From NCBI RefSeq assembly GCF_001428305.1, contig NZ_LMRZ01000004.1:407399-471398 (forward strand): a stretch of 64,000 nucleotides of DNA, in the 5' to 3' direction. Below the pieces are notes generated by a model. That model did not search any database, was not told the origin of the DNA, and saw only the letters and a program-made list of their open reading frames with translations. This document shows positions 1 to 64,000 of this stretch, piece by piece. Position 1 is the stretch's first letter. Each line of letters begins with the position of its first letter. The DNA comes from Janibacter sp. Soil728 (GTDB lineage: Bacteria > Actinomycetota > Actinomycetes > Actinomycetales > Dermatophilaceae). The translations under genes were made by a program, and so were the position numbers.

Positions 1-2
1 CG

Positions 3-506
3 GCCGTGCGGGCCGGACTGGCTCTGCCAGAGGCCTTGTCCCAGCTGTCGGTCCGTGGTCCGGAGGAGCTGCGTCCTCCATTCGCCGAGTTCGCGAGCGA
101 CTACCGCACGACGGGCCGCTTCAACGACTGCCTCGACCGGCTCAAGATCCGCTTGGCCGACCCCGTCGGGGACCGGCTCGTCGAGTCTCTGCGCATCGCC
201 CGCGAGGTGGGTGGCTCGGACCTGGGCTCGCTGCTGCGGACCCTGTCGACCTTCCTCCGCGAGGACGCTCGCACCCGCAGCGAGCTGGAGACACGGCAGT
301 CGTGGACCGTCAATGCAGCCCGCCTGGCCGTGGCGGCGCCGTGGCTCGTCCTCGCGATGCTCTCCACGAGACCAGAGTCTGTTCAGGCGTACAACACCTC
401 GACGGGCGCGCTCGTCCTCGCCGTCGGTGCGGCAGCGACCTTCGTGGCCTACCGGGTCATGGTCCGCATCGGGCGTCTCCCTGAAGAAGAGCGGGTGCTG
501 CGATGA
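3..506 (+). CDS. tadB: TadB-like type II secretion F-domain protein, 5' end outside window
   Basis: C-terminal part of an inner-membrane platform protein of a Tad/Flp pilus machine; its usual role is to couple the TadA ATPase to pilin extrusion. The window opens inside the reading frame, so the true start lies to the left. The visible part holds the helical cytoplasmic F-domain (about residues 1-95) with the family pattern of a Glu/Gly-rich stretch (REVGGSDLGSLL), then two hydrophobic helices near residues 103-121 and 128-148 and a short basic tail. The stop overlaps the start of the next gene by 4 nt, so the two are translationally coupled. It is the partner of the TadC-like protein that follows. 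Assignment to TadB rather than TadC rests on gene order. Confidence 0.8.
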   Translation, partial: AVRAGLALPEALSQLSVRGPEELRPPFAEFASDYRTTGRFNDCLDRLKIRLADPVGDRLVESLRIAREVGGSDLGSLLRTLSTFLREDARTRSELETRQSWTVNAARLAVAAPWLVLAMLSTRPESVQAYNTSTGALVLAVGAAATFVAYRVMVRIGRLPEEERVLR

Positions 507-1456
507 CAGATCTCGTGCACTCCGTCGGTCTGGGGCGCAGTGGTGCACTGCTCGGCCTGCTCCTCGCCCTCGGTCTGGCGCTGATCCACCAAGGCTTGCC
601 CCGGCACCGCCGCGCCACCCTGGACGACCGCCTCGCGCCATACCTGCGTGACACCCCCAGGCCCTCGCGGTTGCTGGCCATCGAGGACGTCACCCTCATC
701 GCCGTCATCCCGACCGTGCTGCGGCCCCTGGTCACCGACCTGGCCCGTCGGGTCGAGTCGATCCTGGGTGGCACCGCTTCCGTGCGTCGCCGTCTGCTGC
801 GCTCCGGCAGGACGCCGGACACCGACCACTTCCGGGCCGAGCAGGTCGTGTACGGCTTCGCGGGCGCAGTCCTCGGAGGTGTCCTCGGCGTCGTCTACGT
901 GACGGGGCAGGGGCGCTCGCCGATCTTCTTGCTCGTGCTCGTCCTGCTCGGTTTCGCCATCGGGGTCGTCGTTCGCGACAGCCTGCTCAGCCGTGAGGCA
1001 AACCGCCGCGAGGCCCGGATGCTCGCCGAGTTCCCCACAGTGGCAGAGCTGCTCGCGCTCGCCGTCGGTGCAGGGGAGGGCGCGGCAGGTGCCCTCGAGC
1101 GTGTTGTCCGCCTCTCTGACGGTGAGCTGTCCGACGAGCTCGGGCGCTGCCTCGCCGACGCCCGAGCCGGTGCGAGCCTGCCGTCAGCGCTGCAGGGTCT
1201 GGCCGACCGCACCGGGCTCACCTCGCTCGCGCGGTTCGTCGACGGCATCGTCGTCGCGGTCGAGCGCGGCACCCCTCTGTCCGAGGTATTGCGTGCCCAG
1301 GCGCAGGACGTCCGTGAGCAAGGACGCCGGCTGATCATGGAGGCCGGTGGCAAGAAGGAGATCGCGATGATGGTGCCGGTGGTCTTCGGCGTCCTCCCGG
1401 TCACGATCCTCTTCGCGCTCTTCCCGGGCCTCGGCTTCTTCCAGTTCCAGATGTGA
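503..1456 (+). CDS. tadC: TadC-like type II secretion F-domain protein
   Basis: 317-residue membrane platform protein of the first Tad locus. Hydrophobic segments are visible near residues 8-26, 118-134 and 139-155, followed by the F-domain with LAEFPTVAELLALAVGAGEG and a C-terminal helix near 292-312. This is the TadB/TadC arrangement of a central cytoplasmic helical bundle followed by a terminal membrane helix. The ATG overlaps the preceding tadB stop. It should assemble with TadB in the inner membrane under the TadA ATPase; the TadA of this locus must lie left of the window, or be shared with the second locus at 7640-9331. Length is normal for the family. Confidence 0.8.
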   Translation: MTDLVHSVGLGRSGALLGLLLALGLALIHQGLPRHRRATLDDRLAPYLRDTPRPSRLLAIEDVTLIAVIPTVLRPLVTDLARRVESILGGTASVRRRLLRSGRTPDTDHFRAEQVVYGFAGAVLGGVLGVVYVTGQGRSPIFLLVLVLLGFAIGVVVRDSLLSREANRREARMLAEFPTVAELLALAVGAGEGAAGALERVVRLSDGELSDELGRCLADARAGASLPSALQGLADRTGLTSLARFVDGIVVAVERGTPLSEVLRAQAQDVREQGRRLIMEAGGKKEIAMMVPVVFGVLPVTILFALFPGLGFFQFQM

Positions 1457-1488
1457 CCAGACAGCACCACGCCACCAAGGAGATTCGC

Positions 1489-1713
1489 ATGACTGACCCA
1501 CTCATCAAGGCCCATGTCCGCCTGACCGCTACCATCCGTCGCGCGACGGCCCGACTCGACGACGAGACCGGTGACGTCCCCGGCTGGGTCCTCATCACCC
1601 TCATGACCGCGGCCCTCGTGACCGGTATCTGGGCGATTGCGGGCGAGCAGCTGAAGACCATGTTCGAGAGCGCCCTCAACGGCGTCACCGGACCCGACCA
1701 GGTCCACGATTGA
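1489..1713 (+). CDS. Flp-type pilin-like small protein
   Basis: 74-residue protein with a charged N-terminal half and one long hydrophobic helix (about residues 33-54), the shape of a Flp major pilin. The ATG at 1489 is preferred over an upstream in-frame start because a clear AAGGAG ribosome site sits 7 nt before it. Canonical Flp prepilins carry Glu at +5 and Tyr at +6 after the cleavage Gly. Here the Gly is followed by DVPGWV, so both residues are missing. It sits exactly where flp belongs, between tadC and the tadE-like genes. It may be a divergent pilin or an accessory subunit that the prepilin peptidase does not process in the usual way. Confidence 0.65.
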   Translation: MTDPLIKAHVRLTATIRRATARLDDETGDVPGWVLITLMTAALVTGIWAIAGEQLKTMFESALNGVTGPDQVHD

Positions 1714-2105
1714 TCGGTGCCCCGCGTCTGGACGATGACCGCGGATCGGCGGTCGTCGACTTCACCCTGACCTCGACGCTGCTCCTCTTCATCTTCCTCG
1801 CGGTCTTCCAGCTGGGGCTCACCCTGCACGTGCGCAACACGTTGATCTCGTGCGCGAGCGAGGGCGCGAGATACGGCGCCCGCGAGGGTTCGTCGGCTCA
1901 GCAGGGGGAGGACCGCACGAGGGATCTGATCGGCCGGTCGCTGTCGCCACGGTACGCACGCAGCGTGACCTCGAGTACCGCGTCGACGAGCTCTGGCGTG
2001 GAGGTGCTCGTCATCGACGTCTCGGCCCCGGTACCCGTGGTCGGGCTCTTCGGGCCCGGTGGAGGACTCGACGTCTCGGGCCGCGCCTTCCTGGAGTCCC
2101 AGTGA
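1710..2105 (+). CDS. TadE-like pseudopilin
   Basis: 131-residue minor-pilin-type protein. A short charged N-terminus (DDDRGSAVVDF) leads into a hydrophobic helix around residues 17-38 and then a small beta-rich periplasmic domain, as in TadE. The TTG start overlaps the flp-like stop (ATTGA), which forces coupled translation. Known TadE proteins are processed by the same prepilin peptidase as Flp and help pilus assembly. The frame ends by overlapping the next gene. No separate promoter is visible. Confidence 0.7.
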   Translation: MIGAPRLDDDRGSAVVDFTLTSTLLLFIFLAVFQLGLTLHVRNTLISCASEGARYGAREGSSAQQGEDRTRDLIGRSLSPRYARSVTSSTASTSSGVEVLVIDVSAPVPVVGLFGPGGGLDVSGRAFLESQ

Positions 2106-2557
2106 GTGGCCCGCTCCCGTCCGCCCGTGACCGCCTGGCTGACGAAGGGGGGACTGCCGTCATCGAGTTCGTCTGGCTGGCGGTTCTGCTGCTCGTCCCG
2201 CTCATCTATCTGGTCCTGTGCCTCGCCCGTCTGCAGGCGGGGTCCTATGCCGTGACCCAGGCTGCGCGCGAGTCGGCACGTGCCTTCGTCACCGCATCCG
2301 ACGACGCTTCGGCAGACGCCCGTTCCCATGCCGCAGCCGACATCGCCTTCGAGGACCAGGGCTTCGCCGGTGGCGGGTCGCTCACGGTGAGCTGCTCCGC
2401 GACGCCGTGCTTGTCACCGGGGGAGTCGGTGACGACGCGGGCAGCGGTGAGCGTCCCCCTTCCGCTCGTCCCGGCATTCTTGGGCGACTCGGTGCCCTTG
2501 CAGATCCCGGTCTCCGCGACTCAGGTGGCTCCCGTGCCGCGGTACGAGGTCCGATGA
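2102..2557 (+). CDS. TadE/G-like pilus-assembly protein
   Basis: 151-residue second pseudopilin-like protein. The GTG at 2102 overlaps the previous stop (GTGA) and is chosen over upstream starts that would run through the tadE-like gene. The N-terminus reads DEGGTAVIEFVW and is followed by a hydrophobic helix (residues 22-42), then YAVTQAARESARAF, a stretch typical of TadE-family proteins just after the helix. Two cysteines (SCSATPC) in the outer domain could form a disulfide, which is unusual for this family. It is the central member of three overlapping pilin-like genes. Confidence 0.68.
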   Translation: MSGPLPSARDRLADEGGTAVIEFVWLAVLLLVPLIYLVLCLARLQAGSYAVTQAARESARAFVTASDDASADARSHAAADIAFEDQGFAGGGSLTVSCSATPCLSPGESVTTRAAVSVPLPLVPAFLGDSVPLQIPVSATQVAPVPRYEVR

Positions 2558-3036
2558 CCTCCCTTCGACATGCCGTGCGCACGCGGTGGCGTGACGACCG
2601 CGGGCAGCTGAGCGTCCTCGTCCTCGGGCTGACCGTCATCGCGATGACCCTGATCATCGGAGGGTTGGCGGTCACCTCCGTGCAGATCTCTCGCATGCGG
2701 CTGCTCGACGTGGCCGACTCCGCCGCGCTCGGAGCCACCGATGACGGTGCCGAGAGGATCTATGACGAAGGGGTGGGGGCCGACCTTCCGCTCGACGACA
2801 CCACTGTCCGCGAGAGCGCAGCGACCCACCTGTCCGAGAGGTCACGTCCCCACGGGCTGGAGAGCTGGGCGGTCGCGCCGGGAACCGGCAGCCCTGACGG
2901 ACGCACCGCCGTCGTGGTGTTGACGGGGGAGGCGGACCTGCCCCTCATCGGCGGTCTGCTGCAGTCGATGGGTGGGTCGGTCACGGTGACTGTCGAGTCG
3001 AGGGCCCGGGCTGGCGTCGTCTCCGACCAGGAGTGA
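2554..3036 (+). CDS. TadG-like (Rv3660c-cluster type) pilus protein
   Basis: 160-residue protein with N-terminal DDRGQLSVLVLG, a hydrophobic helix near residues 22-44 and then LLDVADSAALGATD, the signature of TadG/Flp-pilus assembly proteins, where a TadE-like segment precedes the extracellular domain. The ATG overlaps the preceding stop (ATGA). It is much shorter than full TadG, which carries a von Willebrand domain, as is common for actinobacterial Tad loci. It ends the first Tad locus. A 146-nt gap without any clear signal separates it from the next gene. Confidence 0.65.
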   Translation: MTSLRHAVRTRWRDDRGQLSVLVLGLTVIAMTLIIGGLAVTSVQISRMRLLDVADSAALGATDDGAERIYDEGVGADLPLDDTTVRESAATHLSERSRPHGLESWAVAPGTGSPDGRTAVVVLTGEADLPLIGGLLQSMGGSVTVTVESRARAGVVSDQE

Positions 3037-3182
3037 GCAGCGACGGTCGGCTGGGGGCGTCCCTCCGCCTCGCGCGGTCGTCGCAACCCAACCTCGAGCC
3101 TGCTGCGCTCCCACGTGACAGTCCGAGGTGACACGATGACGGCGCGGGGAGACCGCACCATTCGTTCGGGAGAGGCACGCGC

Positions 3183-4544
3183 GTGGAGCAGGAGCTGTCT
3201 GGGGATAAGTCCCTGACGCATGGGGCCGACGAGGATGAGTCCACCGAAGCCGGGTCGACCTCCGGCCCGACGGTCGAGTCCGAGATCACGGACGAGCCGA
3301 GCGGCACCGATTCAGCAGCAGCTGAGCCAGCTGCCACCGACCGCGGGGACACCGACGAGGTCGTCCACACCAGCGACGGCGAGGTCATCCCCGAGCACGT
3401 GGCGGCGTCCGACGCCGAGACGATCCCGGTGAGCGAGCTGCGCACACCCGAGCGAGAGCACGAGCACGACGAGCTCCCGATCAAGGCGAGGGTCTCGCTG
3501 CCCCCGACCCTCACCCTTCTCCTCGGCCTGGCTGCCACCGTCATCGCGATCGCCGGTCTCAAGCAGGTTGCCGGCATCGTCGCCCCGACCTTCCTCGCTG
3601 CAACGCTGATCATCGCCGTCTACCCGATCTACAAGACGCTGCGCCGTTTCCTCGGGGGAGCGATCGCCGGGCTGCTGCTCATCGTGATCCTCTACGGGAT
3701 CCTCGCGGCACTGGGCGCCTCGATCGGCATCGCCGCCAGCAAGTTCGCCTCCGAGCTCGCCCGGCCCGAGTACACGAGCACCTTCACCGGCATCGTCTCC
3801 GACGGTCGCGACTTCCTGACCTCCAAGGGGATCGAGGCCCAGGAGATCGACGACGCGATCGCCAACTTCGACCTGCGCAACCTCACCGGCCTCGCGAGCT
3901 CGCTGGCCAACACGGTCACCGGACTGACCACGACCATGCTCTTCCTGCTGACGGTGATGATCTTCCTCGTCATGGACGCCGGTGGGTTCGCTCGGCGCCT
4001 CGCGGCGATCCACCGGCACAAGCCGGATGTCGCCGATGCGCTCGTCGACTTCGGCTACCGGGTGCGCAAGTACTGGATCGTCTCGACGGTCTTCGGTGTC
4101 ATCGTCGCCGTCATCGACTACCTGGCGCTGATGTGGCTCGGCGTGCCGCTCGCGATGACCTTCGGCCTCTTGTCCTTCGTGACCAACTACATCCCCAACA
4201 TCGGCTTCGTCCTCGGCCTGATACCGCCGGCCTTCATCGCGCTGCTCTCCGGAGGGGTGTCGACGATGGTGTGGGTCATCGTCGTGTACTCCGTCGCCAA
4301 CTTCCTCATCCAGACGATCCTGCAGCCGAAGTTCACGGGGGACGCGGTCGGCATCAACGGCAGCACCGCCTTCTTGTCGCTCGTGTTCTGGGCCTACGTC
4401 TTCGGCGCGCTCGGTGCCCTGCTCGCGATCCCCTTCACGCTCCTCTTCAAGAGCCTGCTCATCGATCGGGACCCCAGCGCTCGGTGGGTCAACCAGTTCA
4501 TCGCCAGCTCCCCGGAGGAGGGGACGAGCGCGCAGCCCCTGTGA
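3183..4544 (+). CDS. AI-2E family transporter (PerM/TqsA-like)
   Basis: 453-residue polytopic membrane protein. About 100 N-terminal residues are acidic and low in complexity (Glu, Asp, Ser, Thr), probably disordered in the cytoplasm. They are followed by eight or so hydrophobic segments and the family's conserved late region (SFVTNYIPNIGFVLGLIPPA, then LQPKFTGDAVGINGSTAFLSL). Members of PF01594 export autoinducer-2 in some bacteria and act as sodium/proton antiporters in others, so the substrate is open. The GTG start is supported only by the extent of the open frame. It stands alone between Tad locus 1 and prfB, with unrelated neighbours. Confidence 0.85.
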   Translation: MEQELSGDKSLTHGADEDESTEAGSTSGPTVESEITDEPSGTDSAAAEPAATDRGDTDEVVHTSDGEVIPEHVAASDAETIPVSELRTPEREHEHDELPIKARVSLPPTLTLLLGLAATVIAIAGLKQVAGIVAPTFLAATLIIAVYPIYKTLRRFLGGAIAGLLLIVILYGILAALGASIGIAASKFASELARPEYTSTFTGIVSDGRDFLTSKGIEAQEIDDAIANFDLRNLTGLASSLANTVTGLTTTMLFLLTVMIFLVMDAGGFARRLAAIHRHKPDVADALVDFGYRVRKYWIVSTVFGVIVAVIDYLALMWLGVPLAMTFGLLSFVTNYIPNIGFVLGLIPPAFIALLSGGVSTMVWVIVVYSVANFLIQTILQPKFTGDAVGINGSTAFLSLVFWAYVFGALGALLAIPFTLLFKSLLIDRDPSARWVNQFIASSPEEGTSAQPL

Positions 4545-4598
4545 CTTCGGGGTGTCGTGGGCGCCTGAGTATGGACTGCTCAGCCCGGCGCGCAGGTC

Positions 4599-4614
4599 AC
4601 GTCGTCGACGACGT
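4599..4614. repeat. 16-bp perfect palindrome downstream of the AI-2E gene
   Basis: ACGTCGTCGACGACGT reads the same on both strands. It lies 55 nt after the AI-2E transporter stop in the 250-nt gap before prfB. It could be a stop hairpin for transcription (no T tract follows) or an operator; nothing else in the gap is recognisable. Part of the palindromic character comes from the common GTCGTC/GACGAC words of GC-rich DNA. Confidence 0.35.
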
Positions 4615-4794
4615 CATTCGGTGTCGTGAACCGTCATGTCGCCCCGCGTGAGGTTGGTCGTCTCACCGGATGACCCCTGGCCATGGTCACGGACAACCAC
4701 GGGACATCGGGCAGGTTGCGGGACCCGCGAACGTGCCCGATGGCCGTGAGCGCGGGTGGTGGCCGCGGACAGCGCCTGCCGTAAGGTGCCTGCT

Positions 4795-5907
4795 GTGGCT
4801 GTCGACTTCGAGTTCGAGATCAAGAACCTCCGCACGACCATGGGCTCGGTGCGTGAGGTCACGGACGTCCCTGCCCTCGAGGTGCAGATCACGGATCTGG
4901 AGGAGCAGGCCGCCGCTCCCGACCTGTGGGATGACCCGGACAAGGCTCAGGGCGTGACCTCGGCGCTGTCCCGGGCCAACCACGAGCTCGAGCGAATCAA
5001 CACCATGGACGCGCGGATCGACGATCTCGAGGCCCTCGTCGAGCTCGGCCAGGAAGAGCACGACGCCGAGACGCTCACCGAGGCCGAGGACGAGCTGGCC
5101 AAGATCGCCAAGGCGGTCGGCCTGCTCGAGGTCCGGACGCTGCTGTCGGGGGAGTACGACGAGCGCGAGGCCGTCGTCTCCATTCGCTCCGGCGCCGGTG
5201 GCGTCGATGCCGCGGACTTCGCCGAGATGCTCATGCGCATGTACCTGCGCTGGGCCGAGCGCCACGGTTACCCGACCAAGGTCATGGACACCTCCTACGC
5301 GGAGGAGGCGGGGCTGAAGTCCGCCACCTTCGAGGTCAACGTCCCGTACGCCTATGGCAACCTCTCGGTCGAAGCCGGGACCCACCGTCTCGTGCGCATC
5401 TCGCCCTTCGACAACCAGGGCCGCCGCCAGACCTCCTTCGCTGCCGTCGAGGTCATCCCGCTCATCGAGAGCACCGATTCCATCGACATCCCGGACAACG
5501 AGTTGAAGATCGACGTCTTCCGTTCCTCGGGCCCGGGCGGCCAGTCGGTCAACACCACCGACTCCGCCGTGCGCATGACGCACATCCCGACCGGCATCGT
5601 CGTGTCGATGCAGAACGAGAAGTCGCAGATCCAGAACCGGGCCGCGGCCCTGCGCGTCATGCAGTCACGACTGCTCCTGGCCAAGAAGGCCGAGGAGGCC
5701 GCCGAGCGCAAAGAGCTCGCCGGTGACGTCAAGGCGAGCTGGGGCGACCAGATGCGCTCCTACGTGCTGAACCCCTACCAGATGGTCAAGGACCTGCGCA
5801 CCGAGCACGAGACCGGCAACCCCTCCGGCGTCTTCGATGGTGAGATCGACGCCTTCATCGAGGCTGGTATCCGCTGGCGCATCGAGCAGGCCAAGTCCGA
5901 CGACTGA
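4795..5907 (+). CDS. prfB: Peptide chain release factor 2
   Basis: 370-residue class I release factor that terminates translation at UGA and UAA. The codon-recognition tripeptide SPF is at residues 203-205 and the peptidyl-hydrolysis motif GGQ at 248-250 ([17 protein letters not shown]), so this is RF2 and not RF1. The GTG at 4795 is chosen because AAGGTG precedes it at good distance and the protein then begins at the usual family N-terminus; an ATG 39 nt upstream only adds a non-homologous extension. The frame is continuous: the autoregulatory UGA frameshift known from many bacteria is absent, as in most actinobacteria. In related genomes prfB lies close to ftsE-ftsX; here a Tad locus of about 9 kb lies between them. 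Confidence 0.97.
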
Positions 5908-6069
5908 TCCTCGGGGGAATCGTTCGATGGGTGGGGAACCCGGCTCGTCGGACGTTGCCGTCGCACGCTCGAAGGTGATCACGCGGAAAGAACTGCGTGA
6001 CTGGTTCTGGCCTCTGAATGCGGCGCAGCCCCCGGACGAGCATCAATACTTACCGTTTCGGAGAGTATG

Positions 6070-6110
6070 GGCCTGTCGATGATGGGATACTCGACTCGCA
6101 ATGACAGGCC
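6070..6110. repeat. Inverted repeat upstream of the second Tad locus
   Basis: GGCCTGTC at 6070-6077 and GACAGGCC at 6103-6110 are perfect 8-bp inverted arms separated by 25 nt. The spacer carries GGGATACT, which resembles a -10 hexamer (GATACT at 6086-6091) but has no good -35. The repeat sits 55 nt before the SAF-domain gene that opens the locus, so it could be an operator or a 5' leader stem. This is inferred from position only. Confidence 0.35.
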
Positions 6111-6164
6111 ACGTTGGTTAACGTCGCCTCGTCGAGGCAGGACGAGCAGGGGGAGCACCAACAG

Positions 6165-6848
6165 ATGACCGCAGGACCGCAGACCGAGGTGCCCGCGCAT
6201 CCGGCTGTCCCGCCCGCGCCCGAGCAGGTCGGGGCCGTCAAGCCTCGTCGCAACGTGCGCCTGGTGCTTCTCGGAGTGGCTTTGGCCGTTGTTTTCGCGC
6301 TCCTTGCCGTCTGGGCCGTGAACCGCGCCGGGGAGGCTCGCAGCGTCGTTGTCGTCAGCAAGGACATCCGCGCTGGGGACCAGATCGCCTCCTCCGACCT
6401 GGCCACGACCCAGCTGCGTGGTGGTGAAGACGTGGAGACGGTGCCGTCCTCCAAGCTCAACTCTCTCGTCGGCAAGCGCGCAGAGCAGGCCATGCCGGCC
6501 GGGACGCTTGTCACCGAGTCCGACTTCGAAAACCGCATCACCCCCCGGTCGGGAGATGCCATCGTCCCCATCGCCGTCACCTCCGGTCAGTTCCCGGCCA
6601 GCGGTCTGCAGCGCGGCGACGTGGTCCGTGTGGTCGTGACCGGTGGCGGTCAGAACATCGAGGGCCTCGAGCCCGGGACATCCTTCAGCGGGGTCGTCCT
6701 CGCCCTGGGGACGCCCGACGACAAGGGAGGCATGACGGTCGACGTCTCCATCTCATCGGCCGACGCCCCGTCCGCGGCGGCAGCTGCCGGTACCGGCCGG
6801 ATCGCCATCATCAATGTCGCACCGGGCGGCACGGGTCAGGAAGGCTGA
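6165..6848 (+). CDS. cpaB: SAF-domain protein, CpaB/RcpC-like pilus protein
   Basis: 227 residues: a Pro-rich cytoplasmic N-terminus (1-27), one membrane helix (about 31-50), then a SAF domain (about 58-125; VVVSKDIRAGDQIASSDLATTQ, ending AMPAGTLVTESDF), then a beta-rich region. CpaB/RcpC proteins act at the outer face of Tad systems and can bind cell-wall glycans. The ATG at 6165 has GGGGGAG 9 nt upstream; a longer in-frame start lacks such a site. It is the first gene of the second Tad locus and is followed after 3 nt by the TadZ-like gene. In a Gram-positive cell it probably faces the peptidoglycan. Confidence 0.75.
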   Translation: MTAGPQTEVPAHPAVPPAPEQVGAVKPRRNVRLVLLGVALAVVFALLAVWAVNRAGEARSVVVVSKDIRAGDQIASSDLATTQLRGGEDVETVPSSKLNSLVGKRAEQAMPAGTLVTESDFENRITPRSGDAIVPIAVTSGQFPASGLQRGDVVRVVVTGGGQNIEGLEPGTSFSGVVLALGTPDDKGGMTVDVSISSADAPSAAAAAGTGRIAIINVAPGGTGQEG

Positions 6849-6851
6849 CTC

Positions 6852-7643
6852 GTGGCCCTGCACATCCTCACCTCCCTCAGCGGGTCACCGGGCGTCACCT
6901 CGACTGCCATGACCTGGGCCCAGGTCAGCGACCGGCCGACCCTGCTCGTCGAGGCCGACCCGGCGGGCGGCTCGCCGATGCTGTGCATCGGATGGGGCGG
7001 GTCGCACCCGCACAACAGGTCGATCCTCGACCTGGCCGCTCATCCACCCGGCGAGTACGTCGAGAGGATCTGGGAACTCGCGATCCCGCTGCCCGGGCGC
7101 GAGCGTAAGGCCTGGCTGGTGCCCACCGTGGGCACGACCGCGCAGATGCGGTCCCTGATGAGCGTCTTCGGTCCGCTGGGCGAGGCGCTCGCGCGCATCA
7201 GCCGCGACAGCCATGTCGATGTCCTCGTGGACCTCGGCCGGCTCGGCGCAGCAGGCGCATCCACGCAGCTGTGGGCGCACGCCGACACCGTCCTGCTCTT
7301 CACCGACAGCACGCTGCAGGCGCTCAACACCCTCGCCGTCGGTGCCCCGTCGCTCGTGGACGAGCTCGATGGCATCGGAGCGCGGCACCGGCTCGCGGTC
7401 GTCCCCGTCCTCGGCGACGAGAAGGGAGCCTCCAACCGTCCGTACGGGATGCGCGAGATCAGCGGCATCACCGGCGGAGTCACCGTCCTGCCCGGTGTCG
7501 CACGCGATACCAAGGCCGCAGGGTCGCGCACCTGGGGCAAGCGAGGTCGGTACCCGGTCAGCGTCAAGCGGCTCATCGCCAGCGTTGACCAGCACGCTCG
7601 CGCGGCCAATGACGTCATGGGCGTCGGGGGAGCCACCGCATGA
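6852..7643 (+). CDS. tadZ: TadZ/CpaE-like MinD-superfamily protein with degenerate P-loop
   Basis: 263 residues with the MinD/ParA fold pattern: an N-terminal strand and loop (LTSLSGSPGVTSTAMTWA), then LLVEADPAGG (switch I-like) and VLVDLGRLG (switch II-like). The loop lacks the deviant Walker A lysines, so ATP hydrolysis is doubtful. TadZ proteins are known to tolerate such loss and to place the Tad machine at a cell pole. It overlaps the TadA ATPase gene by 4 nt and follows the SAF gene closely, the normal order for actinobacterial Tad loci. Start is GTG. Confidence 0.75.
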   Translation: MALHILTSLSGSPGVTSTAMTWAQVSDRPTLLVEADPAGGSPMLCIGWGGSHPHNRSILDLAAHPPGEYVERIWELAIPLPGRERKAWLVPTVGTTAQMRSLMSVFGPLGEALARISRDSHVDVLVDLGRLGAAGASTQLWAHADTVLLFTDSTLQALNTLAVGAPSLVDELDGIGARHRLAVVPVLGDEKGASNRPYGMREISGITGGVTVLPGVARDTKAAGSRTWGKRGRYPVSVKRLIASVDQHARAANDVMGVGGATA

Positions 7644-9331
7644 GCCCCAAGTCGACGCCTGATCCGACCCAACCAACGGACCTGCCGATCTTCGCCCAGC
7701 GTCCGGCGCCCCCTTCGCGGGCACTCGGAGGGGCCGCTCCCTTCGCCCAGCGTCAAGGGGCCATGCCTCCGCCCCCACCGCCTGCCTCCTACGGCTCGAC
7801 GCCGCAGACGCCCGGCGCCCACGCGGCACCCGAGTCCACAGCTCCGCGCTCGACGCTGCGAGCGAACCAGCCACCGGCGCCAGCAGGCGAAGTCGCCCAC
7901 GCCGACAACGAGGACCGGGGTCCGGTCGGCAGTCGTCAGTACCAGATCCGCGAGGCGCTCGACCGGCTCAAGCGAGTGGACTGGGCAGCGGTCCAGCACC
8001 TGCGCAGCCAGGTCAGCGCTGCGCTGACCCTCGTGTCGGAGGACACCGTCCTCGATGAGTCGCGCCACCGCACGACAGTCACTCGGATGACCATGCAGGC
8101 CATCGACGACTGGTCCCAGGACCGCATCGCACGCGGCGAGGGTGTGGTCTCCCTCGACGCCCAGGCGGCGCTGCGCGAGGCAGTGCTCGACTCGATGTTC
8201 GGGGCAGGGCGGCTGCAGCCGCTCCTCGACCTCCCGGGGATCGAGAACATCGAGATCGAGGGCCACGACGGAGTCACCCTCGAGTTCAGCGATGGCTCCC
8301 TCGAGGCGGGTCCGCCTGTCGCCGACAGCGACGCCGACCTCATCACCGAGATCCAGCACATCGCGCGCACGTCAGCCACGGGCGAGCAGCAGTTCTCCAT
8401 GGTCCGTCCGTGGCTGCGCCTCGCGCTGCCCGACGGCTCGCGCATGGCGGCCGAGGCGTGGCTGTCGCACCGCCCCTCCATCACGATCCGCAAGCACCCC
8501 TACATCGACACCGACCTGGCCCAGATGAAGGAGCTCGGGGCGATCGACGACTCCCTGCAAGCCTTCCTCTCCGCCGCGATCCGCGCCGGCAAGAACGTCA
8601 TGGTGTCCGGGGACGCCGGATCGGGCAAGACCACCCTCGTGCGTGCCCTGCTCAACGAGCTCGACCCGCGTGAGCGACTGGCGACCATCGAGGCCCAGTA
8701 CGAGTTGCTCATGCACCGCCTGCCCGAACGACACCACCGGGTGTGGGCGGCTGAGGCCCAAGGCGGGGGAGAAGTGGGCGCCGACGGCCGTCCCGTCGGC
8801 GAGGTGACCCTGACCAGGCTCATCGAGCTCAGTCTGCAGAAGAACGTCACTCGCATCGTCGTCGGCGAAGTGGTCGGAGAAGAGGTCATGGCGATGATGG
8901 AGGCCATGCAGGGCGGCCGCGGCTCGATCTCGACCGTGCACGCCCACTCGGCCCTCGACACCGTCGAACGCCTCGTCACCCTCATCACCCGCGCCCGGAG
9001 CAATGTCGACACCTCCTTCGGGTACCGCCTCGTCGCGCAGAACGTCGACCTCGTCGTCCACGTCGGTCTCGTCGACGAGTCGCACCTCGACGGCGGCCGC
9101 AAGTGGCGCCACGTCGACGAGGTCGTGGCCCTGGAGGTCTCCCGCGACACTCACGTGGCCCACACCCGGATCTTCTCCCCGGACGACTTCGGTCGGGCCT
9201 GCCCGACCGGTCAGCTGCCGGAGTGGATCAACGACATCGAGCGACACGGGTTCGACGCCGGTTGGCTGGACCCCGCAGCGAGCACCTGGGGCGCTCCGCC
9301 CGAGCTGCTCATCCGGCACAGGACGGCGTGA
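7640..9331 (+). CDS. tadA: TadA/CpaF secretion ATPase
   Basis: 563-residue hexameric motor ATPase of the Tad pilus. Residues 1-85 are Pro/Ala-rich and probably disordered. The N-terminal domain follows, then Walker A GDAGSGKTT near 323-331, the Asp/Glu-box region, a Walker B-like strand RIVVGEVVGEEV near 405-416 and the His-box STVHAHS near 430. All motifs for ATP hydrolysis are present. It powers pilin extrusion through the TadB and TadC platform encoded directly downstream. It overlaps tadZ at its start and tadB at its stop. It is the only Tad ATPase visible in the window, so it may also serve the first locus. Confidence 0.93.
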   Translation: MSPKSTPDPTQPTDLPIFAQRPAPPSRALGGAAPFAQRQGAMPPPPPPASYGSTPQTPGAHAAPESTAPRSTLRANQPPAPAGEVAHADNEDRGPVGSRQYQIREALDRLKRVDWAAVQHLRSQVSAALTLVSEDTVLDESRHRTTVTRMTMQAIDDWSQDRIARGEGVVSLDAQAALREAVLDSMFGAGRLQPLLDLPGIENIEIEGHDGVTLEFSDGSLEAGPPVADSDADLITEIQHIARTSATGEQQFSMVRPWLRLALPDGSRMAAEAWLSHRPSITIRKHPYIDTDLAQMKELGAIDDSLQAFLSAAIRAGKNVMVSGDAGSGKTTLVRALLNELDPRERLATIEAQYELLMHRLPERHHRVWAAEAQGGGEVGADGRPVGEVTLTRLIELSLQKNVTRIVVGEVVGEEVMAMMEAMQGGRGSISTVHAHSALDTVERLVTLITRARSNVDTSFGYRLVAQNVDLVVHVGLVDESHLDGGRKWRHVDEVVALEVSRDTHVAHTRIFSPDDFGRACPTGQLPEWINDIERHGFDAGWLDPAASTWGAPPELLIRHRTA

Positions 9332-10182
9332 TGACCGGCTTGGCGATCATTGCCGCACTCGGTCTCGCCGCGGCCCTCACTCTCATCGCCGCGGGGCTGA
9401 CGACGCCACCCCGGGCTCCGACGCGTCCGCGTGCCCGCCGCAAGCAGAGCGCGACCTTCAGCCCCGTCGACCGTCGCAACCTCGCCATCGGTGGCGTGGT
9501 CGGCCTCCTGCTGGCCCTCTACGGGTGGGTCATCGCATTGATCATCTTCCCCGTCTTTGCCGTGGCTCTTCCGTGGCTGATGCGCATCGACCGAGGCACG
9601 ACCCCCGAGCAGCTCGAGGCGGTCGAGGAGTGGGTCCGCTCCCTCTCGGGTGTCATCGGTGCGGGTCAGGGCATCGCCGGCGCGATCATCGCGACCCGGG
9701 TGTCATGCCCCGACCAGATCCGACCCCAGGTCGACCTGCTCATCAGCCGCATCCACGCCCGCAGGCCCCTGGCGGACGCCCTGTACGCCTTCGCCGACGA
9801 CGTCGACAACCAGATCGGCGACTTCGTCGCGACGGCCCTGATCCAGGCCGCCCAGCACGAGGGTGCTGGCCTGCGTGAGGCACTCGGCGGGATCGCCGCC
9901 GACGTCACCGAGGAGGTGCGTGCTCGGCGCGACATCGAGGCCTCGCGCGCCGGTGCGCGCACTCAGGCCCGACTCATCACCGTCGTGGTCATCGGCGTGC
10001 TGGCCCTCTTCGTCTTCTTCACGCCCATCGGGGCGCAGTACCGCTCACCCAACGGTCAAGCCGGTCTGCTGATCCTGTCCTTCCTCTTCCTCGGAGCCCT
10101 GTACTGGCTCAAGCGGGTGGCGACGGTCAAGCCCCTCGCTCGCTTCCTCGTGCGTCCCGTCGTGACGGACGTACAGCGATGA
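9331..10182 (+). CDS. tadB: TadB-like type II secretion F-domain protein
   Basis: 283 residues. One N-terminal helix (3-24), two helices near 50-82, a cytoplasmic F-domain (LEAVEEWVRSLSGVIGAGQG ... ALIQAAQHEGAGLREAL) and two C-terminal helices near 213-230 and 242-260. It forms the inner-membrane platform with the next gene product. The ATG at 9331 overlaps the tadA stop by one base and is chosen over a frame-open extension that would overlap tadA by more than 200 nt. It is a paralogue in role of the truncated gene at the left edge, though the two are clearly diverged. Confidence 0.85.
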   Translation: MTGLAIIAALGLAAALTLIAAGLTTPPRAPTRPRARRKQSATFSPVDRRNLAIGGVVGLLLALYGWVIALIIFPVFAVALPWLMRIDRGTTPEQLEAVEEWVRSLSGVIGAGQGIAGAIIATRVSCPDQIRPQVDLLISRIHARRPLADALYAFADDVDNQIGDFVATALIQAAQHEGAGLREALGGIAADVTEEVRARRDIEASRAGARTQARLITVVVIGVLALFVFFTPIGAQYRSPNGQAGLLILSFLFLGALYWLKRVATVKPLARFLVRPVVTDVQR

Positions 10183-11069
10183 GCCCGCTGGTGCTGGCCA
10201 TGGCGATCTCGGCGATCGCGGGTATCGGCGTGGCACTGGTCGTTGCCGGGCTCACACCCGCGAAGCCCGACCTGAGTGCAGCGGTCGACCGGATGCGCCC
10301 CCGGACGCTACGGGAGAGCCGGGCCACGCAGGTCGTGCCGACGGACCGGACGCGGACCGAGACCATCGGAGCCTGGGCGCGGCACCGCACCGATCGGTAT
10401 GCCGTCCTCAAGGCCCCGCTCGAGGACCTCGAGCTCCTGCAGGTCCCGGTCGAGGAGCACTACGGCAAGAAGGCGATCGCGGCCGGCGCCGCCCTCGTCG
10501 GCTGCACCCTGCTGCCGATGGTCCTCGGATTCGGCTTCGTCATCCCCTTCGGCATCGGTCTGGCCTTCGCGGTCTTCGCCTGGTTCGTGCCTGACCTGAC
10601 GGTCCGAGACCGCGCCAAGAACAGTCGTGAGGACTTCGCCTACGCGGCGGTCTCCTACCTGCGCCTGGTCGCCATCGCTCGACGGGCCGGGCTCGGCCTC
10701 GTCGCCTCGCTCGACTCCGCCGCCCGCAAGTCGGACTCGTGGATGTTCTTGCGCATCCGCGAGGAGCTGCGTCTGGCGCGGTGGTCCGGCGAGACGTCGT
10801 GGGACGCCTTGGAGCGGTTGGCCGGACGGACCAAGGTGCCCGAGCTGAAGGAGGTCGCCGACATCATCCGTCTCGCCAACGACTCCGGAGCGAGCGTCAG
10901 CGACAACCTGCTCGCGCGCGCTGCCTCCATGCGTGATCGGCTGCTCACCCGGGAGCAGACCGCCGCCAACTCGGCCACGAGCTCGATGGGCATCCCCCTC
11001 GCGGCTCTGGCCGTCCTCTTCCTCATCGCCATGCTCATCCCCGCTGCCATGCAGCTCTCCCCAGGCTGA
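10179..11069 (+). CDS. tadC: TadC-like type II secretion F-domain protein
   Basis: 296 residues: N-terminal helix (2-22), two helices near 104-138, then the F-domain with FAYAAVSYLRLVAIARRAGLGLVASLDSAA and a C-terminal helix near 272-292. Start overlaps tadB by 4 nt. Together with TadB it makes the platform on which TadA acts. After the stop there are 48 nt with a strong AGGAGGA site before the flp gene, which lets pilin be translated at its own, probably higher, rate. Confidence 0.85.
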   Translation: MSPLVLAMAISAIAGIGVALVVAGLTPAKPDLSAAVDRMRPRTLRESRATQVVPTDRTRTETIGAWARHRTDRYAVLKAPLEDLELLQVPVEEHYGKKAIAAGAALVGCTLLPMVLGFGFVIPFGIGLAFAVFAWFVPDLTVRDRAKNSREDFAYAAVSYLRLVAIARRAGLGLVASLDSAARKSDSWMFLRIREELRLARWSGETSWDALERLAGRTKVPELKEVADIIRLANDSGASVSDNLLARAASMRDRLLTREQTAANSATSSMGIPLAALAVLFLIAMLIPAAMQLSPG

Positions 11070-11117
11070 ACCATCCGACCTTCGGCACACTAGACACCAA
11101 CACATCAGGAGGAACCC

Positions 11118-11333
11118 GTGATTCGCTCGCTCGTCTTCATCTCCATGCTCTGCATGGCCCCCGTCCGTCACCTCGACCGCGCGCTCGAGGCGCGTGGTCA
11201 GGACCCGGAAGCCGGCCTGACCACCCTCGAGTACGTCATCCTCGGCGCTCTGGTCCTGGCTGTCGTGGTCACTGTCGCCGCCGTCATCACGGGCAACCTC
11301 GAGAGCTGGGCCAACCAGATCCCGAGCCCCTGA
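11118..11333 (+). CDS. flp: Flp-type major pilin
   Basis: 71-residue prepilin. The processing site G-LTTLEY has the canonical Glu (+5) and Tyr (+6), followed by a 20-residue hydrophobic helix (YVILGALVLAVVVTVAAVI). Cleavage would give a mature pilin of about 36 residues. The leader, about 35 residues, is longer than usual and begins with its own hydrophobic stretch (residues 1-13). AGGAGGA lies 6 nt before the GTG start. Compare the flp-like gene at 1489, which lacks the Glu/Tyr pair: this is the only typical Flp in the window. No prepilin peptidase (TadV) gene is visible. Confidence 0.88.
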   Translation: MIRSLVFISMLCMAPVRHLDRALEARGQDPEAGLTTLEYVILGALVLAVVVTVAAVITGNLESWANQIPSP

Positions 11334-11347
11334 GAGAGCTCGCGACG

Positions 11348-11758
11348 GTGAATCCAGGACGACCAGCAGTGACTCGCCACCCTCGTCGGCTCCGGGCCGA
11401 GTCGGGGGCGGTGACGCTGGAGGGCGCCATCATGGCGCCGGTCGTCATCCTGGCGACGATGATCATCGTCCAGGCAGCGTGCTATTTCATGGCCAACACG
11501 ACGGCCACCAACGCCGCTCAGATCTCGGCAGAGATGGCGCGGGTGCGCGGGGCGACGGACACGGACGGGGTGCAGGCCGGTCGTGACTACCTGGCCGACA
11601 TCGACGCGATGTCGCAGGCGACGATCAGCGTCACCCGGTCCGGAGGCAGGGTCACTGCGACGGTGACGGCACCGGCGCCGTCCATCGTGCCGATTGTCCC
11701 GATGCCCGACGTGCGGTCCGAGATCAACGTCCCGGTGGAGCGGGTGACCCGTCAATGA
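11348..11758 (+). CDS. TadE-like pseudopilin
   Basis: 136 residues. ESGAVTLEGAIMAPVV at residues 18-33 is a TadE-type start of the helix, with Glu at the +5-like position, followed by hydrophobic residues to about 50, then a small outer domain with repeated Val/Thr strands. It is encoded 14 nt after flp and overlaps the next gene by 4 nt. Probably a minor pilin that initiates or stabilises the fibre. The helix contains one Cys (QAACYF). Confidence 0.72.
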   Translation: MNPGRPAVTRHPRRLRAESGAVTLEGAIMAPVVILATMIIVQAACYFMANTTATNAAQISAEMARVRGATDTDGVQAGRDYLADIDAMSQATISVTRSGGRVTATVTAPAPSIVPIVPMPDVRSEINVPVERVTRQ

Positions 11759-12174
11759 GGCGTGGGGACGATGGCAGCATCACCCTCGAGATGGCCATCT
11801 GTGCACCGGTCCTCGTGGGCATGCTCGTCCTCGTGGGCATTTTCGGACGCACCGCCATGGCCAACTCGCACGTCGACGGCGCAGCCTTCAGCGCAGCGCG
11901 CGCCGCGTCGATCGAGCGCACCGGAGGTGCGGCACAGACCGCCGGTGAAGCGGCGGCGCGCGACTATCTCGACCAGCAAGGACTCTCCTGCGCCGACATC
12001 AGCGTGTCCGTCGACACGAGCGGGTTCTCCGCACCCGTGGGGACGTCGAGCCAGGTGAGCGCCGAGGTGTCCTGCCAGGTGCCGCTGTCCGATCTGGCTG
12101 CCCTCGTCCCGATGCAGGACCGGACGTACACAGGCGTGGCGGTCAGTCCCATCGACCGTTACCGAGGAAGGTGA
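11755..12174 (+). CDS. TadE-like pseudopilin
   Basis: 139 residues. DGSITLEMAICAPVLVGMLVLVGIFG is the TadE-type N-terminal helix; AAFSAARAASIER follows, typical for the family. Two cysteines in the outer domain (LSCADI and VSCQVP) may pair. It overlaps the genes on both sides by 4 nt, so it is part of one translation unit. It is similar in size and layout to the preceding protein and probably arose by duplication within the locus. Confidence 0.72.
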   Translation: MRRGDDGSITLEMAICAPVLVGMLVLVGIFGRTAMANSHVDGAAFSAARAASIERTGGAAQTAGEAAARDYLDQQGLSCADISVSVDTSGFSAPVGTSSQVSAEVSCQVPLSDLAALVPMQDRTYTGVAVSPIDRYRGR

Positions 12175-12602
12175 TCGCGGTGTCGCACATCTCCAGACGT
12201 CTCGCGGACGAGAGCGCCTACGTGGCCGTGTGGACCGTCGTCATCGGCAGCGCCCTCATGCTGGCCGGGGGAGTTGTCTACGACTCCGCGGACAAGGCCA
12301 ACGAGGCCCGTCGCGTGACCATGGTGGCCAACGAGGCCGGCCGGGCCGCGGCCCAGGAAGTCGGTTCCGGTGTCATCGCCGGGTCCTCGGCCGATGTGGA
12401 CCCAATCAGAGCGGCGCAGGCCGCTCGTGAGTACCTCGCTGCCACGGGTATCGATGGAGACGTGAGCGTCAGTGGCAACCAGGTGACGGTGACGACCTCC
12501 CAGCGGTGGGCGCCCAAGATCATGCCCGTCCTCCAGCCCGACACCCTGACCGCGACGACTGTGGTCGACCTGGAGAGGGTCGATCCGGGGACCGCGCCGT
12601 GA
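12171..12602 (+). CDS. Pilin-like protein of the Tad locus, function unknown
   Basis: 143 residues with one helix at about 21-40 (WTVVIGSALMLAGGVVYDSADKANEAR) after a short N-terminus, then a soluble domain. The pattern is that of a TadE/TadG-type subunit but without a Glu at +5. A second GTG 9 nt downstream is an equally possible start. It overlaps the LysM gene that follows by 4 nt, which ties that regulator-like protein to the pilus locus. I recognise no specific family beyond the general pseudopilin shape. Confidence 0.6.
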   Translation: MIAVSHISRRLADESAYVAVWTVVIGSALMLAGGVVYDSADKANEARRVTMVANEAGRAAAQEVGSGVIAGSSADVDPIRAAQAAREYLAATGIDGDVSVSGNQVTVTTSQRWAPKIMPVLQPDTLTATTVVDLERVDPGTAP

Positions 12603-15322
12603 CCCCGGCGCCTCAGCAGTCCAGCGGCCGGGTGCTGCTGCGAGGGTTTGTCGCGCTTGTGGGGATCCTGCTGATCGTCGTCGGGCTGCCCGCCGCGCTC
12701 GTGGTGCTCGGGGGCAACCCCCTTCCGGCCGAGATCCCGTCGCTGAGCGAGGTGGGGGACGCGCTCACCCGCCCTGATGACGGCACCCTGCTCATCGCCA
12801 TCATCACGGTCGTCGGCTGGCTCGTGTGGGCCTCCCTCGCGCTGTCCTTCCTCGTGGAGATCCCCGCCGCCATCCGCGGTGTCCCCGCACCGCGGCTGCC
12901 CGGTCTGTCATGGCAGCAGGGGCGCGCTGCCGCCATGACAGGCGCCGTGGTCGCCATGCTCGCCATCGGCGCGGTGGGCGGCGCGACCCCGGCCAACGCC
13001 CTGACGCAGGACATGGGCACCGGCAGCGCGACGCCGGCCACCGCCCTGGCGCAGGACATGGGCTCGAGCCCGTCAGCGGGCGGCGACAGCGCCGGGCCCT
13101 CCGCCTCGGGAGCAGCCGAAGGACACGTGGTCACGGTGCGGACGGGTGACACCCTCTGGGACATCGCCGATCGAGAGCTCGGTGACGGTCAGCGCTATCC
13201 CGAGCTCCTCGCCTCGTCGGCGGGTCTGCCGCAGCCCGACGGGGGAGTGTTGTCGTCAGCAGACGACATCCGTCTCGGGTGGCTGGTGATGATCCCGACA
13301 GCGACGCACACACCAGTCGTGCCCGTCGCTCTCTCGCCCGCCGCAGTCCAGCTCGACGAGATGATGAGCAACGATGGTGGAGCAGCGCCGTCGGCCGCGG
13401 ACGTTGTCGCCCCGGCACCGGCACCGGCCCCGGTCGCGCCGGCAGCCGGCTGGGCAGCCGGGTCGGTCGCCGCCGCCCCGGATGCCCCTGTGCACGAGGT
13501 CACCGAGACTGATCGTCAGGGGCCTGCGGCCACCACCGGCCTGGGGCTCGTGGCAGGTGCCGGTCTCTTGGCCTTCGTCGAGGCTCGTCGCCGAAGGCAG
13601 CGCAGGGGACGTCGGCCCGGATGGCGCCTTGTGCTGCCGTCGGACGCCGCGACCCGCACCGAGTGGTGGTTGAGGGGTGCCTCTGACGTGCCGGGCCATG
13701 CCGACCTCGACGCGGCCCTGTCAGACCTCGCGGCCCGATGTACCCCAGCGGCTCTGCCCTCGCTGCGCGCGGCTCGTCTCGGTGATGCCGAGATCGAGGT
13801 CTATGTCGTGGAGGAGCACCTGGAGCTCCCCGCTCCCTGGATCTCCGCAGGCGGTGGCACGTGGGTCCTCGACCGCCGTCAGGTGCCCGCTCGCGACCGG
13901 GTGCTCCGCACGCAGTGGCCGGCCCTGGTCACGATCGGCGAGGACGAGGCCGGTGCCCGGATCTTCGTCAACCTCGAGGAGGTCGGAGCCCTTGAGCTGC
14001 ACGGCCGTGCCCAGGAGACGGAGGCGGTCCTCACTGCACTCGCCGTCGACCTGGCGACCTCTGAGCACGTCCGCCACCGGGTCACGGTCGTGGGCGCCCT
14101 GCCCGACCTCGTGGAGGCGGTGGACGACCCACTCGTCACCCACAGCCCCGACGTGGCAGACGTCCTCGCTCGGCTCGAGCGTCAGGTGGGAGACGGCGGG
14201 CTCGACACCGAGATCCTGCTCATCGCCTCGACACTCGGCCGCGACGAGATCCAGCGACTGCGTGCGCTGCTCGCCGGCTCGCGAGGAGGCGCTTTGTCGG
14301 TCGTCTCCACCTCCCGCGGGCTGGCCGACTGGTCGATGGTGGTCGAGGCGCGTCACGAAGGCCTGTCTGCCGTCCTGGCGCCGGTGGGGATGTCCCTGCG
14401 GCCCGCAGCCGTGACCCGCCCGGGATATGACGAGCTCCTCGAGCTCCTGAGGTCGACCTCCCAGCCGACGGTCCCCGGTCCGGCCTGGACCGCTGGCTCC
14501 GACCACGACCCGTTGACGATCGCCACCGTGCCCCGGCGCCGTTTCCCGCCGGGTACGGGGGCCGACCGAGCCAGCGGCCCGACCTCACAGACCGACGAGG
14601 CTGCGCAGGTGCGCGTCCTCGGACCACTTCAGGTGACCGGACCGGGACAGCTCCCTGCTGACGAACCACTGGCGGCCGAGCTGGCGACCCTGCTGTCCCT
14701 GCACCCCGGATCTGATGCCACGGGCCTCGCCGCAGCTCTCGGTCTGCCGCCGCTGGCCGTCCCGGTGGCGCTCCAGCACGTCGACCGTTGGCTCGGCTCG
14801 GGTGGAGCCCCGGGGGTGGGCGAGGTCGACGGCCGCTACAGCCTCACCGGACCGCTGGTCGACTGGCAGCAGCTGCGGTCCCTCGTGGGGCCGGCGGTCG
14901 CGACTGCTGACTCCGCCAGCGTGCGCGCTGCACTGATGCTCGTGCGGGGCTCACCTCTCGACGGTGTGCCCCGGCACCGCTACGGCTGGGCCGCGTCCGA
15001 CCGAGCGGAGATCTGCGCGGCTGTCGCGGACATCGCGCACGAGCTGGCCCAGCGGTCATTGCGTGAGGGCGACCCCGACGGTGCGACCTGGGCGGCACGC
15101 AAGGGTCTGCTCGCCGAGCCCGTGAGCGAGACCCTCTGGCGCGACGCCCTCCACGCCTCGTGGCAGAGCGAGCAGGTGGAGCAGGCCCGCGACACCGCCG
15201 AGAGCGCTCGCCGGACTCTGGGGCACCTGGGATCGCTCGAGACGGACACGACCATCGTCGTCGACCGGCTGGCGACCACCGGGTCGGCAGAGGACGCGCA
15301 GACCCTGCGGCCGCGGGCCTAA
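12599..15322 (+). CDS. Membrane-spanning LysM protein with cytoplasmic SARP-like (winged helix plus BTAD) domain
   Basis: 907 residues. Hydrophobic segments near 13-37, 62-87 and 110-128, then a tandem duplicated segment (128-158), an outer LysM domain at about 176-234 (VVTVRTGDTLWDIADRELG), a Pro/Ala linker, a fourth helix at 312-328 followed at once by a strongly basic stretch (RRRRQRRGRR), and a long cytoplasmic part. Near 667-745 a winged-helix-like segment begins VRVLGPLQVTG, and 760-890 matches the bacterial transcriptional activator domain (BTAD) with helical repeats. By the positive-inside rule LysM faces the cell wall and the BTAD end the cytoplasm. It is the last gene of the Tad locus and overlaps its neighbour by 4 nt. 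A wall-sensing one-component regulator is my inference; the DNA-binding part is weakly conserved. Confidence 0.75.
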   Translation: MTPAPQQSSGRVLLRGFVALVGILLIVVGLPAALVVLGGNPLPAEIPSLSEVGDALTRPDDGTLLIAIITVVGWLVWASLALSFLVEIPAAIRGVPAPRLPGLSWQQGRAAAMTGAVVAMLAIGAVGGATPANALTQDMGTGSATPATALAQDMGSSPSAGGDSAGPSASGAAEGHVVTVRTGDTLWDIADRELGDGQRYPELLASSAGLPQPDGGVLSSADDIRLGWLVMIPTATHTPVVPVALSPAAVQLDEMMSNDGGAAPSAADVVAPAPAPAPVAPAAGWAAGSVAAAPDAPVHEVTETDRQGPAATTGLGLVAGAGLLAFVEARRRRQRRGRRPGWRLVLPSDAATRTEWWLRGASDVPGHADLDAALSDLAARCTPAALPSLRAARLGDAEIEVYVVEEHLELPAPWISAGGGTWVLDRRQVPARDRVLRTQWPALVTIGEDEAGARIFVNLEEVGALELHGRAQETEAVLTALAVDLATSEHVRHRVTVVGALPDLVEAVDDPLVTHSPDVADVLARLERQVGDGGLDTEILLIASTLGRDEIQRLRALLAGSRGGALSVVSTSRGLADWSMVVEARHEGLSAVLAPVGMSLRPAAVTRPGYDELLELLRSTSQPTVPGPAWTAGSDHDPLTIATVPRRRFPPGTGADRASGPTSQTDEAAQVRVLGPLQVTGPGQLPADEPLAAELATLLSLHPGSDATGLAAALGLPPLAVPVALQHVDRWLGSGGAPGVGEVDGRYSLTGPLVDWQQLRSLVGPAVATADSASVRAALMLVRGSPLDGVPRHRYGWAASDRAEICAAVADIAHELAQRSLREGDPDGATWAARKGLLAEPVSETLWRDALHASWQSEQVEQARDTAESARRTLGHLGSLETDTTIVVDRLATTGSAEDAQTLRPRA

Positions 15323-15421
15323 CGCGCCGAGGTCACACGGGTGTCACGAGCGTGCAGCGAAGCGGCATATCCTGCAGGCGGCCATTTACCCCCTTCGTCC
15401 CCCTGAGGCCCCGAGCAGCTG

Positions 15422-16255
15422 ATGATCCGTTTCGAGAACGTCACCAAGAGGTATCCCAACCAGAACCGTCCCGCGCTCGACGGGATCGACCTCAACATCG
15501 ATCGCGGAGAGTTCGCCTTCATCGTCGGGGCATCCGGCTCGGGCAAGTCGACCTTGGTCCGCCTGACCATCCGCGAGGAGATCGTCAGCTCCGGCCGCCT
15601 GCTGGTCGGGGGCCACGACCTGCGCAAGATGCCTCAGCGCAAGGTGCCGCAGCTGCGTCGCCAGGTGGGCACGATCTTCCAGGACTTCCGCCTGCTGCCC
15701 AACAAGACGGTTCAGCAAAATGTCGCGTACGCGCTGCAGGTCATCGGCCGCCCGCGTCGCGCCATCCGTGCCCTCGTGCCCGAGACCCTCGAGCTCGTCG
15801 GCCTGGCAGGGATGGAGAAGCGGATGCCGCACGAGCTGTCCGGTGGTGAGCAGCAGCGGGTCGCGATCGCTCGCGCAGTGGTCAACAAGCCGCCGGTGCT
15901 GCTCGCCGATGAACCCACGGGCAACCTCGACCCCGCGACCAGCCTCGACATCGTCCACCTGCTGCGCCGCATCCACGACTCCGGCACCACGATCGTCATG
16001 GCCACCCACGACAATGTCATCGTCGATGAGCTCAAGAAGCGCGTCATCGAGCTCGAGCACGGCCACATCGTGCGCGACGAGGAAGGCGGCAGCTACGTGC
16101 CCAAGGCCGTCGACAATCGTGATCTCGACGAGCTCGAGGCTGAGCGCGACGACGACCTCGACGAAGGGAGCACGGTCCCGCCCCAGGACCGCCCCATCGG
16201 TGAGGTGCATGCACTGGACGAATGGGACGACGACGCTGAGGACCTGCTGCGATGA
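15422..16255 (+). CDS. ftsE: Cell division ATP-binding protein FtsE
   Basis: 277-residue ABC ATPase. Walker [10 protein letters not shown] near 36-44, Q-loop [11 protein letters not shown], signature LSGGEQQRV near 138-146, Walker B VLLADEPT near 158-165 and switch His in MATHDN. FtsE with FtsX transmits ATP binding to a periplasmic or extracellular peptidoglycan hydrolase at the septum. FtsE proteins usually end near 225-230 residues; this one has an extra acidic tail of about 45 residues. The start is the ATG at 15422. ftsX overlaps its stop by 4 nt and the likely hydrolase partner follows. Confidence 0.95.
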
Positions 16256-17160
16256 AGCCTTCCGTCTTCGCCGATGCCTGGGAGGGCCTGCGGCGCAACA
16301 AGTCGATCGCCGTCTCGGTGATCCTCGTGACGATGATCTCCCTGTACCTGCTCGGTGTGGGCCTGCTCGCGCAGCGTCAGGTCGACCAGATGAAGGGCTA
16401 CTGGTACGACCGCGTCCAGGTCTCCATCTACATGTGCACCGATGGCGCGCTGCAGCCCAACTGCACCGGTGAGGCTGCCACCCAGGACCAGAAGGACTCC
16501 GTCGCGGCCCAGCTGAAGGACATGGAGCCGCTCGTCAAGGACGTCTACTACGAGTCCGAGAAGGAAGCCTTCGACCGCTTCAAGAAGGACTACAAGAACT
16601 CTCCGCTGGCCAGCAACATCAGCGTCGGTGACATCCCGCCGAGCTACCGGGTGCAGCTGTCCGACCCCGAGCAGTTCGAGACCGTCGCCTCCGCCTTCGA
16701 GGGCGCGCCCGGCGTCGCGAGCGTGCCCAACCTGCGTCAGGTCTTCGCGCCGCTCTTCCGCGCGATCAACATCGTCACCGGCGTGATGATCGGGCTCGCC
16801 GTCCTCACCCTCGTGTCCGCTGTGCTGCTCATGGCCACGACGATCCGCCAAGCCGCCTTCACCCGTCGGCGGGAGATCGCGATCATGAAGCTCGTGGGAG
16901 CGTCCAACCGGACGATCCGCACCCCCTTCATCATCGAGACCATCGCCTCGGGGGTCATCGGGGCGGTGATGGCGGTCGGCCTGCTGTGGGTTACGGCGTG
17001 GGCTCTTTTCGACAAGTACCTGCTGCACACGCAAGGGGCGGGCAGTGGTTACATCTCCACGGCAGACGTGTGGATCATCGCCCCCTTCCTGCTCGTCGGC
17101 GTCGTCGTCCTCGCCATCGGGACCTCGACCGTGACCCTCTGGCGCTACCTGCGCGTCTGA
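16252..17160 (+). CDS. ftsX: Cell division protein FtsX
   Basis: 302 residues, four membrane helices: 18-40, about 168-195, 222-250 and 272-298, with a large extracellular loop (about 42-165) that contains two Cys (CTDGALQPNC), as in actinobacterial FtsX where this loop binds the RipC-type hydrolase. Coupled to ftsE by overlap. The sequence before the second helix (LRQVFAPLFRAINIVTGVMIGLAVL) and TRRREIAIMKLVGASNRTIR are strongly conserved FtsX features. It acts in the cytoplasmic membrane at the division site. Confidence 0.95.
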   Translation: MKPSVFADAWEGLRRNKSIAVSVILVTMISLYLLGVGLLAQRQVDQMKGYWYDRVQVSIYMCTDGALQPNCTGEAATQDQKDSVAAQLKDMEPLVKDVYYESEKEAFDRFKKDYKNSPLASNISVGDIPPSYRVQLSDPEQFETVASAFEGAPGVASVPNLRQVFAPLFRAINIVTGVMIGLAVLTLVSAVLLMATTIRQAAFTRRREIAIMKLVGASNRTIRTPFIIETIASGVIGAVMAVGLLWVTAWALFDKYLLHTQGAGSGYISTADVWIIAPFLLVGVVVLAIGTSTVTLWRYLRV

Positions 17161-17224
17161 CGAGGCACGCCGCGCCGGTCAGGGTCCTGTCGCGATGAAG
17201 GTTTCGTGGCTACCGTGGTCCACG

Positions 17225-18610
17225 ATGCAGCGCACCTCCCCTCCTCAGGCTTCTCGTCGTACCCGTGCACTCACGGGAGCGGCGCTCTCGCTGTGCCTGC
17301 TCGCGGGTGCCGGTCATGCCTTCGCGACGACGCCTGACCCGCAGACGCAGAAGGGTCAGGTCGACCAGGACCTCAAGGACGCCCGGGGAGACCTGCACGA
17401 CACCTCCAAGGAGCTGGTCGCGGCCTACGACAAGCTCGCCTCCACCCGAAAGAAGCTCCCGGGCGCCCGCAGTGCTGCTGCGGCGGCAGAGCGGGCAGAG
17501 ACCACGGCGAAGGGGGAGTACGACGATGCCGTCGCCGCCTACGACCTGGCCAAGGCCAACGAGGACAAGGCCGAGAAGCAGCTGAAGACGACCAGCTCGA
17601 AGATCACGTCCTCGCGTCGAGCTGTCGCCGGTTTCGCGGGGCAGCTCTACCAGCAGCAGGGGATGGGCACCTTGGCCGTGGCCGTGGGGACCGAGACCCC
17701 CGCTGCCTTCATCGACAAGATGATCATGGCGGAGTCGGCCGGTGACACGCAGACGTCAGCTCTTGAGGAGCTGAGCACCTCTCGGGCCAACCTCGTCTCC
17801 ACCGGGGACCGGCTCAAGGCACTGCGCAACAAGACCAGCGCGGCCAAGACCACCAAGCAGACCAAGCTCACGGCAGCGACGGATGCCAGCACCAAGGCAG
17901 ACGCGAAGAAGGCCGATCTGGAGACGCTCGAGAGCGACCAGAAGCGCCAGTCGGCCAAGCTGAGCCGAGAGAAGAAGAAGGACAAGAAGCGGGTCGACAG
18001 CCTGCAAGCCCAGTCCGACAAGCTGACCAAGGTCCTTCAGGAGCGCGCCCGCAAGGCCCGCGTCCGCGAGGCAGCCATCAAGAAGGCCCGAGAGGCGCAG
18101 GAGAAGCGGGAAGCGGACGCTCGCGCTCGCGCTGCCCGCTCGACCCCGTCGCGGAATGCCCCGACAGCCAGCGTGCGTTCCGACCCCAACCCGCCGGCGC
18201 CCAGGAGCAGCGGCGTCCTGCAGGCCCCGAGCACTGCGCCGGTCAGCTCGGAGTTCGGGTTGCGGTTCCATCCGATCCACCACACTTGGCGGCTGCACGC
18301 CGGGCGCGACTACGCCGGCAGCTGCGGCAGCCCGGTCTACGCCGCCACCGGTGGCACGATCATCTCGGCTCTGCCGCCAGGATCCACCGGTGGCTACGGC
18401 AACCAGATCGTCATCGACCACGGCGTCAAGCGCGGAAGCTCGCTGGCCACGACCTACAACCACCTGCAGTCCTTCGCGGTGCGCAGCGGTCATGTCTCGC
18501 GCGGTCAGGTCATCGGTTACGTGGGCACCACAGGCAGCTCCACCGGTTGTCACCTGCACTTCGAGACCCGACAGAACGGCACCCCGGTCGACCCGCGAGG
18601 CTGGCTCTGA
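17225..18610 (+). CDS. Secreted coiled-coil M23 peptidoglycan hydrolase, probable FtsEX partner
   Basis: 461 residues from the ATG at 17225; a second ATG 30 nt upstream is possible. Signal peptide of about 34 residues ends HAFA. A long Lys/Ala/Glu-rich coiled coil spans about 40-295, then a Pro/Ser linker, then an M23 (LytM) domain. Zinc ligands are all present: H358 and D362 (HAGRD) and H443/H445 (HLHFE), so it should be an active endopeptidase. The coiled-coil plus M23 layout matches EnvC/PcsB/RipC-class proteins controlled by FtsEX, and the gene directly follows ftsX. Confidence 0.88.
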
Positions 18611-18701
18611 GCCGTCGCCTGCGACAAACCGGCGGGACCTTGGCCGGGGTCACGGGGTACCGTGGCCCGTCAGCACGTCGGACCCGCGAAGGGGGAGCAC
18701 C

Positions 18702-19178
18702 ATGGCCAAGAAGACCACCCAGGGCGAGCTCGTCGTCGCGCGCAACCGCAAGGCCCGCCACGACTACCTCATCGAGGACACCTACGAGGCCGGACTGGCG
18801 CTCATGGGGACCGAGGTCAAGGCCCTGCGCATGGGTCGAGCCAGCCTGACCGACGGCTTCGCGATCTTCTACGGAGACGAGCTCTACCTCGAGGGAGTCC
18901 ACATCCCCGAGTACGTGCAGGGCACGTGGACCAACCACACGCCGCGTCGCCGCCGCAAGCTGTTGCTCCACCGCTCGGAGCTCGACAAGATGGCGGTCAA
19001 GGTCCAGGGGAGTGGCCGCACGATCGTGCCGCTCTCGCTGTACTTCAAGAACGGCCGCGCCAAGGTGGAGATCGCTGTGGCGACCGGTAAGCGCGAGTAC
19101 GACAAGCGGCACGCTCTGCGTGAGCGTCAGGACCGTCGGGAGACTGACCGGGCCATCTTCGGTCGCGGGCGCGAGTAG
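18702..19178 (+). CDS. smpB: SsrA-binding protein SmpB
   Basis: 158 residues. SmpB binds tmRNA and delivers it to stalled ribosomes. Family landmarks are present: [28 protein letters not shown] near the N-terminus and a C-terminal basic tail ending [19 protein letters not shown]. The ATG at 18702 has GGGGGAG 7 nt upstream; this ribosome site overlaps a copy of the CGAAGGGGG word. The tmRNA gene follows 80 nt downstream, so both trans-translation components sit together, behind the ftsEX-hydrolase group. Confidence 0.97.
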
Positions 19179-19192
19179 TCCCGGGAATGCGT

Positions 19193-19221
19193 TTGTCCCT
19201 TCGCGCTGTTGAGGGGATACT
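19193..19221 (+). promoter_or_regulatory. Predicted promoter of ssrA
   Basis: TTGTCC (-35) at 19193-19198, a 17-bp spacer and GATACT (-10) at 19216-19221 form a good housekeeping-sigma promoter. It lies in the gap after smpB and 37 nt before the mature tmRNA 5' end, leaving room for a leader that RNase P would remove. It would let tmRNA be made independently of smpB. Confidence 0.65.
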
Positions 19222-19258
19222 GAGAGCACAACTGAACAGCGTGACGTGTCCATCCCAT

Positions 19259-19624
19259 GGGGGTGATCGGTTTCGACATTGGCCGGTCCTTCAGGGGAAG
19301 CGGGTCGAGGATGCACGGTTATCTCGTTAACGCTCCGTGCAAACTAATAGGTGCCGATTCCAATCGCACCGACTTCGCCCTCGCCGCCTGAGCGAGCCTG
19401 AAGTCCGTTGGCCTAGGTTTGATCTCGACCTAGATCCCAGCGTCAGCTAGAGATCTTGCTGCGTCGTCATGTCGGGGGACGGCGCGGGACTCTTACTCGA
19501 CTGGGCCTGTCGGGGGACGTGTGCGCGCGAGCCCCGGGGCCGAGAAAATCCATAGCGCACTGCACCCGGAGAAGTCCTGTTCGTCTGTCAGTGGACGCGG
19601 GTTCGATTCCCGCCACCTCCACCA
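19259..19624 (+). ncRNA. ssrA: tmRNA
   Basis: 366-nt transfer-messenger RNA. The 5' end GGGGGTG pairs over seven positions (one G-U) with CACCTCC just before the 3' ACCA, giving the acceptor stem. The T-arm GCGGGTTCGATTCCCGC precedes it and CCA is encoded. The tag frame begins at GCC 19353 and stops at TGA 19389-19391, giving the degradation tag ADSNRTDFALAA, close to the mycobacterial tag and ending in the ALAA recognised by ClpXP. The tRNA-like 5' segment GGTTTCGAC is the family's standard landmark. SmpB is encoded directly upstream. Confidence 0.97.
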
Positions 19625-19691
19625 TCTTGGGCACGTCACGCGCAGTCCCGTGCTTCGCATGCTCAGCACGGGACGTGATCTACATGCAGCA

Positions 19692-19730
19692 CGACGAAGG
19701 GCGGGACCGTTGCGGTCCCGCCCTTCGTCG
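19692..19730. terminator. Bidirectional hairpin terminator between ssrA and the CsbD gene
   Basis: Perfect 18-bp arms (CGACGAAGGGCGGGACCG and its complement) around a 3-nt loop TTG. It lies between ssrA (plus strand) and the convergent csbD-like gene (minus strand), so it can stop transcription from both sides. There is no T tract, as is common in actinobacteria. The outer ends of the arms are the ACGAAGGG word found throughout the window. Confidence 0.85.
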
Positions 19731-19751
19731 CTGTGCGTGTGAATCAGAGGA

Positions 19752-19922
19752 TCACTTGAAGGCGTCCTTGACGTTTTCGCCGGCCGCCTTCAGGTTGCCC
19801 TTGGTCTCCTGGCCCTTGCCCTCAGCCTGGAGCTCCTCGTTGTCGGTCGCCTCGCCAGCGGCGCCCTTGGCCTTGCCGGCCATCTGGTCCTTCGCGTTCT
19901 CGATCTTGTCGCCGATACCCAT
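19752..19922 (-). CDS. CsbD family stress-response protein
   Basis: 56-residue hydrophilic protein, rich in Lys, Ala, Gly and Glu, starting MGIGDKIENAKDQMAGKAKG: the CsbD pattern of short amphipathic helices. CsbD proteins are induced by general stress in other bacteria; their biochemical role is unknown. AGGAGG lies 6 nt upstream of the ATG. It is transcribed toward ssrA and shares the hairpin at 19692-19730. The thioredoxin gene lies 88 nt upstream on the same strand. Confidence 0.9.
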   Translation of the reverse strand: MGIGDKIENAKDQMAGKAKGAAGEATDNEELQAEGKGQETKGNLKAAGENVKDAFK

Positions 19923-20010
19923 GGAGTCCTCCTGTTGGTGGGTGGTCCTCCACGCAACCACAGGTCGAACCCGGGCGCCACCCCTCGACGTGATGACGGG
20001 CGAAGGGGGA

Positions 20011-20382
20011 TCAGCCAGCGGACTCGCTGGCGGCCACCTGCGCCTTGACCTCATCCATGTCGACGGCCTCGACCGCGTCCAGCAGCTGCTCGAACTGCGC
20101 CTTGGGCAGGGCGCCAGCGCTCTGGTGCAGGAGGATGCCGTCCCGGAAGGCCATGAGGGTGGGCACGGACGAGACATTGGCCAGCGAGGCCAGGTCAGGG
20201 TTGTCGTCGATGTCGACCTTGGCGAAGGTGACGTCTTCTCGGCTGTCCGCGGCGGCCTCGAAGACCGGGGCGAACTGGCGGCACGGTCCGCACCAGCTGG
20301 CCCAGAAGTCCACGATGACCGTTCCCTCGCCGGTGACGGCGGAGCGGAAGCTGTCTAGATCGAGGTCGGTGATCTTGCTCAT
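20011..20382 (-). CDS. trxA: Thioredoxin
   Basis: 123 residues starting MSKITDLDLDSF; a GTG/ATG further upstream would add a non-homologous extension. The active-site WCGPC has its cysteines at 31 and 34, in the context VIVDFWASWCGPCRQFAPVF, and the cis-Pro loop VSSVPTLMAF is intact. It reduces protein disulfides in the cytoplasm. No reductase gene is nearby. The C-terminal 15 residues are Ala/Glu-rich and slightly longer than in typical TrxA. Ribosome site before the ATG is weak. Confidence 0.92.
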   Translation of the reverse strand: MSKITDLDLDSFRSAVTGEGTVIVDFWASWCGPCRQFAPVFEAAADSREDVTFAKVDIDDNPDLASLANVSSVPTLMAFRDGILLHQSAGALPKAQFEQLLDAVEAVDMDEVKAQVAASESAG

Positions 20383-20443
20383 GAACTCAACTGTAGGCCG
20401 AGACACGCACGAAAGCCCAAGGGCGGTGTGTTGTGCTGGCTCG

Positions 20444-20815
20444 GTGCCCGCCCTGACGACCCGCAGTTTGATGGTTCCCGCAGCGTTGACGGTGGCTGTC
20501 GTCGTGCAGCTGGTCGTCCTCTACGCGCCCGATGCTCCCGGTCCGCCATCGCCGATTCCCCACAGCGACAAGGTGATTCACGCGCTCGTCTTCGCCCTCC
20601 CGGTGCTCGTCGCCGGTCTGGGTGGGCGTGTGTGGTGGCCTGCCGCGGCGGTCCTGTGCGCGGTGCATGCGCCTGTGAGCGAGGTCATCCAGCACGTGGC
20701 GCTTCCGCACCGATCGGGGGACTCGTGGGACGTCCTGGCCGATCTGGTCGGTGTCGGGCTGTCGTCAATAGGGGTACTATTAGTGGTTCGGCGACTCCGG
20801 CGTCGCCGAACTTAG
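20444..20815 (+). CDS. VanZ-like membrane protein
   Basis: About 123 residues with three or four hydrophobic segments and the VanZ-type pattern: SDKVIHALVFALPVLVAGL, then PVSEVIQHVALPHRSGDSWDVLADLVGVG, a conserved motif of Glu, His, Arg and Asp in an amphipathic loop followed by a helix. VanZ-family proteins are linked to teicoplanin tolerance in one case, but most have unknown roles. The start is uncertain: in-frame GTG at 20426 and ATG at 20471 are alternatives. A hairpin overlaps the last codons (20786-20811). Confidence 0.65.
   Translation: MPALTTRSLMVPAALTVAVVVQLVVLYAPDAPGPPSPIPHSDKVIHALVFALPVLVAGLGGRVWWPAAAVLCAVHAPVSEVIQHVALPHRSGDSWDVLADLVGVGLSSIGVLLVVRRLRRRRT
20786..20811. terminator. 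Hairpin at the end of the VanZ-like gene
   Basis: GTTCGGCGAC (20786-20795) and GTCGCCGAAC (20802-20811) are perfect 10-bp arms with a 6-nt loop. It covers the last codons of the VanZ-like gene and is followed by TTAG (the stop). It could end that transcript, or form a leader structure for the helicase mRNA if transcription starts just upstream near TACTAT (20775-20780). Confidence 0.5.
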
Positions 20816-20902
20816 AAACTCGCACGTCGCTTCCGACCTGAGATGTCGCCCGCGCCCTTGTGTGCGGGTTTACCCATTTCAGAGACGAACGAAGGATCAC
20901 CT

Positions 20903-23212
20903 GTGCCTGCGAAGAAGAAGCCCCGTTGGACGACCGCCCAGAAGAACACGGCGAAGTCCACGCCCAAGGGCCCCAAGAAGGCCCACCACCGGGGCCAGGC
21001 GCCCACTGACGCACCCCCGCGCTCCAAGGACCGCTGGCGCGACCGCGAGGACGCGACCGGTGGCGAGCGGCCCAAGCGCGTGCGTCGTGACGGCACAGAG
21101 GACCGCGGTCAGCGGACCTGGGAGCGGCGCGAGGACCGCGGCGGTTACCAGGGGCAGCGTCCCGACAGCCGTGGCGATGACCGCCGTGGTGGGTACCAGG
21201 GGCAGCGTCCCGACAGCCGTGGCGATGACCGTCGCGGTGGGTACCAGGGGCAGCGTCCCGACAGCCGTGGCGATGACCGTCGCGGTGGGTACCAGGGGCA
21301 GCGTCCCGACAGCCGTGGCGATGAGCGTCGTGGTGGGTACCAGCGCCGCGATGACCGGAGCGATGACCGTGGTGGGTACCAGGGGCAGCGTCCCGACAGC
21401 CGTGGCGATGACCGTCGTGGCGGTTACCAGGGGCAGCGTCCCGACAGCCGTGGCGATGACCGTCGCGGTGGGTACCAGCGCCGCGATGACCGGAGCGATG
21501 ACCGCGGCGGTTACCAGGGGCAGCGTCCCGACAGCCGTGGCGATGACCGTCGCGGCGGGTACCAGCGCCGCGATGACCGGAGCGACGAGCGGGGCGCCTA
21601 CCAGCGCCGTGACGAGCGTCGGGGCGGGGTCGAGCGCCGCTCGGGCTCGGACGACCGCCGTCGGGGCCCGGCCCCTCGTTTTGACCGGGAGCAGACCGGT
21701 GGTCGGCCGGCCCGTTGGCAGCGCGACGGTGACGACGCCCGCAGGGGTTCGGCGCCGCGCTTCGAGCGCGAGCAGAACCGCCGCGGTTTCGCCCCTCGTC
21801 ACGACCAGACCGAGGACCCTGAGGCGCTGCGTCAGGAGGCCGACACCTGGACCTCCTCCGCCCGCACCTCCGCGAGCGGCCCGGTAGAGGTCGGGCAGGA
21901 CAACGGCTTCGCCGCACTCGGTGTGCCGGAGGTGCTCGTCGAGCGACTGGCCCGCGACGGCATCACCGCCCCCTTCGCCATCCAGGAAGCAGCCCTGCCC
22001 GACGCGCTCGCCGGAAAGGACGTGCTCGGTCGCGGCCAGACCGGCTCCGGCAAGACGCTGGCCTTCGGCCTGCCGATGCTGGCCCGCCTCTCCGGTGGTC
22101 GTGCCCGCAGCCGCAAGCCGCGTGCGCTCATCCTGGTCCCGACTCGTGAGCTGGCGATGCAGGTGAGCGACTCCCTGGAGCCGCTCGTCCACGTCTGCGG
22201 CCTGCGGATCAAGCTCGTCGCAGGTGGGCTGTCCTACACCGGCCAGACCGCCGCGCTCGACAAGGGCGTCGACGTCCTCGTCGCGACCCCGGGTCGCCTC
22301 GTCGACCTGCTCGATCGCGGCGCGCTCACCCTCGACGAGGTCGAGGTGGCCGTCCTCGACGAGGCCGACCACATGGCCGACATGGGCTTCCTGCCCTCCG
22401 TCACCCGGATCCTCGATGACTGCGCCCCCGGCGGGCAGCGACTGCTCTTCTCTGCGACGCTCGACCGTGGTGTGTCTGACCTCGTCGATCGCTACCTGAC
22501 CGACCCGGTCACGCACAACACCAACGACGTCGGCGCCAGCGTCACGACGATGGACCACCACCTGCTCCTCATCGAGCCGCAGCTGAAGAAGCAGATGACC
22601 GCCAAGATCGCGGCCCGCCCCGGCCGCACGGTGATCTTCGCGCGGACCAAGCTCGGCTGTGAGCGCATCGCTGGCCAGCTGCGTGAGGAGGGCATCGCCG
22701 CGGCGCCGCTGCACGGTGGTCTGACCCAGTCCTCGCGCAACAAGACGATCGGTGCCTTCCGCACCGGGACCCTCCCGGTGCTCGTCGCGACCGACGTCGC
22801 TGCGCGTGGCATCCACGTCGACAACGTCACGCTCGTCATGCAGGTCGACCCGCCGGCCGACCACAAGGACTACCTCCACCGCGCCGGCCGCACCGCTCGC
22901 GCGGGGGAGAAGGGGAGCGTCGTCACCCTCGTCCTGCCGCACCAGCGCAAGGACGTCACCCGCATGGCCGCCCAGGCCGGACTCGAGGCGCGGCCGATCC
23001 AGACCGCTCTGGACGCCGAGGTCCTCACGGACATCGGGGCCACCGAGCCCACCGGCCAGCCGATCTCGGATGCGGACTTCCGCAAGCTCGTCGACCCTCG
23101 GCCGGCTCGTCGCCACTCGGGCACCGGCGGCCCTCGCGGCGCCCGTGACCACCGCGGCGGCAACCGTGGCGGCGGTCGGCAGGGTGGCTACCGAGGTCGC
23201 TCCCGCGACTAA
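20903..23212 (+). CDS. DEAD-box RNA helicase with repetitive RGG-type N-terminus
   Basis: 769 residues. Residues 1-80 are basic; 80-240 consist of 16-residue repeats GGYQGQRPDSRGDDRR broken by 13-residue GGYQRRDDRSDDR units; a basic linker leads to the helicase core at about 330-690. Core motifs: Q motif (PFAIQEAALP), Walker A GRGQTGSGKT, PTRELAMQV, DEAD (VLDEADHMADMGF), SAT, and HRAGRTARAG. The C-terminus is again Gly/Arg-rich (GGNRGGGRQGGYRGR). It should unwind RNA in the cytoplasm, probably in ribosome assembly or cold adaptation; the flanking RG-rich tails suggest RNA binding or condensate formation. Start GTG with GAAGGA upstream; a 37-codon longer start is less likely. Confidence 0.92.
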   Translation: MPAKKKPRWTTAQKNTAKSTPKGPKKAHHRGQAPTDAPPRSKDRWRDREDATGGERPKRVRRDGTEDRGQRTWERREDRGGYQGQRPDSRGDDRRGGYQGQRPDSRGDDRRGGYQGQRPDSRGDDRRGGYQGQRPDSRGDERRGGYQRRDDRSDDRGGYQGQRPDSRGDDRRGGYQGQRPDSRGDDRRGGYQRRDDRSDDRGGYQGQRPDSRGDDRRGGYQRRDDRSDERGAYQRRDERRGGVERRSGSDDRRRGPAPRFDREQTGGRPARWQRDGDDARRGSAPRFEREQNRRGFAPRHDQTEDPEALRQEADTWTSSARTSASGPVEVGQDNGFAALGVPEVLVERLARDGITAPFAIQEAALPDALAGKDVLGRGQTGSGKTLAFGLPMLARLSGGRARSRKPRALILVPTRELAMQVSDSLEPLVHVCGLRIKLVAGGLSYTGQTAALDKGVDVLVATPGRLVDLLDRGALTLDEVEVAVLDEADHMADMGFLPSVTRILDDCAPGGQRLLFSATLDRGVSDLVDRYLTDPVTHNTNDVGASVTTMDHHLLLIEPQLKKQMTAKIAARPGRTVIFARTKLGCERIAGQLREEGIAAAPLHGGLTQSSRNKTIGAFRTGTLPVLVATDVAARGIHVDNVTLVMQVDPPADHKDYLHRAGRTARAGEKGSVVTLVLPHQRKDVTRMAAQAGLEARPIQTALDAEVLTDIGATEPTGQPISDADFRKLVDPRPARRHSGTGGPRGARDHRGGNRGGGRQGGYRGRSRD
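21140..21620 (+). repeat. In-frame 48-bp/39-bp tandem repeat region inside the DEAD-box helicase gene
   Basis: Seven copies of a 48-bp unit (encoding a 16-residue repeat) occur as blocks of four, two and one, each block followed by a 39-bp unit encoding GGYQRRDDRSD(D/E)R. The copies are nearly identical at DNA level, with only synonymous GGT/GGC and CGT/CGC changes and one Asp-to-Glu, so the array is recent or kept uniform by recombination. Copy number is likely to vary between strains without breaking the frame. Confidence 0.93.
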
Positions 23213-23221
23213 GGTCTGAGC

Positions 23222-23779
23222 ATGGACACCTCGCTCGCCGGTCAACTCCTCGTGGCGACACCAGACCTCACGGACGACCTCTTCGCCCGCAGTGTGGTCC
23301 TGGTGCTGCAGCACGACGAGACGACCGCCGAGGGGGTCATCCTCAACAAGCCCCTCGAGACGTCCGTCGACGAGGTGCTGCCCGGCTGGCAAGCGGGGTC
23401 GAGCCTGCCGCAGCGTGTCTTCCAGGGCGGCCCGGTGCAGATCGACTCCGCGATCGGGCTCGCGGGCCTGCCCGGAGACGCCGACGAGCCGCCGGGGGTC
23501 AAGAGACTCTTCGGTGCCATCTCGCTGGTCGATCTGGACTCACCGCAGGAGATCATCTGGCCGCAGGTGAGCTCCCTGCGGATCTTTGCCGGCTATGCCG
23601 GGTGGAGCGCTGAGCAGCTCGCCGACGAGCGGGCCAACGGTGGTTGGTATGTCGTCGACAGCGAGGTGGGCGACATCTTCGACGAGGACCCGGCCACGCT
23701 GTGGCGTCGCGTCCTGCGCCGTCAGAGCGGGTCCTTGGGCTGGGTCTCGACCTATCCGGTGGACCCTGACCTCAACTGA
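23222..23779 (+). CDS. YqgE/AlgH family protein (UPF0301)
   Basis: 185 residues with the family features: LAGQLLVATPDLTDDLFARSVVLVLQHD at the start, GVILNKPLE, QGGPVQIDSAIGL and RIFAGYAGWSAEQLADE. The structure of this family is known but its function is not settled; AlgH in Pseudomonas influences alginate expression. It begins 10 nt after the helicase gene and is probably co-transcribed. The length is normal. Confidence 0.9.
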   Translation: MDTSLAGQLLVATPDLTDDLFARSVVLVLQHDETTAEGVILNKPLETSVDEVLPGWQAGSSLPQRVFQGGPVQIDSAIGLAGLPGDADEPPGVKRLFGAISLVDLDSPQEIIWPQVSSLRIFAGYAGWSAEQLADERANGGWYVVDSEVGDIFDEDPATLWRRVLRRQSGSLGWVSTYPVDPDLN

Positions 23780-23785
23780 CCCGGG

Positions 23786-24121
23786 ATGTCTACGATGGTG
23801 ACCATGAGCACGCCTGCCGACCCGACCCAGCCCGGTTCCCCCGTCACGGAGCCCGGTGGCCCCTCGACGTCGACGGCGGTGCTCGAGCGCACCGAACCGA
23901 CGCCTCACCTGGTCGAGCCCGGGGACCACGAGCGGTTCAGCCACTATGTCCGCAAGGAAAAGATCCTCGAGAGCGCGCTGTCCGGCGAGCCGGTCAAGGC
24001 GCTGTGCGGCAAGACCTGGATCCCGGGGCGCGATCCGGAGAAGTTCCCCGTGTGCCCGATCTGCAAGGAGATCTACGACGGGCTGCGGGCCCCGCAGGAC
24101 GGCGACGGGGACGAGGGCTGA
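23786..24121 (+). CDS. DUF3039 domain protein
   Basis: 111 residues (starts at 23795 and 23804 are also in frame). An unstructured N-terminus of about 45 residues is followed by HYVRKEKILESALSGEPVKALCGKTWIPGRDPEKFPVCPICKEIYDGL, the DUF3039 core, where one Cys and a CPIC pair suggest a small zinc-binding fold. The family is conserved in actinobacteria without a known role. It follows yqgE by 6 nt and precedes the thioesterase gene by 7 nt. Confidence 0.85.
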   Translation: MSTMVTMSTPADPTQPGSPVTEPGGPSTSTAVLERTEPTPHLVEPGDHERFSHYVRKEKILESALSGEPVKALCGKTWIPGRDPEKFPVCPICKEIYDGLRAPQDGDGDEG

Positions 24122-24128
24122 CGCTCGG

Positions 24129-24923
24129 ATGACGTCCTTCTACCGTCAGCTCGACGAGCGCACCTTCGACTCCCTTCCCTCGACTGCCGGTCCGTGGAGC
24201 CCTCACGCTCAGCACGCCGGCCCACCGGCCGCTCTGCTGGCCCGCGCGATGGAGCGGCACGAACCGGCTCCCGGCGCTCGTCTGGCCGATGTGCGGCTCG
24301 ACATCCTGGGGCCCATCCCCGTGGCTCCGCTCACGATCGAGACCGAGGTACTGCGAGGCGGTCGCTCGATGCAGCTCCTGCAGGCCACGGCCAGCGTCGA
24401 CGGCCGTCGCGCGGCCATCGCTCGGGCATGGCGGATCATGCGGGCACCGGAGGACTTCCCACAGCTGGTCGGACGTCGTCCGGAGACGGTGGAGCCGGTG
24501 CCCGAGGCGAGCGGTACTGGCCACCTGCGGATGCCCGGAGCGCACGAGGACGGGTACCTCAAGGCCATCGAGTGGCGAGTCGTGTCCGGGGGCGTGGGCA
24601 CCGGTGGTGTCACGTTGGCGTGGGGCCGGCAGCTCGTGCCCCTCGTCGAGGGCGAGGAGCCGACCGGCTGGCAGCGCGCCCTCGTGCTGGCTGACTCCGG
24701 GGGCGGCATCACCCTGACGCTCGACCCGCGGCGACACACCTACATCAACTGCGACCTGCACGTGGCCCTCGACCGCGACCCCGAGGGGGAGTGGATCCGG
24801 ATGGACTCGCAGGCGCTGGCCAGCCCGGGCCATGGCGGCACCGTGCGCACGACGCTCGCCGATGTCCGCGGCGAGCTGGGCACCGGCCTGCAGACCATGG
24901 TGGCCATGGACGCGCAGTCCTGA
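24129..24923 (+). CDS. Acyl-CoA thioesterase-like double-hotdog protein
   Basis: 264 residues. Two hotdog halves are suggested: an N-terminal half with GPWSPHAQHAGPPAALLARAME and LDILGPIPVAPLTIETEVLRGGRSMQLLQATASVDGRRAAIARAW, and a C-terminal half with DSGGGITLTLDPRRHTYINCDLHVALDRDPEGEWIRMDSQALASPGHGG. This is the pattern of TesB-like thioesterases from actinobacteria that act on acyl-CoA. The substrate is unknown. Its ATG lies 7 nt after the DUF3039 stop. Confidence 0.8.
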   Translation: MTSFYRQLDERTFDSLPSTAGPWSPHAQHAGPPAALLARAMERHEPAPGARLADVRLDILGPIPVAPLTIETEVLRGGRSMQLLQATASVDGRRAAIARAWRIMRAPEDFPQLVGRRPETVEPVPEASGTGHLRMPGAHEDGYLKAIEWRVVSGGVGTGGVTLAWGRQLVPLVEGEEPTGWQRALVLADSGGGITLTLDPRRHTYINCDLHVALDRDPEGEWIRMDSQALASPGHGGTVRTTLADVRGELGTGLQTMVAMDAQS

Positions 24924-24993
24924 TCGGGGAGATCAGCGGCCGAACGGGTCGTCATTCGGTCCTGTCACCGTGGCGATCTACAGTGTCCCTGCG

Positions 24994-26754
24994 ATGAGTC
25001 AGTCAGCTGCTTCCAACCTGTCACCCGCCTTCCCGAGGCGGGCAGCGTGGGGTACCGCCGGAGCGCTGCGCGCCTGGCAGGCCGAGGCTCTCAAGGGTTA
25101 TCTGGCGAGCGGGCGCCGGGACTACCTCGCGGTGGCGACCCCGGGAGCCGGCAAGACGACCTTCGCGCTGCGGGTGGCCGTCGAGCTGCTCTCCACGGGT
25201 GAGATCACCAGCGTCACGGTCGTCGCGCCCACCGAGCACCTCAAGACCCAGTGGGCCGATGCCGCGGCGCGGATCGGGATCCATCTGGACCCCAAGTTCT
25301 CCAACTCCACGGCCGTCACCTCGAGTGACTACGACGGTGTGGCCGTCACCTACGCGCAGGTGGCCTCCCGCCCTTCCGTCCACGAGAGCCGTACCCGGGC
25401 CGAGCGCACCCTCGTCATCCTCGACGAGATCCACCACGGTGGTGACAACAAGTCATGGGGTGACGGCATCCGCACAGCCTTCGAGCCGGCGATCCGACGG
25501 TTGTCCCTGACGGGGACCCCCTTCCGCTCCGACACGAATCCCATCCCCTTCGTCGGCTACGAGTACGGCGACGACGGCATCCTGCGCTCCAGCAGCGACT
25601 ACACGTACGGCTACGCAGAGGCACTGCGCGACGGCGTCGTCCGACCGGTGCTCTTCATGGCCTACGGCGGGGCGATGCGGTGGCGCACCCGTGCCGGCGA
25701 CGAGGTGGCCGCACGGCTCGGTGAGCCGATGACCAAGGACCTCGTCGCGCAGGCCTGGCGCACCGCGCTGGACCCCAAGGGTGAATGGATCCCGTCGGTC
25801 CTCGCTGCCGCCGACAAGCGCCTGACCGAGGTGCGCCGTGGTGTCCCCGACGCCGGTGCGATGGTCATCGCGACCAACCAGACCCAGGCTCGCGCCTACG
25901 CGCGCATCCTCACCGAGATCACGGGGGACAAGCCCACGGTCGTCCTGTCCGACGACAACGGCGCGTCGCAGAAGATCGAGGACTTCTCCGCAAGCACCTC
26001 CCGCTGGCTCGTCGCCGTGCGCATGGTGAGCGAGGGAGTCGACGTCCCTCGGCTGTGCGTCGGGGTCTACGCGACCTCGACGTCCACGCCGCTGTTCTTC
26101 GCGCAGGCCGTCGGGCGCTTCGTGCGGGCCCGTGGGCGGGGCGAGACCGCTTGCGTCTTCCTGCCGAGCGTCCCGATCATCCTCGCCCACGCCGGCACAC
26201 TCGAGGAGCAGCGTGACCACGCTCTCGACCGGCCCGAGGCCCGCGAGGACGAGGCGCCCCTCTGGTCCGAGGAGGAGGGCATGCTCGCTGCCGCCAACCG
26301 GAGCGACGGCGCCAGTGATGACCTGCTCGGCTCCTTCGAGGCGCTGGAGTCCGACGCGCACTTCGACCACGTGCTCTACGACAAGCAGCAGTTCGGGCTG
26401 CACGCCGAGGTCGGGTCCGAGGACGAGCAGGACTACCTCGGTCTGCCCGGCCTTCTCGAGCCAGACCAGGTGCACGCCCTGCTCAGCGAGCGCCAGACCA
26501 AGCAGTCCAAGCGCACCGGCCGCACGCGCAAGGACGACGACGCGCCCATCGCTGCCCACCGCGCGCTGGCCGCCCAGCGCAAGGAGCTCAACAAGCTGGT
26601 CGCGGCGTATGCGACCAAGACCGGCTCTCCGCACGCCAACATCCACATGGATCTGCGGCGAGCCTGCGGTGGGCCCGAGCTCGCCCAGGCGACGAGTGAG
26701 CAGGTCACCGAGCGGATCGAGCGGATCCGGCGTTGGTTCGTGGGCAAGCGCTGA
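24994..26754 (+). CDS. SF2 DEAD/DEAH-type helicase
   Basis: 586 residues. RecA-like domain 1 with LRAWQAEALKGYLA, Walker A TPGAGKTTFAL near 50, motif Ia VVAPTEHLKTQW and motif II DEIHHGGD; motif III LTGTPFRSD; domain 2 with VVLSDDN, MVSEGVDVPRL and QAVGRFVRARGRGE (motif VI). This resembles the UvrB/RAD3-like DEAD/DEAH helicases conserved in actinobacteria next to housekeeping genes, with a family-specific C-terminal helical tail. Probably a DNA or RNA translocase. The ATG at 24994 is preferred over upstream in-frame codons that overlap the thioesterase gene. Confidence 0.88.
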   Translation: MSQSAASNLSPAFPRRAAWGTAGALRAWQAEALKGYLASGRRDYLAVATPGAGKTTFALRVAVELLSTGEITSVTVVAPTEHLKTQWADAAARIGIHLDPKFSNSTAVTSSDYDGVAVTYAQVASRPSVHESRTRAERTLVILDEIHHGGDNKSWGDGIRTAFEPAIRRLSLTGTPFRSDTNPIPFVGYEYGDDGILRSSSDYTYGYAEALRDGVVRPVLFMAYGGAMRWRTRAGDEVAARLGEPMTKDLVAQAWRTALDPKGEWIPSVLAAADKRLTEVRRGVPDAGAMVIATNQTQARAYARILTEITGDKPTVVLSDDNGASQKIEDFSASTSRWLVAVRMVSEGVDVPRLCVGVYATSTSTPLFFAQAVGRFVRARGRGETACVFLPSVPIILAHAGTLEEQRDHALDRPEAREDEAPLWSEEEGMLAAANRSDGASDDLLGSFEALESDAHFDHVLYDKQQFGLHAEVGSEDEQDYLGLPGLLEPDQVHALLSERQTKQSKRTGRTRKDDDAPIAAHRALAAQRKELNKLVAAYATKTGSPHANIHMDLRRACGGPELAQATSEQVTERIERIRRWFVGKR

Positions 26755-26853
26755 TCGACCCGCCTGCACGGCTCGTGGTCATCGGCGTCTTCGTCTGTCT
26801 GCCGTCCTTCTGACAGCCACCGCTGTTCCCGATCCGGACCGGAGGGAGGCATC

Positions 26854-27270
26854 ATGGGGGGCATGACCGTACTCGCGTGGATCCTCGTCGCACTGGCGAT
26901 CCTGGTGCTCGTCCTGACGCCATTGCGTCTTCGGGGTGCCCGTGGGCAGGACGGCATGGTCGACTTCTCGGGGTGGGTGCTCAACCTGCATTCGATCACC
27001 CTCTTCGTCGGGCTCGCCCTGATCGTGCTGCGACTGCTCGGTGTGCACGAGTCCGGCTTCGCCACCTGGGTGGCGATCATCTCCCTTGTCATCGCCTCGC
27101 TCATCGGGCTCAGCTTCCTCGCCCGCTGGCGGCGCTCGAGGTCCCGTCACGCGGTCGACTTCGCCGGTGACAGCTGGACGCGTGGGCCGTGGCTCTCGCA
27201 GATCGCGCACATCGGGCTGATGATCGGCACGATCCTCTTCGCCTGGCTGCTGCTCGCCGACAAGATCTGA
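26854..27270 (+). CDS. Small integral membrane protein of unknown function
   Basis: 138 residues with four predicted helices: about 4-24, 43-62, 69-90 and 117-136, with a basic loop RWRRSRSRHAVD between the third and fourth. GGAGGG precedes the ATG by 7 nt, so the start is well supported; an alternative ATG is 9 nt inside. I recognise no named family. It ends just before a tandem repeat array that may terminate its transcript. Confidence 0.7.
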   Translation: MGGMTVLAWILVALAILVLVLTPLRLRGARGQDGMVDFSGWVLNLHSITLFVGLALIVLRLLGVHESGFATWVAIISLVIASLIGLSFLARWRRSRSRHAVDFAGDSWTRGPWLSQIAHIGLMIGTILFAWLLLADKI

Positions 27271-27301
27271 GGGGCCGCCCTTCGAGACGCTTGCTGCGCA
27301 A

Positions 27302-27435
27302 GCTCCTCAGGGACCGTTCAGGTCCGCTCCTCAGGGACCGTTCAGGTCCGCTCCTCAGGGACCGTTCAGGTCCGCTCCTCAGGGACCGTTCAGGTCCGCT
27401 CGTCAGGACCGTTCAGGTCCGCTCGTCAGGACCGT
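27302..27435. repeat. Array of 24-bp tandem repeats, each with a small hairpin
   Basis: Four identical 24-bp units start at 27302, 27326, 27350 and 27374, each GCTCCTCAGG followed by GACCGTTCAGGTCC. A fifth, 23-bp, unit at 27398 and a partial sixth at 27421 have GCTCGTCAGG instead. Every full unit contains GGACC-GTTCA-GGTCC, a 5-bp stem with a 5-nt loop. A separate stem GCTTG-CTGCG-CAAGC ends at 27305. The array fills the gap between two convergent genes (ending at 27270 and 27443). Confidence 0.95.
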
Positions 27436-27442
27436 CGGCTAG

Positions 27443-27961
27443 TCAGACGCGGTGCGCCGCTGCCTCGACGAGCGCCCCGGTGCGCATCTCCAGGTGTGTC
27501 ACCAGTGCGATCGAGGTGCTCGCCCGCACGACGTGGGTGTCGTCGATGATCGCGTCGATGACCCGGCCCAGGTCTGCGTTGTCGGTCGCGACGATCCTGA
27601 TGATCAGGTCGCCCATCCCCGTCGTCGAGTGGATCTCCAGCACCTCGGGGATGGCGAGCAGGTGGTCGACGACGGCCTGATGGCCCAGTCGCTGCCGGAT
27701 CTCCAAGGTGCACAGCGCCGTCACCGGGTACCCCAGCGCCGCTGGGTCCACCGTCGGCGCGAAGGAGCGGATCACTCCCTTCGTCTGCAGTCGATCGAGC
27801 CGAGCCTGCACGGTGCCGCGGGCCACGCCGAGCGCGCGGGACGCACCGAGGACACCGATCGACGGGCGATCGGAGAAGAGCGCGATGAGGCGAGCATCGA
27901 GCTCGTCGATGACCGATGGTCGCGGTTCCCTGGCATCCATAGTCATATTGTCGTTGGTCAT
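27443..27961 (-). CDS. Lrp/AsnC family transcriptional regulator
   Basis: 172 residues from the ATG at 27961 (an ATG at 27940 and a longer start at 28018 are possible). Winged HTH at about 15-75 (DELDARLIALFSDRPSIGVLGASRALGVARGTVQARLDRLQTKGVIR) and a RAM ligand-binding domain at 85-165 (GDLIIRIVATDNADLGRVIDAII). It is divergent from hpd, with under 90 nt between the starts. It most likely controls 4-hydroxyphenylpyruvate dioxygenase in response to an aromatic amino acid or a related compound; that is inferred from the arrangement. Confidence 0.88.
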   Translation of the reverse strand: MTNDNMTMDAREPRPSVIDELDARLIALFSDRPSIGVLGASRALGVARGTVQARLDRLQTKGVIRSFAPTVDPAALGYPVTALCTLEIRQRLGHQAVVDHLLAIPEVLEIHSTTGMGDLIIRIVATDNADLGRVIDAIIDDTHVVRASTSIALVTHLEMRTGALVEAAAHRV

Positions 27962-28029
27962 GGCCTCTCGAAGCAACAGATTGCGCACCGTGTGCATCCC
28001 TGTCATGCGCTGTTGCACAGGCCCGCTGA

Positions 28030-29268
<1,239 letters not shown>

Positions 29269-29286
29269 GCAGGTCCTGCGCAGCAT

Positions 29287-29332
29287 GACGAAGGGGAGCG
29301 GCCCACCACGTGGTGGGCCGTTCCCCGTCGTC
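29287..29332. terminator. Hairpin terminator after hpd
   Basis: Two 23-nt arms meeting at CCACCACGTGGTGG, with two non-Watson-Crick positions near the base. The left arm begins GACGAAGGGG and the right arm ends CCCCGTCGTC, so the window-wide word forms the stem base, here with one arm mutated. It lies 18 nt after the hpd stop. Confidence 0.85.
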
Positions 29333-29375
29333 ATGGAGCCCGGATAGGCTGAGGTGACCCTCACCAAGGAGCCGC

Positions 29376-29840
29376 GTGACCTGGTCCCACTTCACCTCGA
29401 CCTTTGCGGGGCTCTTCGTGATCGTCATGCTCCGGGCCAATGCCACGTACTGGATCGGTCGCGGGGCGGCTGCCGGCACGCGCCGCTGGCGCCGGCTCGA
29501 GGGGGAGCCCTCGCCGGCTTGGCGACGGGCTCAGGCGCTGGTCCATCGCTGGGGGCCGCTGGCGGTCGTCGTCTGCTTCCTCACCGTGGGCATCCAGACC
29601 GCCGTCAACGCCACGGCCGGTGCCACCCGCATGCCGCTGCTCCGGTACCTCCCGGCGGTGACGCTCGGCTCGTTGCTGTGGGCGGCGCTCTACGCAAGTG
29701 TCGGTCTGGCCGCAGCGCAGGCGTGGCTCGCGGCGGCTGCGCGCTCGCCGGTGGTCGCGACGATCGTCGCCGCGCTGCTCGTCGTCGGCGTGGTCGTGCT
29801 GGTCATGCGTCGGCGTGCTCAGCGGGACGTGAGATCGTGA
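29376..29840 (+). CDS. VTT (DedA-like) domain membrane protein
   Basis: 154 residues. Helices near 8-25, 57-77, 93-112 and 124-145. The central part (RWGPLAVVVCFLTVGIQTAVNATAGATRMPLLRYLPAVTLGSLLWAALYASVG) matches the conserved core of DedA/VTT proteins: a re-entrant loop with Gly/Arg followed by G-x-x-x-W-x-x-x-Y. DedA proteins act in lipid flipping and membrane homeostasis. It is shorter than a full DedA of about 200 residues. AAGGAGC precedes the GTG start. Confidence 0.75.
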   Translation: MTWSHFTSTFAGLFVIVMLRANATYWIGRGAAAGTRRWRRLEGEPSPAWRRAQALVHRWGPLAVVVCFLTVGIQTAVNATAGATRMPLLRYLPAVTLGSLLWAALYASVGLAAAQAWLAAAARSPVVATIVAALLVVGVVVLVMRRRAQRDVRS

Positions 29841-29844
29841 GCGC

Positions 29845-30714
29845 ATGAGCACCCCCGAGCGCGCCGGTTGGTACGACGACCCGGAGGACGAGTCACTGCT
29901 GCGGTACTTCGACGGGATCATCTGGAGCGACCGCACCGTGCCGCGCCGAGCCCCCTCGGCCACGCCCTCCCTGACGCCGGACCCCACCGGTGGACCCGCC
30001 GCAGGTGTCGCGCCGCAGACGCCGACAGGAGTCGGCACCGATGTCTTCGGTCGACCGACGGGCCACAGAGCCGGGCCGGCTGCGCCGAGTCCGTACGGTG
30101 CGCCGTACGGCACTTCGCACGCCCAGGCGTCCGAGCCGACGACGACCGACGGGCAGGTCCTCGCCTCGTACGGCGCACGCGTCGGTGCGTACCTCCTCGA
30201 CTCCGTCATCCTGTGGGTGCTCTACGCGCTCTTCGCCGGGTGGGCCTGGTGGCTGTGGATGAAGGACTACATGTCTTTGGCCTGGGATGCCGCGCTGACC
30301 AATCAGCCAGAGCGCGTCGAGCAGCTCACGCCGGAGCAGCTGCTCGGCATGCTGGACTGGAAGTTCTTCTTCATCGCACTGGGCATCACCCTGCTCGTGC
30401 AGGCGATCTACCAGGTCGGCTTCCTCAGCACGCGCAGCGCGACGCCGGGCAAGATGGCACTCGGGCTGTCGGTGAGGTCGGTGGACCGACCGGGCCGGCT
30501 CGGTGTGGGCACGGCCTTCATGCGCATCCTGCTGCCCTTGGCGATCGGTGTCTTCTCGGTCATCCCGCTCGTGAGCTACCTGACGTCCTTCGTCGCGATC
30601 GCCGACCTCGTGTGGCCGATCAAGGACCAGAAGCGTCAGGCACTGCACGACAAGATCGCCGGCACGCAGGTGGTCAAGGGCAAGCAGCCCCGCGCGACCC
30701 CGACAGAGAGCTGA
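29845..30714 (+). CDS. DUF2510 plus RDD domain membrane protein
   Basis: 289 residues. An N-terminal DUF2510 motif (AGWYDDPEDESLLRYFDGIIWSDRTVPR) is followed by a Pro-rich linker and an RDD domain from about 115: YGARVGAYLLDSVILW (first helix with the Arg and Asp of RDD), two more helices and the late conserved DLVWPIKDQKRQALHDKIAGTQVV. RDD proteins are small membrane proteins, some with sodium/proton antiport activity. It overlaps nothing and starts 4 nt after the VTT gene. Confidence 0.88.
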   Translation: MSTPERAGWYDDPEDESLLRYFDGIIWSDRTVPRRAPSATPSLTPDPTGGPAAGVAPQTPTGVGTDVFGRPTGHRAGPAAPSPYGAPYGTSHAQASEPTTTDGQVLASYGARVGAYLLDSVILWVLYALFAGWAWWLWMKDYMSLAWDAALTNQPERVEQLTPEQLLGMLDWKFFFIALGITLLVQAIYQVGFLSTRSATPGKMALGLSVRSVDRPGRLGVGTAFMRILLPLAIGVFSVIPLVSYLTSFVAIADLVWPIKDQKRQALHDKIAGTQVVKGKQPRATPTES

Positions 30715-30736
30715 TGCGTCCGGGGGGCGCTCGACC

Positions 30737-31609
30737 TCAGGCCTCGGGCGCGGACAGCACCCCCAGAGCCGTCAGCTCGCCGATCGGGTCGGTGACATCG
30801 CAGCAGCCGTAGCCGGCGAACGATGCCCGCACCGCGGCGACGTCGGAGGCGGACCAGCCCCGGACGATCTGGGCGAGTGGTTCTGCCTCCCGCACCTCGA
30901 GCAGGTCCGAAACGGTGCGTTCATCGGCTCCGCCGGCACTGGCATGCACCGCGACGAGCACGTTGAGCAGGCCGTGCTGCGGCTCCCAGCCGGTGTCGAC
31001 CCCGTGGTCGCCTCGCACCGCGTGGTGCAGACCTCCCGTCAGGACGAAGGGGACGTAGTGCCGCCCCGCAGCGAGGACGAAGGCCGCCAGCTCCGCGGCG
31101 TCCGGCCAGGCCCACTCGGCCGTGGCGCCGGTGCGGAACTTCGCCCGGACATCGGCGAAATCGCTCGCTGACGCGATGTCGGACAGAGCAGCGTCAGGAT
31201 CGGTGCGGTCCACCTCGAGGTGGATGGGTAGGTCGCCCGGGTCGATGCTGCGCCAGCCGGTCTGCCACGCCATGTCGATCGACGTCAGGCGGGTGCGTGG
31301 CTCCTCGCGCAGGGACGCGAAGGCGGCGACGATGTCCTCGATCGCGGTCCCCGGGCGGGCGACCAGGCCGATCGCAGGGGGAGCCGGGGAGCCGGCATCG
31401 AGCGCGGCGGCGAGATCGGTGACCGCGGGCACCCCCACGAGGAAGGGCCCGACGACGTCAGCGTGGGGTCCGGACCGGTGCCGGGCGTGGGCGGACAACG
31501 CGTCGGCCATCGTCAGGGCGGCGGGCGGAAAGAGCGCCGCGTCGCCCACGAGGGAGATGAACAAGGCCGGGTGCGCGGGCCGGGGAGCGGGGTTGGGGCT
31601 GCTCGACAT
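30737..31609 (-). CDS. Conserved-looking protein of unknown function
   Basis: 290 residues with no signal peptide or membrane helix. The start at 31609 is chosen because upstream codons lie inside the HemD-like gene in another frame. The sequence looks like a globular alpha/beta enzyme or binding protein: LFISLVGDAALFPPAALTMADAL near the start, DVVGPFLVGVPAVTDLAAAL, and a histidine/tryptophan-rich part (YVPFVLTGGLHHAVRGD ... GWEPQHGLLNVLVAVHASAGG). I cannot assign a family. It lies 10 nt downstream of the HemD-like gene and is probably in its operon. Confidence 0.7.
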   Translation of the reverse strand: MSSSPNPAPRPAHPALFISLVGDAALFPPAALTMADALSAHARHRSGPHADVVGPFLVGVPAVTDLAAALDAGSPAPPAIGLVARPGTAIEDIVAAFASLREEPRTRLTSIDMAWQTGWRSIDPGDLPIHLEVDRTDPDAALSDIASASDFADVRAKFRTGATAEWAWPDAAELAAFVLAAGRHYVPFVLTGGLHHAVRGDHGVDTGWEPQHGLLNVLVAVHASAGGADERTVSDLLEVREAEPLAQIVRGWSASDVAAVRASFAGYGCCDVTDPIGELTALGVLSAPEA

Positions 31610-31619
31610 GGCAGGAAGG

Positions 31620-32462
31620 CTACCCGTCGGAGTCGGGTCCGTGGTCGCCGTGGTGGACGAGCACGGCGCGCACCAGCGCGCCCATCCGGCTGCGCTCGGG
31701 GACGAGGGGGGTGACCCCCTTCGCCAGGAGTGGTGCGGCGGTGACCGGCCCGACGGCCGCGAAGAGGACGTCCTCGTGGGACCGGCGGACGATCGCGTCC
31801 GCGACACCCACCGCTTCCGCCACGGCCCACCACGCCTCGACTGCCGGTGCTGAGGTGAAGACGACGTCGTCGATCTCACCCGCGGCCACGGCGCGGACGG
31901 AGGCGGTGACCGCGGCGGGGTCCGGTGCGGGGCCCCAGCGGTAGACGACGAAGGGAGCGACCCTCGCCCCTGCTGCGGTGAGGGCCTCGTCCAGCCCGTC
32001 GGAACCGTTGCCGTGGTGCTGGACCGCGACCACGGTGCCGGCGACACCCTCGGCGAGCAGGTGGTCGGTGATCTCGGCGGTCGTCTCCGAGGTCGCGACC
32101 CACTCCACCGCGAGCCCGGCAGCGATGAGCGCACCCTTGGCCTTGGGGCCGCGCGCGAGGATGCGGGCCGCGCCCAGCACACGACGCAGCTCCTCGCCGA
32201 CCCCGGCGACGTCGGCCGCCTCGAGCCAGCCCTTCAGCCCCGTCCCCGTGGTCACCACGAGCAGGTCCGGCGGGTCGGCGAGCAGGGCGCGGGTGTCCTC
32301 GACGAGGCGCTCGTCGTCGCTGTGGTGGACGATCGACATCGCCGCCGCGTGACGGATCATGGCGCCCCGACGGGCGAAGGCCTCGGCCAGGTCGTCGCTG
32401 CGGCGATCGGCCGTGATGAGCACGGTGCGCCCGGCCATCACCGCGGGCAGCGGGGTGCTCAT
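31620..32462 (-). CDS. Uroporphyrinogen-III synthase (HemD)-like protein, paralogue of NnaR without DNA-binding domain
   Basis: 280 residues covering the two HemD lobes: VLITADRRSDDLAEAFARRGA, VVTTGTGLKGWLEAADVAGVG, ILARGPKAKGALIAAGL, APFVVYRWGPAPDP and DDVVFTSAPAVEAWW. It matches the HemD part of the NnaR-type protein at 35333-36442 segment by segment (both have RAxVHHxG/RAVVGHYEG-like ends, GLKGWLEAAD/GFRGWVEAAD, VYRWGP), then stops where NnaR continues into its winged helix. It may make uroporphyrinogen III, or bind a tetrapyrrole or act with NnaR. Gene overlaps the nicotinamidase gene by 4 nt. Confidence 0.8.
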   Translation of the reverse strand: MSTPLPAVMAGRTVLITADRRSDDLAEAFARRGAMIRHAAAMSIVHHSDDERLVEDTRALLADPPDLLVVTTGTGLKGWLEAADVAGVGEELRRVLGAARILARGPKAKGALIAAGLAVEWVATSETTAEITDHLLAEGVAGTVVAVQHHGNGSDGLDEALTAAGARVAPFVVYRWGPAPDPAAVTASVRAVAAGEIDDVVFTSAPAVEAWWAVAEAVGVADAIVRRSHEDVLFAAVGPVTAAPLLAKGVTPLVPERSRMGALVRAVLVHHGDHGPDSDG

Positions 32463-33055
32463 GCGCCGGAGCTCGCCGTGGTGGCGCCCGCGTCGAGCAT
32501 CTCGGCCAGGGCGGCCTCGGTGGTCGCCGGGGCGACGCCCGCGATCGTGTCAGGGAGCAGTCGCACGGCAAAGCCCTCACGCAGGGCGTCGAGCACGGTC
32601 GCGCGCACGCAGTGGTCGGTGGCGATGCCGCCCACGTCGAGGTCGGTGATCCCACGGCCGCGTAGCCAGTCCGCGAGGCCCGTGGCGGCGTCGGAGGCCG
32701 TGCCCTCGAAGCCGCTGTACGCGGCCTCGTGCGCCCCCTTGCGGAAGACCTCGTCGACGTGGGGGAGCGCTGGTGCGAGCGAAGGGTGGAAGTCGGCTCC
32801 CGCGGTCCCGGCGGCGCAGTGCACGGGCCAGGTCGTCGTGAAGTCGGGCTCGCCGTCGCGAGCCCAGTGATCGCCCGGGTCGTGGTGCCAGTCGGCCGTC
32901 GCGACGATGGCTGCGTACTCGGCTGGCGCCCCGTCGCGGTCGGCGACGACCCGCTCGGCGGCCCGGGCGGCCACGGCAGCGCCGCCCTCGACCGCGAGGG
33001 AGCCCCCTTCGCAAAAATCGTTCTGGACGTCGACCAGGACCAGTGCGCGGCTCAT
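32459..33055 (-). CDS. pncA: Nicotinamidase/isochorismatase family hydrolase
   Basis: 198 residues from the ATG at 33055. The nicotinamidase triad is visible: Asp in LVLVDVQNDFCEGG, Lys in VFRKGAHEAAYSGFEG and Cys in TDHCVRATVLDAL; the metal-site pattern ATADWHHDPGDHW is also present. It should hydrolyse nicotinamide to nicotinate for NAD salvage, and the next enzyme of that route, PncB, is encoded at 44573-45886. It is in a minus-strand group with the HemD-like gene. Confidence 0.88.
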   Translation of the reverse strand: MSRALVLVDVQNDFCEGGSLAVEGGAAVAARAAERVVADRDGAPAEYAAIVATADWHHDPGDHWARDGEPDFTTTWPVHCAAGTAGADFHPSLAPALPHVDEVFRKGAHEAAYSGFEGTASDAATGLADWLRGRGITDLDVGGIATDHCVRATVLDALREGFAVRLLPDTIAGVAPATTEAALAEMLDAGATTASSGA

Positions 33056-33098
33056 GCCCTCGAGCATGGCACGACAGGCGCGGGGCAGGTCGTGGCCG

Positions 33099-34196
33099 TC
33101 AGTCGAAGAGGGACCAGAAGTGGTCGAAGGCGGTCGTCGTGCCCGGTGCGCCCACGGTCACCTGGGTGGCGAGGAAGGCGGCTCGTCCGGTCTGCGGATC
33201 GGCGTACCCGATGGTGCCCATGCCCCCCGCCCAGCCGACCAGGCCGCCGGGGCGGACCTCGACGTGGAGGCCCCAACCGCAGCCGGTGCCGATGAACCCC
33301 GTTGCGGTGGAGCGCTGCTCGTCGGTGAGAGCGTCGGTGCGCATCGCGGTGAGCGACTCCTGCGTGAGGACCCCGGGTCCGCCGACCAGGGACCGGAGGA
33401 AGGTCAGCTGGTCGTCCACGGTCGAGACGAGCCCGGTGGCGAGGGAGGGGAAGTCGGGCTCGGCGACGTAGGTGCCCAGCGGGAGCTCGAAGGGGGCGAG
33501 CCCTCCGGTCGACGAGGGTGCGAGCGGGGTCATCATGCGGTCCGGGTCGCCGGTGAAGGTCGTGCCCGTCAGGCCGAGCGGTCGCAGCAGGTGCTCCTCG
33601 AGCAGCTCCGGCATGGTGCGCCCGCTCGCCCTGGCGAGCAGGACGGCGAGGGCCTCGCTGCTCGTGTGGTAGCGCCAGGCCGTGCCCGGGTGGTTGGCCA
33701 GCGGGAGCCCGCCGAGCCGCGACATGAACTCGTCGGGTGACATCTGCGGCCCCCACGGACCGGGCTGCAGGCCGCGCTCGCCCATCGCCTCGGCGAGCGG
33801 ACCGGGCTCGCTGACCCAGCCGAACCCGGGTGTCATCGTCAGCAGGTGGCGCAGGGTGATCGCGCGCTCCGCAGGGACGGTCGCGGTGAGGTCGGCCTCG
33901 GGGGAGACGAGCACGCGGGGCTCCGCGAGCTCGGGCAGCCACGGGTCGACGGGTTCGTCGAGGTCGATGACGCCCAGCTCGACCAGACGGAGCGCGAGGG
34001 CGCCGGCGATGGGCTTGCTGTTGGATGACAGCACGAGCTGGGTCGCGCGGGTCATCGGCGGACCGCCGACCGAGCGCGCACCGCCCACGCGGACGTCTCG
34101 GTCGGCAGCGTCGGCGAGCCCGGCGACCCACCCGGCGACCTTCCCTTCCTCGACGAGACGGTCGAGTACCGGTGCGAGGTCATCCAGCGGAGTCAT
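33099..34196 (-). CDS. Serine hydrolase of the beta-lactamase (S12) family
   Basis: 365 residues, no signal peptide, so cytoplasmic. The catalytic SxxK motif is SNSK in LVLSSNSKPIAGALAL, with the following TLRHLLTMTPGFG conserved as in S12 esterases and peptidases. The second motif is Y-H-T in AWRYHTSSEALAVLLARASG, where true class C enzymes have Y-x-N. So esterase-type activity is more likely than beta-lactam hydrolysis. The start at 34196 gives the normal N-terminus; GGGGAG precedes it. It is divergent from the nitroreductase gene (103 nt between). Confidence 0.83.
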   Translation of the reverse strand: MTPLDDLAPVLDRLVEEGKVAGWVAGLADAADRDVRVGGARSVGGPPMTRATQLVLSSNSKPIAGALALRLVELGVIDLDEPVDPWLPELAEPRVLVSPEADLTATVPAERAITLRHLLTMTPGFGWVSEPGPLAEAMGERGLQPGPWGPQMSPDEFMSRLGGLPLANHPGTAWRYHTSSEALAVLLARASGRTMPELLEEHLLRPLGLTGTTFTGDPDRMMTPLAPSSTGGLAPFELPLGTYVAEPDFPSLATGLVSTVDDQLTFLRSLVGGPGVLTQESLTAMRTDALTDEQRSTATGFIGTGCGWGLHVEVRPGGLVGWAGGMGTIGYADPQTGRAAFLATQVTVGAPGTTTAFDHFWSLFD

Positions 34197-34298
34197 CTCC
34201 CCACCGTGGCAGAGATGCCGGCTGGGGCACAGGCCTGAAGGGCAGGACGCGACCGGCCCGGGTGGGTCCGGACCCCCCTTCGGCGTGAGACTGGGGCC

Positions 34299-34895
34299 AT
34301 GACCTCCTGCCCGATGCCCGGAGTCCCGCAACTCCACCCGACGTTGGCCCATCGCTTCAGCCCGGTCCGCTTCCGCGAGGACACGACGGTGTCGCGTGCC
34401 CAGGTCGACACGCTGCTCGACGCCGCCCGTCGTGCGCCGTCGGCAGGCAACTCCCAACCCTGGCACTTCGTCGTCGGCACGCGCGGTGACTCGGTACACC
34501 GCCGCATCGTCCCCCTTCTGGCACGCAGCTCCGCGGCCTGGGCGCCCACCGCGTCCCTGATCATGGTCAACCTCGCGGTGGTGGGCATCGAGGACGCACC
34601 GGAGTGGGAGTACTCGGAGTTCGCGCGGTACGACCTCGGCCAGGCGGTGGCGCACATGAGCATCCAGGCACTGACGATCGGGCTCGACGCGCACCAGTTC
34701 AGGGCCTTCGACCGGGAGGCCGTGGCGGTTGAGTTCAGCATCCCGGCCCATGTCGAGGTCACCTCGATGACCGCCTTCGGCGTGGCTGACCACGCGCCGG
34801 ACGAGGTCCCCTCTCCGGGTACGAGCCGCGAGCGTCGCACGGTCGCCCAGGTCATCTGGGAGGAGCCGCAGGACGGTGTCCTCAGCCGGCGGTGA
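34299..34895 (+). CDS. Nitroreductase family protein
   Basis: 198 residues. FMN-binding features: RFSPVRFREDTTVSR at the start, DAARRAPSAGNSQPWHFVV (the conserved S-x-x-N-x-Q-P-W) and a late DLGQAVAHMSIQALTIGLDAHQ. It is of the short nitroreductase/SagB type and reduces nitroaromatics or quinones with NAD(P)H in the cytoplasm; the natural substrate is unknown. Its last 14 nt overlap the end of the convergent VOC gene. Confidence 0.88.
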   Translation: MTSCPMPGVPQLHPTLAHRFSPVRFREDTTVSRAQVDTLLDAARRAPSAGNSQPWHFVVGTRGDSVHRRIVPLLARSSAAWAPTASLIMVNLAVVGIEDAPEWEYSEFARYDLGQAVAHMSIQALTIGLDAHQFRAFDREAVAVEFSIPAHVEVTSMTAFGVADHAPDEVPSPGTSRERRTVAQVIWEEPQDGVLSRR

Positions 34896-35286
34896 CCTCT
34901 GCGATCTCCCTGTCCGAGCGCAGGACGCAGAAGAGATTGCCCTCCGGGTCGGCGAGCGTCACCCAGCCCGTGCCCGGCCCGTACTGCCCCCGCAGGTCGT
35001 CGTGGAGGGTCGCGCCGTGGGCGAGCAGACGGTCGACCTCCGCGGCCTGGGTCCCGTCGGTCGGCCGCAGGTCGAAGTGCATCCTGTTCTTCCCGGGCGT
35101 CGGGTCCGGGACCTCGATGAAGAGCACCCGGTGGCCGCTCTGCGGGTCCACGAGCATGCACTCCTCGTGGCCCGGCAGGTTGGGGTCGCCCGGGACGTCG
35201 GTGTAGCCGATGACCACCTTCCACCACTCGGAGAGGGCGTAGGCGCCGATGCAGTCGAGTGTGGTGTGCGAGATGCGGGAGGTCAT
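34882..35286 (-). CDS. VOC (glyoxalase-like) family protein
   Basis: 134 residues. Two beta-alpha-beta-beta-beta units: ISHTTLDCIGAYALSEWWKVVIGY with a strand VLFIEVPDPTPGKNRMHFDLRPTDG, then LADPEGNLFCVL with the terminal Glu-type metal position. The pattern is the glyoxalase/bleomycin-resistance fold found widely in actinobacteria with unknown substrate. It lies 46 nt after nnaR on the same strand and may be the last gene of the nitrate group, or independent. Confidence 0.83.
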   Translation of the reverse strand: MTSRISHTTLDCIGAYALSEWWKVVIGYTDVPGDPNLPGHEECMLVDPQSGHRVLFIEVPDPTPGKNRMHFDLRPTDGTQAAEVDRLLAHGATLHDDLRGQYGPGTGWVTLADPEGNLFCVLRSDREIAEVTAG

Positions 35287-35332
35287 CCCAGCACCCTCGG
35301 GCAGGCCGCGGCGCAGCGCAAGCGAGTTGTCG

Positions 35333-36442
35333 TCAGGCCAGGGCCAGCCGGTAGCCACGCTTGACGACGGTCTCGACGACCCGACGGTCACCGATCGCCT
35401 CGCGCAGACGGCCCACCGCCACCTCCACGGCATGCCCGTCGATGGACTGTCCCGGGAGCACGCCGAGCACCTCGGCCCGGCTGACGACGTCCCCCTTCGC
35501 CCTGACGAGCAGGTGGAGCACGGACAGGCCGCTGGGGGAGAGCGCGAGCACCTCGTCACCGAGGACCGCGGCGGTGCTGCGCAGCTGCAGCGGTCCGCCG
35601 ACGGTCTCGATGGCGGTGGCCATCATCCCTTCGTAGTGACCGACGACCGCGCGCACGAGGGACCCGAGACGGCTGCGGTCGGGCAGGAGCGGAGCGATCC
35701 CCGCAGCTCGGAGGGGACGTGCCGTCACCTCGCCGATCGCCGCCACGACGAGCGTGCCGCTGCGTGCCCGCCCGATGACCGAAGGGAGCACACCGGCCTC
35801 ATCGGCCGCGTCCAGCCACGCAGCCGCCGCGGGCGCGGACGTGAAGACGACGACGTCGACGTCGCCGACGGCCACCGCCTCGATCCCAAGGACGACCGCG
35901 TCGGGGTCCACCGGGGGCCCCCACCGGTACACCACCAGCGAGGCGACGTCGGCCCCAGCCGCGGCGAGGTCGACATCGAGCTCGTCGGCGCCCGCACCGT
36001 GGTGCTGGACCGCGATGCGTTGTCCCGAAACCCCTTCGGTGAGGAGCGCATCACGGATCTCGGCCGACGTCTCGGACTGGGCCACCCAGTCGGTGTCGAT
36101 CCCGACGGCCTGGATCGCGCCGCGGGCCTTGGGCCCACGGGCGATGACCCGGGCCGAGGCGAGCACCTCGTGCAGCTCGTCGCCGATGCCCGCGGCATCG
36201 GCCGCCTCGACCCACCCGCGGAACCCGATGGCCGTCGTCACGACGACGACGTCCGGCGGTGACGCGACGAGCGCATGAGTCTCCCGCACGAGTTCGGCGT
36301 CCGCCGTGTGGGGAACGATCGTCAGCGCGGGCGTGTGCACGACCCTCGCTCCCCGACGCTCGAGCGCGGCGCGCAGGTCACCGGATCGCCGGTCGCTCGT
36401 GACGAGCACGACGCACCCGGCGAGCAGCTGCGGCAGGCTCAT
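35333..36442 (-). CDS. nnaR: NnaR-type nitrate assimilation regulator (HemD-like domain plus OmpR-type winged helix)
   Basis: 369 residues. Residues 1-260 form a HemD-like two-lobe domain (VLVTSDRRSGDLRAALERRGA ... VFTSAPAAAAWLDAADEAG). Residues about 275-369 are an OmpR-type winged helix (ALSPSGLSVLHLLVRAKGDVVSRAEVL ... AVEVAVGRLREAIGD, VETVVKRGYRLAL). This fusion is known in Streptomyces and Mycobacterium as NnaR, which acts with GlnR on nitrate and nitrite genes. It overlaps nirD by 4 nt and is in the narK-nasA-nirBD operon, so it probably controls its own operon. It may sense uroporphyrinogen or siroheme status, which would suit a siroheme enzyme cluster (inference). Confidence 0.87.
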   Translation of the reverse strand: MSLPQLLAGCVVLVTSDRRSGDLRAALERRGARVVHTPALTIVPHTADAELVRETHALVASPPDVVVVTTAIGFRGWVEAADAAGIGDELHEVLASARVIARGPKARGAIQAVGIDTDWVAQSETSAEIRDALLTEGVSGQRIAVQHHGAGADELDVDLAAAGADVASLVVYRWGPPVDPDAVVLGIEAVAVGDVDVVVFTSAPAAAAWLDAADEAGVLPSVIGRARSGTLVVAAIGEVTARPLRAAGIAPLLPDRSRLGSLVRAVVGHYEGMMATAIETVGGPLQLRSTAAVLGDEVLALSPSGLSVLHLLVRAKGDVVSRAEVLGVLPGQSIDGHAVEVAVGRLREAIGDRRVVETVVKRGYRLALA

Positions 36443-36822
36443 CCGCGATCGACAGCGCCCGCGGCACCACCCACGAGCACGGCTCCGTCGACGACCCGGA
36501 CGGGCCAGGTGCGCAGGGCGATCGGGTCGCTGCCGGCACCGTCCAGGCACGCGCCCGTGCGCAGGTCCCAGATCTGCTTGTACATGGGCGAGACGATCGT
36601 CGGCACGTCACCCCGCGTGCCGACGAGACCACGCGCGATGATCTGCGCCCCGCTGTACGGGTCGCGGTTGTCGATGGCGTACACCTGCCCGTCGTGCGTG
36701 CGAACGATCGCTACCTGGGCACCATCGACGAGAGCGACGGAGCCCCGCTCGGGGACGAGGTCGGTCAGCGCGCACACACGGACGGCGGCGGCCTCGGGAC
36801 GGGCTGTGGGTGTACTAGTCAT
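36439..36822 (-). CDS. nirD: Nitrite reductase small subunit NirD
   Basis: 127 residues, Rieske-like fold without iron ligands, as typical of NirD: RVCALTDLVPERGSVALVDGAQVAIVRTHDGQVYAIDNRDPYSGAQIIARGLVG and MYKQIWDLRTGACLDG. The Rieske Cys/His pairs are missing, as expected for the assimilatory enzyme. It overlaps nirB by 4 nt at its start and nnaR at its end. It forms the NAD(P)H-dependent nitrite reductase with NirB. Confidence 0.95.
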   Translation of the reverse strand: MTSTPTARPEAAAVRVCALTDLVPERGSVALVDGAQVAIVRTHDGQVYAIDNRDPYSGAQIIARGLVGTRGDVPTIVSPMYKQIWDLRTGACLDGAGSDPIALRTWPVRVVDGAVLVGGAAGAVDRG

Positions 36823-39407
36823 GCTCGGACCTCCAGAGTCGTACCGGCGATGAGGACGGATCCCGAGGCGCGTTCCTGCGCGGTCGCCGGACGGGCCTGC
36901 CCGCGCTCGCCCACGTAGGCGAGGGAGTCGTCGACCGTCTCCGGCGCATTGACGAAGGGGGCGAAGCGCGCCAGCTTGTCGGGGTCGGCGAGCGTCGCGG
37001 CCCACTCGTCGCGGTAGCCGTCCACGTGGGCGGCCATCGCGGCGTCGAGGTCCTCCGCGATGCCCAGGCTGTCGTGGAGGACCACGGAATGGATCGCGTC
37101 GATCCCCCCTTCGTGCTCCTCGATCCACGGGGCGGTGCGCTGCAGGCGGTCGGCGGTGCGGACGTAGTACATGAGGAAGCGGTCGACGGTGCGCACGAGC
37201 TCGTCGGTGTCGAGGTCCTCGGCGAACAGCTGCGCATGGCGGGGGGTGAAGCCCCCGTTGCCGCCGACGTAGAGGTTCCATCCGTTGTCGGTGGCGATGA
37301 TCCCGACGTCCTTGCCGCGGGCCTCGGCGCACTCACGGGCGCACCCGGAGACACCGAGCTTGATCTTGTGCGGTGAGCGCAGCCCGCGGTACCGCAGCTC
37401 GAGGTCGATCGCCAGACCCACGGAGTCCTGCACACCGAAGCGGCACCACGTGGAGCCGACGCAGGACTTCACGGTGCGCAGCGACTTGCCGTAGGCGTGC
37501 CCGGACTCGAAGCCCGCGTCGACGAGGCGCTGCCAGATCTGCGGCAGCTGGTCGATGCGCGCACCGAAGAGGTCCACGCGCTGGCCTCCGGTGATCTTCG
37601 TGTACAGACCGAAGTCCCTGGCGACCTCACCGATCGCGATGAGCCCCTCGGGGGTCACCTCGCCGCCGGGGATGCGCGGGACGACGGAGTAGGAGCCGTC
37701 CTTCTGCAGGTTGGCCATGACGAAGTCGTTGGTGTCCTGGATCGTCGCGCGCTCACCGTCGAGGATGTGCCCGGTGCCGAGCGAGGCGAGGATCGAGCCG
37801 ATGACCGGCCGGCAGATGTCGCACCCGCGGCCCCTGCCGTGCCGCGCGATGATCTCGCTGAAGGTCGTGAGGCCCTGCACCCGCACGACGTCGAAGAGCT
37901 CGGCGCGGGAGAGGTCGATGTGCTCGCACAGCGCTCGGCTGACCTCGACCCCGGCAGCCTCGAGCTCGCTCGTCACGAGCTTCTTGACCAAAGGTAGGCA
38001 GGAGCCGCAGCTCGTCCCCGCCTTGGTGCAGGCCTTGACCCCGGCGAGGTCGGTGCACCCCCCTTCGCAAACGGCACGACGGATCTCGCCCGCGGTCACG
38101 TTGTTGCACGAGCAGACCGCGGCCTCGTCGGGCAGGTCGCCTGCAGGAGCGGGAGCCAGGCCCTCGGGCAGCAGGTGGGCGGCCGGGTCGCCACCGAGCT
38201 CACGACCCACCCTGGGACGCAGCGAGGAGTACGCCGAGGCGTCACCGACGAGGATGCCGCCGCGCAGCGTCCTGGCGTCGTCGCTCATGACGAGCTTCTT
38301 GTAGACGCCCGCCACCGGGTCGGAGATGACGACCTCGAGCGCTCCCGGCTCCTGGGCGAAGGCATCGCCGAAGCTCGCGACGTCGACCCCGAGGAGCTTG
38401 AGCTTCGTCGACAGGTCCGCGCCGGGGAAGGTACCTGACCCGCCGAGCAGACGGTCGGCGACGATCTCGGCCATCGTGTACCCGGGGGCGACGAGACCCA
38501 GGCACCGGCCCCCGATGCAGGCGACCTCACCGATCGCCCAGATCGCGGGATCCGCGGTGGCGCAGGCGTCGTCGACGACGACCCCGCCACGCTCGCCGAC
38601 CTCGAGCCCGGCATCTCTGGCGAGCTCGTCACGCGGCCGGACCCCGACGGCGAAGATCACCACGTCGACGTCGAGCGCCGGCCCCTCACTGAACTTCATC
38701 CGCGAGACCGCGCCCCGCTCGCCGACGATCTTCGAGGTCGCGGTGGAGGTCCGAACGCTCACCCCGAGGCCCTCGATGAGTCGCTTGAGCGCCTCGCCGC
38801 CGCCGCCGTCGACCTGCAGCGGCATGAGCCGTGGGGCGAACTCGACGACCGTCGTGTCGACATCGAGCGCGCGCAGCGCACCAGCCGCTTCGAGCCCCAG
38901 GAGGCCACCTCCGACGACTGCACCACGCACCGGTCGGTCGACCTCCCCTCGGCGCTGCTCGACGAAGGCGCGCAGGTCGGCGACGTCGTCGATCGTTCGG
39001 TAGACGAAGGCTCCTCGCAGGTCCTTGCCCGGCACGGGTGGGACGGCAGCGTAGGAGCCGGTCGCGAGGACCAGCGCGTCGTAGCCCAGTACCTGGCCGG
39101 TGCTCGTCGTGACGGTCCGCGCCCCACGGTCGATCGCCTCGGCGCGTACACCGCGACGCAGCGTGACGAGCGGGTCGTCCCACAGCTCCTGCCCCCCGAG
39201 GGCCAGGTCCTCCGGCTCACGGCCGGTGAAGTAGGAGGTGAGCGCGACGCGGTCGTAGGGCGCACGGGGCTCCTCGGCGAGCAGCGTGACCGCCCAGCGG
39301 CCCTCGCCGTCACGGGCGCGCAGTGCATCGACGAGCCGGCGAGCGACCATGCCTCCGCCGATGATGACGAGGTGCTGCTGGGTGGTGGGTGCGGTGTCCT
39401 CTGGCAT
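36819..39407 (-). CDS. nirB: Nitrite reductase large subunit NirB
   Basis: 862 residues; reduces nitrite to ammonium with NAD(P)H. Order: FAD-binding (VIIGGGMVARRLVDAL near 13), NAD-binding (VVGGGLLGLEAAGAL near 145), BFD-like [2Fe-2S] domain (CSCNNVTAGEIRRAV ... CTKAGTSCGSCLPL near 425-470), the ferredoxin-like half-domain, and the siroheme/[4Fe-4S] site with SCVGSTWCRFG and SGCARECAEA near 660-705. All Cys ligands are present. The start is ATG at 39407; a GTG 9 nt upstream is possible. Siroheme is needed, which fits the nearby HemD-like proteins. Confidence 0.97.
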   Translation of the reverse strand: MPEDTAPTTQQHLVIIGGGMVARRLVDALRARDGEGRWAVTLLAEEPRAPYDRVALTSYFTGREPEDLALGGQELWDDPLVTLRRGVRAEAIDRGARTVTTSTGQVLGYDALVLATGSYAAVPPVPGKDLRGAFVYRTIDDVADLRAFVEQRRGEVDRPVRGAVVGGGLLGLEAAGALRALDVDTTVVEFAPRLMPLQVDGGGGEALKRLIEGLGVSVRTSTATSKIVGERGAVSRMKFSEGPALDVDVVIFAVGVRPRDELARDAGLEVGERGGVVVDDACATADPAIWAIGEVACIGGRCLGLVAPGYTMAEIVADRLLGGSGTFPGADLSTKLKLLGVDVASFGDAFAQEPGALEVVISDPVAGVYKKLVMSDDARTLRGGILVGDASAYSSLRPRVGRELGGDPAAHLLPEGLAPAPAGDLPDEAAVCSCNNVTAGEIRRAVCEGGCTDLAGVKACTKAGTSCGSCLPLVKKLVTSELEAAGVEVSRALCEHIDLSRAELFDVVRVQGLTTFSEIIARHGRGRGCDICRPVIGSILASLGTGHILDGERATIQDTNDFVMANLQKDGSYSVVPRIPGGEVTPEGLIAIGEVARDFGLYTKITGGQRVDLFGARIDQLPQIWQRLVDAGFESGHAYGKSLRTVKSCVGSTWCRFGVQDSVGLAIDLELRYRGLRSPHKIKLGVSGCARECAEARGKDVGIIATDNGWNLYVGGNGGFTPRHAQLFAEDLDTDELVRTVDRFLMYYVRTADRLQRTAPWIEEHEGGIDAIHSVVLHDSLGIAEDLDAAMAAHVDGYRDEWAATLADPDKLARFAPFVNAPETVDDSLAYVGERGQARPATAQERASGSVLIAGTTLEVRA

Positions 39408-39417
39408 GTCGATCACG

Positions 39418-40944
39418 TTAGGAAGCCCTCGTTTCTGCCTGGTCTTGCTCGTGTTTCGCCTGTGTGAACCCGTCCTCACGGGCCGCGGGAGCGGTGGGAG
39501 AAGGGGCATCCCCGGCGTGCAGCCAGTCGAGGATCCCGCAGAGCGCATCCGTGCATCCGCCGCAGCCAGTGGTGGCTCGGGTCGCCTCGACAATCTGCTC
39601 GACGGTCGTTGCGCCGGAGGCGAACTCGGTGCGGATCTCCCCCTTCGTCACGCCGTTGCAGCGGCAGATGGTCGCCCGGTCCGGGATGAGCGAAGGGGAG
39701 TCCCGCTGCGTGCCCGAGGTGGCCGGGGAGATGGCCGGCAGGAGGAGGTGCGCCGGGTCCGCGGGCAGCGGGGTCTGCCTCGTGTAGCTCGTGACGAGGT
39801 CGGTGCCGATCCGTCCGGCGCCGACGGCGGTGGCGCCGACGAGCCGCCCGTCCCGCACGACGATCTCCAGGTGTCGGCCGGCGGAGGGGTCGCTGAGCCG
39901 GACGACGCGCAGCGCTGGGTCGTCGGTGCGGCCGCTGCCGCAGATGCCCATCGTCACGAGGTCGACGCCGGTCGTCTTCGGTCGGACGACATCGCCCACG
40001 CCGGTGGTCGCCGGGGCGGGGGCGCCGCTGGTGAGCAGACCGGCCAGGCGGTGCGCCTGCTCCCACCCCTGCCCGACCAGCCCGCTGGCGCCACAGGGCG
40101 GCTGGGCACAGTCGCCGATCGCGTGGATACGCGGGTCGGCGGTGGTGAGGTCCTCGTCGACGACGATCCCGCGCTCGACGGCGAGCCCGCACCCCTCGGC
40201 GAGGTCGACACGTGGCAACGTCCCTGTGGTCAGGACGAGCAGGTCGGCGGCCAGCACCTCGCCGTTGTCGAGACGGACCCGCCGCAGCCGGCCGTCCTCG
40301 ACGACGACCTCCTCGGCGGCGACCCCGACGCGCTGGTCGACGCCCGTGCGCCGCAACGTCGACTCGACCACCCGGCTCGCGGCCTCGTCGAGCTGCCGGT
40401 CCATGAGGGCCGGGGCGGGGTGGACGACGGTGACCGCGAGGTCGCGTCGGGCGAGACCGCTCGCGGCCTCGAGCCCGAGCACGCCCCCGCCGAGGACGAT
40501 CGCCCGTCGGGCGTTGAGCGTCGCCGCGATGATCTCCCGGGCGTCGTCGATCGAGCGCAGGACGTGGACGCCGTGCGGCAGCTCGGGCTCGTCGAGGCCG
40601 GGCATCGCGGGGACGCGCGCGGCGGCACCGGTGGCGAGCACGAGGTGGTCGTAGGGGATCCGGGAGTCGTCGGAGAGCACGACGTCCTGCCGCTCGCGGT
40701 CGATGGTGCGCACCGTGGTGCCGCGCTGCACGCTGACGCGCGGATGGACGGGGGAGGGCATGGCGATCGACGACCAGCCCCGCGACCCGGCCACGACATC
40801 GCTGAGCAGCACGCGGTTGTAGGTCTCCCCGGCCTCCTCGCCGAGCACCGTGACGAGGTGCTTGCCCGCAGCGTCGGCGGTGGTGAGGTCCTCGACGAAG
40901 CGTGACCCGACCATCCCGTGGCCGATGACGACGACGTGACTCAT
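39418..40944 (-). CDS. nasB: FAD-dependent oxidoreductase with BFD-type [2Fe-2S] domain, electron-transfer partner of nitrate reductase
   Basis: 508 residues. FAD motif VVVIGHGMVGSRFVEDL at the start, NAD(P)-binding IVLGGGVLGLEAASGLA near 150 and a C-terminal BFD-like cluster (CRCNGVTKGEIRTEF ... TGCGGCTDALCGI near 435-480). The layout is like the first half of NirB but without the siroheme domain. Such proteins pass electrons from NAD(P)H to the molybdenum subunit NasA, which overlaps it by 4 nt. The start at 40944 is chosen; the open frame continues upstream only as a shadow of nasA. Confidence 0.85.
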   Translation of the reverse strand: MSHVVVIGHGMVGSRFVEDLTTADAAGKHLVTVLGEEAGETYNRVLLSDVVAGSRGWSSIAMPSPVHPRVSVQRGTTVRTIDRERQDVVLSDDSRIPYDHLVLATGAAARVPAMPGLDEPELPHGVHVLRSIDDAREIIAATLNARRAIVLGGGVLGLEAASGLARRDLAVTVVHPAPALMDRQLDEAASRVVESTLRRTGVDQRVGVAAEEVVVEDGRLRRVRLDNGEVLAADLLVLTTGTLPRVDLAEGCGLAVERGIVVDEDLTTADPRIHAIGDCAQPPCGASGLVGQGWEQAHRLAGLLTSGAPAPATTGVGDVVRPKTTGVDLVTMGICGSGRTDDPALRVVRLSDPSAGRHLEIVVRDGRLVGATAVGAGRIGTDLVTSYTRQTPLPADPAHLLLPAISPATSGTQRDSPSLIPDRATICRCNGVTKGEIRTEFASGATTVEQIVEATRATTGCGGCTDALCGILDWLHAGDAPSPTAPAAREDGFTQAKHEQDQAETRAS

Positions 40945-43085
40945 GCGAGGACCTCCGGGGCGATGGTGTCGGCGGCCCGGACGGGCCGGACCTCGACCGC
41001 GCAGACCTTGAACTCCGGCATCGAGGAGATCGGGTCCACGGCGTCGTTGGTCACGCGGTTGACGCTCCCCGCACCCGGGTGGTGGAAGGGCATGAAGACC
41101 GTGTCCGCCCGGACCCGGTCGGTCACCCTGGCCGGGGCGATGACGCACCCGCGGGCGGTGACGAGCTCGAGCTCCTCGCCCTCCTCGACGTCCAGACGGT
41201 GGGCGAGCAGCGGGTGGACCTCGACGAAGGGGGTGGGCTGCGCAGCGAGCAGCGCCGGCACCCGCCGCGTCTGGACACCGGACTGGTAGTGCTCGAGCAC
41301 TCGTCCCGTGATGAGGAAGAGCGGGGCGTCGGGCCGCAGCTCCTCGGCCGGCCCGACGTGGTCGACGGCAATGAACCGCGCCCTGCCGTCCGGGGTGGGG
41401 AAGCCGTCGAGGAGGACGCGCGGGGTGCCCGGGTGCGGTGCCTCCCCTGCGTCGGTGGCGGGGCAGGGCCAGTGCAGGTCGGCCTCGCGGTCGAGGCGTG
41501 CGTGGGACAGCCCGGAGTAGTCCGCGCGTCCGCCGGCGCTCGCCCGGGCCAGCTCGTCGAAGACCTCCGCCGGGTCGGTCGACCACGAGCCCGGGGCTGC
41601 GAGGCGCTGCGCGAGCTGCGACCAGACCCACAGCTCGGAGACCACCCCCTCCGGTGGGTTGATCGCCTTGCGGCGCCTGATGATCCGGCCCTCGAGATTG
41701 GTCATCGTGCCCTCCTCCTCGGCCCACTGGGTGACAGGTAGGACGATGTCGGCGAGCGCGACCGTCTCGCTCGGGAAGATGTCGCAGACGACGAGGAGGT
41801 CGAGCGCCCGCAGACGGTCGACGACGGCGTCCGCGCGCGGGGCGCTGACCACGGGGTTGGCCCCGTGCACGAGCAGGGCGCGTGGGCCTCCGGGCGTGCC
41901 GAGCGACTGCAGCAGCGCGATCGCCGGCAGCCCCGGGCCGGGCAGGTCCTCGGGGTCGACGCCCCACACGCCAGCGACGTGCTCGCGTGCCGCGGGGTCG
42001 GTGATCATCCGGTAGCCCGGCAGCTGGTCGGCCTTCTGCCCGTGCTCTCGACCGCCTTGGCCGTTGCCCTGGCCGGTGAGAGCGCCGTAGCCGCTCCCTG
42101 CGCGCCCGACGAGCCCGAGCGTGAGGGCTAGATTGATCGCGGCGGTGACTGTCGCGGTCCCTTGGCTCGACTGCTCGACACCACGGCCGGTGAGGACGTA
42201 CGCGCCGGCCCCGCCGTGGGCCGGGCTGGCCCCGGCGAGCAGCCGGGCGGTGCGACGGAGCTCGTCGGCAGGGACACCGCACACCTGCTCGGCGCGCTCG
42301 GGCCACCACGCGGCGACCGATCGGACGACGTCCTGCCAGCCGGTCGTGCGCTCGCTGACGTACGGCTCGTCGACGAGCTCCTCGGCGACGAGCACGTGGA
42401 GCAGGGCCTGGAGCACGACGAGGTCGGTGCCGGGCACCGGCTGCAGGTGGATCCCGTGGCCGTCCTCGGTGAGGTCGGCGGTGGCCGATCGACGTGGGTC
42501 CACGACGACGAGTCCCCCGGCGTCGCGTGCACCGGACAGGTGCGGGACGAAGGGGGGCATCGTCTCCACGACATTGCTCCCGAGCAGCAGGACGGCGCCG
42601 GCCGTGTCGAGGTCGGCGACGGGGAAGGGGAGGCCCCTGTCGAGGCCCAGCGAGCGGTTGGCCGCGGCCGCTGCGGATGCCATGCAGAAGCGACCGTTGT
42701 AGTCGATGTTCTTGCTGCGCAGGGCGACCCGGGTGAACTTGCCGAGCTGGTAGGCCTTCTCGTTGGTGAGGCCACCGCCGCCGAAGACCGCCACGGCATC
42801 GGGTCCGTGCTCGGCGGCGACGGCACGCAGCCGGTCGGCCAAGAGGTCCAGCGCCGACTCCCAGGTCACCTCGCGCAGCTCGCCGCCCCGGTCACGCACG
42901 AGGGGAGCGGTGAGTCGGTCCGGCGCCCGGAGCAGCTCCGCGGAGGCGCCGCCCTTGCGGCACAGGCCTCCCCGGTTGGTGGGGAACTCGCGTCCGGCCA
43001 CGAGCAGGGGAGGGAGGCTCCCTTCGGCGCGGGTGAGGGTCATCGCGCACTGCAGCGCGCAGTACGGGCAGTGGCTGTCGGTCAT
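40941..43085 (-). CDS. nasA: Assimilatory nitrate reductase catalytic subunit (molybdopterin oxidoreductase)
   Basis: 714 residues. N-terminal [4Fe-4S] site with C6, C9, C13 and C42 (CPYCALQC ... GGLCRKG), then the molybdopterin domains: NYNGRF-type YNGRFCMASAAAAANRSLGLDRGLPFP, GANPVVSAPRADAV and the C-terminal LITGRVLEHYQSGVQTRRV and FMPFHHPGAGSVNRVTNDA, typical of NasA/NarB. No signal peptide, so it is cytoplasmic and assimilatory. It takes electrons from the flavoprotein at 39418-40944. ATG at 43085 overlaps the narK stop by one base. Confidence 0.95.
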   Translation of the reverse strand: MTDSHCPYCALQCAMTLTRAEGSLPPLLVAGREFPTNRGGLCRKGGASAELLRAPDRLTAPLVRDRGGELREVTWESALDLLADRLRAVAAEHGPDAVAVFGGGGLTNEKAYQLGKFTRVALRSKNIDYNGRFCMASAAAAANRSLGLDRGLPFPVADLDTAGAVLLLGSNVVETMPPFVPHLSGARDAGGLVVVDPRRSATADLTEDGHGIHLQPVPGTDLVVLQALLHVLVAEELVDEPYVSERTTGWQDVVRSVAAWWPERAEQVCGVPADELRRTARLLAGASPAHGGAGAYVLTGRGVEQSSQGTATVTAAINLALTLGLVGRAGSGYGALTGQGNGQGGREHGQKADQLPGYRMITDPAAREHVAGVWGVDPEDLPGPGLPAIALLQSLGTPGGPRALLVHGANPVVSAPRADAVVDRLRALDLLVVCDIFPSETVALADIVLPVTQWAEEEGTMTNLEGRIIRRRKAINPPEGVVSELWVWSQLAQRLAAPGSWSTDPAEVFDELARASAGGRADYSGLSHARLDREADLHWPCPATDAGEAPHPGTPRVLLDGFPTPDGRARFIAVDHVGPAEELRPDAPLFLITGRVLEHYQSGVQTRRVPALLAAQPTPFVEVHPLLAHRLDVEEGEELELVTARGCVIAPARVTDRVRADTVFMPFHHPGAGSVNRVTNDAVDPISSMPEFKVCAVEVRPVRAADTIAPEVLA

Positions 43086-44443
43086 CAGATGCCCTCGCCG
43101 GCCAGCCGCGCGCCGCGACGCAGGTAGACCGCCCACGTGATCGTGGACATGAGGACGTACGCGGTGATAAAGACACCGATCGCCGGCACGAGCGAGTCGT
43201 GGGCGGTCATCGACATCGCGAAGCCGCGCGGCACGAGGAACCCGCCGAGCGCCCCTACGGCCCCGGCGATGCCGATGCACCCGGCGGCACCGCGTCGCGC
43301 CGTCGCGAGCTCGTCGCCGCTACGGACGCCGGCGCGGAAGACCGCCGGGATCATCCGGTAGGTCGCACCGTTGCCGGTCCCTGCCCCGACGAAGAGGACG
43401 AGGAAGGCGGTGAGGAAGAGCGCGAAGGAGTGCATCGACAGGGCGAGGATCGCTGCTCCGGCTGCGGTGCCCATGACGGCGAAGGCGGCGATCGTCACCC
43501 GGGCACCCCCGAACCGGTCGGCGACCATGCCGCCGATCGGACGGCTGGTGGCACCGAGGACCGCTCCGAGGAAGGCGAGCGAGGTCGACGTCTCGGGGAA
43601 CTGTGTCGTGAGCAGGGTGGGGAAGGCGACGGAGTACCCGATGAAGGAGCCGAAGGTGCCGATGTAGAGGACGGAGATGATCCACGTGTGCGGGTGCGTC
43701 GCGGCCCGGGCCCAGCTGCGGTGGTCGGACCGGGCCGTGCTGAGGTTGTCCATCCCGCGCCAGGCTCCGGCAGCGGCGAGGAGCACGAGCGGGACGAAGA
43801 CCAGACCGGCGCGCTCGAGGTGGATCCCGGCGCCGACGGCGATGACCGCGGGGATGATGAGCTGGACGATGCCGGTGCCGAGGTTGCCACCGGCAGCGTT
43901 GAGCCCCAAGGCCTTTCCCTTCTCCGCCTCGGGGAAGAAGAAGGAGATGTTGGTCATCGACGAGGCGAAGTTGCCGCCACCGAAGCCGGCGAGGGCGGCG
44001 ACGGCGAGCAGGGTGGCGAAGGGGGTCTCGGGCCGGCCCACGACCCACGCCAGGGAGAGGGTCGGCAGGAGGAGGAGCAAGGCGGAGACGATCGTCCAGT
44101 TGCGTCCGCCCACGAGCGGGATCATGAAGGTGTACGGCACCCGCAGTGAGGCGCCGACGAGGCTCGGCACCGCGATGAGCCAGAACTGCTGGTCGAGCGT
44201 CAGCACGAACCCGGCCGCGGGCAGCTGCGGCACGACGACGCTCCACAGCGCCCACACGCAGAAGCCGAGGAGCTCCGCCAGCACCGACCAGCGCAGGTTG
44301 CGCTGTGCGACGGCGCGGCCACTCGCTGCCCAGAAGCCGGCGTCCTCCGGGTCCCAGTGGTCGATCCACCGCCCGGCGCGGAGGACGGGCCCCGCTGGGG
44401 CAGCGGCGATGTCGGGCGTGACGACAGTGGTCGGCGAGGTCAT
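43085..44443 (-). CDS. narK: Nitrate/nitrite transporter NarK (MFS)
   Basis: 452 residues with twelve membrane segments. The nitrate-porter signatures are visible: AALAGFGGGNFASSMTNISFFFPEAEKGKALGLNAAGGNLG in the first half and FVLFVGAGTGNGATYRMIPAVF in the second, with conserved Arg residues in helices 2 and 8 position-wise plausible. It is the first gene of the nitrate operon, so its promoter lies in the 129 nt before it (see the GTTAA repeat at 44487). It brings in nitrate and may export nitrite. Confidence 0.95.
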   Translation of the reverse strand: MTSPTTVVTPDIAAAPAGPVLRAGRWIDHWDPEDAGFWAASGRAVAQRNLRWSVLAELLGFCVWALWSVVVPQLPAAGFVLTLDQQFWLIAVPSLVGASLRVPYTFMIPLVGGRNWTIVSALLLLLPTLSLAWVVGRPETPFATLLAVAALAGFGGGNFASSMTNISFFFPEAEKGKALGLNAAGGNLGTGIVQLIIPAVIAVGAGIHLERAGLVFVPLVLLAAAGAWRGMDNLSTARSDHRSWARAATHPHTWIISVLYIGTFGSFIGYSVAFPTLLTTQFPETSTSLAFLGAVLGATSRPIGGMVADRFGGARVTIAAFAVMGTAAGAAILALSMHSFALFLTAFLVLFVGAGTGNGATYRMIPAVFRAGVRSGDELATARRGAAGCIGIAGAVGALGGFLVPRGFAMSMTAHDSLVPAIGVFITAYVLMSTITWAVYLRRGARLAGEGI

Positions 44444-44486
44444 GCGCAGAGGCTCGCAAGCGGGTGTTTCGCGCTCCCACGGGTGG

Positions 44487-44505
44487 GGTTAATCCCGTGT
44501 TAACC
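44487..44505 (-). promoter_or_regulatory. GlnR-box-like repeat upstream of narK
   Basis: GGTTAATCCCGTGTTAACC on the plus strand contains GTTAA-N6-GTTAA, two 5-bp boxes with an 11-bp period, and it is also an inverted repeat (GGTTAA/TTAACC). GlnR in actinobacteria binds two 5-bp boxes separated by 6 nt (GTNAC-N6-GNAAC type). Spacing fits; the bases fit partly. It lies 44 nt before the narK start. The AT-rich island stands out in the GC-rich gap. Confidence 0.5.
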
Positions 44506-44572
44506 GCCCCGCACGCCGGCGACCACGCACGTGTGAGGCCACGAAGGAACCCTGCGGATGCAGGGGGAGGGG

Positions 44573-45886
44573 TCAGGGGGTCTCGGTGAGGAAGATCGTC
44601 TCGACCGCTGGCTGCCCCTGGCTCAGCTGGTGCGCGGACCGCGGCAGCTCGGCCACGGATGCCTCGTGCCGGGCTCGTCCCGCCTCCAGCGTCGCGTGCT
44701 CACGCCCGACGACCTCGCCGTCGGCCACGAGTCGCACGAGCAGGTCGCGGTCGTCGGCGTCGCCGACCGGCTGCTCGCCGATGCCGAGCACCTCGGCCTC
44801 GACGACACCGAGCGGGTTGCGGCGACGCAGCGCGTACTTGCGTCCACCGATCGACACCTTGTCCTTGCTCTTCTTGGCGACCCCGATCATCGTGCCCGCG
44901 TCGTCCTCACGGGCGACGAGCTTGTAGACCATCGACGCGGTCGGGTGTCCGGAGCCGGTGACCACGCGCGTCCCGACGCCGTAGGTGTCGACCGGTGCCG
45001 CGGCCAGCGCGGCGATCGCGTACTCGTCGAGGTCGGAGGTGACGACGATCTTGGTCTCGGTCGCGCCCAGCGCGTCCAGCTGCTCGCGGACCTCGCTCGC
45101 CTGGACCACGAGGTCCCCCGAGTCGAGACGCACCCCACCGAGGGAGGTGCCGCCGACCTCGATGGCCGTGCTCACCCCTTCGGTCACGTCGTAGGTGTCC
45201 ACGAGCAGCGTGGTGCCGGTGCCGAGGGAGGCGATCTGCGCCTCGAAGGCCTCGCGCTCGCTCTCGTGGAGCAGGGTGAAGGCGTGCGCCGCGGTCCCGC
45301 CCGTGGGCACGCCGTAGCGGCGTCCCGCCTCGAGGTTGGAGGTCGAGGAGAAACCGGCGATGTACGCCGCCCGGGCCGCAGCGACGGCTGCCCCGTCGTG
45401 GGTGCGGCGGCTGCCCATCTCGATGACCGGTCGGGTCCCGGCCGCACCGGTCATCCGTGAGGCCGCCGAGGCGACCGCGGAGTCGTGGTTGAGGATCGAC
45501 AGGACGACCGTCTCGAGGATCACGCCGTGCGCGAAGTCGGACTCGACGACGAGCACGGGGGAGTAGGGGAAGTAGGTCTCGCCCTCGGCGTAGCCCCACA
45601 CGTCCCCGTCGAAGCGGTAGTCGGCGAGGAAGTCGAGCGTCCGCTGGTCGACGACCTCGCGGTCGCGCAGGTCCGCCAGCTCCGCGTCGCCGAAGCGGAA
45701 GTCCTCGATCGCGTCGAGCACCCGCCCGACCCCGGCGAGGACGCCGTAGCGCCTTCCCGACGGCAGCCGCCGAGCGAAGGTCTCGAAGACGCACTGACGC
45801 GATGCGGCGCCGCTGTGGAGGGCAGCCTGGAGCATCGTCAGCTCGTAGTGATCGGTGAGCAGCGCGGTGCTGGGTCGGATCGTCAC
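44573..45886 (-). CDS. pncB: Nicotinate phosphoribosyltransferase
   Basis: 437 residues; joins nicotinate to PRPP to give nicotinate mononucleotide in NAD salvage. Landmarks: ALLTDHYELTMLQAALHSG at the N-terminus, FETFARRLPSGRRYGVLAGVGR, EMGSRRTHDGAAVAAARAAYIAGFSSTSN, GTAAHAFTLLHESEREAF (catalytic His) and VRLDSGDL. The GTG at 45886 places MTIRPSTALLTDHYELTM-like N-terminus correctly; earlier in-frame codons run into clpS on the other strand. Divergent from clpS with only 24 nt between starts, so their promoters overlap. Confidence 0.95.
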   Translation of the reverse strand: MTIRPSTALLTDHYELTMLQAALHSGAASRQCVFETFARRLPSGRRYGVLAGVGRVLDAIEDFRFGDAELADLRDREVVDQRTLDFLADYRFDGDVWGYAEGETYFPYSPVLVVESDFAHGVILETVVLSILNHDSAVASAASRMTGAAGTRPVIEMGSRRTHDGAAVAAARAAYIAGFSSTSNLEAGRRYGVPTGGTAAHAFTLLHESEREAFEAQIASLGTGTTLLVDTYDVTEGVSTAIEVGGTSLGGVRLDSGDLVVQASEVREQLDALGATETKIVVTSDLDEYAIAALAAAPVDTYGVGTRVVTGSGHPTASMVYKLVAREDDAGTMIGVAKKSKDKVSIGGRKYALRRRNPLGVVEAEVLGIGEQPVGDADDRDLLVRLVADGEVVGREHATLEAGRARHEASVAELPRSAHQLSQGQPAVETIFLTETP

Positions 45887-45910
45887 GCTGGCCACTCTAG
45901 GGTGGAGGGC

Positions 45911-46201
45911 GTGTCCATCGCCCCAGCCGAGCAGCAGACGAGCGAGCCCGACGTCGTCGAGGCCGTCGACACCCCGTGGATCACGTTGGTGTGGAATGAC
46001 CCGGTCAACCTCATGTCCTACGTGACCTGGGTCTTCCAGACGCACTTCGGGTACTCCAAGCAGCAGGCCGAGAAGCTCATGATGGATGTCCACCTCAAGG
46101 GGCGCGCCGTCGTGGCGAACGGCCCCAAGGAGCAGATGGAAGCCGACACCGAGGCGCTGCAGGGCTACGGCCTGTGGGCGACCTTCCAGAAGGACGTCTG
46201 A
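45911..46201 (+). CDS. clpS: ClpS adaptor protein
   Basis: 96 residues; binds ClpA/ClpC and delivers N-degron substrates. WITLVWNDPVNLMSYVTWVFQTHFGYSKQQAEKLMMDVHLKGRAVV is the conserved core, including the Asn/Asp pair that recognises the alpha-amino group. Start is a GTG with GGAGGG 5 nt upstream. It overlaps the DUF2017 gene by one base (TGATG), the usual clpS-DUF2017-murI order of actinobacteria. Confidence 0.95.
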   Translation: MSIAPAEQQTSEPDVVEAVDTPWITLVWNDPVNLMSYVTWVFQTHFGYSKQQAEKLMMDVHLKGRAVVANGPKEQMEADTEALQGYGLWATFQKDV

Positions 46202-46842
46202 TGGCGCACGCGTTCACCGCCGACGGTCAGGAGCTCGTCGCGATCATGGACGAGGACGAGCGGGCCGTCGTGGCCGGCCTGTGCCTGCAGGTCATGGACC
46301 TCGTCGCTCCCACCAGCACCACGGCGAAGGGGGATCCCAGCGACCCCTTCGAGGCGATCGTGGCCGGGCTGGGTGACCTGGCGACGGACACCGAGGACGG
46401 TGCGGCCGGACTCGACGTGCCCGACCGGGCCTTCGGTCTCGACCACGACCGTGACCCGGCGCTGGATCGCCTCTTCCCGACGGGCAACCGCGAGGACGAG
46501 CAGGAGGCGGCGGAGTTTCGCCGGTTCACCGAGCAGGGGCTGCGCCAGCGCAAGCACCAGGGCCTGACGACGACGGTGCGCACCCTCGAGGCTGCCGACG
46601 ACGACCGGTGGGTCGTGACGCGGGCGCAGGCACCGGCCGTGCTCATCGCGCTCACCGACATCCGACTCGTCATGGGCGAGCGGCTCGGGCTGCGCACCGA
46701 CGAGGACGCCAACCGGCTCGAGGAGCTCATCGAGACCCTCGATGCGGACGACCCCGCGGTCTTCGCACTGAGCATCTACGACTTCCTCACCTGGCTGCAG
46801 GAGTCGCTGACCCAGGCACTCATCGGCGAGGACGACGAGTGA
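46201..46842 (+). CDS. DUF2017 domain protein
   Basis: 213 residues, acidic and all-helical in appearance. [34 protein letters not shown] at the start and [47 protein letters not shown] at the end are the conserved ends of the family. The role is unknown; constant linkage with clpS suggests work around the Clp protease. Translationally coupled to clpS (1-nt overlap) and murI (4-nt overlap). Confidence 0.9.
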
Positions 46843-47660
46843 GCAGTGCACCGGCAGCGGCCCAGCCCATCGGCATCTTCGACTCCGGGCTCGGCGGTCT
46901 GACGGTCGCCCGCGCCGTGCTCGACCAGCTGCCCCACGAGTCCATCGCCTACCTCGGCGACACGGCGCGAGCCCCCTACGGCCCCAAGCCGATCGCCCAG
47001 ACCCGCCAGTACGCGCTCGAGTGCCTCGACCGTCTGGTCGACCACGGCGTCAAGCTCCTCGTCATCGCCTGCAACACGGCCAGCGCCGCCGTCCTGCACG
47101 ATGCGCGCGAGCGCTACGACGTCCCGGTCGTCGAGGTCATCCGGCCGGCCGTGCGCCGCGCTGTCCTGGCCACGCGCAACCAGCGCGTCGGCGTGATCTC
47201 GACGGCGGGCACGCACCGCTCGCGGGCCTACCTCGACGCCTTCGCCGCGGCCCCCCAGACGCAGGTCATCTCGCAGCCCTGCCCGCGGTTCGTGGAGCTG
47301 GTCGAGGCGGGGACGACGTCCGGGCCGGAGGTGCTCGACGTCGCGCGCGCCTACCTCGCCCCCCTTCGTCAGGCAGAGGTGGACACCCTCGTGCTGGGCT
47401 GCACCCACTACCCGCTGCTGACCGGCGCGCTCTCCTACGTCATGGGCGAGGGTGTCACGCTCGTCTCATCGGCCGAGGAGACCGCCAAGGACGTCTACCG
47501 TGTTCTTGCGGACCTCGACCTGCTGCGCCCCGAGACCCTCCCGGACCCCGCCCACGGGTTCACGACCACGGGGGACCCGGAGCGCTTCCGGTTGCTGGCC
47601 CGCCGCTTCCTCGGACCCGAGGTCGCAGATGTCTTCGCCACCTTGGGAGAAGAGCGTTGA
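46839..47660 (+). CDS. murI: Glutamate racemase
   Basis: 273 residues; makes D-glutamate for peptidoglycan. [17 protein letters not shown] carries the catalytic Asp; the two catalytic cysteines are C78 (ACNTAS) and C188 (GCTHYPLL). [13 protein letters not shown] is intact. The GTG start overlaps the DUF2017 stop by 4 nt, and the TTG of the next gene overlaps its stop by 4 nt. At residue 175 the codons CCC CTT CGT (PLR) are part of a CCCCTTCGTC word and use minor codons for Leu and Arg. Confidence 0.97.
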
Positions 47661-48424
47661 GGCTCACCGTCGTCGGCTGTTCCGGCTCCTTCGCAGGACC
47701 GGACTCGCCCGCCTCGTGCTACCTCGTGACCGCCGAGCACGAGGGCCGTACCTGGCGCCTCGTCCTCGATCTGGGCAACGGCGCACTCGGCGCGCTGCAG
47801 CGGCACACCGACCTCGCCGACATCGACGCGGTCCTGATCAGCCACCTGCACCCCGACCACTGCATCGACCTGACCGGTCTGTACGTCACACGCACCTACC
47901 GTCCGGAGGGCCCGCTCACCGGACGGCTGCCCGTCTACGGTCCGGCCGGGAGCGAGCAGCGGCTCACCGATGCCTACGAGGGCATGGCCGAAGGGGGGAT
48001 GTCCGGCGTCCTCGACTTCCGCCGGATCTCCACGAGCGTCCCGACGCACATCGGTCCTTTCGTCGTGCGGTCCTTCCGCGTCGACCATCCCGTGGAGGCC
48101 TACGGCTTCCGGGTCGAGGCCGACGGCGCGGTCCTCGCCTACAGCGGTGACACCGATGTCTGCGATGCTCTCGGGCCCCTCTTCGCCGGCGCCGATCTCG
48201 TGCTCGCCGACTCCGCCTTCGTCGAGGGACGCGATGAGGTGCGCGGTGTCCACCTCACCGGACGGCGTGCTGCTGAGGCCGCGCTGGCTGCTGGTGGGGT
48301 CGGTCGCCTGATGCTCACCCACATCCCTGCGTGGAATGACCCGGAGGTCTGCCGGGCGCAGGCGGCCGAGGTGTGGCCCGGCGAGGTCGAGCTGGCCCGC
48401 CCGGACGCGACCTACGAGATGTGA
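47657..48424 (+). CDS. MBL-fold metallo-hydrolase (RNase Z/ElaC-like)
   Basis: 255 residues. The metal motif HLHPDH occurs in [18 protein letters not shown] near residue 66, with later ligands in [13 protein letters not shown] (Asp) and LMLTHIPAW (His). [23 protein letters not shown] at the start is typical for the cyclic-nucleotide phosphodiesterase/ElaC-like group encoded next to murI and rph in actinobacteria. It starts with TTG overlapping murI, so it is co-translated. Confidence 0.88.
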
Positions 48425-49245
48425 GCCTCCCACCGCTGGAGATCAGCGACGTCATCACGCCGGGGCCGGTCCGCCGATCGGAGGCCGTGGCGCGCCTGCG
48501 AGCGGCCGGGCAGCTGCCGGCAGCGCGTCTCGTCGAGCGGATGCCGGCCACGGACGACGTCCTCGACGACGCGCACGTCGTGGCGCTCATGCGCCGTGTG
48601 CACGCCGAGCTGCAGCGGCTCGGGGAGGAGCTGCAGCTGCCGCACCGGGTCGCCGAGGACCTGGACCGGCTGCGGGAGCGAGCGGGGCGCCCCCTTCGTC
48701 GGGTCGTCGACCTGGGCTGCGGCAGCGGGTACGTGCTGCGGTGGCTGAGCCACGCGCCGTCGATGGCGGGGGTCGAGCTGGTCGGGGTGGACCACGACCC
48801 CGGGCTGATGGAGTGGGCCGCGCGGCTCGGCGCGGCCGACGGGTGCCGCGCGCGCTTCGTCGTGGGGGACGCCCTGGCGCCCGGAGTCGCGATCGAGGAC
48901 CCCGAGGCGACGGTCGTCATCTCGAGCGGCGTCCTGCACCACCTGTCGGCGCAGGACCTGCGGGGCTTCTTCGCCGCGCACGAGGCGGCCGGCGTCGCCG
49001 GGTTCGCGCACTACGACCCGGAGCCCGGATGGTTGACCAACCTCGGCTCGTGGGTCTTCCACCGGGCACGGATGCGCGAGGCGGTCTCCCGCCATGACGG
49101 CAACCTGTCGATGCGGCGTGCCCACCCGGCCGCCGTGCTCCGCGACGCCGTCGCCGCCGGTGCGCCGGGCTACTCCGCCGAGTGCGCGAGCGGCCAGAGC
49201 GTGCTGCGGGTGCTGCGTCCCGTCACGGGGACGAAGGGAGCCTGA
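48421..49245 (+). CDS. Class I SAM-dependent methyltransferase
   Basis: 274 residues. The SAM site is VVDLGCGSGYVLRWL near 99-113, the acidic residue of motif II is in LVGVDHDPGLMEWA and motif IV-like VVISSGVLHHL follows. The N-terminal 95 residues are helical and may bind substrate. The substrate is unknown. The GTG overlaps the metallo-hydrolase stop (GTGA), and the next gene overlaps its stop by one base. Confidence 0.85.
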   Translation: MSLPPLEISDVITPGPVRRSEAVARLRAAGQLPAARLVERMPATDDVLDDAHVVALMRRVHAELQRLGEELQLPHRVAEDLDRLRERAGRPLRRVVDLGCGSGYVLRWLSHAPSMAGVELVGVDHDPGLMEWAARLGAADGCRARFVVGDALAPGVAIEDPEATVVISSGVLHHLSAQDLRGFFAAHEAAGVAGFAHYDPEPGWLTNLGSWVFHRARMREAVSRHDGNLSMRRAHPAAVLRDAVAAGAPGYSAECASGQSVLRVLRPVTGTKGA

Positions 49246-49775
49246 TGGGCTGGGTCCTCGCCCTCACCCTCGTCGTCGGGCTGGACGCGGCGCTCAGCGG
49301 GTACCGCGCCGTGCAGGGACGGTCCGGCCGTCTGCCATCGCGTCGGCGCGACCTCACCGCGCACCTCACCGGTCTCCGGGTGGGCATCATGCTGCTGGCG
49401 GTGCCCGTCGTGCTCGGGGTGATGGCGACGTCCGAGGCCGAGCGCGAGGCGGTCGCCCGTGCCGGTGTCCTCTGGTCGTCCTGGCTGGCCCTGCCGACCG
49501 TCCTCGCGCTGCTCGTGCTGCTGACGCTCACCTGGCGCTGGCGCTACCTCGCCACGGCGCTCGTGCTCGGCCCGATGACCTGGCTGCGCCCGGTGGCTGC
49601 CGTGATGGCGGGGGTCGCCGGCGCCGCCCAGGTCGAGGAGTGGCCGGCCAGGGCGGCGGTGCTGCTCACGGTGGTGGCCGTCCTGGCCGTCGAGCCGGTC
49701 GTGGGGCGCGTCTCGTACTGCAGTTCGGGGGAGAGGCGACGAGATCCCGGGGATCTCACCGGGCTCGCGCGCTGA
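49245..49775 (+). CDS. Small membrane protein of unknown function
   Basis: 176 residues with four or five hydrophobic segments (about 2-19, 44-62, 76-96, 101-125, 135-152). Charged loops hold SEAEREAVARAG. No family recognised. The last 20 residues (RVSYCSSGERRRDPGDLTGLAR region) are encoded by a structured inverted-repeat element (49714-49786) and look unlike the rest, so the C-terminus may have been altered by it. Confidence 0.65.
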   Translation: MGWVLALTLVVGLDAALSGYRAVQGRSGRLPSRRRDLTAHLTGLRVGIMLLAVPVVLGVMATSEAEREAVARAGVLWSSWLALPTVLALLVLLTLTWRWRYLATALVLGPMTWLRPVAAVMAGVAGAAQVEEWPARAAVLLTVVAVLAVEPVVGRVSYCSSGERRRDPGDLTGLAR

Positions 49776-49786
49776 ACTGCAGTACG
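49714..49786. repeat. Nested inverted repeat at a convergent gene end
   Basis: Outer arms CGTACTGCAGTTC (49714-49726) and GAACTGCAGTACG (49774-49786) are perfect over 13 bp. Between them lies GAGATCCC-G-GGGATCTC (49741-49757), a perfect 8-bp palindrome with a 1-nt centre. The element overlaps the last codons of the membrane-protein gene and ends 21 nt before the stop of the convergent ABC ATPase gene. It could be a terminator for both or a small inserted element. Confidence 0.85.
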
Positions 49787-49806
49787 ACACGCGGTCGGCT
49801 CCAGCG

Positions 49807-50628
49807 TCAGACGGGCACGATCATCGGCGTCCCGGCCACGGGGTCCGGGACGGTCACGCACTCGACGCCGAAGACCTCCTGCACCAGCTCCGGGGTGACG
49901 ACCTCGGTGGGGGAGCCCTCGGCGACGACGGCGCCGTCGCGCATGGCGATGACGTGGTCGGCATGACGGCACGCCTCGTTGAGGTCGTGCAGAACCATGA
50001 CGACGGTGATGCCGCGCTGCTCGTTGAGCTCCCGGAGCAGGCGCAGGACCTCCAGCCGGTGGGCCAGGTCGAGGTAGGTCGTCGGCTCGTCGAGGAGCAG
50101 CACAGGGGTCTGCTGGGCCAGGACCAGGGCGACCCAGACTCGCTGACGCTGACCGCCGGACAGCTCGTCCACGACACGGTCCGCCAGCTGAGAGGTGCCC
50201 GTGGCGGCCATGGCCCCGACGACGGCGTCCTCGTCCTGTGCGGTCCATCGTCCGAAGGCACCTCGGTGCGGGAACCGTCCGCGGGCCACGAGGTCGCGCA
50301 CGGTGAGCTGTTCGGGGACGACATTCGTCTGCGGGAGCAGGCCGAGGCTGCGGGCCACCTGACGCGTGGGCAGCGAGTGCACGGGCTGACCGTCGAGCAG
50401 GACGGCACCGCCACTGGGCCGCAGGACCCGGCCCATGGATCGCAGGAGGGTCGACTTGCCGCAGCCGTTGGGTCCGACGATGGCGGTGACGACCCCGTCC
50501 GGCAGCTCCAGGTCGAGACCCTGCAGGACGGCGCGGTCGCCGTAGCCCACATCCAGTCCGGCGGCCCGTACGAGCGGTCGCTCCTGTGCTGGCGCGGCGG
50601 GACCGGTCGAGGTCGTCGTGGTCGTCAT
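49807..50628 (-). CDS. Iron-siderophore ABC transporter ATP-binding protein (FecE/FepC type)
   Basis: 273 residues. Walker A GPNGCGKSTLLRSMG, Q-loop LLPQTNVVPEQLTV, signature LSGGQRQRVWVAL, Walker B VLLLDEPTTYLDLAHR and VLHDLNEACRHADHV are all present and follow the FepC/FecE consensus, including the TTYLD typical of iron-chelate importers. It overlaps the permease gene by 4 nt. It is the last gene of a four-gene iron operon under the DtxR-like box at 53693. Confidence 0.95.
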   Translation of the reverse strand: MTTTTTSTGPAAPAQERPLVRAAGLDVGYGDRAVLQGLDLELPDGVVTAIVGPNGCGKSTLLRSMGRVLRPSGGAVLLDGQPVHSLPTRQVARSLGLLPQTNVVPEQLTVRDLVARGRFPHRGAFGRWTAQDEDAVVGAMAATGTSQLADRVVDELSGGQRQRVWVALVLAQQTPVLLLDEPTTYLDLAHRLEVLRLLRELNEQRGITVVMVLHDLNEACRHADHVIAMRDGAVVAEGSPTEVVTPELVQEVFGVECVTVPDPVAGTPMIVPV

Positions 50629-51626
50629 GAGGTACGTCCCATCCGATGGAGGAGCCAGAGGAGGTAGGGGGCCCCGAGCGCGGCCGTGACCACGCCGGCC
50701 GGCAACGAGGTGGGGGCAAGGAGGTTCTTGCCGATGACGTCGGCGACGAGGACGAGCAGCGCGCCGATGAGCGCGGCGCACGTCAGGGTGCTCGGCGAGG
50801 TCGGACCGACGAGCCGCCGGGCGATGTGGGGGGCGCCGAGCGCGACGAAGGCGATCGGTCCCGTGACTGCCACCGCCACCCCGGCGAGCAGGGCGGATGC
50901 GAGGAGGAGGAGGTGACGTGTCCGCGTCACGCTGACCCCGGCCCCGATGGCGAGCTCGTCCCCGAGCTCGAGGGTCGCCAGGTGGCGCAGGAGTACATAG
51001 GCGAGCGGCAGGGTGAGGGCGGCCCCCACGAGGATGCTCGTGACGTGGGTCCACGTCCGCGCGTGGAGACTGCCGGCGAGCCACACCTCGGCCGCTCCCA
51101 GGCGGTCGACCGGGATGCGCGCGATCGTCAGGGTCACGCCGGCGCTCGCGATCGCGTGCAGCCCGATGCCGATGAGGACGAGGCGGGCACCCGACGGGTT
51201 GCGGTGCCCGAGCGCCTGGAGGAGCGCGGTCGCGACCAGCGCTCCCGCTCCGGCGGCGAGCGGCAGCAGTGCCGGGCTGACCGCAGCGCTGATCGCCACG
51301 ACCGTGGCCAGGCTCGCTCCGGCGGTCACCCCGACGATGTCGGGGGAGGCCAGCGGGTTGCGCATGAGTCCCTGCATGAGGGTGCCCGATGCACCGAGAG
51401 TGGCGCCGGCGCCGAGCGCCACGAGGATCCGGGGGAGGCGCAGCTCCCGGACGATGAAGACATCACCGGGGTCGCCGAGACCCAGGGCCGCGCCCACGGC
51501 GCGGCCGACGGACAGCTCGCTGGACCCGAGGGCGATGGCGCAGGCCATGGCGGCGAGGACCATCACTGCCAGGGCCGAAGAGAGGACGACCGCCCGTGCT
51601 CGGGGCTGCCGGGGGAAGGCGGTCAC
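50625..51626 (-). CDS. Iron-siderophore ABC permease (FecCD family)
   Basis: 333 residues, eight to ten helices. FecCD landmarks: LRLPRILVALGAGATLGASGTLMQGLMRNPLASPDIVGVTAGA near 50-95 and GPIAFVALGAPHIARRLVG near 240, the loop that contacts the ATPase. It pairs with the second permease upstream, overlapping by 4 nt. GTG start. Confidence 0.95.
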   Translation of the reverse strand: MTAFPRQPRARAVVLSSALAVMVLAAMACAIALGSSELSVGRAVGAALGLGDPGDVFIVRELRLPRILVALGAGATLGASGTLMQGLMRNPLASPDIVGVTAGASLATVVAISAAVSPALLPLAAGAGALVATALLQALGHRNPSGARLVLIGIGLHAIASAGVTLTIARIPVDRLGAAEVWLAGSLHARTWTHVTSILVGAALTLPLAYVLLRHLATLELGDELAIGAGVSVTRTRHLLLLASALLAGVAVAVTGPIAFVALGAPHIARRLVGPTSPSTLTCAALIGALLVLVADVIGKNLLAPTSLPAGVVTAALGAPYLLWLLHRMGRTS

Positions 51627-52669
51627 AGGACCCCCTTCGCTCGTGCGGCGATGCGGATGAGCACCGGCGCTCCGATGAGTGCGGTGAGGACCCCTGCCTG
51701 GATCTCGGAGGGGCGGGCGATGACGCGACCGACGAGGTCGGCGGTGAGCAGCACGATCGGGCCGAGCACCGCCGACGTGATCAGCACGTCCCGGTGCGCA
51801 CCGCCGACGAGGGCTCGGGCGAGGTGGGGGACGATCAGGCCGAGGAAGGCGATGGGTCCGGCGACCGCGACGGCGACGGCGGACAGCGCAACCGCGGTCG
51901 CTCCAGCGAGGAGCCGGACGCGACGTGGGTGCTGGCCGAGACCGACGGCGGCCTCGTCCCCGAGCGACAGCGCATCCAGCGAGCGGGCCAGCAGCGCGGC
52001 CGCGACCAGCCCCAGACCGACCAGGGGGAGCAGGGGGGAGACCGACGACGCATCACGACCGGCGAGCGAGCCCGCGAGCCAGTGACGCACCTCGTCGGCG
52101 TCCGTGTGGTTGAGCGCGAGGAGGCCCTGGGTCCAGGCCGAGAGCAGCAGGGAGACGATCGCACCCGACAGGGCCAACCGGATCGGGGAGAGGGCATCGC
52201 GTCCCGTTCCGGCCAGCGCGAGGGCGGTGCCCGCGGCGACCGCGCCCCCGACGAAGGCGGCCCACACGGCGTACGAGGCGGGGGCGCCCAGCATGGCCAC
52301 GACCACGACGACGGCGAAGCCGGCGCCGGCGGTGATGCCGAGCAGGGTCGGGGAGGCGAGCGGGTTGCGGGTGGCGCCCTGGAGGAGCACGCCCGCCACG
52401 GCCAGGCACAGACCGGCGACGAGACCCGCGACGGTGCGCGGGAGACGCAGGTCCATGACGATGAGGTGGGCCTCGGTGCTCCGCTCCCCGAGGAGGGCCT
52501 GGACGACCTCGCGGGGAGGCAACGGGACCGAGCCGATGGCGAAGCTGGCCAGGACGACGGCCGCGAGGACCACGACGAGCACGGCCGGGACGAGGGTGGC
52601 CCGGGCGGCGCCCGTCCGGGGTGCGCGTGTGGCCGCGCGCACCCCGGACGGACGCAGGTCGACGCTCAC
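51623..52669 (-). CDS. Iron-siderophore ABC permease (FecCD family)
   Basis: 348 residues. LRLPRTVAGLVAGLCLAVAGVLLQGATRNPLASPTLLGITAGAGF and GPIAFLGLIVPHLARALVG are the same two FecCD landmarks. The GTG at 52669 is preferred; the open frame extends upstream only as a shadow of the binding-protein gene. It forms a heterodimeric channel with the product of 50625-51626. Confidence 0.93.
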   Translation of the reverse strand: MSVDLRPSGVRAATRAPRTGAARATLVPAVLVVVLAAVVLASFAIGSVPLPPREVVQALLGERSTEAHLIVMDLRLPRTVAGLVAGLCLAVAGVLLQGATRNPLASPTLLGITAGAGFAVVVVVAMLGAPASYAVWAAFVGGAVAAGTALALAGTGRDALSPIRLALSGAIVSLLLSAWTQGLLALNHTDADEVRHWLAGSLAGRDASSVSPLLPLVGLGLVAAALLARSLDALSLGDEAAVGLGQHPRRVRLLAGATAVALSAVAVAVAGPIAFLGLIVPHLARALVGGAHRDVLITSAVLGPIVLLTADLVGRVIARPSEIQAGVLTALIGAPVLIRIAARAKGVL

Positions 52670-53640
52670 TTGTCGGTGAGCAGGTTGTCCTCGAGGTCGT
52701 CGAGCATGGCGTGGGCCGACCCGATGCCGCCGCCGAGGTTCCAGTGGCTCTCGTCGACGATGACGACGTCGTCCCGCTTGACGGCCGAGAGGTTCTTCCA
52801 CAGGTCGGTCTTGGTCCAGTGGTCGAGCTGCTCGTCGAGGGTCCGGTTGCCCTTCTGGGCATAGTGCTCGGACGAGACCATCTGGAAGATCACGTCACCG
52901 TCCATCTCCGGGATGCGCTCTTCGGAGATCTCGATCAGCTGCTCGGACTTCTCCCAGTCCTTGACCCGCTGGGCCTTGGGCCGCTTCAGGCCGACGTCGC
53001 GCAGGACGGAGCCCGGGAACCCGGTGAGGTAGATGCGCACCTCGTCCGGCATGAAGCGGATGACCGAGGCCTCGGTGTCGGCCTTGCCGGCAGCGACGAG
53101 GTCCTTGCTCAGGCCGTCGACCCGCTTCTCGTAGTCGGCGAGGATCTTCTCGCCCTCCTGCGGCCGGCACAGCGACTCGGCCCACAGGGAGACGTTGTCC
53201 TTCCAGCTCACCCCGATGGTCTCCGAGACGACGGTGGGCGCGATCTTCGACAGCTTGTCGTAGAGGGCCTCGTGGCGCAGCTTCGAGCCGAGGATCAGGT
53301 CGGGCTTGAGGGAGGCGATCTTCTCCAGGTCGGGCTCGATCTCGGTGCCCACCACCTCGGCCTCCTCGACCTCGTCGGGCAGGTACTCGTACCAGTCATC
53401 GGTCCACGGCTCGACGACGCCGACCGGCGTGACCCCCAGAGCGAGGACCGAGTCGGTCTGGCCCTGGCCGAGGGTGACGACCTTCTTGGGCTCGCACGGG
53501 ACGTCCGTCGTGCCCATGGCGTGCTCGACGGAGGCCGAGTTCTCGGAGTCCGCGGAGGCCCCGGGGTCCGAGGATCCGCAGGCTGCGAGGGACAGGGACA
53601 GCGCGGTCGCGATCGCGACCGCTCCAAGGCGTGGTGTCAT
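52666..53640 (-). CDS. Iron-siderophore ABC substrate-binding lipoprotein
   Basis: 324 residues. Signal peptide with lipobox LAAC at about residues 17-20 (LSLSLAACGSS), then an acidic linker and a two-lobe FepB/FhuD-like binding domain: VVTLGQGQTDSVLALGVTPVGVV, DLEKIASLKPDLILG and SAVKRDDVVIVDESHW. The ATG at 53640 is placed by the signal peptide. It is the first gene of the operon and is released as a membrane-anchored lipoprotein in the Gram-positive envelope. The ligand is probably a ferric siderophore. Confidence 0.95.
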   Translation of the reverse strand: MTPRLGAVAIATALSLSLAACGSSDPGASADSENSASVEHAMGTTDVPCEPKKVVTLGQGQTDSVLALGVTPVGVVEPWTDDWYEYLPDEVEEAEVVGTEIEPDLEKIASLKPDLILGSKLRHEALYDKLSKIAPTVVSETIGVSWKDNVSLWAESLCRPQEGEKILADYEKRVDGLSKDLVAAGKADTEASVIRFMPDEVRIYLTGFPGSVLRDVGLKRPKAQRVKDWEKSEQLIEISEERIPEMDGDVIFQMVSSEHYAQKGNRTLDEQLDHWTKTDLWKNLSAVKRDDVVIVDESHWNLGGGIGSAHAMLDDLEDNLLTDK

Positions 53641-53692
53641 CAGGGGGCTCCGGGGTGGGGACGAGGGGCTGGGCATGGAGAAAACTAGGGTG

Positions 53693-53711
53693 TTAGGTAA
53701 GGCTAACAACA
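53693..53711. promoter_or_regulatory. DtxR/IdeR-type iron box
   Basis: TTAGGTAAGGCTAACAACA matches the DtxR/IdeR 19-bp consensus (TTAGGTTAGGCTAACCTAA) at 15 of 19 positions, with the central part nearly intact. It lies 53 nt upstream of the binding-protein gene and 78 nt upstream of the divergent S66 peptidase gene, so it may control both. Repression under iron sufficiency is the expected behaviour. Confidence 0.8.
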
Positions 53712-53788
53712 CTAGATCTTGCATGACGAGACGCGCCGGTGCCGGAAGGCGGTCGACGTGGGCACCCACCGGCTGGTTGGCTGGCCCC

Positions 53789-54820
53789 ATGGACGCGCGA
53801 CTGCCCGCCCCCCTTCGTCCCGGCGACACGATCGCCGTCACCGCACCGAGCAGCGGTGTCCCCCAAGCGCTCTGGCCCCGTCTGGACGCCGCGATCGCAC
53901 ACCTGCGGCGTCGCGGCTTCGAGGTGCTCGAAGGGGTCTGCCTGCGCGATGCCGACGACCACCACGTCAGTGCCTCGCGGGAGGCCCGCGCCGACGAGCT
54001 GATGGCCCTGCTCGTCGACCCCGACATCGCCGCCGTCGTCCCGCCGTGGGGCGGTGAGACGGGCATCGACGTCCTGCGGTTCCTGGACTTCGAGCTGCTC
54101 GCCGAGTGCGACCCCTGCTGGTACGTGGGGTTCTCCGACCTCACGACCACGATGCTCCCGCTGACCCTGCGCTCCGGGTGGGCGACGCTCCACGGGCAGA
54201 ACCTCATGGACACGCCCTACGCGCCTGCGTCCGGCCTGCTCCACTGGCTCGACGTCGTGATGAGCGAAGGGGGTGAGCTCACCCAGTCCGCGGCCACCCA
54301 CAAGCGGGCGGAGGGCTGGGACGACTACGTCGCCGACCCGCAGGTCGCCGAGCTGACGCTCAACGACCCGGCCCGGTGGTCACTCCTGGAGGGTGAGGTG
54401 GCGGGCTTCGCCGGCCCGCTCGTCGGTGGGTGCATCGAGGTCCTCTCGCCGCTGGTCGGCACCCCCTTCGCCGACGTGCCCGCGTGGGCCGCCGAGCAGG
54501 CGCAGCCGCCGGTCGTCCTGCTCGAGGCGGCCGAGGGCAATGCCTTCGAGATCGCGCGGGACCTGCACGGGATGCGGCTCGCGGGGTGGTTCGACCGGTG
54601 CTCAGGAGTGCTCGTCGGCCGGACGCCGGCACCGGACGCCCCCACCCTCACCCAGCACGACGCGGTGCGCGACGCCCTCGGAGACCTCGATGTGCCGGTC
54701 GTGCTCGACGTCGACTTCGGCCACCAGCAGCCGATGATGCCGCTCGTCCTCGGGGTGGAGGCCCGGGTCGAGGTCGGACCGGAAGGTCAACGGATCACAC
54801 AGGACCTGGGGCGGTCCTGA
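53789..54820 (+). CDS. S66 family peptidase (LD-carboxypeptidase/MccF-like)
   Basis: 343 residues; an upstream ATG at 53723 would add 22 residues. RPGDTIAVTAPSSG at the start and the nucleophile elbow WYVGFSDLTTTML (Ser in GxSD) are S66 hallmarks, as is GGCIEVLSPLVG and the late DFGHQQPMMPLVLG with the catalytic His. Members cleave L,D bonds in murein peptides or degrade peptide-nucleotide antibiotics such as microcin C. It is divergent from the iron operon. Its end overlaps the convergent hydrolase gene by 26 nt. Confidence 0.9.
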   Translation: MDARLPAPLRPGDTIAVTAPSSGVPQALWPRLDAAIAHLRRRGFEVLEGVCLRDADDHHVSASREARADELMALLVDPDIAAVVPPWGGETGIDVLRFLDFELLAECDPCWYVGFSDLTTTMLPLTLRSGWATLHGQNLMDTPYAPASGLLHWLDVVMSEGGELTQSAATHKRAEGWDDYVADPQVAELTLNDPARWSLLEGEVAGFAGPLVGGCIEVLSPLVGTPFADVPAWAAEQAQPPVVLLEAAEGNAFEIARDLHGMRLAGWFDRCSGVLVGRTPAPDAPTLTQHDAVRDALGDLDVPVVLDVDFGHQQPMMPLVLGVEARVEVGPEGQRITQDLGRS

Positions 54821-55649
54821 CCCGCTCGAGCACCCAACGCGCGATGCGCTCGCCGATGATCTCGGGGGACCGGGCGAAGGAGTAGTGGTTCACCGGCTTG
54901 CCGGGGTCACCCGCGGCCTTGGCGAAGGTGAACCTCTCGACGTCGGCGCCGACAAACAGAGCGACGAGCGCGTCCACGGCCGCCGGGGGAGCGAGGGAGT
55001 CGTTGTCGAGGTCGACGACGAGCATCGGGAGCCGTCGATCACGCAGGCCGGTGGTGACGTCCTGGCGGCGAGGGGCGAGACGACCGGTGCGGGCGAAGGC
55101 TGCCCACTCCCGCATGAGCGTCATCGGCTGGGTGCCGCCGAAGCCGAGCCGTGCGCCGGGCCAGTACCCCAGCACCCGCGAGACCGTCCCGATGAACTGG
55201 GTCTGGGCCAGCGTCTTGAGCCCCTGCTGGGTGCGCCAGTGCGTGCTCCCCGATCCGATGAGCACCACGGCGTCGACGGCCGGCTGGTCACCGGACAGGT
55301 GGGTGGCGAGGACGTGGCCACCGAGGGAATGGCCGAGCGCGACGACCGGGCCGGGGTGCTCTCGACGCACCGACTCCACGACTGCTGGCAGCCACTCGTG
55401 GGCCAGCTCCGTGTAACCGAGGTCCTGACCGCGTCCGGCCAGCGGCCGCGCAGCGCCCTGTCCGGGATAGTCGGCGACGCCCGCCGTCACCCCATGACGG
55501 GCGAGCTCGTCGACGAAGGGTCCGTAGTAGCCCGCCGGCACGCCCATGGCGGGCAGCACGAGGACGAAGGGGGTCGACCCCTCGGCCTGTGCGACGTGCA
55601 GGGCGGTGGTGCCGCCGTCGGGGAGGGTGATCTCGCTGTGCTGGTTCAC
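54795..55649 (-). CDS. Alpha/beta hydrolase
   Basis: 284 residues. Nucleophile elbow GHSLGG in VVALGHSLGGHVLATHLSG; acid in MLVVDLDNDSLAP; His in KPVNHYSFARSPE; oxyanion strand VLVLPAMGVPAGYYGPFVDEL. The GTG at 55649 is preferred; the frame remains open upstream only as a shadow. Substrate unknown. It overlaps the S66 gene at its 3' end and is separated by 26 nt from the glycosyltransferase gene on the same strand. Confidence 0.85.
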   Translation of the reverse strand: MNQHSEITLPDGGTTALHVAQAEGSTPFVLVLPAMGVPAGYYGPFVDELARHGVTAGVADYPGQGAARPLAGRGQDLGYTELAHEWLPAVVESVRREHPGPVVALGHSLGGHVLATHLSGDQPAVDAVVLIGSGSTHWRTQQGLKTLAQTQFIGTVSRVLGYWPGARLGFGGTQPMTLMREWAAFARTGRLAPRRQDVTTGLRDRRLPMLVVDLDNDSLAPPAAVDALVALFVGADVERFTFAKAAGDPGKPVNHYSFARSPEIIGERIARWVLERVRTAPGPV

Positions 55650-55675
55650 GTCGGTGAGGGTAGACGGTGGTGCCG

Positions 55676-57421
55676 TCAGCCGGAGCGCCGGTCGGCGTCC
55701 GCGATGGCCTCCACGACGGCCTGTTCGACGGCGGGCCGCTGCTGGGCGAACTGTGGCCCCGTCACCAGGATCCTCTTGACGAAAGGAAAGCCGGCGTCGA
55801 GCAGCTCGTGCCACCCGTGCAGCGTCAGGTCGACCGTCTCCGGGACGCCCAGCTCGGCGTGGCTCCACCCGACATCGCGGGTGAGGCCACCGCGGTCGAC
55901 GGCCTCGGTCAGCCCCACCTCGTACGCGCGCACGACGGCACTCTTGGACTCCAGAGCCGTCACATCGCTCCAGAAGGTGGCCAACGGCCCGCGCGCGAGG
56001 ACACCTCCGCGGAAGGCCAGCAGGTAGCTCTGCAGGTGCTCGGCCGGCCAGCGGTTGGCCGTGGCCCCCCAGACGTCGGTCGTGCTGTTGACCAGCCGAC
56101 CCAGCAGCTCGTCCAGAGGTGCGAGCGGCCCGATGAGGGAGTCGTTGGTGAGGACGACGAGGTCCTGGTGCGCGAGCTCGGGCCACGTGCGCAGGGCGTA
56201 CGCCCATGAGCCGAAGTCGTAGGCCGTGTTGCCACGGCGCGTCACGGCCACACCGATGGGCACGTCGGTGTGGCGCAGCCGGACCCACGGGTCCCGGGCG
56301 GCCACCACGAGCACACCGAAGCCTGCATCGGCCCAGGCGCGGGCTGCTCGCAGCGCGTCGGGCCGGACCGCTGCGCCGGCGGACCACTCGGCCAGCACCA
56401 CGACCCGATCCCGACCGAGCACGTCGTCGAGCTCGCCGCCGACGAGTCCCTCGCGGACGGGCAGACGCTCGTTGGCCCACCGCTTGAGCGACCACCGCGC
56501 GTCGCGCAGGCGTCTGCGGGTCTCCTGCTCCCAGTCCTGCACCCGATCGGTGAGCGTCGGCGCCCCGCTCTCCTGCGCCCGCTCGTGCGTGCCCCGCAGG
56601 GTCCACGCCGTGGCCTCCGCGGCCTTGGTCAGCTCACCGGGGTGGGCGGCCCACAGCGAGGTGAGTCGTCCGAGCTGCCGGACCCGGCCGCGGGCGAGGA
56701 CGGTGCGCGACGGGGACGCGTCGTACCCCAGGTCGATCTCGAAGCGCTCGCCGACCACCCTGGGATGGACGCGCACGCCGTTGACGATGTTGGACACGTT
56801 GCTCCCGTGGAGAACCTGGGCCCACATCGGCGGGGCGGCGACCTCACGCAACCGGCCGTGCCCACGTGCGCGGGCGTGCTTGGTGACGTAGACCGTCGCC
56901 GGCGGCTCGCCGTCACGGCGGGCCTCGATGAGCGAGAGGAAGGGGTTGGAGAGCACATCGCAGCGGTGGACGGCCCCGCTGCGCTCGATCTGGATCCCTC
57001 GGGGGAAGCCGACGAAGAGCTGCGGCTGCTCGACGAACTGGGCCTGCACGGACGCCATGAAGTCCACTGCGATGGCGTCGTCGCTGTCCATGCGGGTGGT
57101 GATGACGAAGGGGGCATGGCTGCGGACCGCGACGTGCTCGGCGAAGCTGTCGCGACGGAAGGGCTCGTGGGTCCAGATCGGGGTGAAGGTGCCCTGGGCG
57201 AGCTCCTCGACCTCGTCTCGGAACCCCGCAGAGCAGCGGTCGTCGAGCAGGACGAGCCACTCGAAGCCCTGACCGCCTCGCTGGGAGAGCACCGACGGGA
57301 GAGCCGCGTCGACGAAGAACCCGAGCCGGTAGTAGAGCCAGTCCTCGCTCGCCGGGGCGGCATCGGGTGCCATCACCGCGCTGAAGCGCGTCAGCAGGAA
57401 GTGATCGAAGGGAGCGCCCAC
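55676..57421 (-). CDS. Two-domain glycosyltransferase: rhamnosyltransferase-like plus RgpF-like
   Basis: 581 residues. The start is GTG at 57421, giving the family N-terminus GAPFDHFLLTRFS. Part one (about 1-290) is like putative rhamnosyltransferases: FEWLVLLDDRCSAGFRDEV, FVITTRMDSDDAIAVDFM. Part two (about 335-581) matches rhamnan synthesis protein F: VVVLAEWSAGA, RGNTAYDFGSWAYALRTWPEL, LVVLTNDSLIGPL and DVGWSHAELGVPETVD. It probably builds a rhamnose-containing cell-surface polymer, yet no other polysaccharide gene is near. It is divergent from rph, with 33 nt between starts. Confidence 0.8.
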   Translation of the reverse strand: MGAPFDHFLLTRFSAVMAPDAAPASEDWLYYRLGFFVDAALPSVLSQRGGQGFEWLVLLDDRCSAGFRDEVEELAQGTFTPIWTHEPFRRDSFAEHVAVRSHAPFVITTRMDSDDAIAVDFMASVQAQFVEQPQLFVGFPRGIQIERSGAVHRCDVLSNPFLSLIEARRDGEPPATVYVTKHARARGHGRLREVAAPPMWAQVLHGSNVSNIVNGVRVHPRVVGERFEIDLGYDASPSRTVLARGRVRQLGRLTSLWAAHPGELTKAAEATAWTLRGTHERAQESGAPTLTDRVQDWEQETRRRLRDARWSLKRWANERLPVREGLVGGELDDVLGRDRVVVLAEWSAGAAVRPDALRAARAWADAGFGVLVVAARDPWVRLRHTDVPIGVAVTRRGNTAYDFGSWAYALRTWPELAHQDLVVLTNDSLIGPLAPLDELLGRLVNSTTDVWGATANRWPAEHLQSYLLAFRGGVLARGPLATFWSDVTALESKSAVVRAYEVGLTEAVDRGGLTRDVGWSHAELGVPETVDLTLHGWHELLDAGFPFVKRILVTGPQFAQQRPAVEQAVVEAIADADRRSG

Positions 57422-57454
57422 CTCGCCATCATCGCCGATCGTTAGCCTGAGCCC

Positions 57455-58213
57455 ATGACTGACACCACCCCCCGCCACGACGGACGTACCCCCGAGCAGC
57501 TGCGCGAGGTGCGGATCACCCGCAACTGGCTCGACCACGCCGAGGGCTCGGTACTCGTGGAGTTCGGCCGCACCCGCGTGCTCGTCGCCGCCTCCTTCGA
57601 GGCCGGCGTGCCGCGCTGGCTCAAGGGCCAGGGGACCGGCTGGGTCACCGCCGAGTACGAGATGCTGCCGCGCAGCACCAACACCCGCAGCGGTCGCGAC
57701 TCCCGCAAGGGCAAGGTCGGTGGCCGCACCCACGAGATCTCCCGACTGATCGGCCGAAGCCTGCGCGCGGTCATCGACACCAAGGCGCTGGGGGAGAACA
57801 CGATCGTCCTCGACTGCGACGTCCTCCAGGCCGACGGAGGTACCCGCACCGCGGCGATCACCGGCGCCTACGTCGCGCTCGTCGACGCCATCGAGGACGC
57901 CCGCAAGCGCGGACTCATCGCGCCCGGCGCCAAGCCCCTCACCGGATCCCTGGCCGCCGTCTCGGTCGGCGTCGTCGGTGGACGTGCGGTCTGCGACCTG
58001 GACTACCCCGAGGACTCCACCGCGGAGACGGACATGAATGTCGTCATGACCGGGACCGGCGAGTTCATCGAGGTGCAGGGAACGGCCGAGGGTGCTCCCT
58101 TCGACCGCGACCTCCTGAGCCAGCTGCTCGACCTCGCGACCACCGGCTGCGCCGACCTCACGGTCAAGCAGCAGGAGGCGCTCGCCGAGACCCCGCGGGA
58201 GCGCGTGCAGTGA
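57455..58213 (+). CDS. rph: Ribonuclease PH
   Basis: 252 residues; phosphorolytic 3'-5' exoribonuclease that trims tRNA 3' ends. RPEQLREV-type start ([14 protein letters not shown]), [53 protein letters not shown] and [24 protein letters not shown] are all conserved. It overlaps rdgB by 4 nt, the usual actinobacterial rph-rdgB pair. Confidence 0.97.
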
Positions 58214-58851
58214 CCCGGCGGGTCGTCCTCGCGACGCACAACGAGCACAAGGTGAGGGAACTTCAGCAGATCCTCGCGGAAGCCCTTGGTCCTGAGGCCG
58301 GGCTGGGCCTCGAGATCGTCTCGATGGCGGCCTTCCCCGAGGTCGGTGAGATCCCCGAGACTTCAGTGACGTTCGCCGGCAACGCCCGGCTCAAGGCCGA
58401 GCACGTCGCGATGCGCACCTCGCTCCCGGCGCTCGCGGACGACTCAGGGCTCGCTGTCGAGGTCCTCGGCGGCAGCCCCGGGATCTTCTCCGCCCGTTGG
58501 TCGGGTCTGCACGCGGGGGAGGACCTGCCCCGCGCCGAGAAGGACCGGCGCAACCTCCAGCTGCTCCTCGACCAGCTCGCAGACGTCCGCGACGAGCACC
58601 GCCGCGCGGCCTTCCGGTGCGCGGCCGTCCTCGCGATCCCCGGTGGCACGACGGTCACGAGCGAAGGGGAGGTCCCCGGAGTGATCGTGCGGGAACCCTT
58701 GGGGGACAACGGCTTCGGTTACGACCCGATCTTCGTGCCGGACGGCGACACCCGAACCCTCGCCCAGTACACCGACGTGGAGAAGAACGCGATCAGCCAC
58801 CGCGGCCGCGCCTTCCGCGCGATGGTCCCGCTCCTGCGCGAGCACCTGTAA
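58210..58851 (+). CDS. rdgB: XTP/dITP diphosphatase (RdgB/HAM1)
   Basis: 213 residues. Removes inosine and xanthosine triphosphates. [18 protein letters not shown] gives the T-x-N-x-x-K substrate site; [37 protein letters not shown]-like [14 protein letters not shown] and [14 protein letters not shown] are conserved. Start GTG overlaps the rph stop. The small hairpin at 58868 probably ends its transcript. Confidence 0.97.
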
Positions 58852-58867
58852 CCCACACCCCCAGACT

Positions 58868-58891
58868 CTGCATTGCCCTATGGCAATGCAG
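58868..58891. terminator. Hairpin between rdgB and tRNA-Leu (copy 1 of a repeated hairpin)
   Basis: CTGCATTGCC (58868-58877), loop CTAT and GGCAATGCAG (58882-58891) form a perfect 10-bp stem. It lies between rdgB (plus) and the 3' end of the minus-strand tRNA-Leu gene, so it can serve both. The same sequence recurs, inverted, at 59466. Its AT content is higher than its surroundings. Confidence 0.75.
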
Positions 58892-58898
58892 GGTTCGG

Positions 58899-58982
58899 TG
58901 CCGAAGGCGGGACTTGAACCCGCACACCCTTACGGGCACGTGGACCTAAACCACGCGCGTCTGCCAATTCCGCCACTTCGGC
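58899..58982 (-). tRNA. tRNA-Leu (anticodon UAG)
   Basis: 84 nt, long variable arm as in class II tRNAs. Acceptor GCCGAAG pairs with CTTCGGC; D-arm GCGGAATTGGCAGACGC; anticodon stem CGTGG/CCACG with loop TTTAGGT, anticodon TAG (reads CUA); variable arm TGCCCGTAAGGGTG; T-arm GCGGGTTCAAGTCCCGC. The discriminator is A and CCA is not encoded (CCG follows). Confidence 0.96.
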
Positions 58983-59002
58983 TCGGCTGGCAGTCTAGGC
59001 GG

Positions 59003-59461
59003 GTGAGTGCACACACCTTCACGACCTCCCTTCGCTGGAGCGGGTCGACCGCCGTGGGCTACGACGGCTACCCCCGCGAGCACGGCCTGACGATGTCTTC
59101 GCACGACGTCCTCGCCAGCAGCGATGCCGCCTTCGGCGGTGACGCCCAGCTGCCCAACCCGGAGCAGCTCCTGGTCGCCGCGGCGAGCAGCTGCCAGATG
59201 TTGTCCTTCCTGGCAGTCGCTGCCCGCGCCCGTCTCGACGTCGTCGAATACCGCGACGAGGCGGTGGGTGAGATGCCCGAGGACAACCGACCGATGTGGG
59301 TGACGCGGATCGTCCTGCGCCCGCGGATCACCCTCGGCAACCCGGCTCCACGGGCCAAGGTCCAGCGGCTGGTCGATGTCGCCCACCGGGAGTGCTTCAT
59401 CGCGCAGAGCGTGCGGAGCGAGATCGTGCTGGAGCCCACCTTCCGGGGTCTCGTCGACTGA
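59003..59461 (+). CDS. OsmC-family peroxidase-like protein
   Basis: 152 residues. The two redox cysteines are in AAASSCQMLSFLAVAARARLDV and AHRECFIAQSV, with conserved PEQLLVAA before the first and the catalytic-type Arg region in between. OsmC/Ohr proteins reduce organic hydroperoxides. The GTG at 59003 starts the domain exactly; upstream frame lies in the tRNA. It is divergent from the tRNA-Leu gene (20 nt apart) and is followed by the second copy of the repeated hairpin. Confidence 0.9.
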   Translation: MSAHTFTTSLRWSGSTAVGYDGYPREHGLTMSSHDVLASSDAAFGGDAQLPNPEQLLVAAASSCQMLSFLAVAARARLDVVEYRDEAVGEMPEDNRPMWVTRIVLRPRITLGNPAPRAKVQRLVDVAHRECFIAQSVRSEIVLEPTFRGLVD

Positions 59462-59465
59462 ACCC

Positions 59466-59485
59466 GCATTGCCATAGGGCAATGC
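59466..59485. terminator. Hairpin between osmC-like gene and cbiO (copy 2, inverted)
   Basis: GCATTGCC, loop ATAG, GGCAATGC: an 8-bp stem that is the reverse complement of the hairpin at 58868 over 22 of 24 positions. It lies 5 nt after the OsmC gene stop and 16 nt before the convergent cbiO stop, so it again sits between two converging genes. Confidence 0.75.
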
Positions 59486-59501
59486 AGGTGGGAGGGCGGG
59501 C

Positions 59502-60260
59502 TCAGCGGCGGGTACGCCCCGGCACCGACCGCGGGTCGAAGCCGTAGGGCAGCTCGAGTCGGTGGGCGCGCATGAGGGGCTCGTCGGCGAGCACCTCACG
59601 TGTCGCGCCATCAGCCACCACCCTTCCGTCGGAGAGCACGACCGAGCGCTCGCACAGCTGCAGCGCATAGGGCAGGTCGTGCGTCACCATCAGCACCGTG
59701 ATCTCCAGACCGTCGACGATCTCGGCGAGCTCGCGCCGCGAGGCGGGGTCGAGGTTGCTGCTCGGCTCGTCGAGCACGAGGATCTCGGGACGCATCGCCA
59801 GGACGGTGGCGACGGCCACGCGCCGCTTCTGCCCGAAGGACAGGTGGTGCGGCGCACGGTCGGCCACGTCGCTCATCCCGACGGCTTCGAGTGCATCGGC
59901 CACCCGCTGGTCGACCTCTGCCGGAGACAGACCGAGGTTGCGCGGGCCGAAGGCCACGTCCTGCGCGACCGTCGTCATGAAGAGCTGGTCGTCAGGGTCC
60001 TGGAAGACGATGCCCACCCGCCGGCGCACGTCGAGCAGGTGCTCGCGCACGACCGGCAGCCCCGAGACCGCCACCGACCCCGACGTCGGCACGAGGATCC
60101 CGTTGAGGTGGAGCACGAGGGTCGTCTTGCCCGCGCCGTTGGGCCCGAGCAGGGCGACGCGCTCGCCCGGGTGGATGTGCAGGTCCACGCCATCGAGCGC
60201 GAGGTGACCATCGGGGTAGGTGTGCCGCAGGCCGCGCAGCTCGATGACAGGGGTGCTCAC
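59502..60260 (-). CDS. cbiO: Cobalt/nickel ECF transporter ATPase
   Basis: 252 residues. Walker A LLGPNGAGKTTLVLHL, Q-loop FQDPDDQLFMTTVAQDV (the DPDDQLF typical of CbiO), signature LSFGQKRRVAVA, Walker B EILVLDEPSSNLDP and VTHDLPYAL. GTG start at 60260 overlaps cbiQ by 4 nt. It drives a group I ECF importer with CbiQ, CbiN and CbiM encoded upstream on the same strand. Confidence 0.95.
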   Translation of the reverse strand: MSTPVIELRGLRHTYPDGHLALDGVDLHIHPGERVALLGPNGAGKTTLVLHLNGILVPTSGSVAVSGLPVVREHLLDVRRRVGIVFQDPDDQLFMTTVAQDVAFGPRNLGLSPAEVDQRVADALEAVGMSDVADRAPHHLSFGQKRRVAVATVLAMRPEILVLDEPSSNLDPASRRELAEIVDGLEITVLMVTHDLPYALQLCERSVVLSDGRVVADGATREVLADEPLMRAHRLELPYGFDPRSVPGRTRR

Positions 60261-61018
60261 CGGGACACCATCGCAGCCACGAGCACGACGGCCGCAGCCA
60301 GTGGCAGCGTCATGGCGATGAGCCACGCCCGCAGGACGACGGCGATCGGCTCGACATGCATGTGACCGTCGTGGCCTCGCGACAGCATCGCCAGGTGCAC
60401 GCGCTCGCCCCGCTCGTACGAGCGGATGAAGAGAGCCCCGGCCGTGCTCGCCAGGACCGGCCACGACCGCAACCCGCCGCCGCGGAAGCCCCGCGACTCC
60501 CGGGCCACCCGCATCGCCTGCAGCTGCCCGCTGATGACATCGGCGTAGCGGACCATGAAGCCGAGGATGAGCACCAGCTGAGCTGGCAGCCGCAGTCGCG
60601 CCAACCCCGAGACGATGTCGGCGGGCTGCGTGGTCGCCGCGAGGAGCAGCGAGGCGCCCACCCCGAGCGTGCCCTTGGCCAGCAGGTTCCAGGCGCCCCA
60701 CAGTCCCGGCTCCGAGAGGGTCAGCGGTCCGATGTCGACCCGTGGTCCGGTCGCGACGAAGGGCATGAGTGCGGCGAAGATGACGAAGGGGACCTCGATG
60801 AGCAGTCGAGGAGCCAGGTGCCGCAGCGGGACCCGGCTCGCGAGGATCACGCCGAGCAGCAGCAGCGCATGGACCCCGAAGGCCCAGATCGCCTCCCGCG
60901 GTGTCGCGACGACGGCGATGACGAAGAGCAGCGTGGCGAGGATCTTCAGGTGCGCCGGCATGGCCTGCAGCCACGACCTCCCGTGGTGGGCCAGCGCGTG
61001 GTGGTGGGAACCGGCCAC
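60257..61018 (-). CDS. cbiQ: Cobalt/nickel ECF transporter membrane protein CbiQ
   Basis: 253 residues with five or six helices. The coupling motifs are present: ARESRGFRGGG (first A-R-G type coupling helix) and LMLSRGHDGHM-like LAMLSRGHDG (second), which contact CbiO. Starts one base after the cbiN stop region. No odd features. Confidence 0.93.
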   Translation of the reverse strand: MAGSHHHALAHHGRSWLQAMPAHLKILATLLFVIAVVATPREAIWAFGVHALLLLGVILASRVPLRHLAPRLLIEVPFVIFAALMPFVATGPRVDIGPLTLSEPGLWGAWNLLAKGTLGVGASLLLAATTQPADIVSGLARLRLPAQLVLILGFMVRYADVISGQLQAMRVARESRGFRGGGLRSWPVLASTAGALFIRSYERGERVHLAMLSRGHDGHMHVEPIAVVLRAWLIAMTLPLAAAVVLVAAMVSR

Positions 61019-61019
61019 C

Positions 61020-61325
61020 TCAGTCGCGACGACGGACGACGAGGCGCAGCAGGAGCCACATCAACGCGCCGGTGAGCAGGACGCCGACGACACCGGCGAG
61101 GCCACCGGAGAGGAAGCCGCTGTCGACCCCCTTCGTCCCGTAGTCGGCGAAGGGGGAGCCGGCACTGCCGTGGTCCCCGGCCGAGTCGGCGAAGCCGAGC
61201 GTCTCGGCGACGTGCTCGAGCCCGTCGGGGTGGCCGGACACCCAGAAGCTCACGATCGCGGCGAGCAGCAGGCAGACGGCCAGGCCCCCCAGGACGAGGG
61301 TGCGCGTGGAGATGCGCTGCTTCAC
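61020..61325 (-). CDS. cbiN: CbiN-like PDGLE-domain protein
   Basis: 101 residues, two helices (about 10-29 and 74-95) joined by an outer loop that begins with SGHPDGLEHVAETLGF, the PDGLE motif of this family. CbiN helps load the metal into CbiM. It overlaps cbiM by 4 nt. The loop segment with GTKGVD and GSPF is encoded by two CGAAGGGGG words 20 nt apart in opposite orientation. Confidence 0.9.
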   Translation of the reverse strand: MKQRISTRTLVLGGLAVCLLLAAIVSFWVSGHPDGLEHVAETLGFADSAGDHGSAGSPFADYGTKGVDSGFLSGGLAGVVGVLLTGALMWLLLRLVVRRRD

Positions 61326-62014
61326 GGGGTCACCGACTCACGGTCGGCGGAGGTCGATCGACCGGTGGGCAGGTGCTGCGCACCGTGCACGAGGTCAGGG
61401 CGGACGGACATCACCGCGGAGACGACGAGGTAGGTGATGACTGCTTCGCCGATGCCGATGACGACATGCCAGGTGATCATCGCGCCGAAGAGGGTGCCGG
61501 CCGGCACCGGGGCGGTCCCGCCGAGCACGAAGAGCGCGGCAAAGACCGCGGCGGCGACGGGGACCGACAGCAGGGCCCCGATGGCCGCAGCCACGGGCAC
61601 CGACCTCGCGCGCGAAGGAAGGACTCGCCGGACGAGGGCGAAGACCAGCCAGCCGACCCACACGCCGACCAGCGCCATGAGAGTGACATTGGTGCCCAGC
61701 GCCGTCAGGCCCCCGTCGGCGAAGACCAGCGCCTGAACGAGCAGGACCACGGTGATGCACAAGGTGGCGGTCCACGGGCCGACGAGCACGGCGGCCAGGG
61801 CGCCGCCCAGCAGGTGCCCGGAGGTCCCCGTCGCCACGGGGAAGTTGAGCATCTGCGCGGCGAAGACGAAGGTCGCGACGAGACCCGCCAAGGGAGCGAC
61901 CCGGTCATCGAGATCGCCACGGCTGCGACGCAACGCCAGCGCGACGCCTGCGACGGCGACGATCCCCGTGGTCACGGAGGTCGGGGCGTCGAGGAATCCA
62001 TCAGGGACGTGCAT
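61322..62014 (-). CDS. cbiM: Cobalt/nickel ECF transporter substrate-binding protein CbiM
   Basis: 230 residues. MHVPDGFLDAPTSVTTG provides the conserved N-terminal metal ligands (N-terminal amine, His2 with MHIPDG pattern); seven helices follow, with FAAQMLNFPVATGTSGHLLGGAL conserved. Cobalt versus nickel cannot be decided from sequence. The promoter must lie in the 92-nt gap to the divergent bcp gene; no cobalamin riboswitch fits there. Confidence 0.95.
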   Translation of the reverse strand: MHVPDGFLDAPTSVTTGIVAVAGVALALRRSRGDLDDRVAPLAGLVATFVFAAQMLNFPVATGTSGHLLGGALAAVLVGPWTATLCITVVLLVQALVFADGGLTALGTNVTLMALVGVWVGWLVFALVRRVLPSRARSVPVAAAIGALLSVPVAAAVFAALFVLGGTAPVPAGTLFGAMITWHVVIGIGEAVITYLVVSAVMSVRPDLVHGAQHLPTGRSTSADRESVTP

Positions 62015-62071
62015 GCGACTCCTTCACGGCGGTGCGCGCTGGGATAGTTTGGGGCGCGTCCACCGACCATA

Positions 62072-62087
62072 TTGCACGTGTGTGCAG
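62072..62087. promoter_or_regulatory. Inverted repeat between cbiM and bcp, possible metal-regulator operator
   Basis: TTGCACGTGTGTGCAG contains TGCAC-GTGT-GTGCA, perfect 5-bp arms with a 4-nt spacer. The nickel regulator Nur of actinobacteria binds TTGCAA-like half-sites in inverted order; the fit is partial. Position between divergent metal-importer and peroxiredoxin genes makes an operator plausible. Confidence 0.4.
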
Positions 62088-62106
62088 GCACAGAGAGCGA
62101 GGCGAC

Positions 62107-62577
62107 ATGGGCGAGCGGCTCACCCCGGGCGATCAGGCTCCGGACTTCACCCTTCCCGACGACACCGGCGGGCAGGTGTCGCTGAGCGACTTCCGCGGCA
62201 AGCGGGTGATCGTCTACTTCTACCCGGCGGCGATGACGCCGGGGTGCACCAAGCAGGCCTGCGACTTCAGCGAGTCGCTCGAGGCGCTGCGCGCGAGCGA
62301 CACGGAGGTCGTCGGCATCTCGCCGGACACGCCGGAGAAGCTCGCCAAGTTCCGCGAGCGAGATGGCTTGACCATCACCTTGCTCTCCGATGCCGACAAG
62401 TCGGTGATGACGGCCTGGGGCGCATATGGTGAAAAGAAGTTGTACGGCAAGGTCGTGCAGGGCGTCATCCGCTCTACGATCGTCGTCGGACAAGATGGTG
62501 TGGTCACCCACGCCCAGTACAACGTCAAGGCGACGGGCCACGTGGCCCGTGTCCGCCGTGACCTCGGCATCGAGTAA
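62107..62577 (+). CDS. bcp: Thioredoxin-dependent peroxiredoxin (Bcp/PrxQ)
   Basis: 156 residues. DFTLPDDTGGQVSLSDFRGKRVIVYFYPAAMTPGCTKQACDFSESL has the peroxidatic Cys in TPGCT and the resolving Cys five residues later, as in BCP. Reduces peroxides using thioredoxin (a candidate is encoded at 20011-20382). ATG at 62107 with GCGAGGCGAC before it. Divergent from the metal importer. Confidence 0.95.
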   Translation: MGERLTPGDQAPDFTLPDDTGGQVSLSDFRGKRVIVYFYPAAMTPGCTKQACDFSESLEALRASDTEVVGISPDTPEKLAKFRERDGLTITLLSDADKSVMTAWGAYGEKKLYGKVVQGVIRSTIVVGQDGVVTHAQYNVKATGHVARVRRDLGIE

Positions 62578-62592
62578 GGACGGAACCACCAC

Positions 62593-62895
62593 GTGAGCAA
62601 TGACAACCCGAGCATGACGAAGCTCGAGAACGACATCGTCACGACCCGTGACCGGCTCGCCCAGACGATCGACGAGCTGAGCGTTCGCGCGGCTCCCAAG
62701 AACGTCATCGCGCGGCAGAAGGAGCAGGCCAAGGTCACCTTCACCAAGGCGACGCGGACCGAGTCAGGCGAGCTACGCATGGACCGGGTGGCGATCGCCG
62801 CGGCGGCCGTCGTCGGGCTCGTCGTGCTGAAGATCGTCTCGGCCAACCGCAAGCAGAAGAAGTGGGAGCGCCAGCGCGCCAAGCGTTCCTGGTGA
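62593..62895 (+). CDS. DUF3618 domain protein
   Basis: 100 residues. LENDIVTTRDRLAQTIDELSVRAAPKNVIARQKEQAK is the DUF3618 signature (amphipathic helix with D/R/L pattern), followed by one membrane helix (about 67-85) and a very basic tail KQKKWERQRAKR. Function unknown; such proteins are common in actinobacteria near envelope genes. It follows bcp by 15 nt. GTG start. The perfect hairpin at 62910 ends the unit. Confidence 0.88.
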   Translation: MSNDNPSMTKLENDIVTTRDRLAQTIDELSVRAAPKNVIARQKEQAKVTFTKATRTESGELRMDRVAIAAAAVVGLVVLKIVSANRKQKKWERQRAKRSW

Positions 62896-62909
62896 CCTAC
62901 CGCGAGAGC

Positions 62910-62951
62910 GACGAAGGGGGGTCCCGCCGGTTGGCGGGACCCCCCTTCGTC
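62910..62951 (+). terminator. Hairpin terminator after the DUF3618 gene
   Basis: Perfect 19-bp arms beginning GACGAAGGGGGG and ending CCCCCCTTCGTC, loop GGTT. The stem base is two inverted copies of the window-wide word. It lies 14 nt after the DUF3618 stop and upstream of the tRNA-Lys promoter. Confidence 0.88.
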
Positions 62952-62990
62952 TGTCGTGGAGGCGTCGAAAAACCGCGGAATGACACCGAT

Positions 62991-63020
62991 TTCGTTCTGC
63001 GGGCTGGCTGCTGCTAATGT
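62991..63020 (+). promoter_or_regulatory. Possible tRNA-Lys promoter
   Basis: TTCGTT at 62991-62996, an 18-bp spacer and TAATGT at 63015-63020. The -10 is 11 nt before the mature tRNA 5' end, a normal position. Both hexamers are imperfect. Confidence 0.45.
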
Positions 63021-63030
63021 TTCTCCTCGC

Positions 63031-63103
<73 letters not shown>

Positions 63104-63109
63104 CCGTTC

Positions 63110-63146
63110 ACGAAGGGCCCCACCGCATTGCGGTGGGGCCCTTCGT
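63110..63146. terminator. Hairpin terminator after tRNA-Lys
   Basis: Perfect 17-bp arms ACGAAGGGCCCCACCGC and complement, loop ATT, starting 6 nt after the tRNA. Again the base of the stem is ACGAAGGG/CCCTTCGT. Confidence 0.88.
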
Positions 63147-63216
63147 CGTACCCCATCCACCGGCCCGGTGCTACGTTCACTACCCCGGACACAGCGAGGC
63201 GACAGCGGGGACCGAC

Positions 63217-64000
63217 ATGCACCCAGTGAAGACCTTGGCCGTCATCCTGGCCGGAGGCAAGGGCTCTCGCCTGCATGGCCTCACCGATGACCGCGTCAAG
63301 CCGGCTTTGCGCTTCGCGGGGACCTACCGCCTCATCGACGTGGCGCTGTCCAACCTCATGAGCAGCGGCATCACCGATGTCTGGGTCGTCGAGCAGTACC
63401 TCCCGCACTCGCTCAACGACCACCTGTCCAACGGCCGCCCGTGGGACCTTGACCGCAACCGGGGCGGGCTGCAGATCCTCGCCCCCTTCACCGGGGCGAC
63501 GGGGGAGGGTTTCGCCGAGGGCAACAGCGACTCCCTGTGGCGCCACCGCGAGCGCATCGCCAGCTCGGGTGCGGATGTCGTCCTCGTCCTCAGCTCGGAC
63601 CACCTGTACGTGGCCCGGCTGGAAGAGGTGGTGGCCGATCACGTGGAGGCAGGCGCTGATCTGACGATCGTCACCACGCGCACGGACGGTGACGCCTCAC
63701 AGCACGCCGTCGTCCTTTCGGACGACGACGCCACGGTGACGGACTTCGCCTACAAGCCCGACGAGCCGGCGAGCGATGTCGTGGCAACGGAGATCTTCTG
63801 CTTCGACGCGGCCGAGTTGCTCCTCGCGCTCGAGCGGCTCCACGACGAGCTCGGAGAGCTGGGCGACTACGGGGAGGACCTGGTCCCGTGGTTCGTCGAC
63901 AATCGTCGCACGCGCGCCCACCGCTTCGAGGGGTACTGGACCGACATGGGCACGCTCTCCTCGTACTGGCGCGCCCACATGGAGCTGCTCGACGGCACGG
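63217..64000 (+). CDS. glgC: Glucose-1-phosphate adenylyltransferase-like protein, 3' end outside window
   Basis: First 261 residues of a nucleotidyltransferase. VKTLAVILAGGKGSRLHGLTDDRVKPALRFAGTYRLIDVALSNLMSSGI is the GlgC N-terminus (pyrophosphorylase loop GGKGSRL, then the R-x-x-K-P-A). VLVLSSDHLYVARLEEVV gives the metal-binding Asp in SSDH. FEGYWTDMGTLSSYWRAHMELL is the conserved W-x-D-x-G-T region. It makes ADP-glucose for glycogen or related alpha-glucans. The typical Arg/Gln allosteric residues vary, so a paralogue with another sugar phosphate is possible. The gene runs off the right edge; the ATG at 63217 opens the frame and a hairpin precedes it. Confidence 0.85.
   Translation, partial: MHPVKTLAVILAGGKGSRLHGLTDDRVKPALRFAGTYRLIDVALSNLMSSGITDVWVVEQYLPHSLNDHLSNGRPWDLDRNRGGLQILAPFTGATGEGFAEGNSDSLWRHRERIASSGADVVLVLSSDHLYVARLEEVVADHVEAGADLTIVTTRTDGDASQHAVVLSDDDATVTDFAYKPDEPASDVVATEIFCFDAAELLLALERLHDELGELGDYGEDLVPWFVDNRRTRAHRFEGYWTDMGTLSSYWRAHMELLDGT

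Follow-up and report, generated by a model that had tools for sequence, protein, structure and literature searches.

To our knowledge, sequence labels that mark DNA as "self" for uptake have so far been known only from two Gram-negative families. For the Neisseriaceae, PMC3630211 describes the DUS, a word of about 10 nt with thousands of copies in and between genes, whose dialects follow phylogeny and all share a CTG core, and whose inverted pairs are described as terminators; its reader, according to PMC6370729, is the minor pilin ComP of the type IVa pilus. For the Pasteurellaceae, PMC12616744 describes the USS, with a 9-mer core, two dialects and preferential uptake of homologous DNA, in Gram-negative hosts with a type IV pilus and a predicted receptor, ComN (PpdA). 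In the actinobacterium Micrococcus luteus, transformation requires both tad clusters and ComEC (PMC4322843). The term uptake sequence is absent from the available text of the M. luteus papers that were term-searched, the accessible parts of the literature on uptake words (including PMC6370729 and PMC10526031) report no actinobacterial uptake word, and a literature search found no paper that joins Janibacter with natural transformation.

Here we analyse a short word, CGAAGGGG, in 64,000 nt of Janibacter sp. Soil728 (NZ_LMRZ01000004.1, 407,399 to 471,398), hereafter the window, and in the whole-genome assembly to which it belongs (G000). We put at roughly 0.8 the probability that RCGAAGGGRR serves as a DNA uptake word, a "self" label, in Janibacter and its sister genus g38, and that it is the local dialect of a system present across much of the family. 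An earlier note on the window had raised the uptake reading, which is supported at sequence level by the excess of the word, its strand balance, many registers and inverted pairs, its absence from most other lineages, its conservation as DNA and its dialects. Set against the described systems, the word resembles the DUS in length, copy number, genic and intergenic placement, inverted pairs and phylogeny-following dialects, and the USS in its 9-mer core and dialects, preferential homologous uptake being a feature of the USS. It differs from both in the words themselves, from the DUS also in phylum and envelope type, and from the USS with its Gram-negative hosts and type IV pilus.

Results and discussion

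A word in excess across the window and the genome

The word was counted as the 8-mer CGAAGGGG in the window and in G000, while relatives were compared by the 9-mer. The window holds exactly 45 copies, 23 on the plus and 22 on the minus strand (Table 1), in agreement with the earlier note, which had given about 45 copies against about 5 expected and a balance of about 23 to 22. Dinucleotide shuffles of the window yielded a mean of 3.16 copies and a maximum of 8, and the Markov expectations were 5.3, 5.9, 6.6 and 10.6 at orders 0, 2, 3 and 4. The density profile reported previously was also reproduced by the recount, with 3, 4, 4, 12, 9 and 8 copies per 10 kb and 5 in the final 4 kb. The core proposed at that time, RCGAAGGGGG, is indeed enriched (30 copies against 0.58 expected) but proved too narrow: the best consensus, (G)RCGAAGGG[G/A][G/A], i.e. 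(G)RCGAAGGGRR, also takes A at the eighth and ninth bases, where this letter is enriched 9-10-fold, and none of the remaining single-base variants exceeds about 2-fold.

Table 1. Copies of the word, inverted word pairs and Tad/Flp loci in the window
Feature	Position	Strand	Context
First Tad/Flp locus	3..3036	+	TadB end, TadC (T2SSF), 74-aa gene, TadE, TadF-like, TadG-like
CGAAGGGG	2143..2150	+	in TadF-like gene, first Tad locus
CGAAGGGG	2766..2773	+	in TadG-like gene
Second Tad locus	6318..15322	+	patchy in Janibacter
CGAAGGGG	7710..7717	-	intergenic by gene calls
CGAAGGGG	10544..10551	-	in TadC-like (T2SSF) gene, second Tad locus
CGAAGGGG	15390..15397	-	intergenic; intact in 4/4 covered relatives
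CGAAGGGG	17508..17515	+	genic, AKG register
CGAAGGGG	18687..18694	+	intergenic, upstream of smpB; intact in 4/4 covered relatives
CGAAGGGG	20001..20008	+	intergenic
CGAAGGGG	21970..21977	-	genic
CGAAGGGG	25545..25552	-	genic; intact in 4/4 covered relatives
CGAAGGGG	29289..29296	+	intergenic
CGAAGGGG	31045..31052	+	genic
CGAAGGGG	31716..31723	-	genic
CGAAGGGG	33004..33011	-	genic; intact in 4/4 covered relatives
CGAAGGGG	33488..33495	+	genic
CGAAGGGG	34275..34282	-	intergenic
CGAAGGGG	35492..35499	-	genic
CGAAGGGG	36031..36038	-	genic
CGAAGGGG	36953..36960	+	genic
CGAAGGGG	37106..37113	-	genic, HEGG register
CGAAGGGG	38060..38067	-	genic
CGAAGGGG	39640..39647	-	genic; inverted pair with 39691
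CGAAGGGG	39691..39698	+	genic; inverted pair with 39640
CGAAGGGG	41225..41232	+	genic
CGAAGGGG	42548..42555	+	genic
CGAAGGGG	44017..44024	+	genic
CGAAGGGG	45175..45182	-	genic; intact in 4/4 covered relatives
CGAAGGGG	46325..46332	+	genic; inverted pair with 46344; intact in 4/4 covered relatives
CGAAGGGG	46344..46351	-	genic; inverted pair with 46325; intact in 4/4 covered relatives
CGAAGGGG	47361..47368	-	genic, PLR register
CGAAGGGG	47989..47996	+	genic; intact in 4/4 covered relatives
CGAAGGGG	48691..48698	-	genic
CGAAGGGG	51632..51639	-	genic
CGAAGGGG	53810..53817	-	genic
CGAAGGGG	53929..53936	+	genic
CGAAGGGG	54265..54272	+	genic; intact in 4/4 covered relatives
CGAAGGGG	54463..54470	-	genic
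CGAAGGGG	55565..55572	+	genic
CGAAGGGG	57106..57113	+	genic
CGAAGGGG	58662..58669	+	genic
CGAAGGGG	60784..60791	+	genic
CGAAGGGG	61128..61135	-	genic; inverted pair with 61148
CGAAGGGG	61148..61155	+	genic; inverted pair with 61128
Inverted word pair	62910..62951	+	words 62912-62919 (+), 62942-62949 (-); perfect 19-bp stem

The whole genome contains 2,240 copies (1,140 plus, 1,100 minus; p 0.41) against 147 of the reversed word (75 plus, 72 minus), and the excess of the 9-mer over its reversed control is about 53-fold. The earlier note had held that a genome-wide count near expectation would speak against the word; the count lies far above the control. Of 291 copies examined for replichore bias, 156 lie on the leading strand (p 0.24, with the origin set from dnaA), so that the word combines two hallmarks of DUS and USS, a genome-wide excess far above Markov expectation and equal orientations without replichore polarity. 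Its spread is even (5-kb bins with mean 3.6 and variance 3.2; 3 of 92 bins empty against 2.5 expected), and lower-GC bins of this size show only a slightly reduced density. Among the contigs of G000, C9 looks chromosomal, with 14 words in 20 kb, and C10 (8.2 kb, 63% GC) carries 1 word.

Chi of E. coli and the polar KOPS are likewise short, over-represented, G-rich and non-palindromic words, strand-biased along the replichores, strongly so for Chi in E. coli, and Chi words differ from lineage to lineage. A Chi-like recombination hotspot, at which the word would halt or modulate a RecBCD- or AdnAB-type nuclease-helicase so that self DNA is repaired, could thus explain a word of this form that is genus-specific and very frequent. 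However, the leading-strand bias typical of Chi is absent, which weakens this option of the earlier note; the inverted pairs (24:2) and the intergenic excess described below are not expected of Chi, and the size of the 9-mer excess also argues against it. We consider this explanation improbable. If the word were bound by a protein that organises or segregates the chromosome (a nucleoid-associated protein, FtsK with a guiding word, or similar), the even spread would fit, but polar guiding words should follow the replichores and these do not, lacking the strong ori-to-ter polarity of KOPS; neither inverted pairs nor a clean replacement of dialects would be expected of a housekeeping binder, and we regard this reading as quite improbable.

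Codon registers, inverted pairs and conservation

In the window, CGAAGGGG occupies 5 of the 6 codon registers, and in a 400-kb sample of another Janibacter genome (G009) all six are used, with 208 of 291 copies inside genes. The several registers claimed previously are therefore real, and the word is not restricted to one frame. Register use in the G009 sample is uneven, with 59, 33 and 1 copies in sense phases 1, 2 and 0 and 90, 14 and 11 in antisense phases 2, 0 and 1. The density between genes in G009 is 4.4 times the genic one; placement in several frames together with intergenic enrichment is a further trait of DUS and USS.

Neighbouring copies within 60 bp are inverted in 24 of 26 cases in G009 (p 1e-5). 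The second main word of the family, CGGCATAC (see below), is likewise balanced between strands and spread over several registers, and its close neighbours behave similarly, with 17 of 19 inverted, or 13 of 15 (p 0.007) once one orthologous pair from five loci is merged. Out of 28 inverted pairs (24 from G009, 4 from the window), 18 are intergenic, and the arms of 10 continue to pair for at least 3 bases past the words. Inverted pairs, some of them in predicted terminator-like hairpins, are again shared with DUS and USS. Such hairpins, and the uneven register use, could arise if the word were a side effect of codon usage, of base composition or of selection for terminators. This explanation is refuted by the reversed word, which stays at baseline, by the counts in relatives, other high-GC genomes of the family being without the word, and by the spread of the 208 genic copies over six registers and both strands; we give it next to no credence.

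The word is conserved at the DNA level. Four relatives, which share common ancestry and are not independent, gave alignments longer than 36 kb. The word is intact at 32/41, 13/26, 12/25 and 15/34 of their covered sites, against fractions of 0.47, 0.20, 0.19 and 0.21 for composition-matched 8-mers, and in all four the third codon positions are better conserved inside words than in the flanks. A fifth relative, G001, aligned at only 2 word sites, with 0/2 intact and third codon positions matched at 2/6 inside words and 25/40 in flanks.

Two main words and a probable dialect switch

The 9-mer reaches 797-1,860 copies per genome in 16/16 Janibacter and 1,317 and 1,939 copies in the two genomes of g38, but no more than 80 in any of the remaining 129 relatives; in a phylum survey of 396 genomes, none except G000 exceeded 204. 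Of 89 family genomes, 39 have 939-4,724 copies of CGGCATAC; by hand count they represent 30 of 53 genera. In these carriers the reversed control is elevated too, reaching 463, and the lowest ratio is 2.5 (G030). High counts of the two words never coincide in one genome. A sub-dialect, CGGCATCC, occurs in G041 (56 copies in 60 kb against 5 expected). Whereas the DUS dialects have their common core, the two main words here share just R-C-G.

On the ComEC tree, users of CGAAGGGG form one clade (100/99) nested among users of CGGCATAC, which argues that the change from CGGCATAC to CGAAGGGG was a dialect switch; CGGCATAC itself requires about 10 gains or losses on this tree. Lineage-specific dialects that follow phylogeny are a hallmark of DUS and USS. 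Lineage-specific and mutually exclusive dialects would also fit a modification or defence self-mark, with a methyltransferase or phosphorothioation at the word protecting self DNA. Restriction targets, however, tend to be depleted rather than enriched, and we give this alternative a very low probability.

A dialect screen of 17 genus groups gave no clear word in g2, g3, g9, g10, g11, g14, g15 and g29, and weak candidates in g20, g24 and g25 were not counted as dialects. CGGCGTAC in G038 is doubtful because it is confined mostly to two frames, and it may reflect codon bias. G083, of the same genus as the CGGCATAC-rich G040, has neither main word, and 20 kb of its sequence revealed no clear substitute. 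Among single 20-kb stretches of 20 genomes from 16 other families, in which a rarer word could escape, G108 showed one real-looking third word, candidates in G092 and G093 turned out to be short tandem repeats, and nothing else was clear.

Competence genes and Tad/Flp loci

The earlier note had proposed a search for comEA and comEC, and both were found: comEC matches over NCBI's cut-off and the adjoining gene matches comEA below it. ComEC is present in 82 of 88 relatives, with or without the word. Together with two Tad loci carrying TadE/TadF/TadG-like genes, this gene set recalls the Flp/Tad-dependent transformation of M. luteus, also an actinobacterium. ComEA, ComEC and a pilus are thus encoded as in DUS and USS hosts, but Tad loci stand in for the type IVa pilus and its sequence-reading minor pilin. 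The marker of that pilus type, PilM (PF11104), was found in 0/16 Janibacter and does not track the word; by its machinery, therefore, the system is not a member of the DUS/USS group.

The first Tad locus, similar in gene order to M. luteus tad-1, is a candidate for the DNA-capture machinery. Its 74-aa gene is Flp-sized and without a family match, its TadF-like gene has a TadE match under Pfam's cut-off, and its TadG-like gene matches PF13400. The tad-1 TadC orthologue does not track the word, as it occurs in word-negative genera and is missing in G052 and in G009, which has the highest word count among the 16 Janibacter. The second locus, whose TadZ-like gene is found at 57% identity or more in 8/16 Janibacter genomes, is probably not needed for the word because of this patchiness; a third, from G009, is also patchy and does not track it. 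A tad-2-like locus encodes TIGR03819 and TIGR03816 proteins, and its CpaE-like gene is present in 16/16 Janibacter and G052, being too divergent to judge further out. In a family-wide presence/absence search for the receptor, no Tad gene searched follows the word. On our best reading this would be an actinobacterial uptake-sequence system with dialects, for which Tad/Flp pili together with ComEA/ComEC probably supply the machinery.

Proposed mechanism

Mechanistically, Janibacter cells would be naturally competent, and a surface protein of or near the Tad/Flp pilus would bind double-stranded DNA from the environment at the word. One strand would then be imported by ComEA/ComEC and recombined by RecA. 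Because word-bearing fragments would be taken up more often, molecular drive could spread the words until they stand roughly 1.6 kb apart on average; they would last where proteins or terminators tolerate them. Such drive would predict decayed words, but apart from those with A at base 8 or 9, single-mismatch words show no excess. The replacement of CGGCATAC by CGAAGGGG would go back to an altered receptor specificity in the ancestor of Janibacter and g38.

We think it quite likely that this is a third, independent and large uptake-sequence group, the first in Gram-positive actinobacteria and based on Tad/Flp rather than type IVa pili. This group would use at least two very different words, plus single-base sub-dialects, across about 30 genera of a single family, and a third word in a different family of the same order; CGAAGGGG would have completely replaced CGGCATAC before Janibacter and g38 split, with almost no traces of the old word left behind. 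If so, the uptake-word trait arose again on different machinery, Tad pili in actinobacteria, and dozens of genera become available in which the joint change of a receptor and thousands of words, full replacement included, can be studied. Equipping donor DNA with the word may then ease the transformation of these environmental actinobacteria.

Individual sites in the window

Two sites deserve comment. The copy near 7711 had been assigned to a PPSR frame, but by gene calls the site at 7710 is not clearly within such a frame. The inverted pair close to the end of the window forms a hairpin that looks terminator-like in sequence, though without a U-run after it; it starts 14 bases past the gene end at 62895, with a fold of -46.5 kcal/mol (z -7.1).

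Excess, consensus and placement of the first word

The earlier note had put the first word, CGAAGGGG, at about 45 copies in the window with balanced orientation. We counted 45 copies (23 and 22 by strand), against a mean of 3.2 and a maximum of 8 in shuffles that keep the dinucleotides of the window, and against 6.6 expected from an order-3 Markov model, which upholds the claimed excess over such a background in the window. The longer form RCGAAGGGGG occurs 30 times, with 0.6 expected. The excess extends to the genome containing the window (G000; 3.64 Mb, 10 contigs), which carries 1,140 forward and 1,100 reverse copies of CGAAGGGG, while the same letters read backwards (the reversed control) number 75 and 72 by strand.

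For the Janibacter relative G009, 400 kb of the complete genome were sampled as 20 evenly spaced 20-kb stretches. K-mer ranking of this sample placed the first word at ranks one and two among 8-mers and at rank one among 9-mers, and among 10-mers the palindrome ACCCTAGGGT alone outscores it. With single-letter variants, A is clearly tolerated only at base 8 (10-fold) and base 9 (9-fold), the remaining variants reaching about two-fold at most; ahead of the word, G stands at position -2 in 75% and a purine at -1 in 75%. Therefore, our working consensus is GRCGAAGGGRR.

The 291 words of the G009 sample comprise 208 in genes, 82 between genes and 1 straddling, giving a density 4.4-fold higher between genes than within them, and all six registers occur, consistent with the several registers claimed earlier. 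Neighbours at most 60 bp apart are predominantly inverted (24 inverted vs 2 direct, p 1e-5). Inverted CGAAGGGG pairs from G009 and the window are intergenic in 18 of 28 cases, and their arms keep pairing inward for at least 3 bases in 10 of the 28 and for at least 6 in six; the pair at window positions 62,910-62,951 has a predicted fold of -46.5 kcal/mol (z -7.1) and is not followed by a U-run. Roles resembling that of Chi, or guiding FtsK, would each call for polarity, which is missing: with the leading strand of G009 set by dnaA at the chromosome start, 156 of the 291 words are leading (p 0.24). Both roles thus conflict with this lack of polarity.

Conservation of the words

For this comparison, five relatives within Janibacter were aligned to the window. 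Words are intact at 32 of 41 covered sites in G012, 13 of 26 in G005, 12 of 25 in G014 and 15 of 34 in G013, vs intact fractions of 0.47, 0.20, 0.19 and 0.21 for other 8-mers matched in composition (p 6e-5 to 0.0025 over these four non-independent relatives). Third codon positions in the same four are better kept inside the words than within 30 bases on either side. The fifth, G001, aligned over 4 kb only, with 0 of 2 word sites intact and third positions matching in 2 of 6 cases inside words vs 25 of 40 in the flanks. Intact words above the 8-mer background, together with the kept third positions, indicate that the words are conserved at the level of DNA. They nevertheless turn over, with counts of 39 to 51 per relative in 80 kb.

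Distribution of two words in the family

We surveyed 147 related genomes: 89 of the family (53 genera), which we infer to be GTDB Dermatophilaceae, and 58 of other families. The first word, counted as CGAAGGGGG, reaches 797 to 1,860 copies in 16 of 16 genomes of genus g1, and extends to the sister genus g38, a comparison that the earlier note had suggested (1,317 and 1,939 copies in its two genomes); the other 129 hold at most 80. In a phylum sample of 396 genomes, CGAAGGGGG exceeds 204 copies in G000 alone, the runner-up being an 8.6-Mb genome. A ComEC scan of named genomes identified g1 as Janibacter, and Janibacter indicus matches G006, of this genus, in 28/28 tested 400-base blocks. Matches were also obtained for Humibacillus xanthopallidus (G053, 49/49), Intrasporangium flavum (G043, 9/9) and Dermacoccus abyssi (G024, 20/49, the stretches overlapping partly).

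K-mers were screened blindly in the 20-kb stretches that surround comEC in other genera, which revealed the second word, CGGCATAC. It is present at 939 to 4,724 copies in 39 family genomes out of 89 and in 30 of the 53 genera (hand count); in three of these carriers (G030, G077, G087) the reversed control is raised too, with a ratio of 2.5 to 3.1. Another 32 family genomes are high in neither word, among them G031, G062 and G078 (202 to 272 copies of CGGCATAC, 4.5 to 5 times the control) and G034 (293 vs 130). None of the 147 genomes is high in both. The 16 Janibacter genomes have 9 to 38 copies of CGGCATAC with a control of 7 to 29, and therefore hardly any relics of the second word. Counts in the 58 genomes of other families stay at or below 167; high counts in the phylum sample are confined to G047 and G050, both members of the family, the rest having at most 386 (control 176). 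Within that sample, G415 (1.8 Mb), which belongs to the distant family f84, shows a modest excess (161 vs 30 reversed). Within genus g26, G083 has 19 copies vs 1,062 in G040, which suggests that the word system was recently lost or gained.

At the comEC locus, CGGCATAC was counted in Knoellia remsis (11), Intrasporangium oryzae (10), Phycicoccus elongatus (22), Humibacillus xanthopallidus (13), Ornithinimicrobium species (3 to 16), a Terrabacter (12) and a Tetrasphaera MAG (18); no copy was present at the loci of Intrasporangium flavum and Dermacoccus abyssi. Arsenicicoccus bolidensis combines 6 CGGCATAC with 5 CGAAGGGG, and a Phycicoccus MAG 8 CGGCATAC with 7 CGGCATTCG. The word of G041 is CGGCATCC (56 per 60 kb vs 5 expected). 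In 25 stretches from several genera, CGGCATAC neighbours are inverted in 17 cases vs 2; a single orthologous pair accounts for five of the 17, and merging these leaves 13 vs 2 (p 0.007). Intergenic density is 1.6-fold that in genes.

Likely history of the dialects and a candidate word in another family

In a 43-protein ComEC phylogeny, whose bootstrap is not fully settled, the CGAAGGGG users group as a single clade (support 100/99) nested within the CGGCATAC users and adjoin a CGGCATAC-bearing MAG (95/93). The CGGCATAC label needs about 10 changes, and therefore frequent losses or regains. In the likely history, an early CGGCATAC-like word of the family was lost several times, underwent single-base shifts and was once replaced wholesale by CGAAGGGG, a change which probably predates the split of Janibacter from g38 and kept the leading R-C-G alone.

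In G108, from family f19 of the same order, GAGRCATCC (longer form (C)GAGRCATCC(G)) occurs 27 times in 40 kb, as 13 and 14 copies in two distant 20-kb stretches (L265 and L293; 0.9 expected, reversed 0). Its copies are spread over both strands and several registers, and the word is similar to the G041 dialect (GGCATCC). Because it comes from one genome and 40 kb only, we regard this uptake-like word in a different family as a lead.

Proposed uptake role and the pilus genes

Neisseriaceae uptake sequences are described in PMC3630211 as over-represented, permissively placed, forming inverted-pair terminators and split into dialects; the words found here share the excess, the permissive placement, the inverted pairs and the dialects. 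From sequence comparison we infer that these words would serve DNA uptake, with the mechanism proposed on the same footing. In the open-access literature covered, which takes in few subscription papers or preprints, no report of an actinobacterial uptake sequence turned up.

Of the competence genes that the earlier note had named for look-up, comEC is matched in G000 above the NCBI cut-off, whereas the adjoining comEA match falls below its own (93 bits vs 152), the gene call being possibly shortened. The first Tad locus of the window resembles tad-1 of Micrococcus luteus in gene order. In that species, according to PMC4322843, transformation is abolished when comEC or nearly any gene in either tad cluster is deleted, and a tadB deletion causes a more than 100-fold loss. 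Contig C9 of G000 carries a Tad locus of a different kind, whose CpaE-like gene occurs in 16/16 Janibacter and in G052; the type IVa marker PilM was found in 0/16 Janibacter. The tad-1 TadC is absent from the word-bearing G009 and G052 and present in genera that lack the word, g2 and g3 among them. Two further Tad loci are distributed patchily. All of this counts against a simple link between Tad and word. Considered together, the need for tad in M. luteus, the spread of the CpaE-like gene and the missing PilM suggest that DNA would be captured by a Tad-based system.

Beside the pilin genes, two Tad loci of the genus encode a large BTAD-matching protein.

Tad loci, BTAD-match proteins and palindromic repeats with their positions
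Feature	Position	Details
First Tad/Flp locus	left end of window	TadB, TadC, TadE, TadF-like, TadG-like genes
Small further Tad locus of G000, outside window	L291 (G000:C9) 13274-17768	TIGR03819 TadA, TIGR03816 TadE-like protein, 44-aa Flp-sized gene
BTAD-match protein, 887 aa	window 12659-15322	E 1.3e-4
BTAD-match protein with LysM, 1076 aa	L030 9743-12973, G009	E 4.9e-4, below Pfam's cut-off
Palindromic repeat, G009	L012 4937, L012 10367, L023 10027, L026 2929, L028 7319	
Palindromic repeat, G009, close tandem pairs	L029 19410 + 19452; L030 19070 + 19112	
Tenth ACCCTAGGGT core, G009	L031 3527	different flanks

A palindromic repeat of G009

A palindromic repeat of about 30 bp, with core ACCCTAGGGT and arms like AACTCTGCAAA, is absent from the window and occurs in nine copies in the 400-kb G009 sample, where it resembles a REP-type element of this genome.
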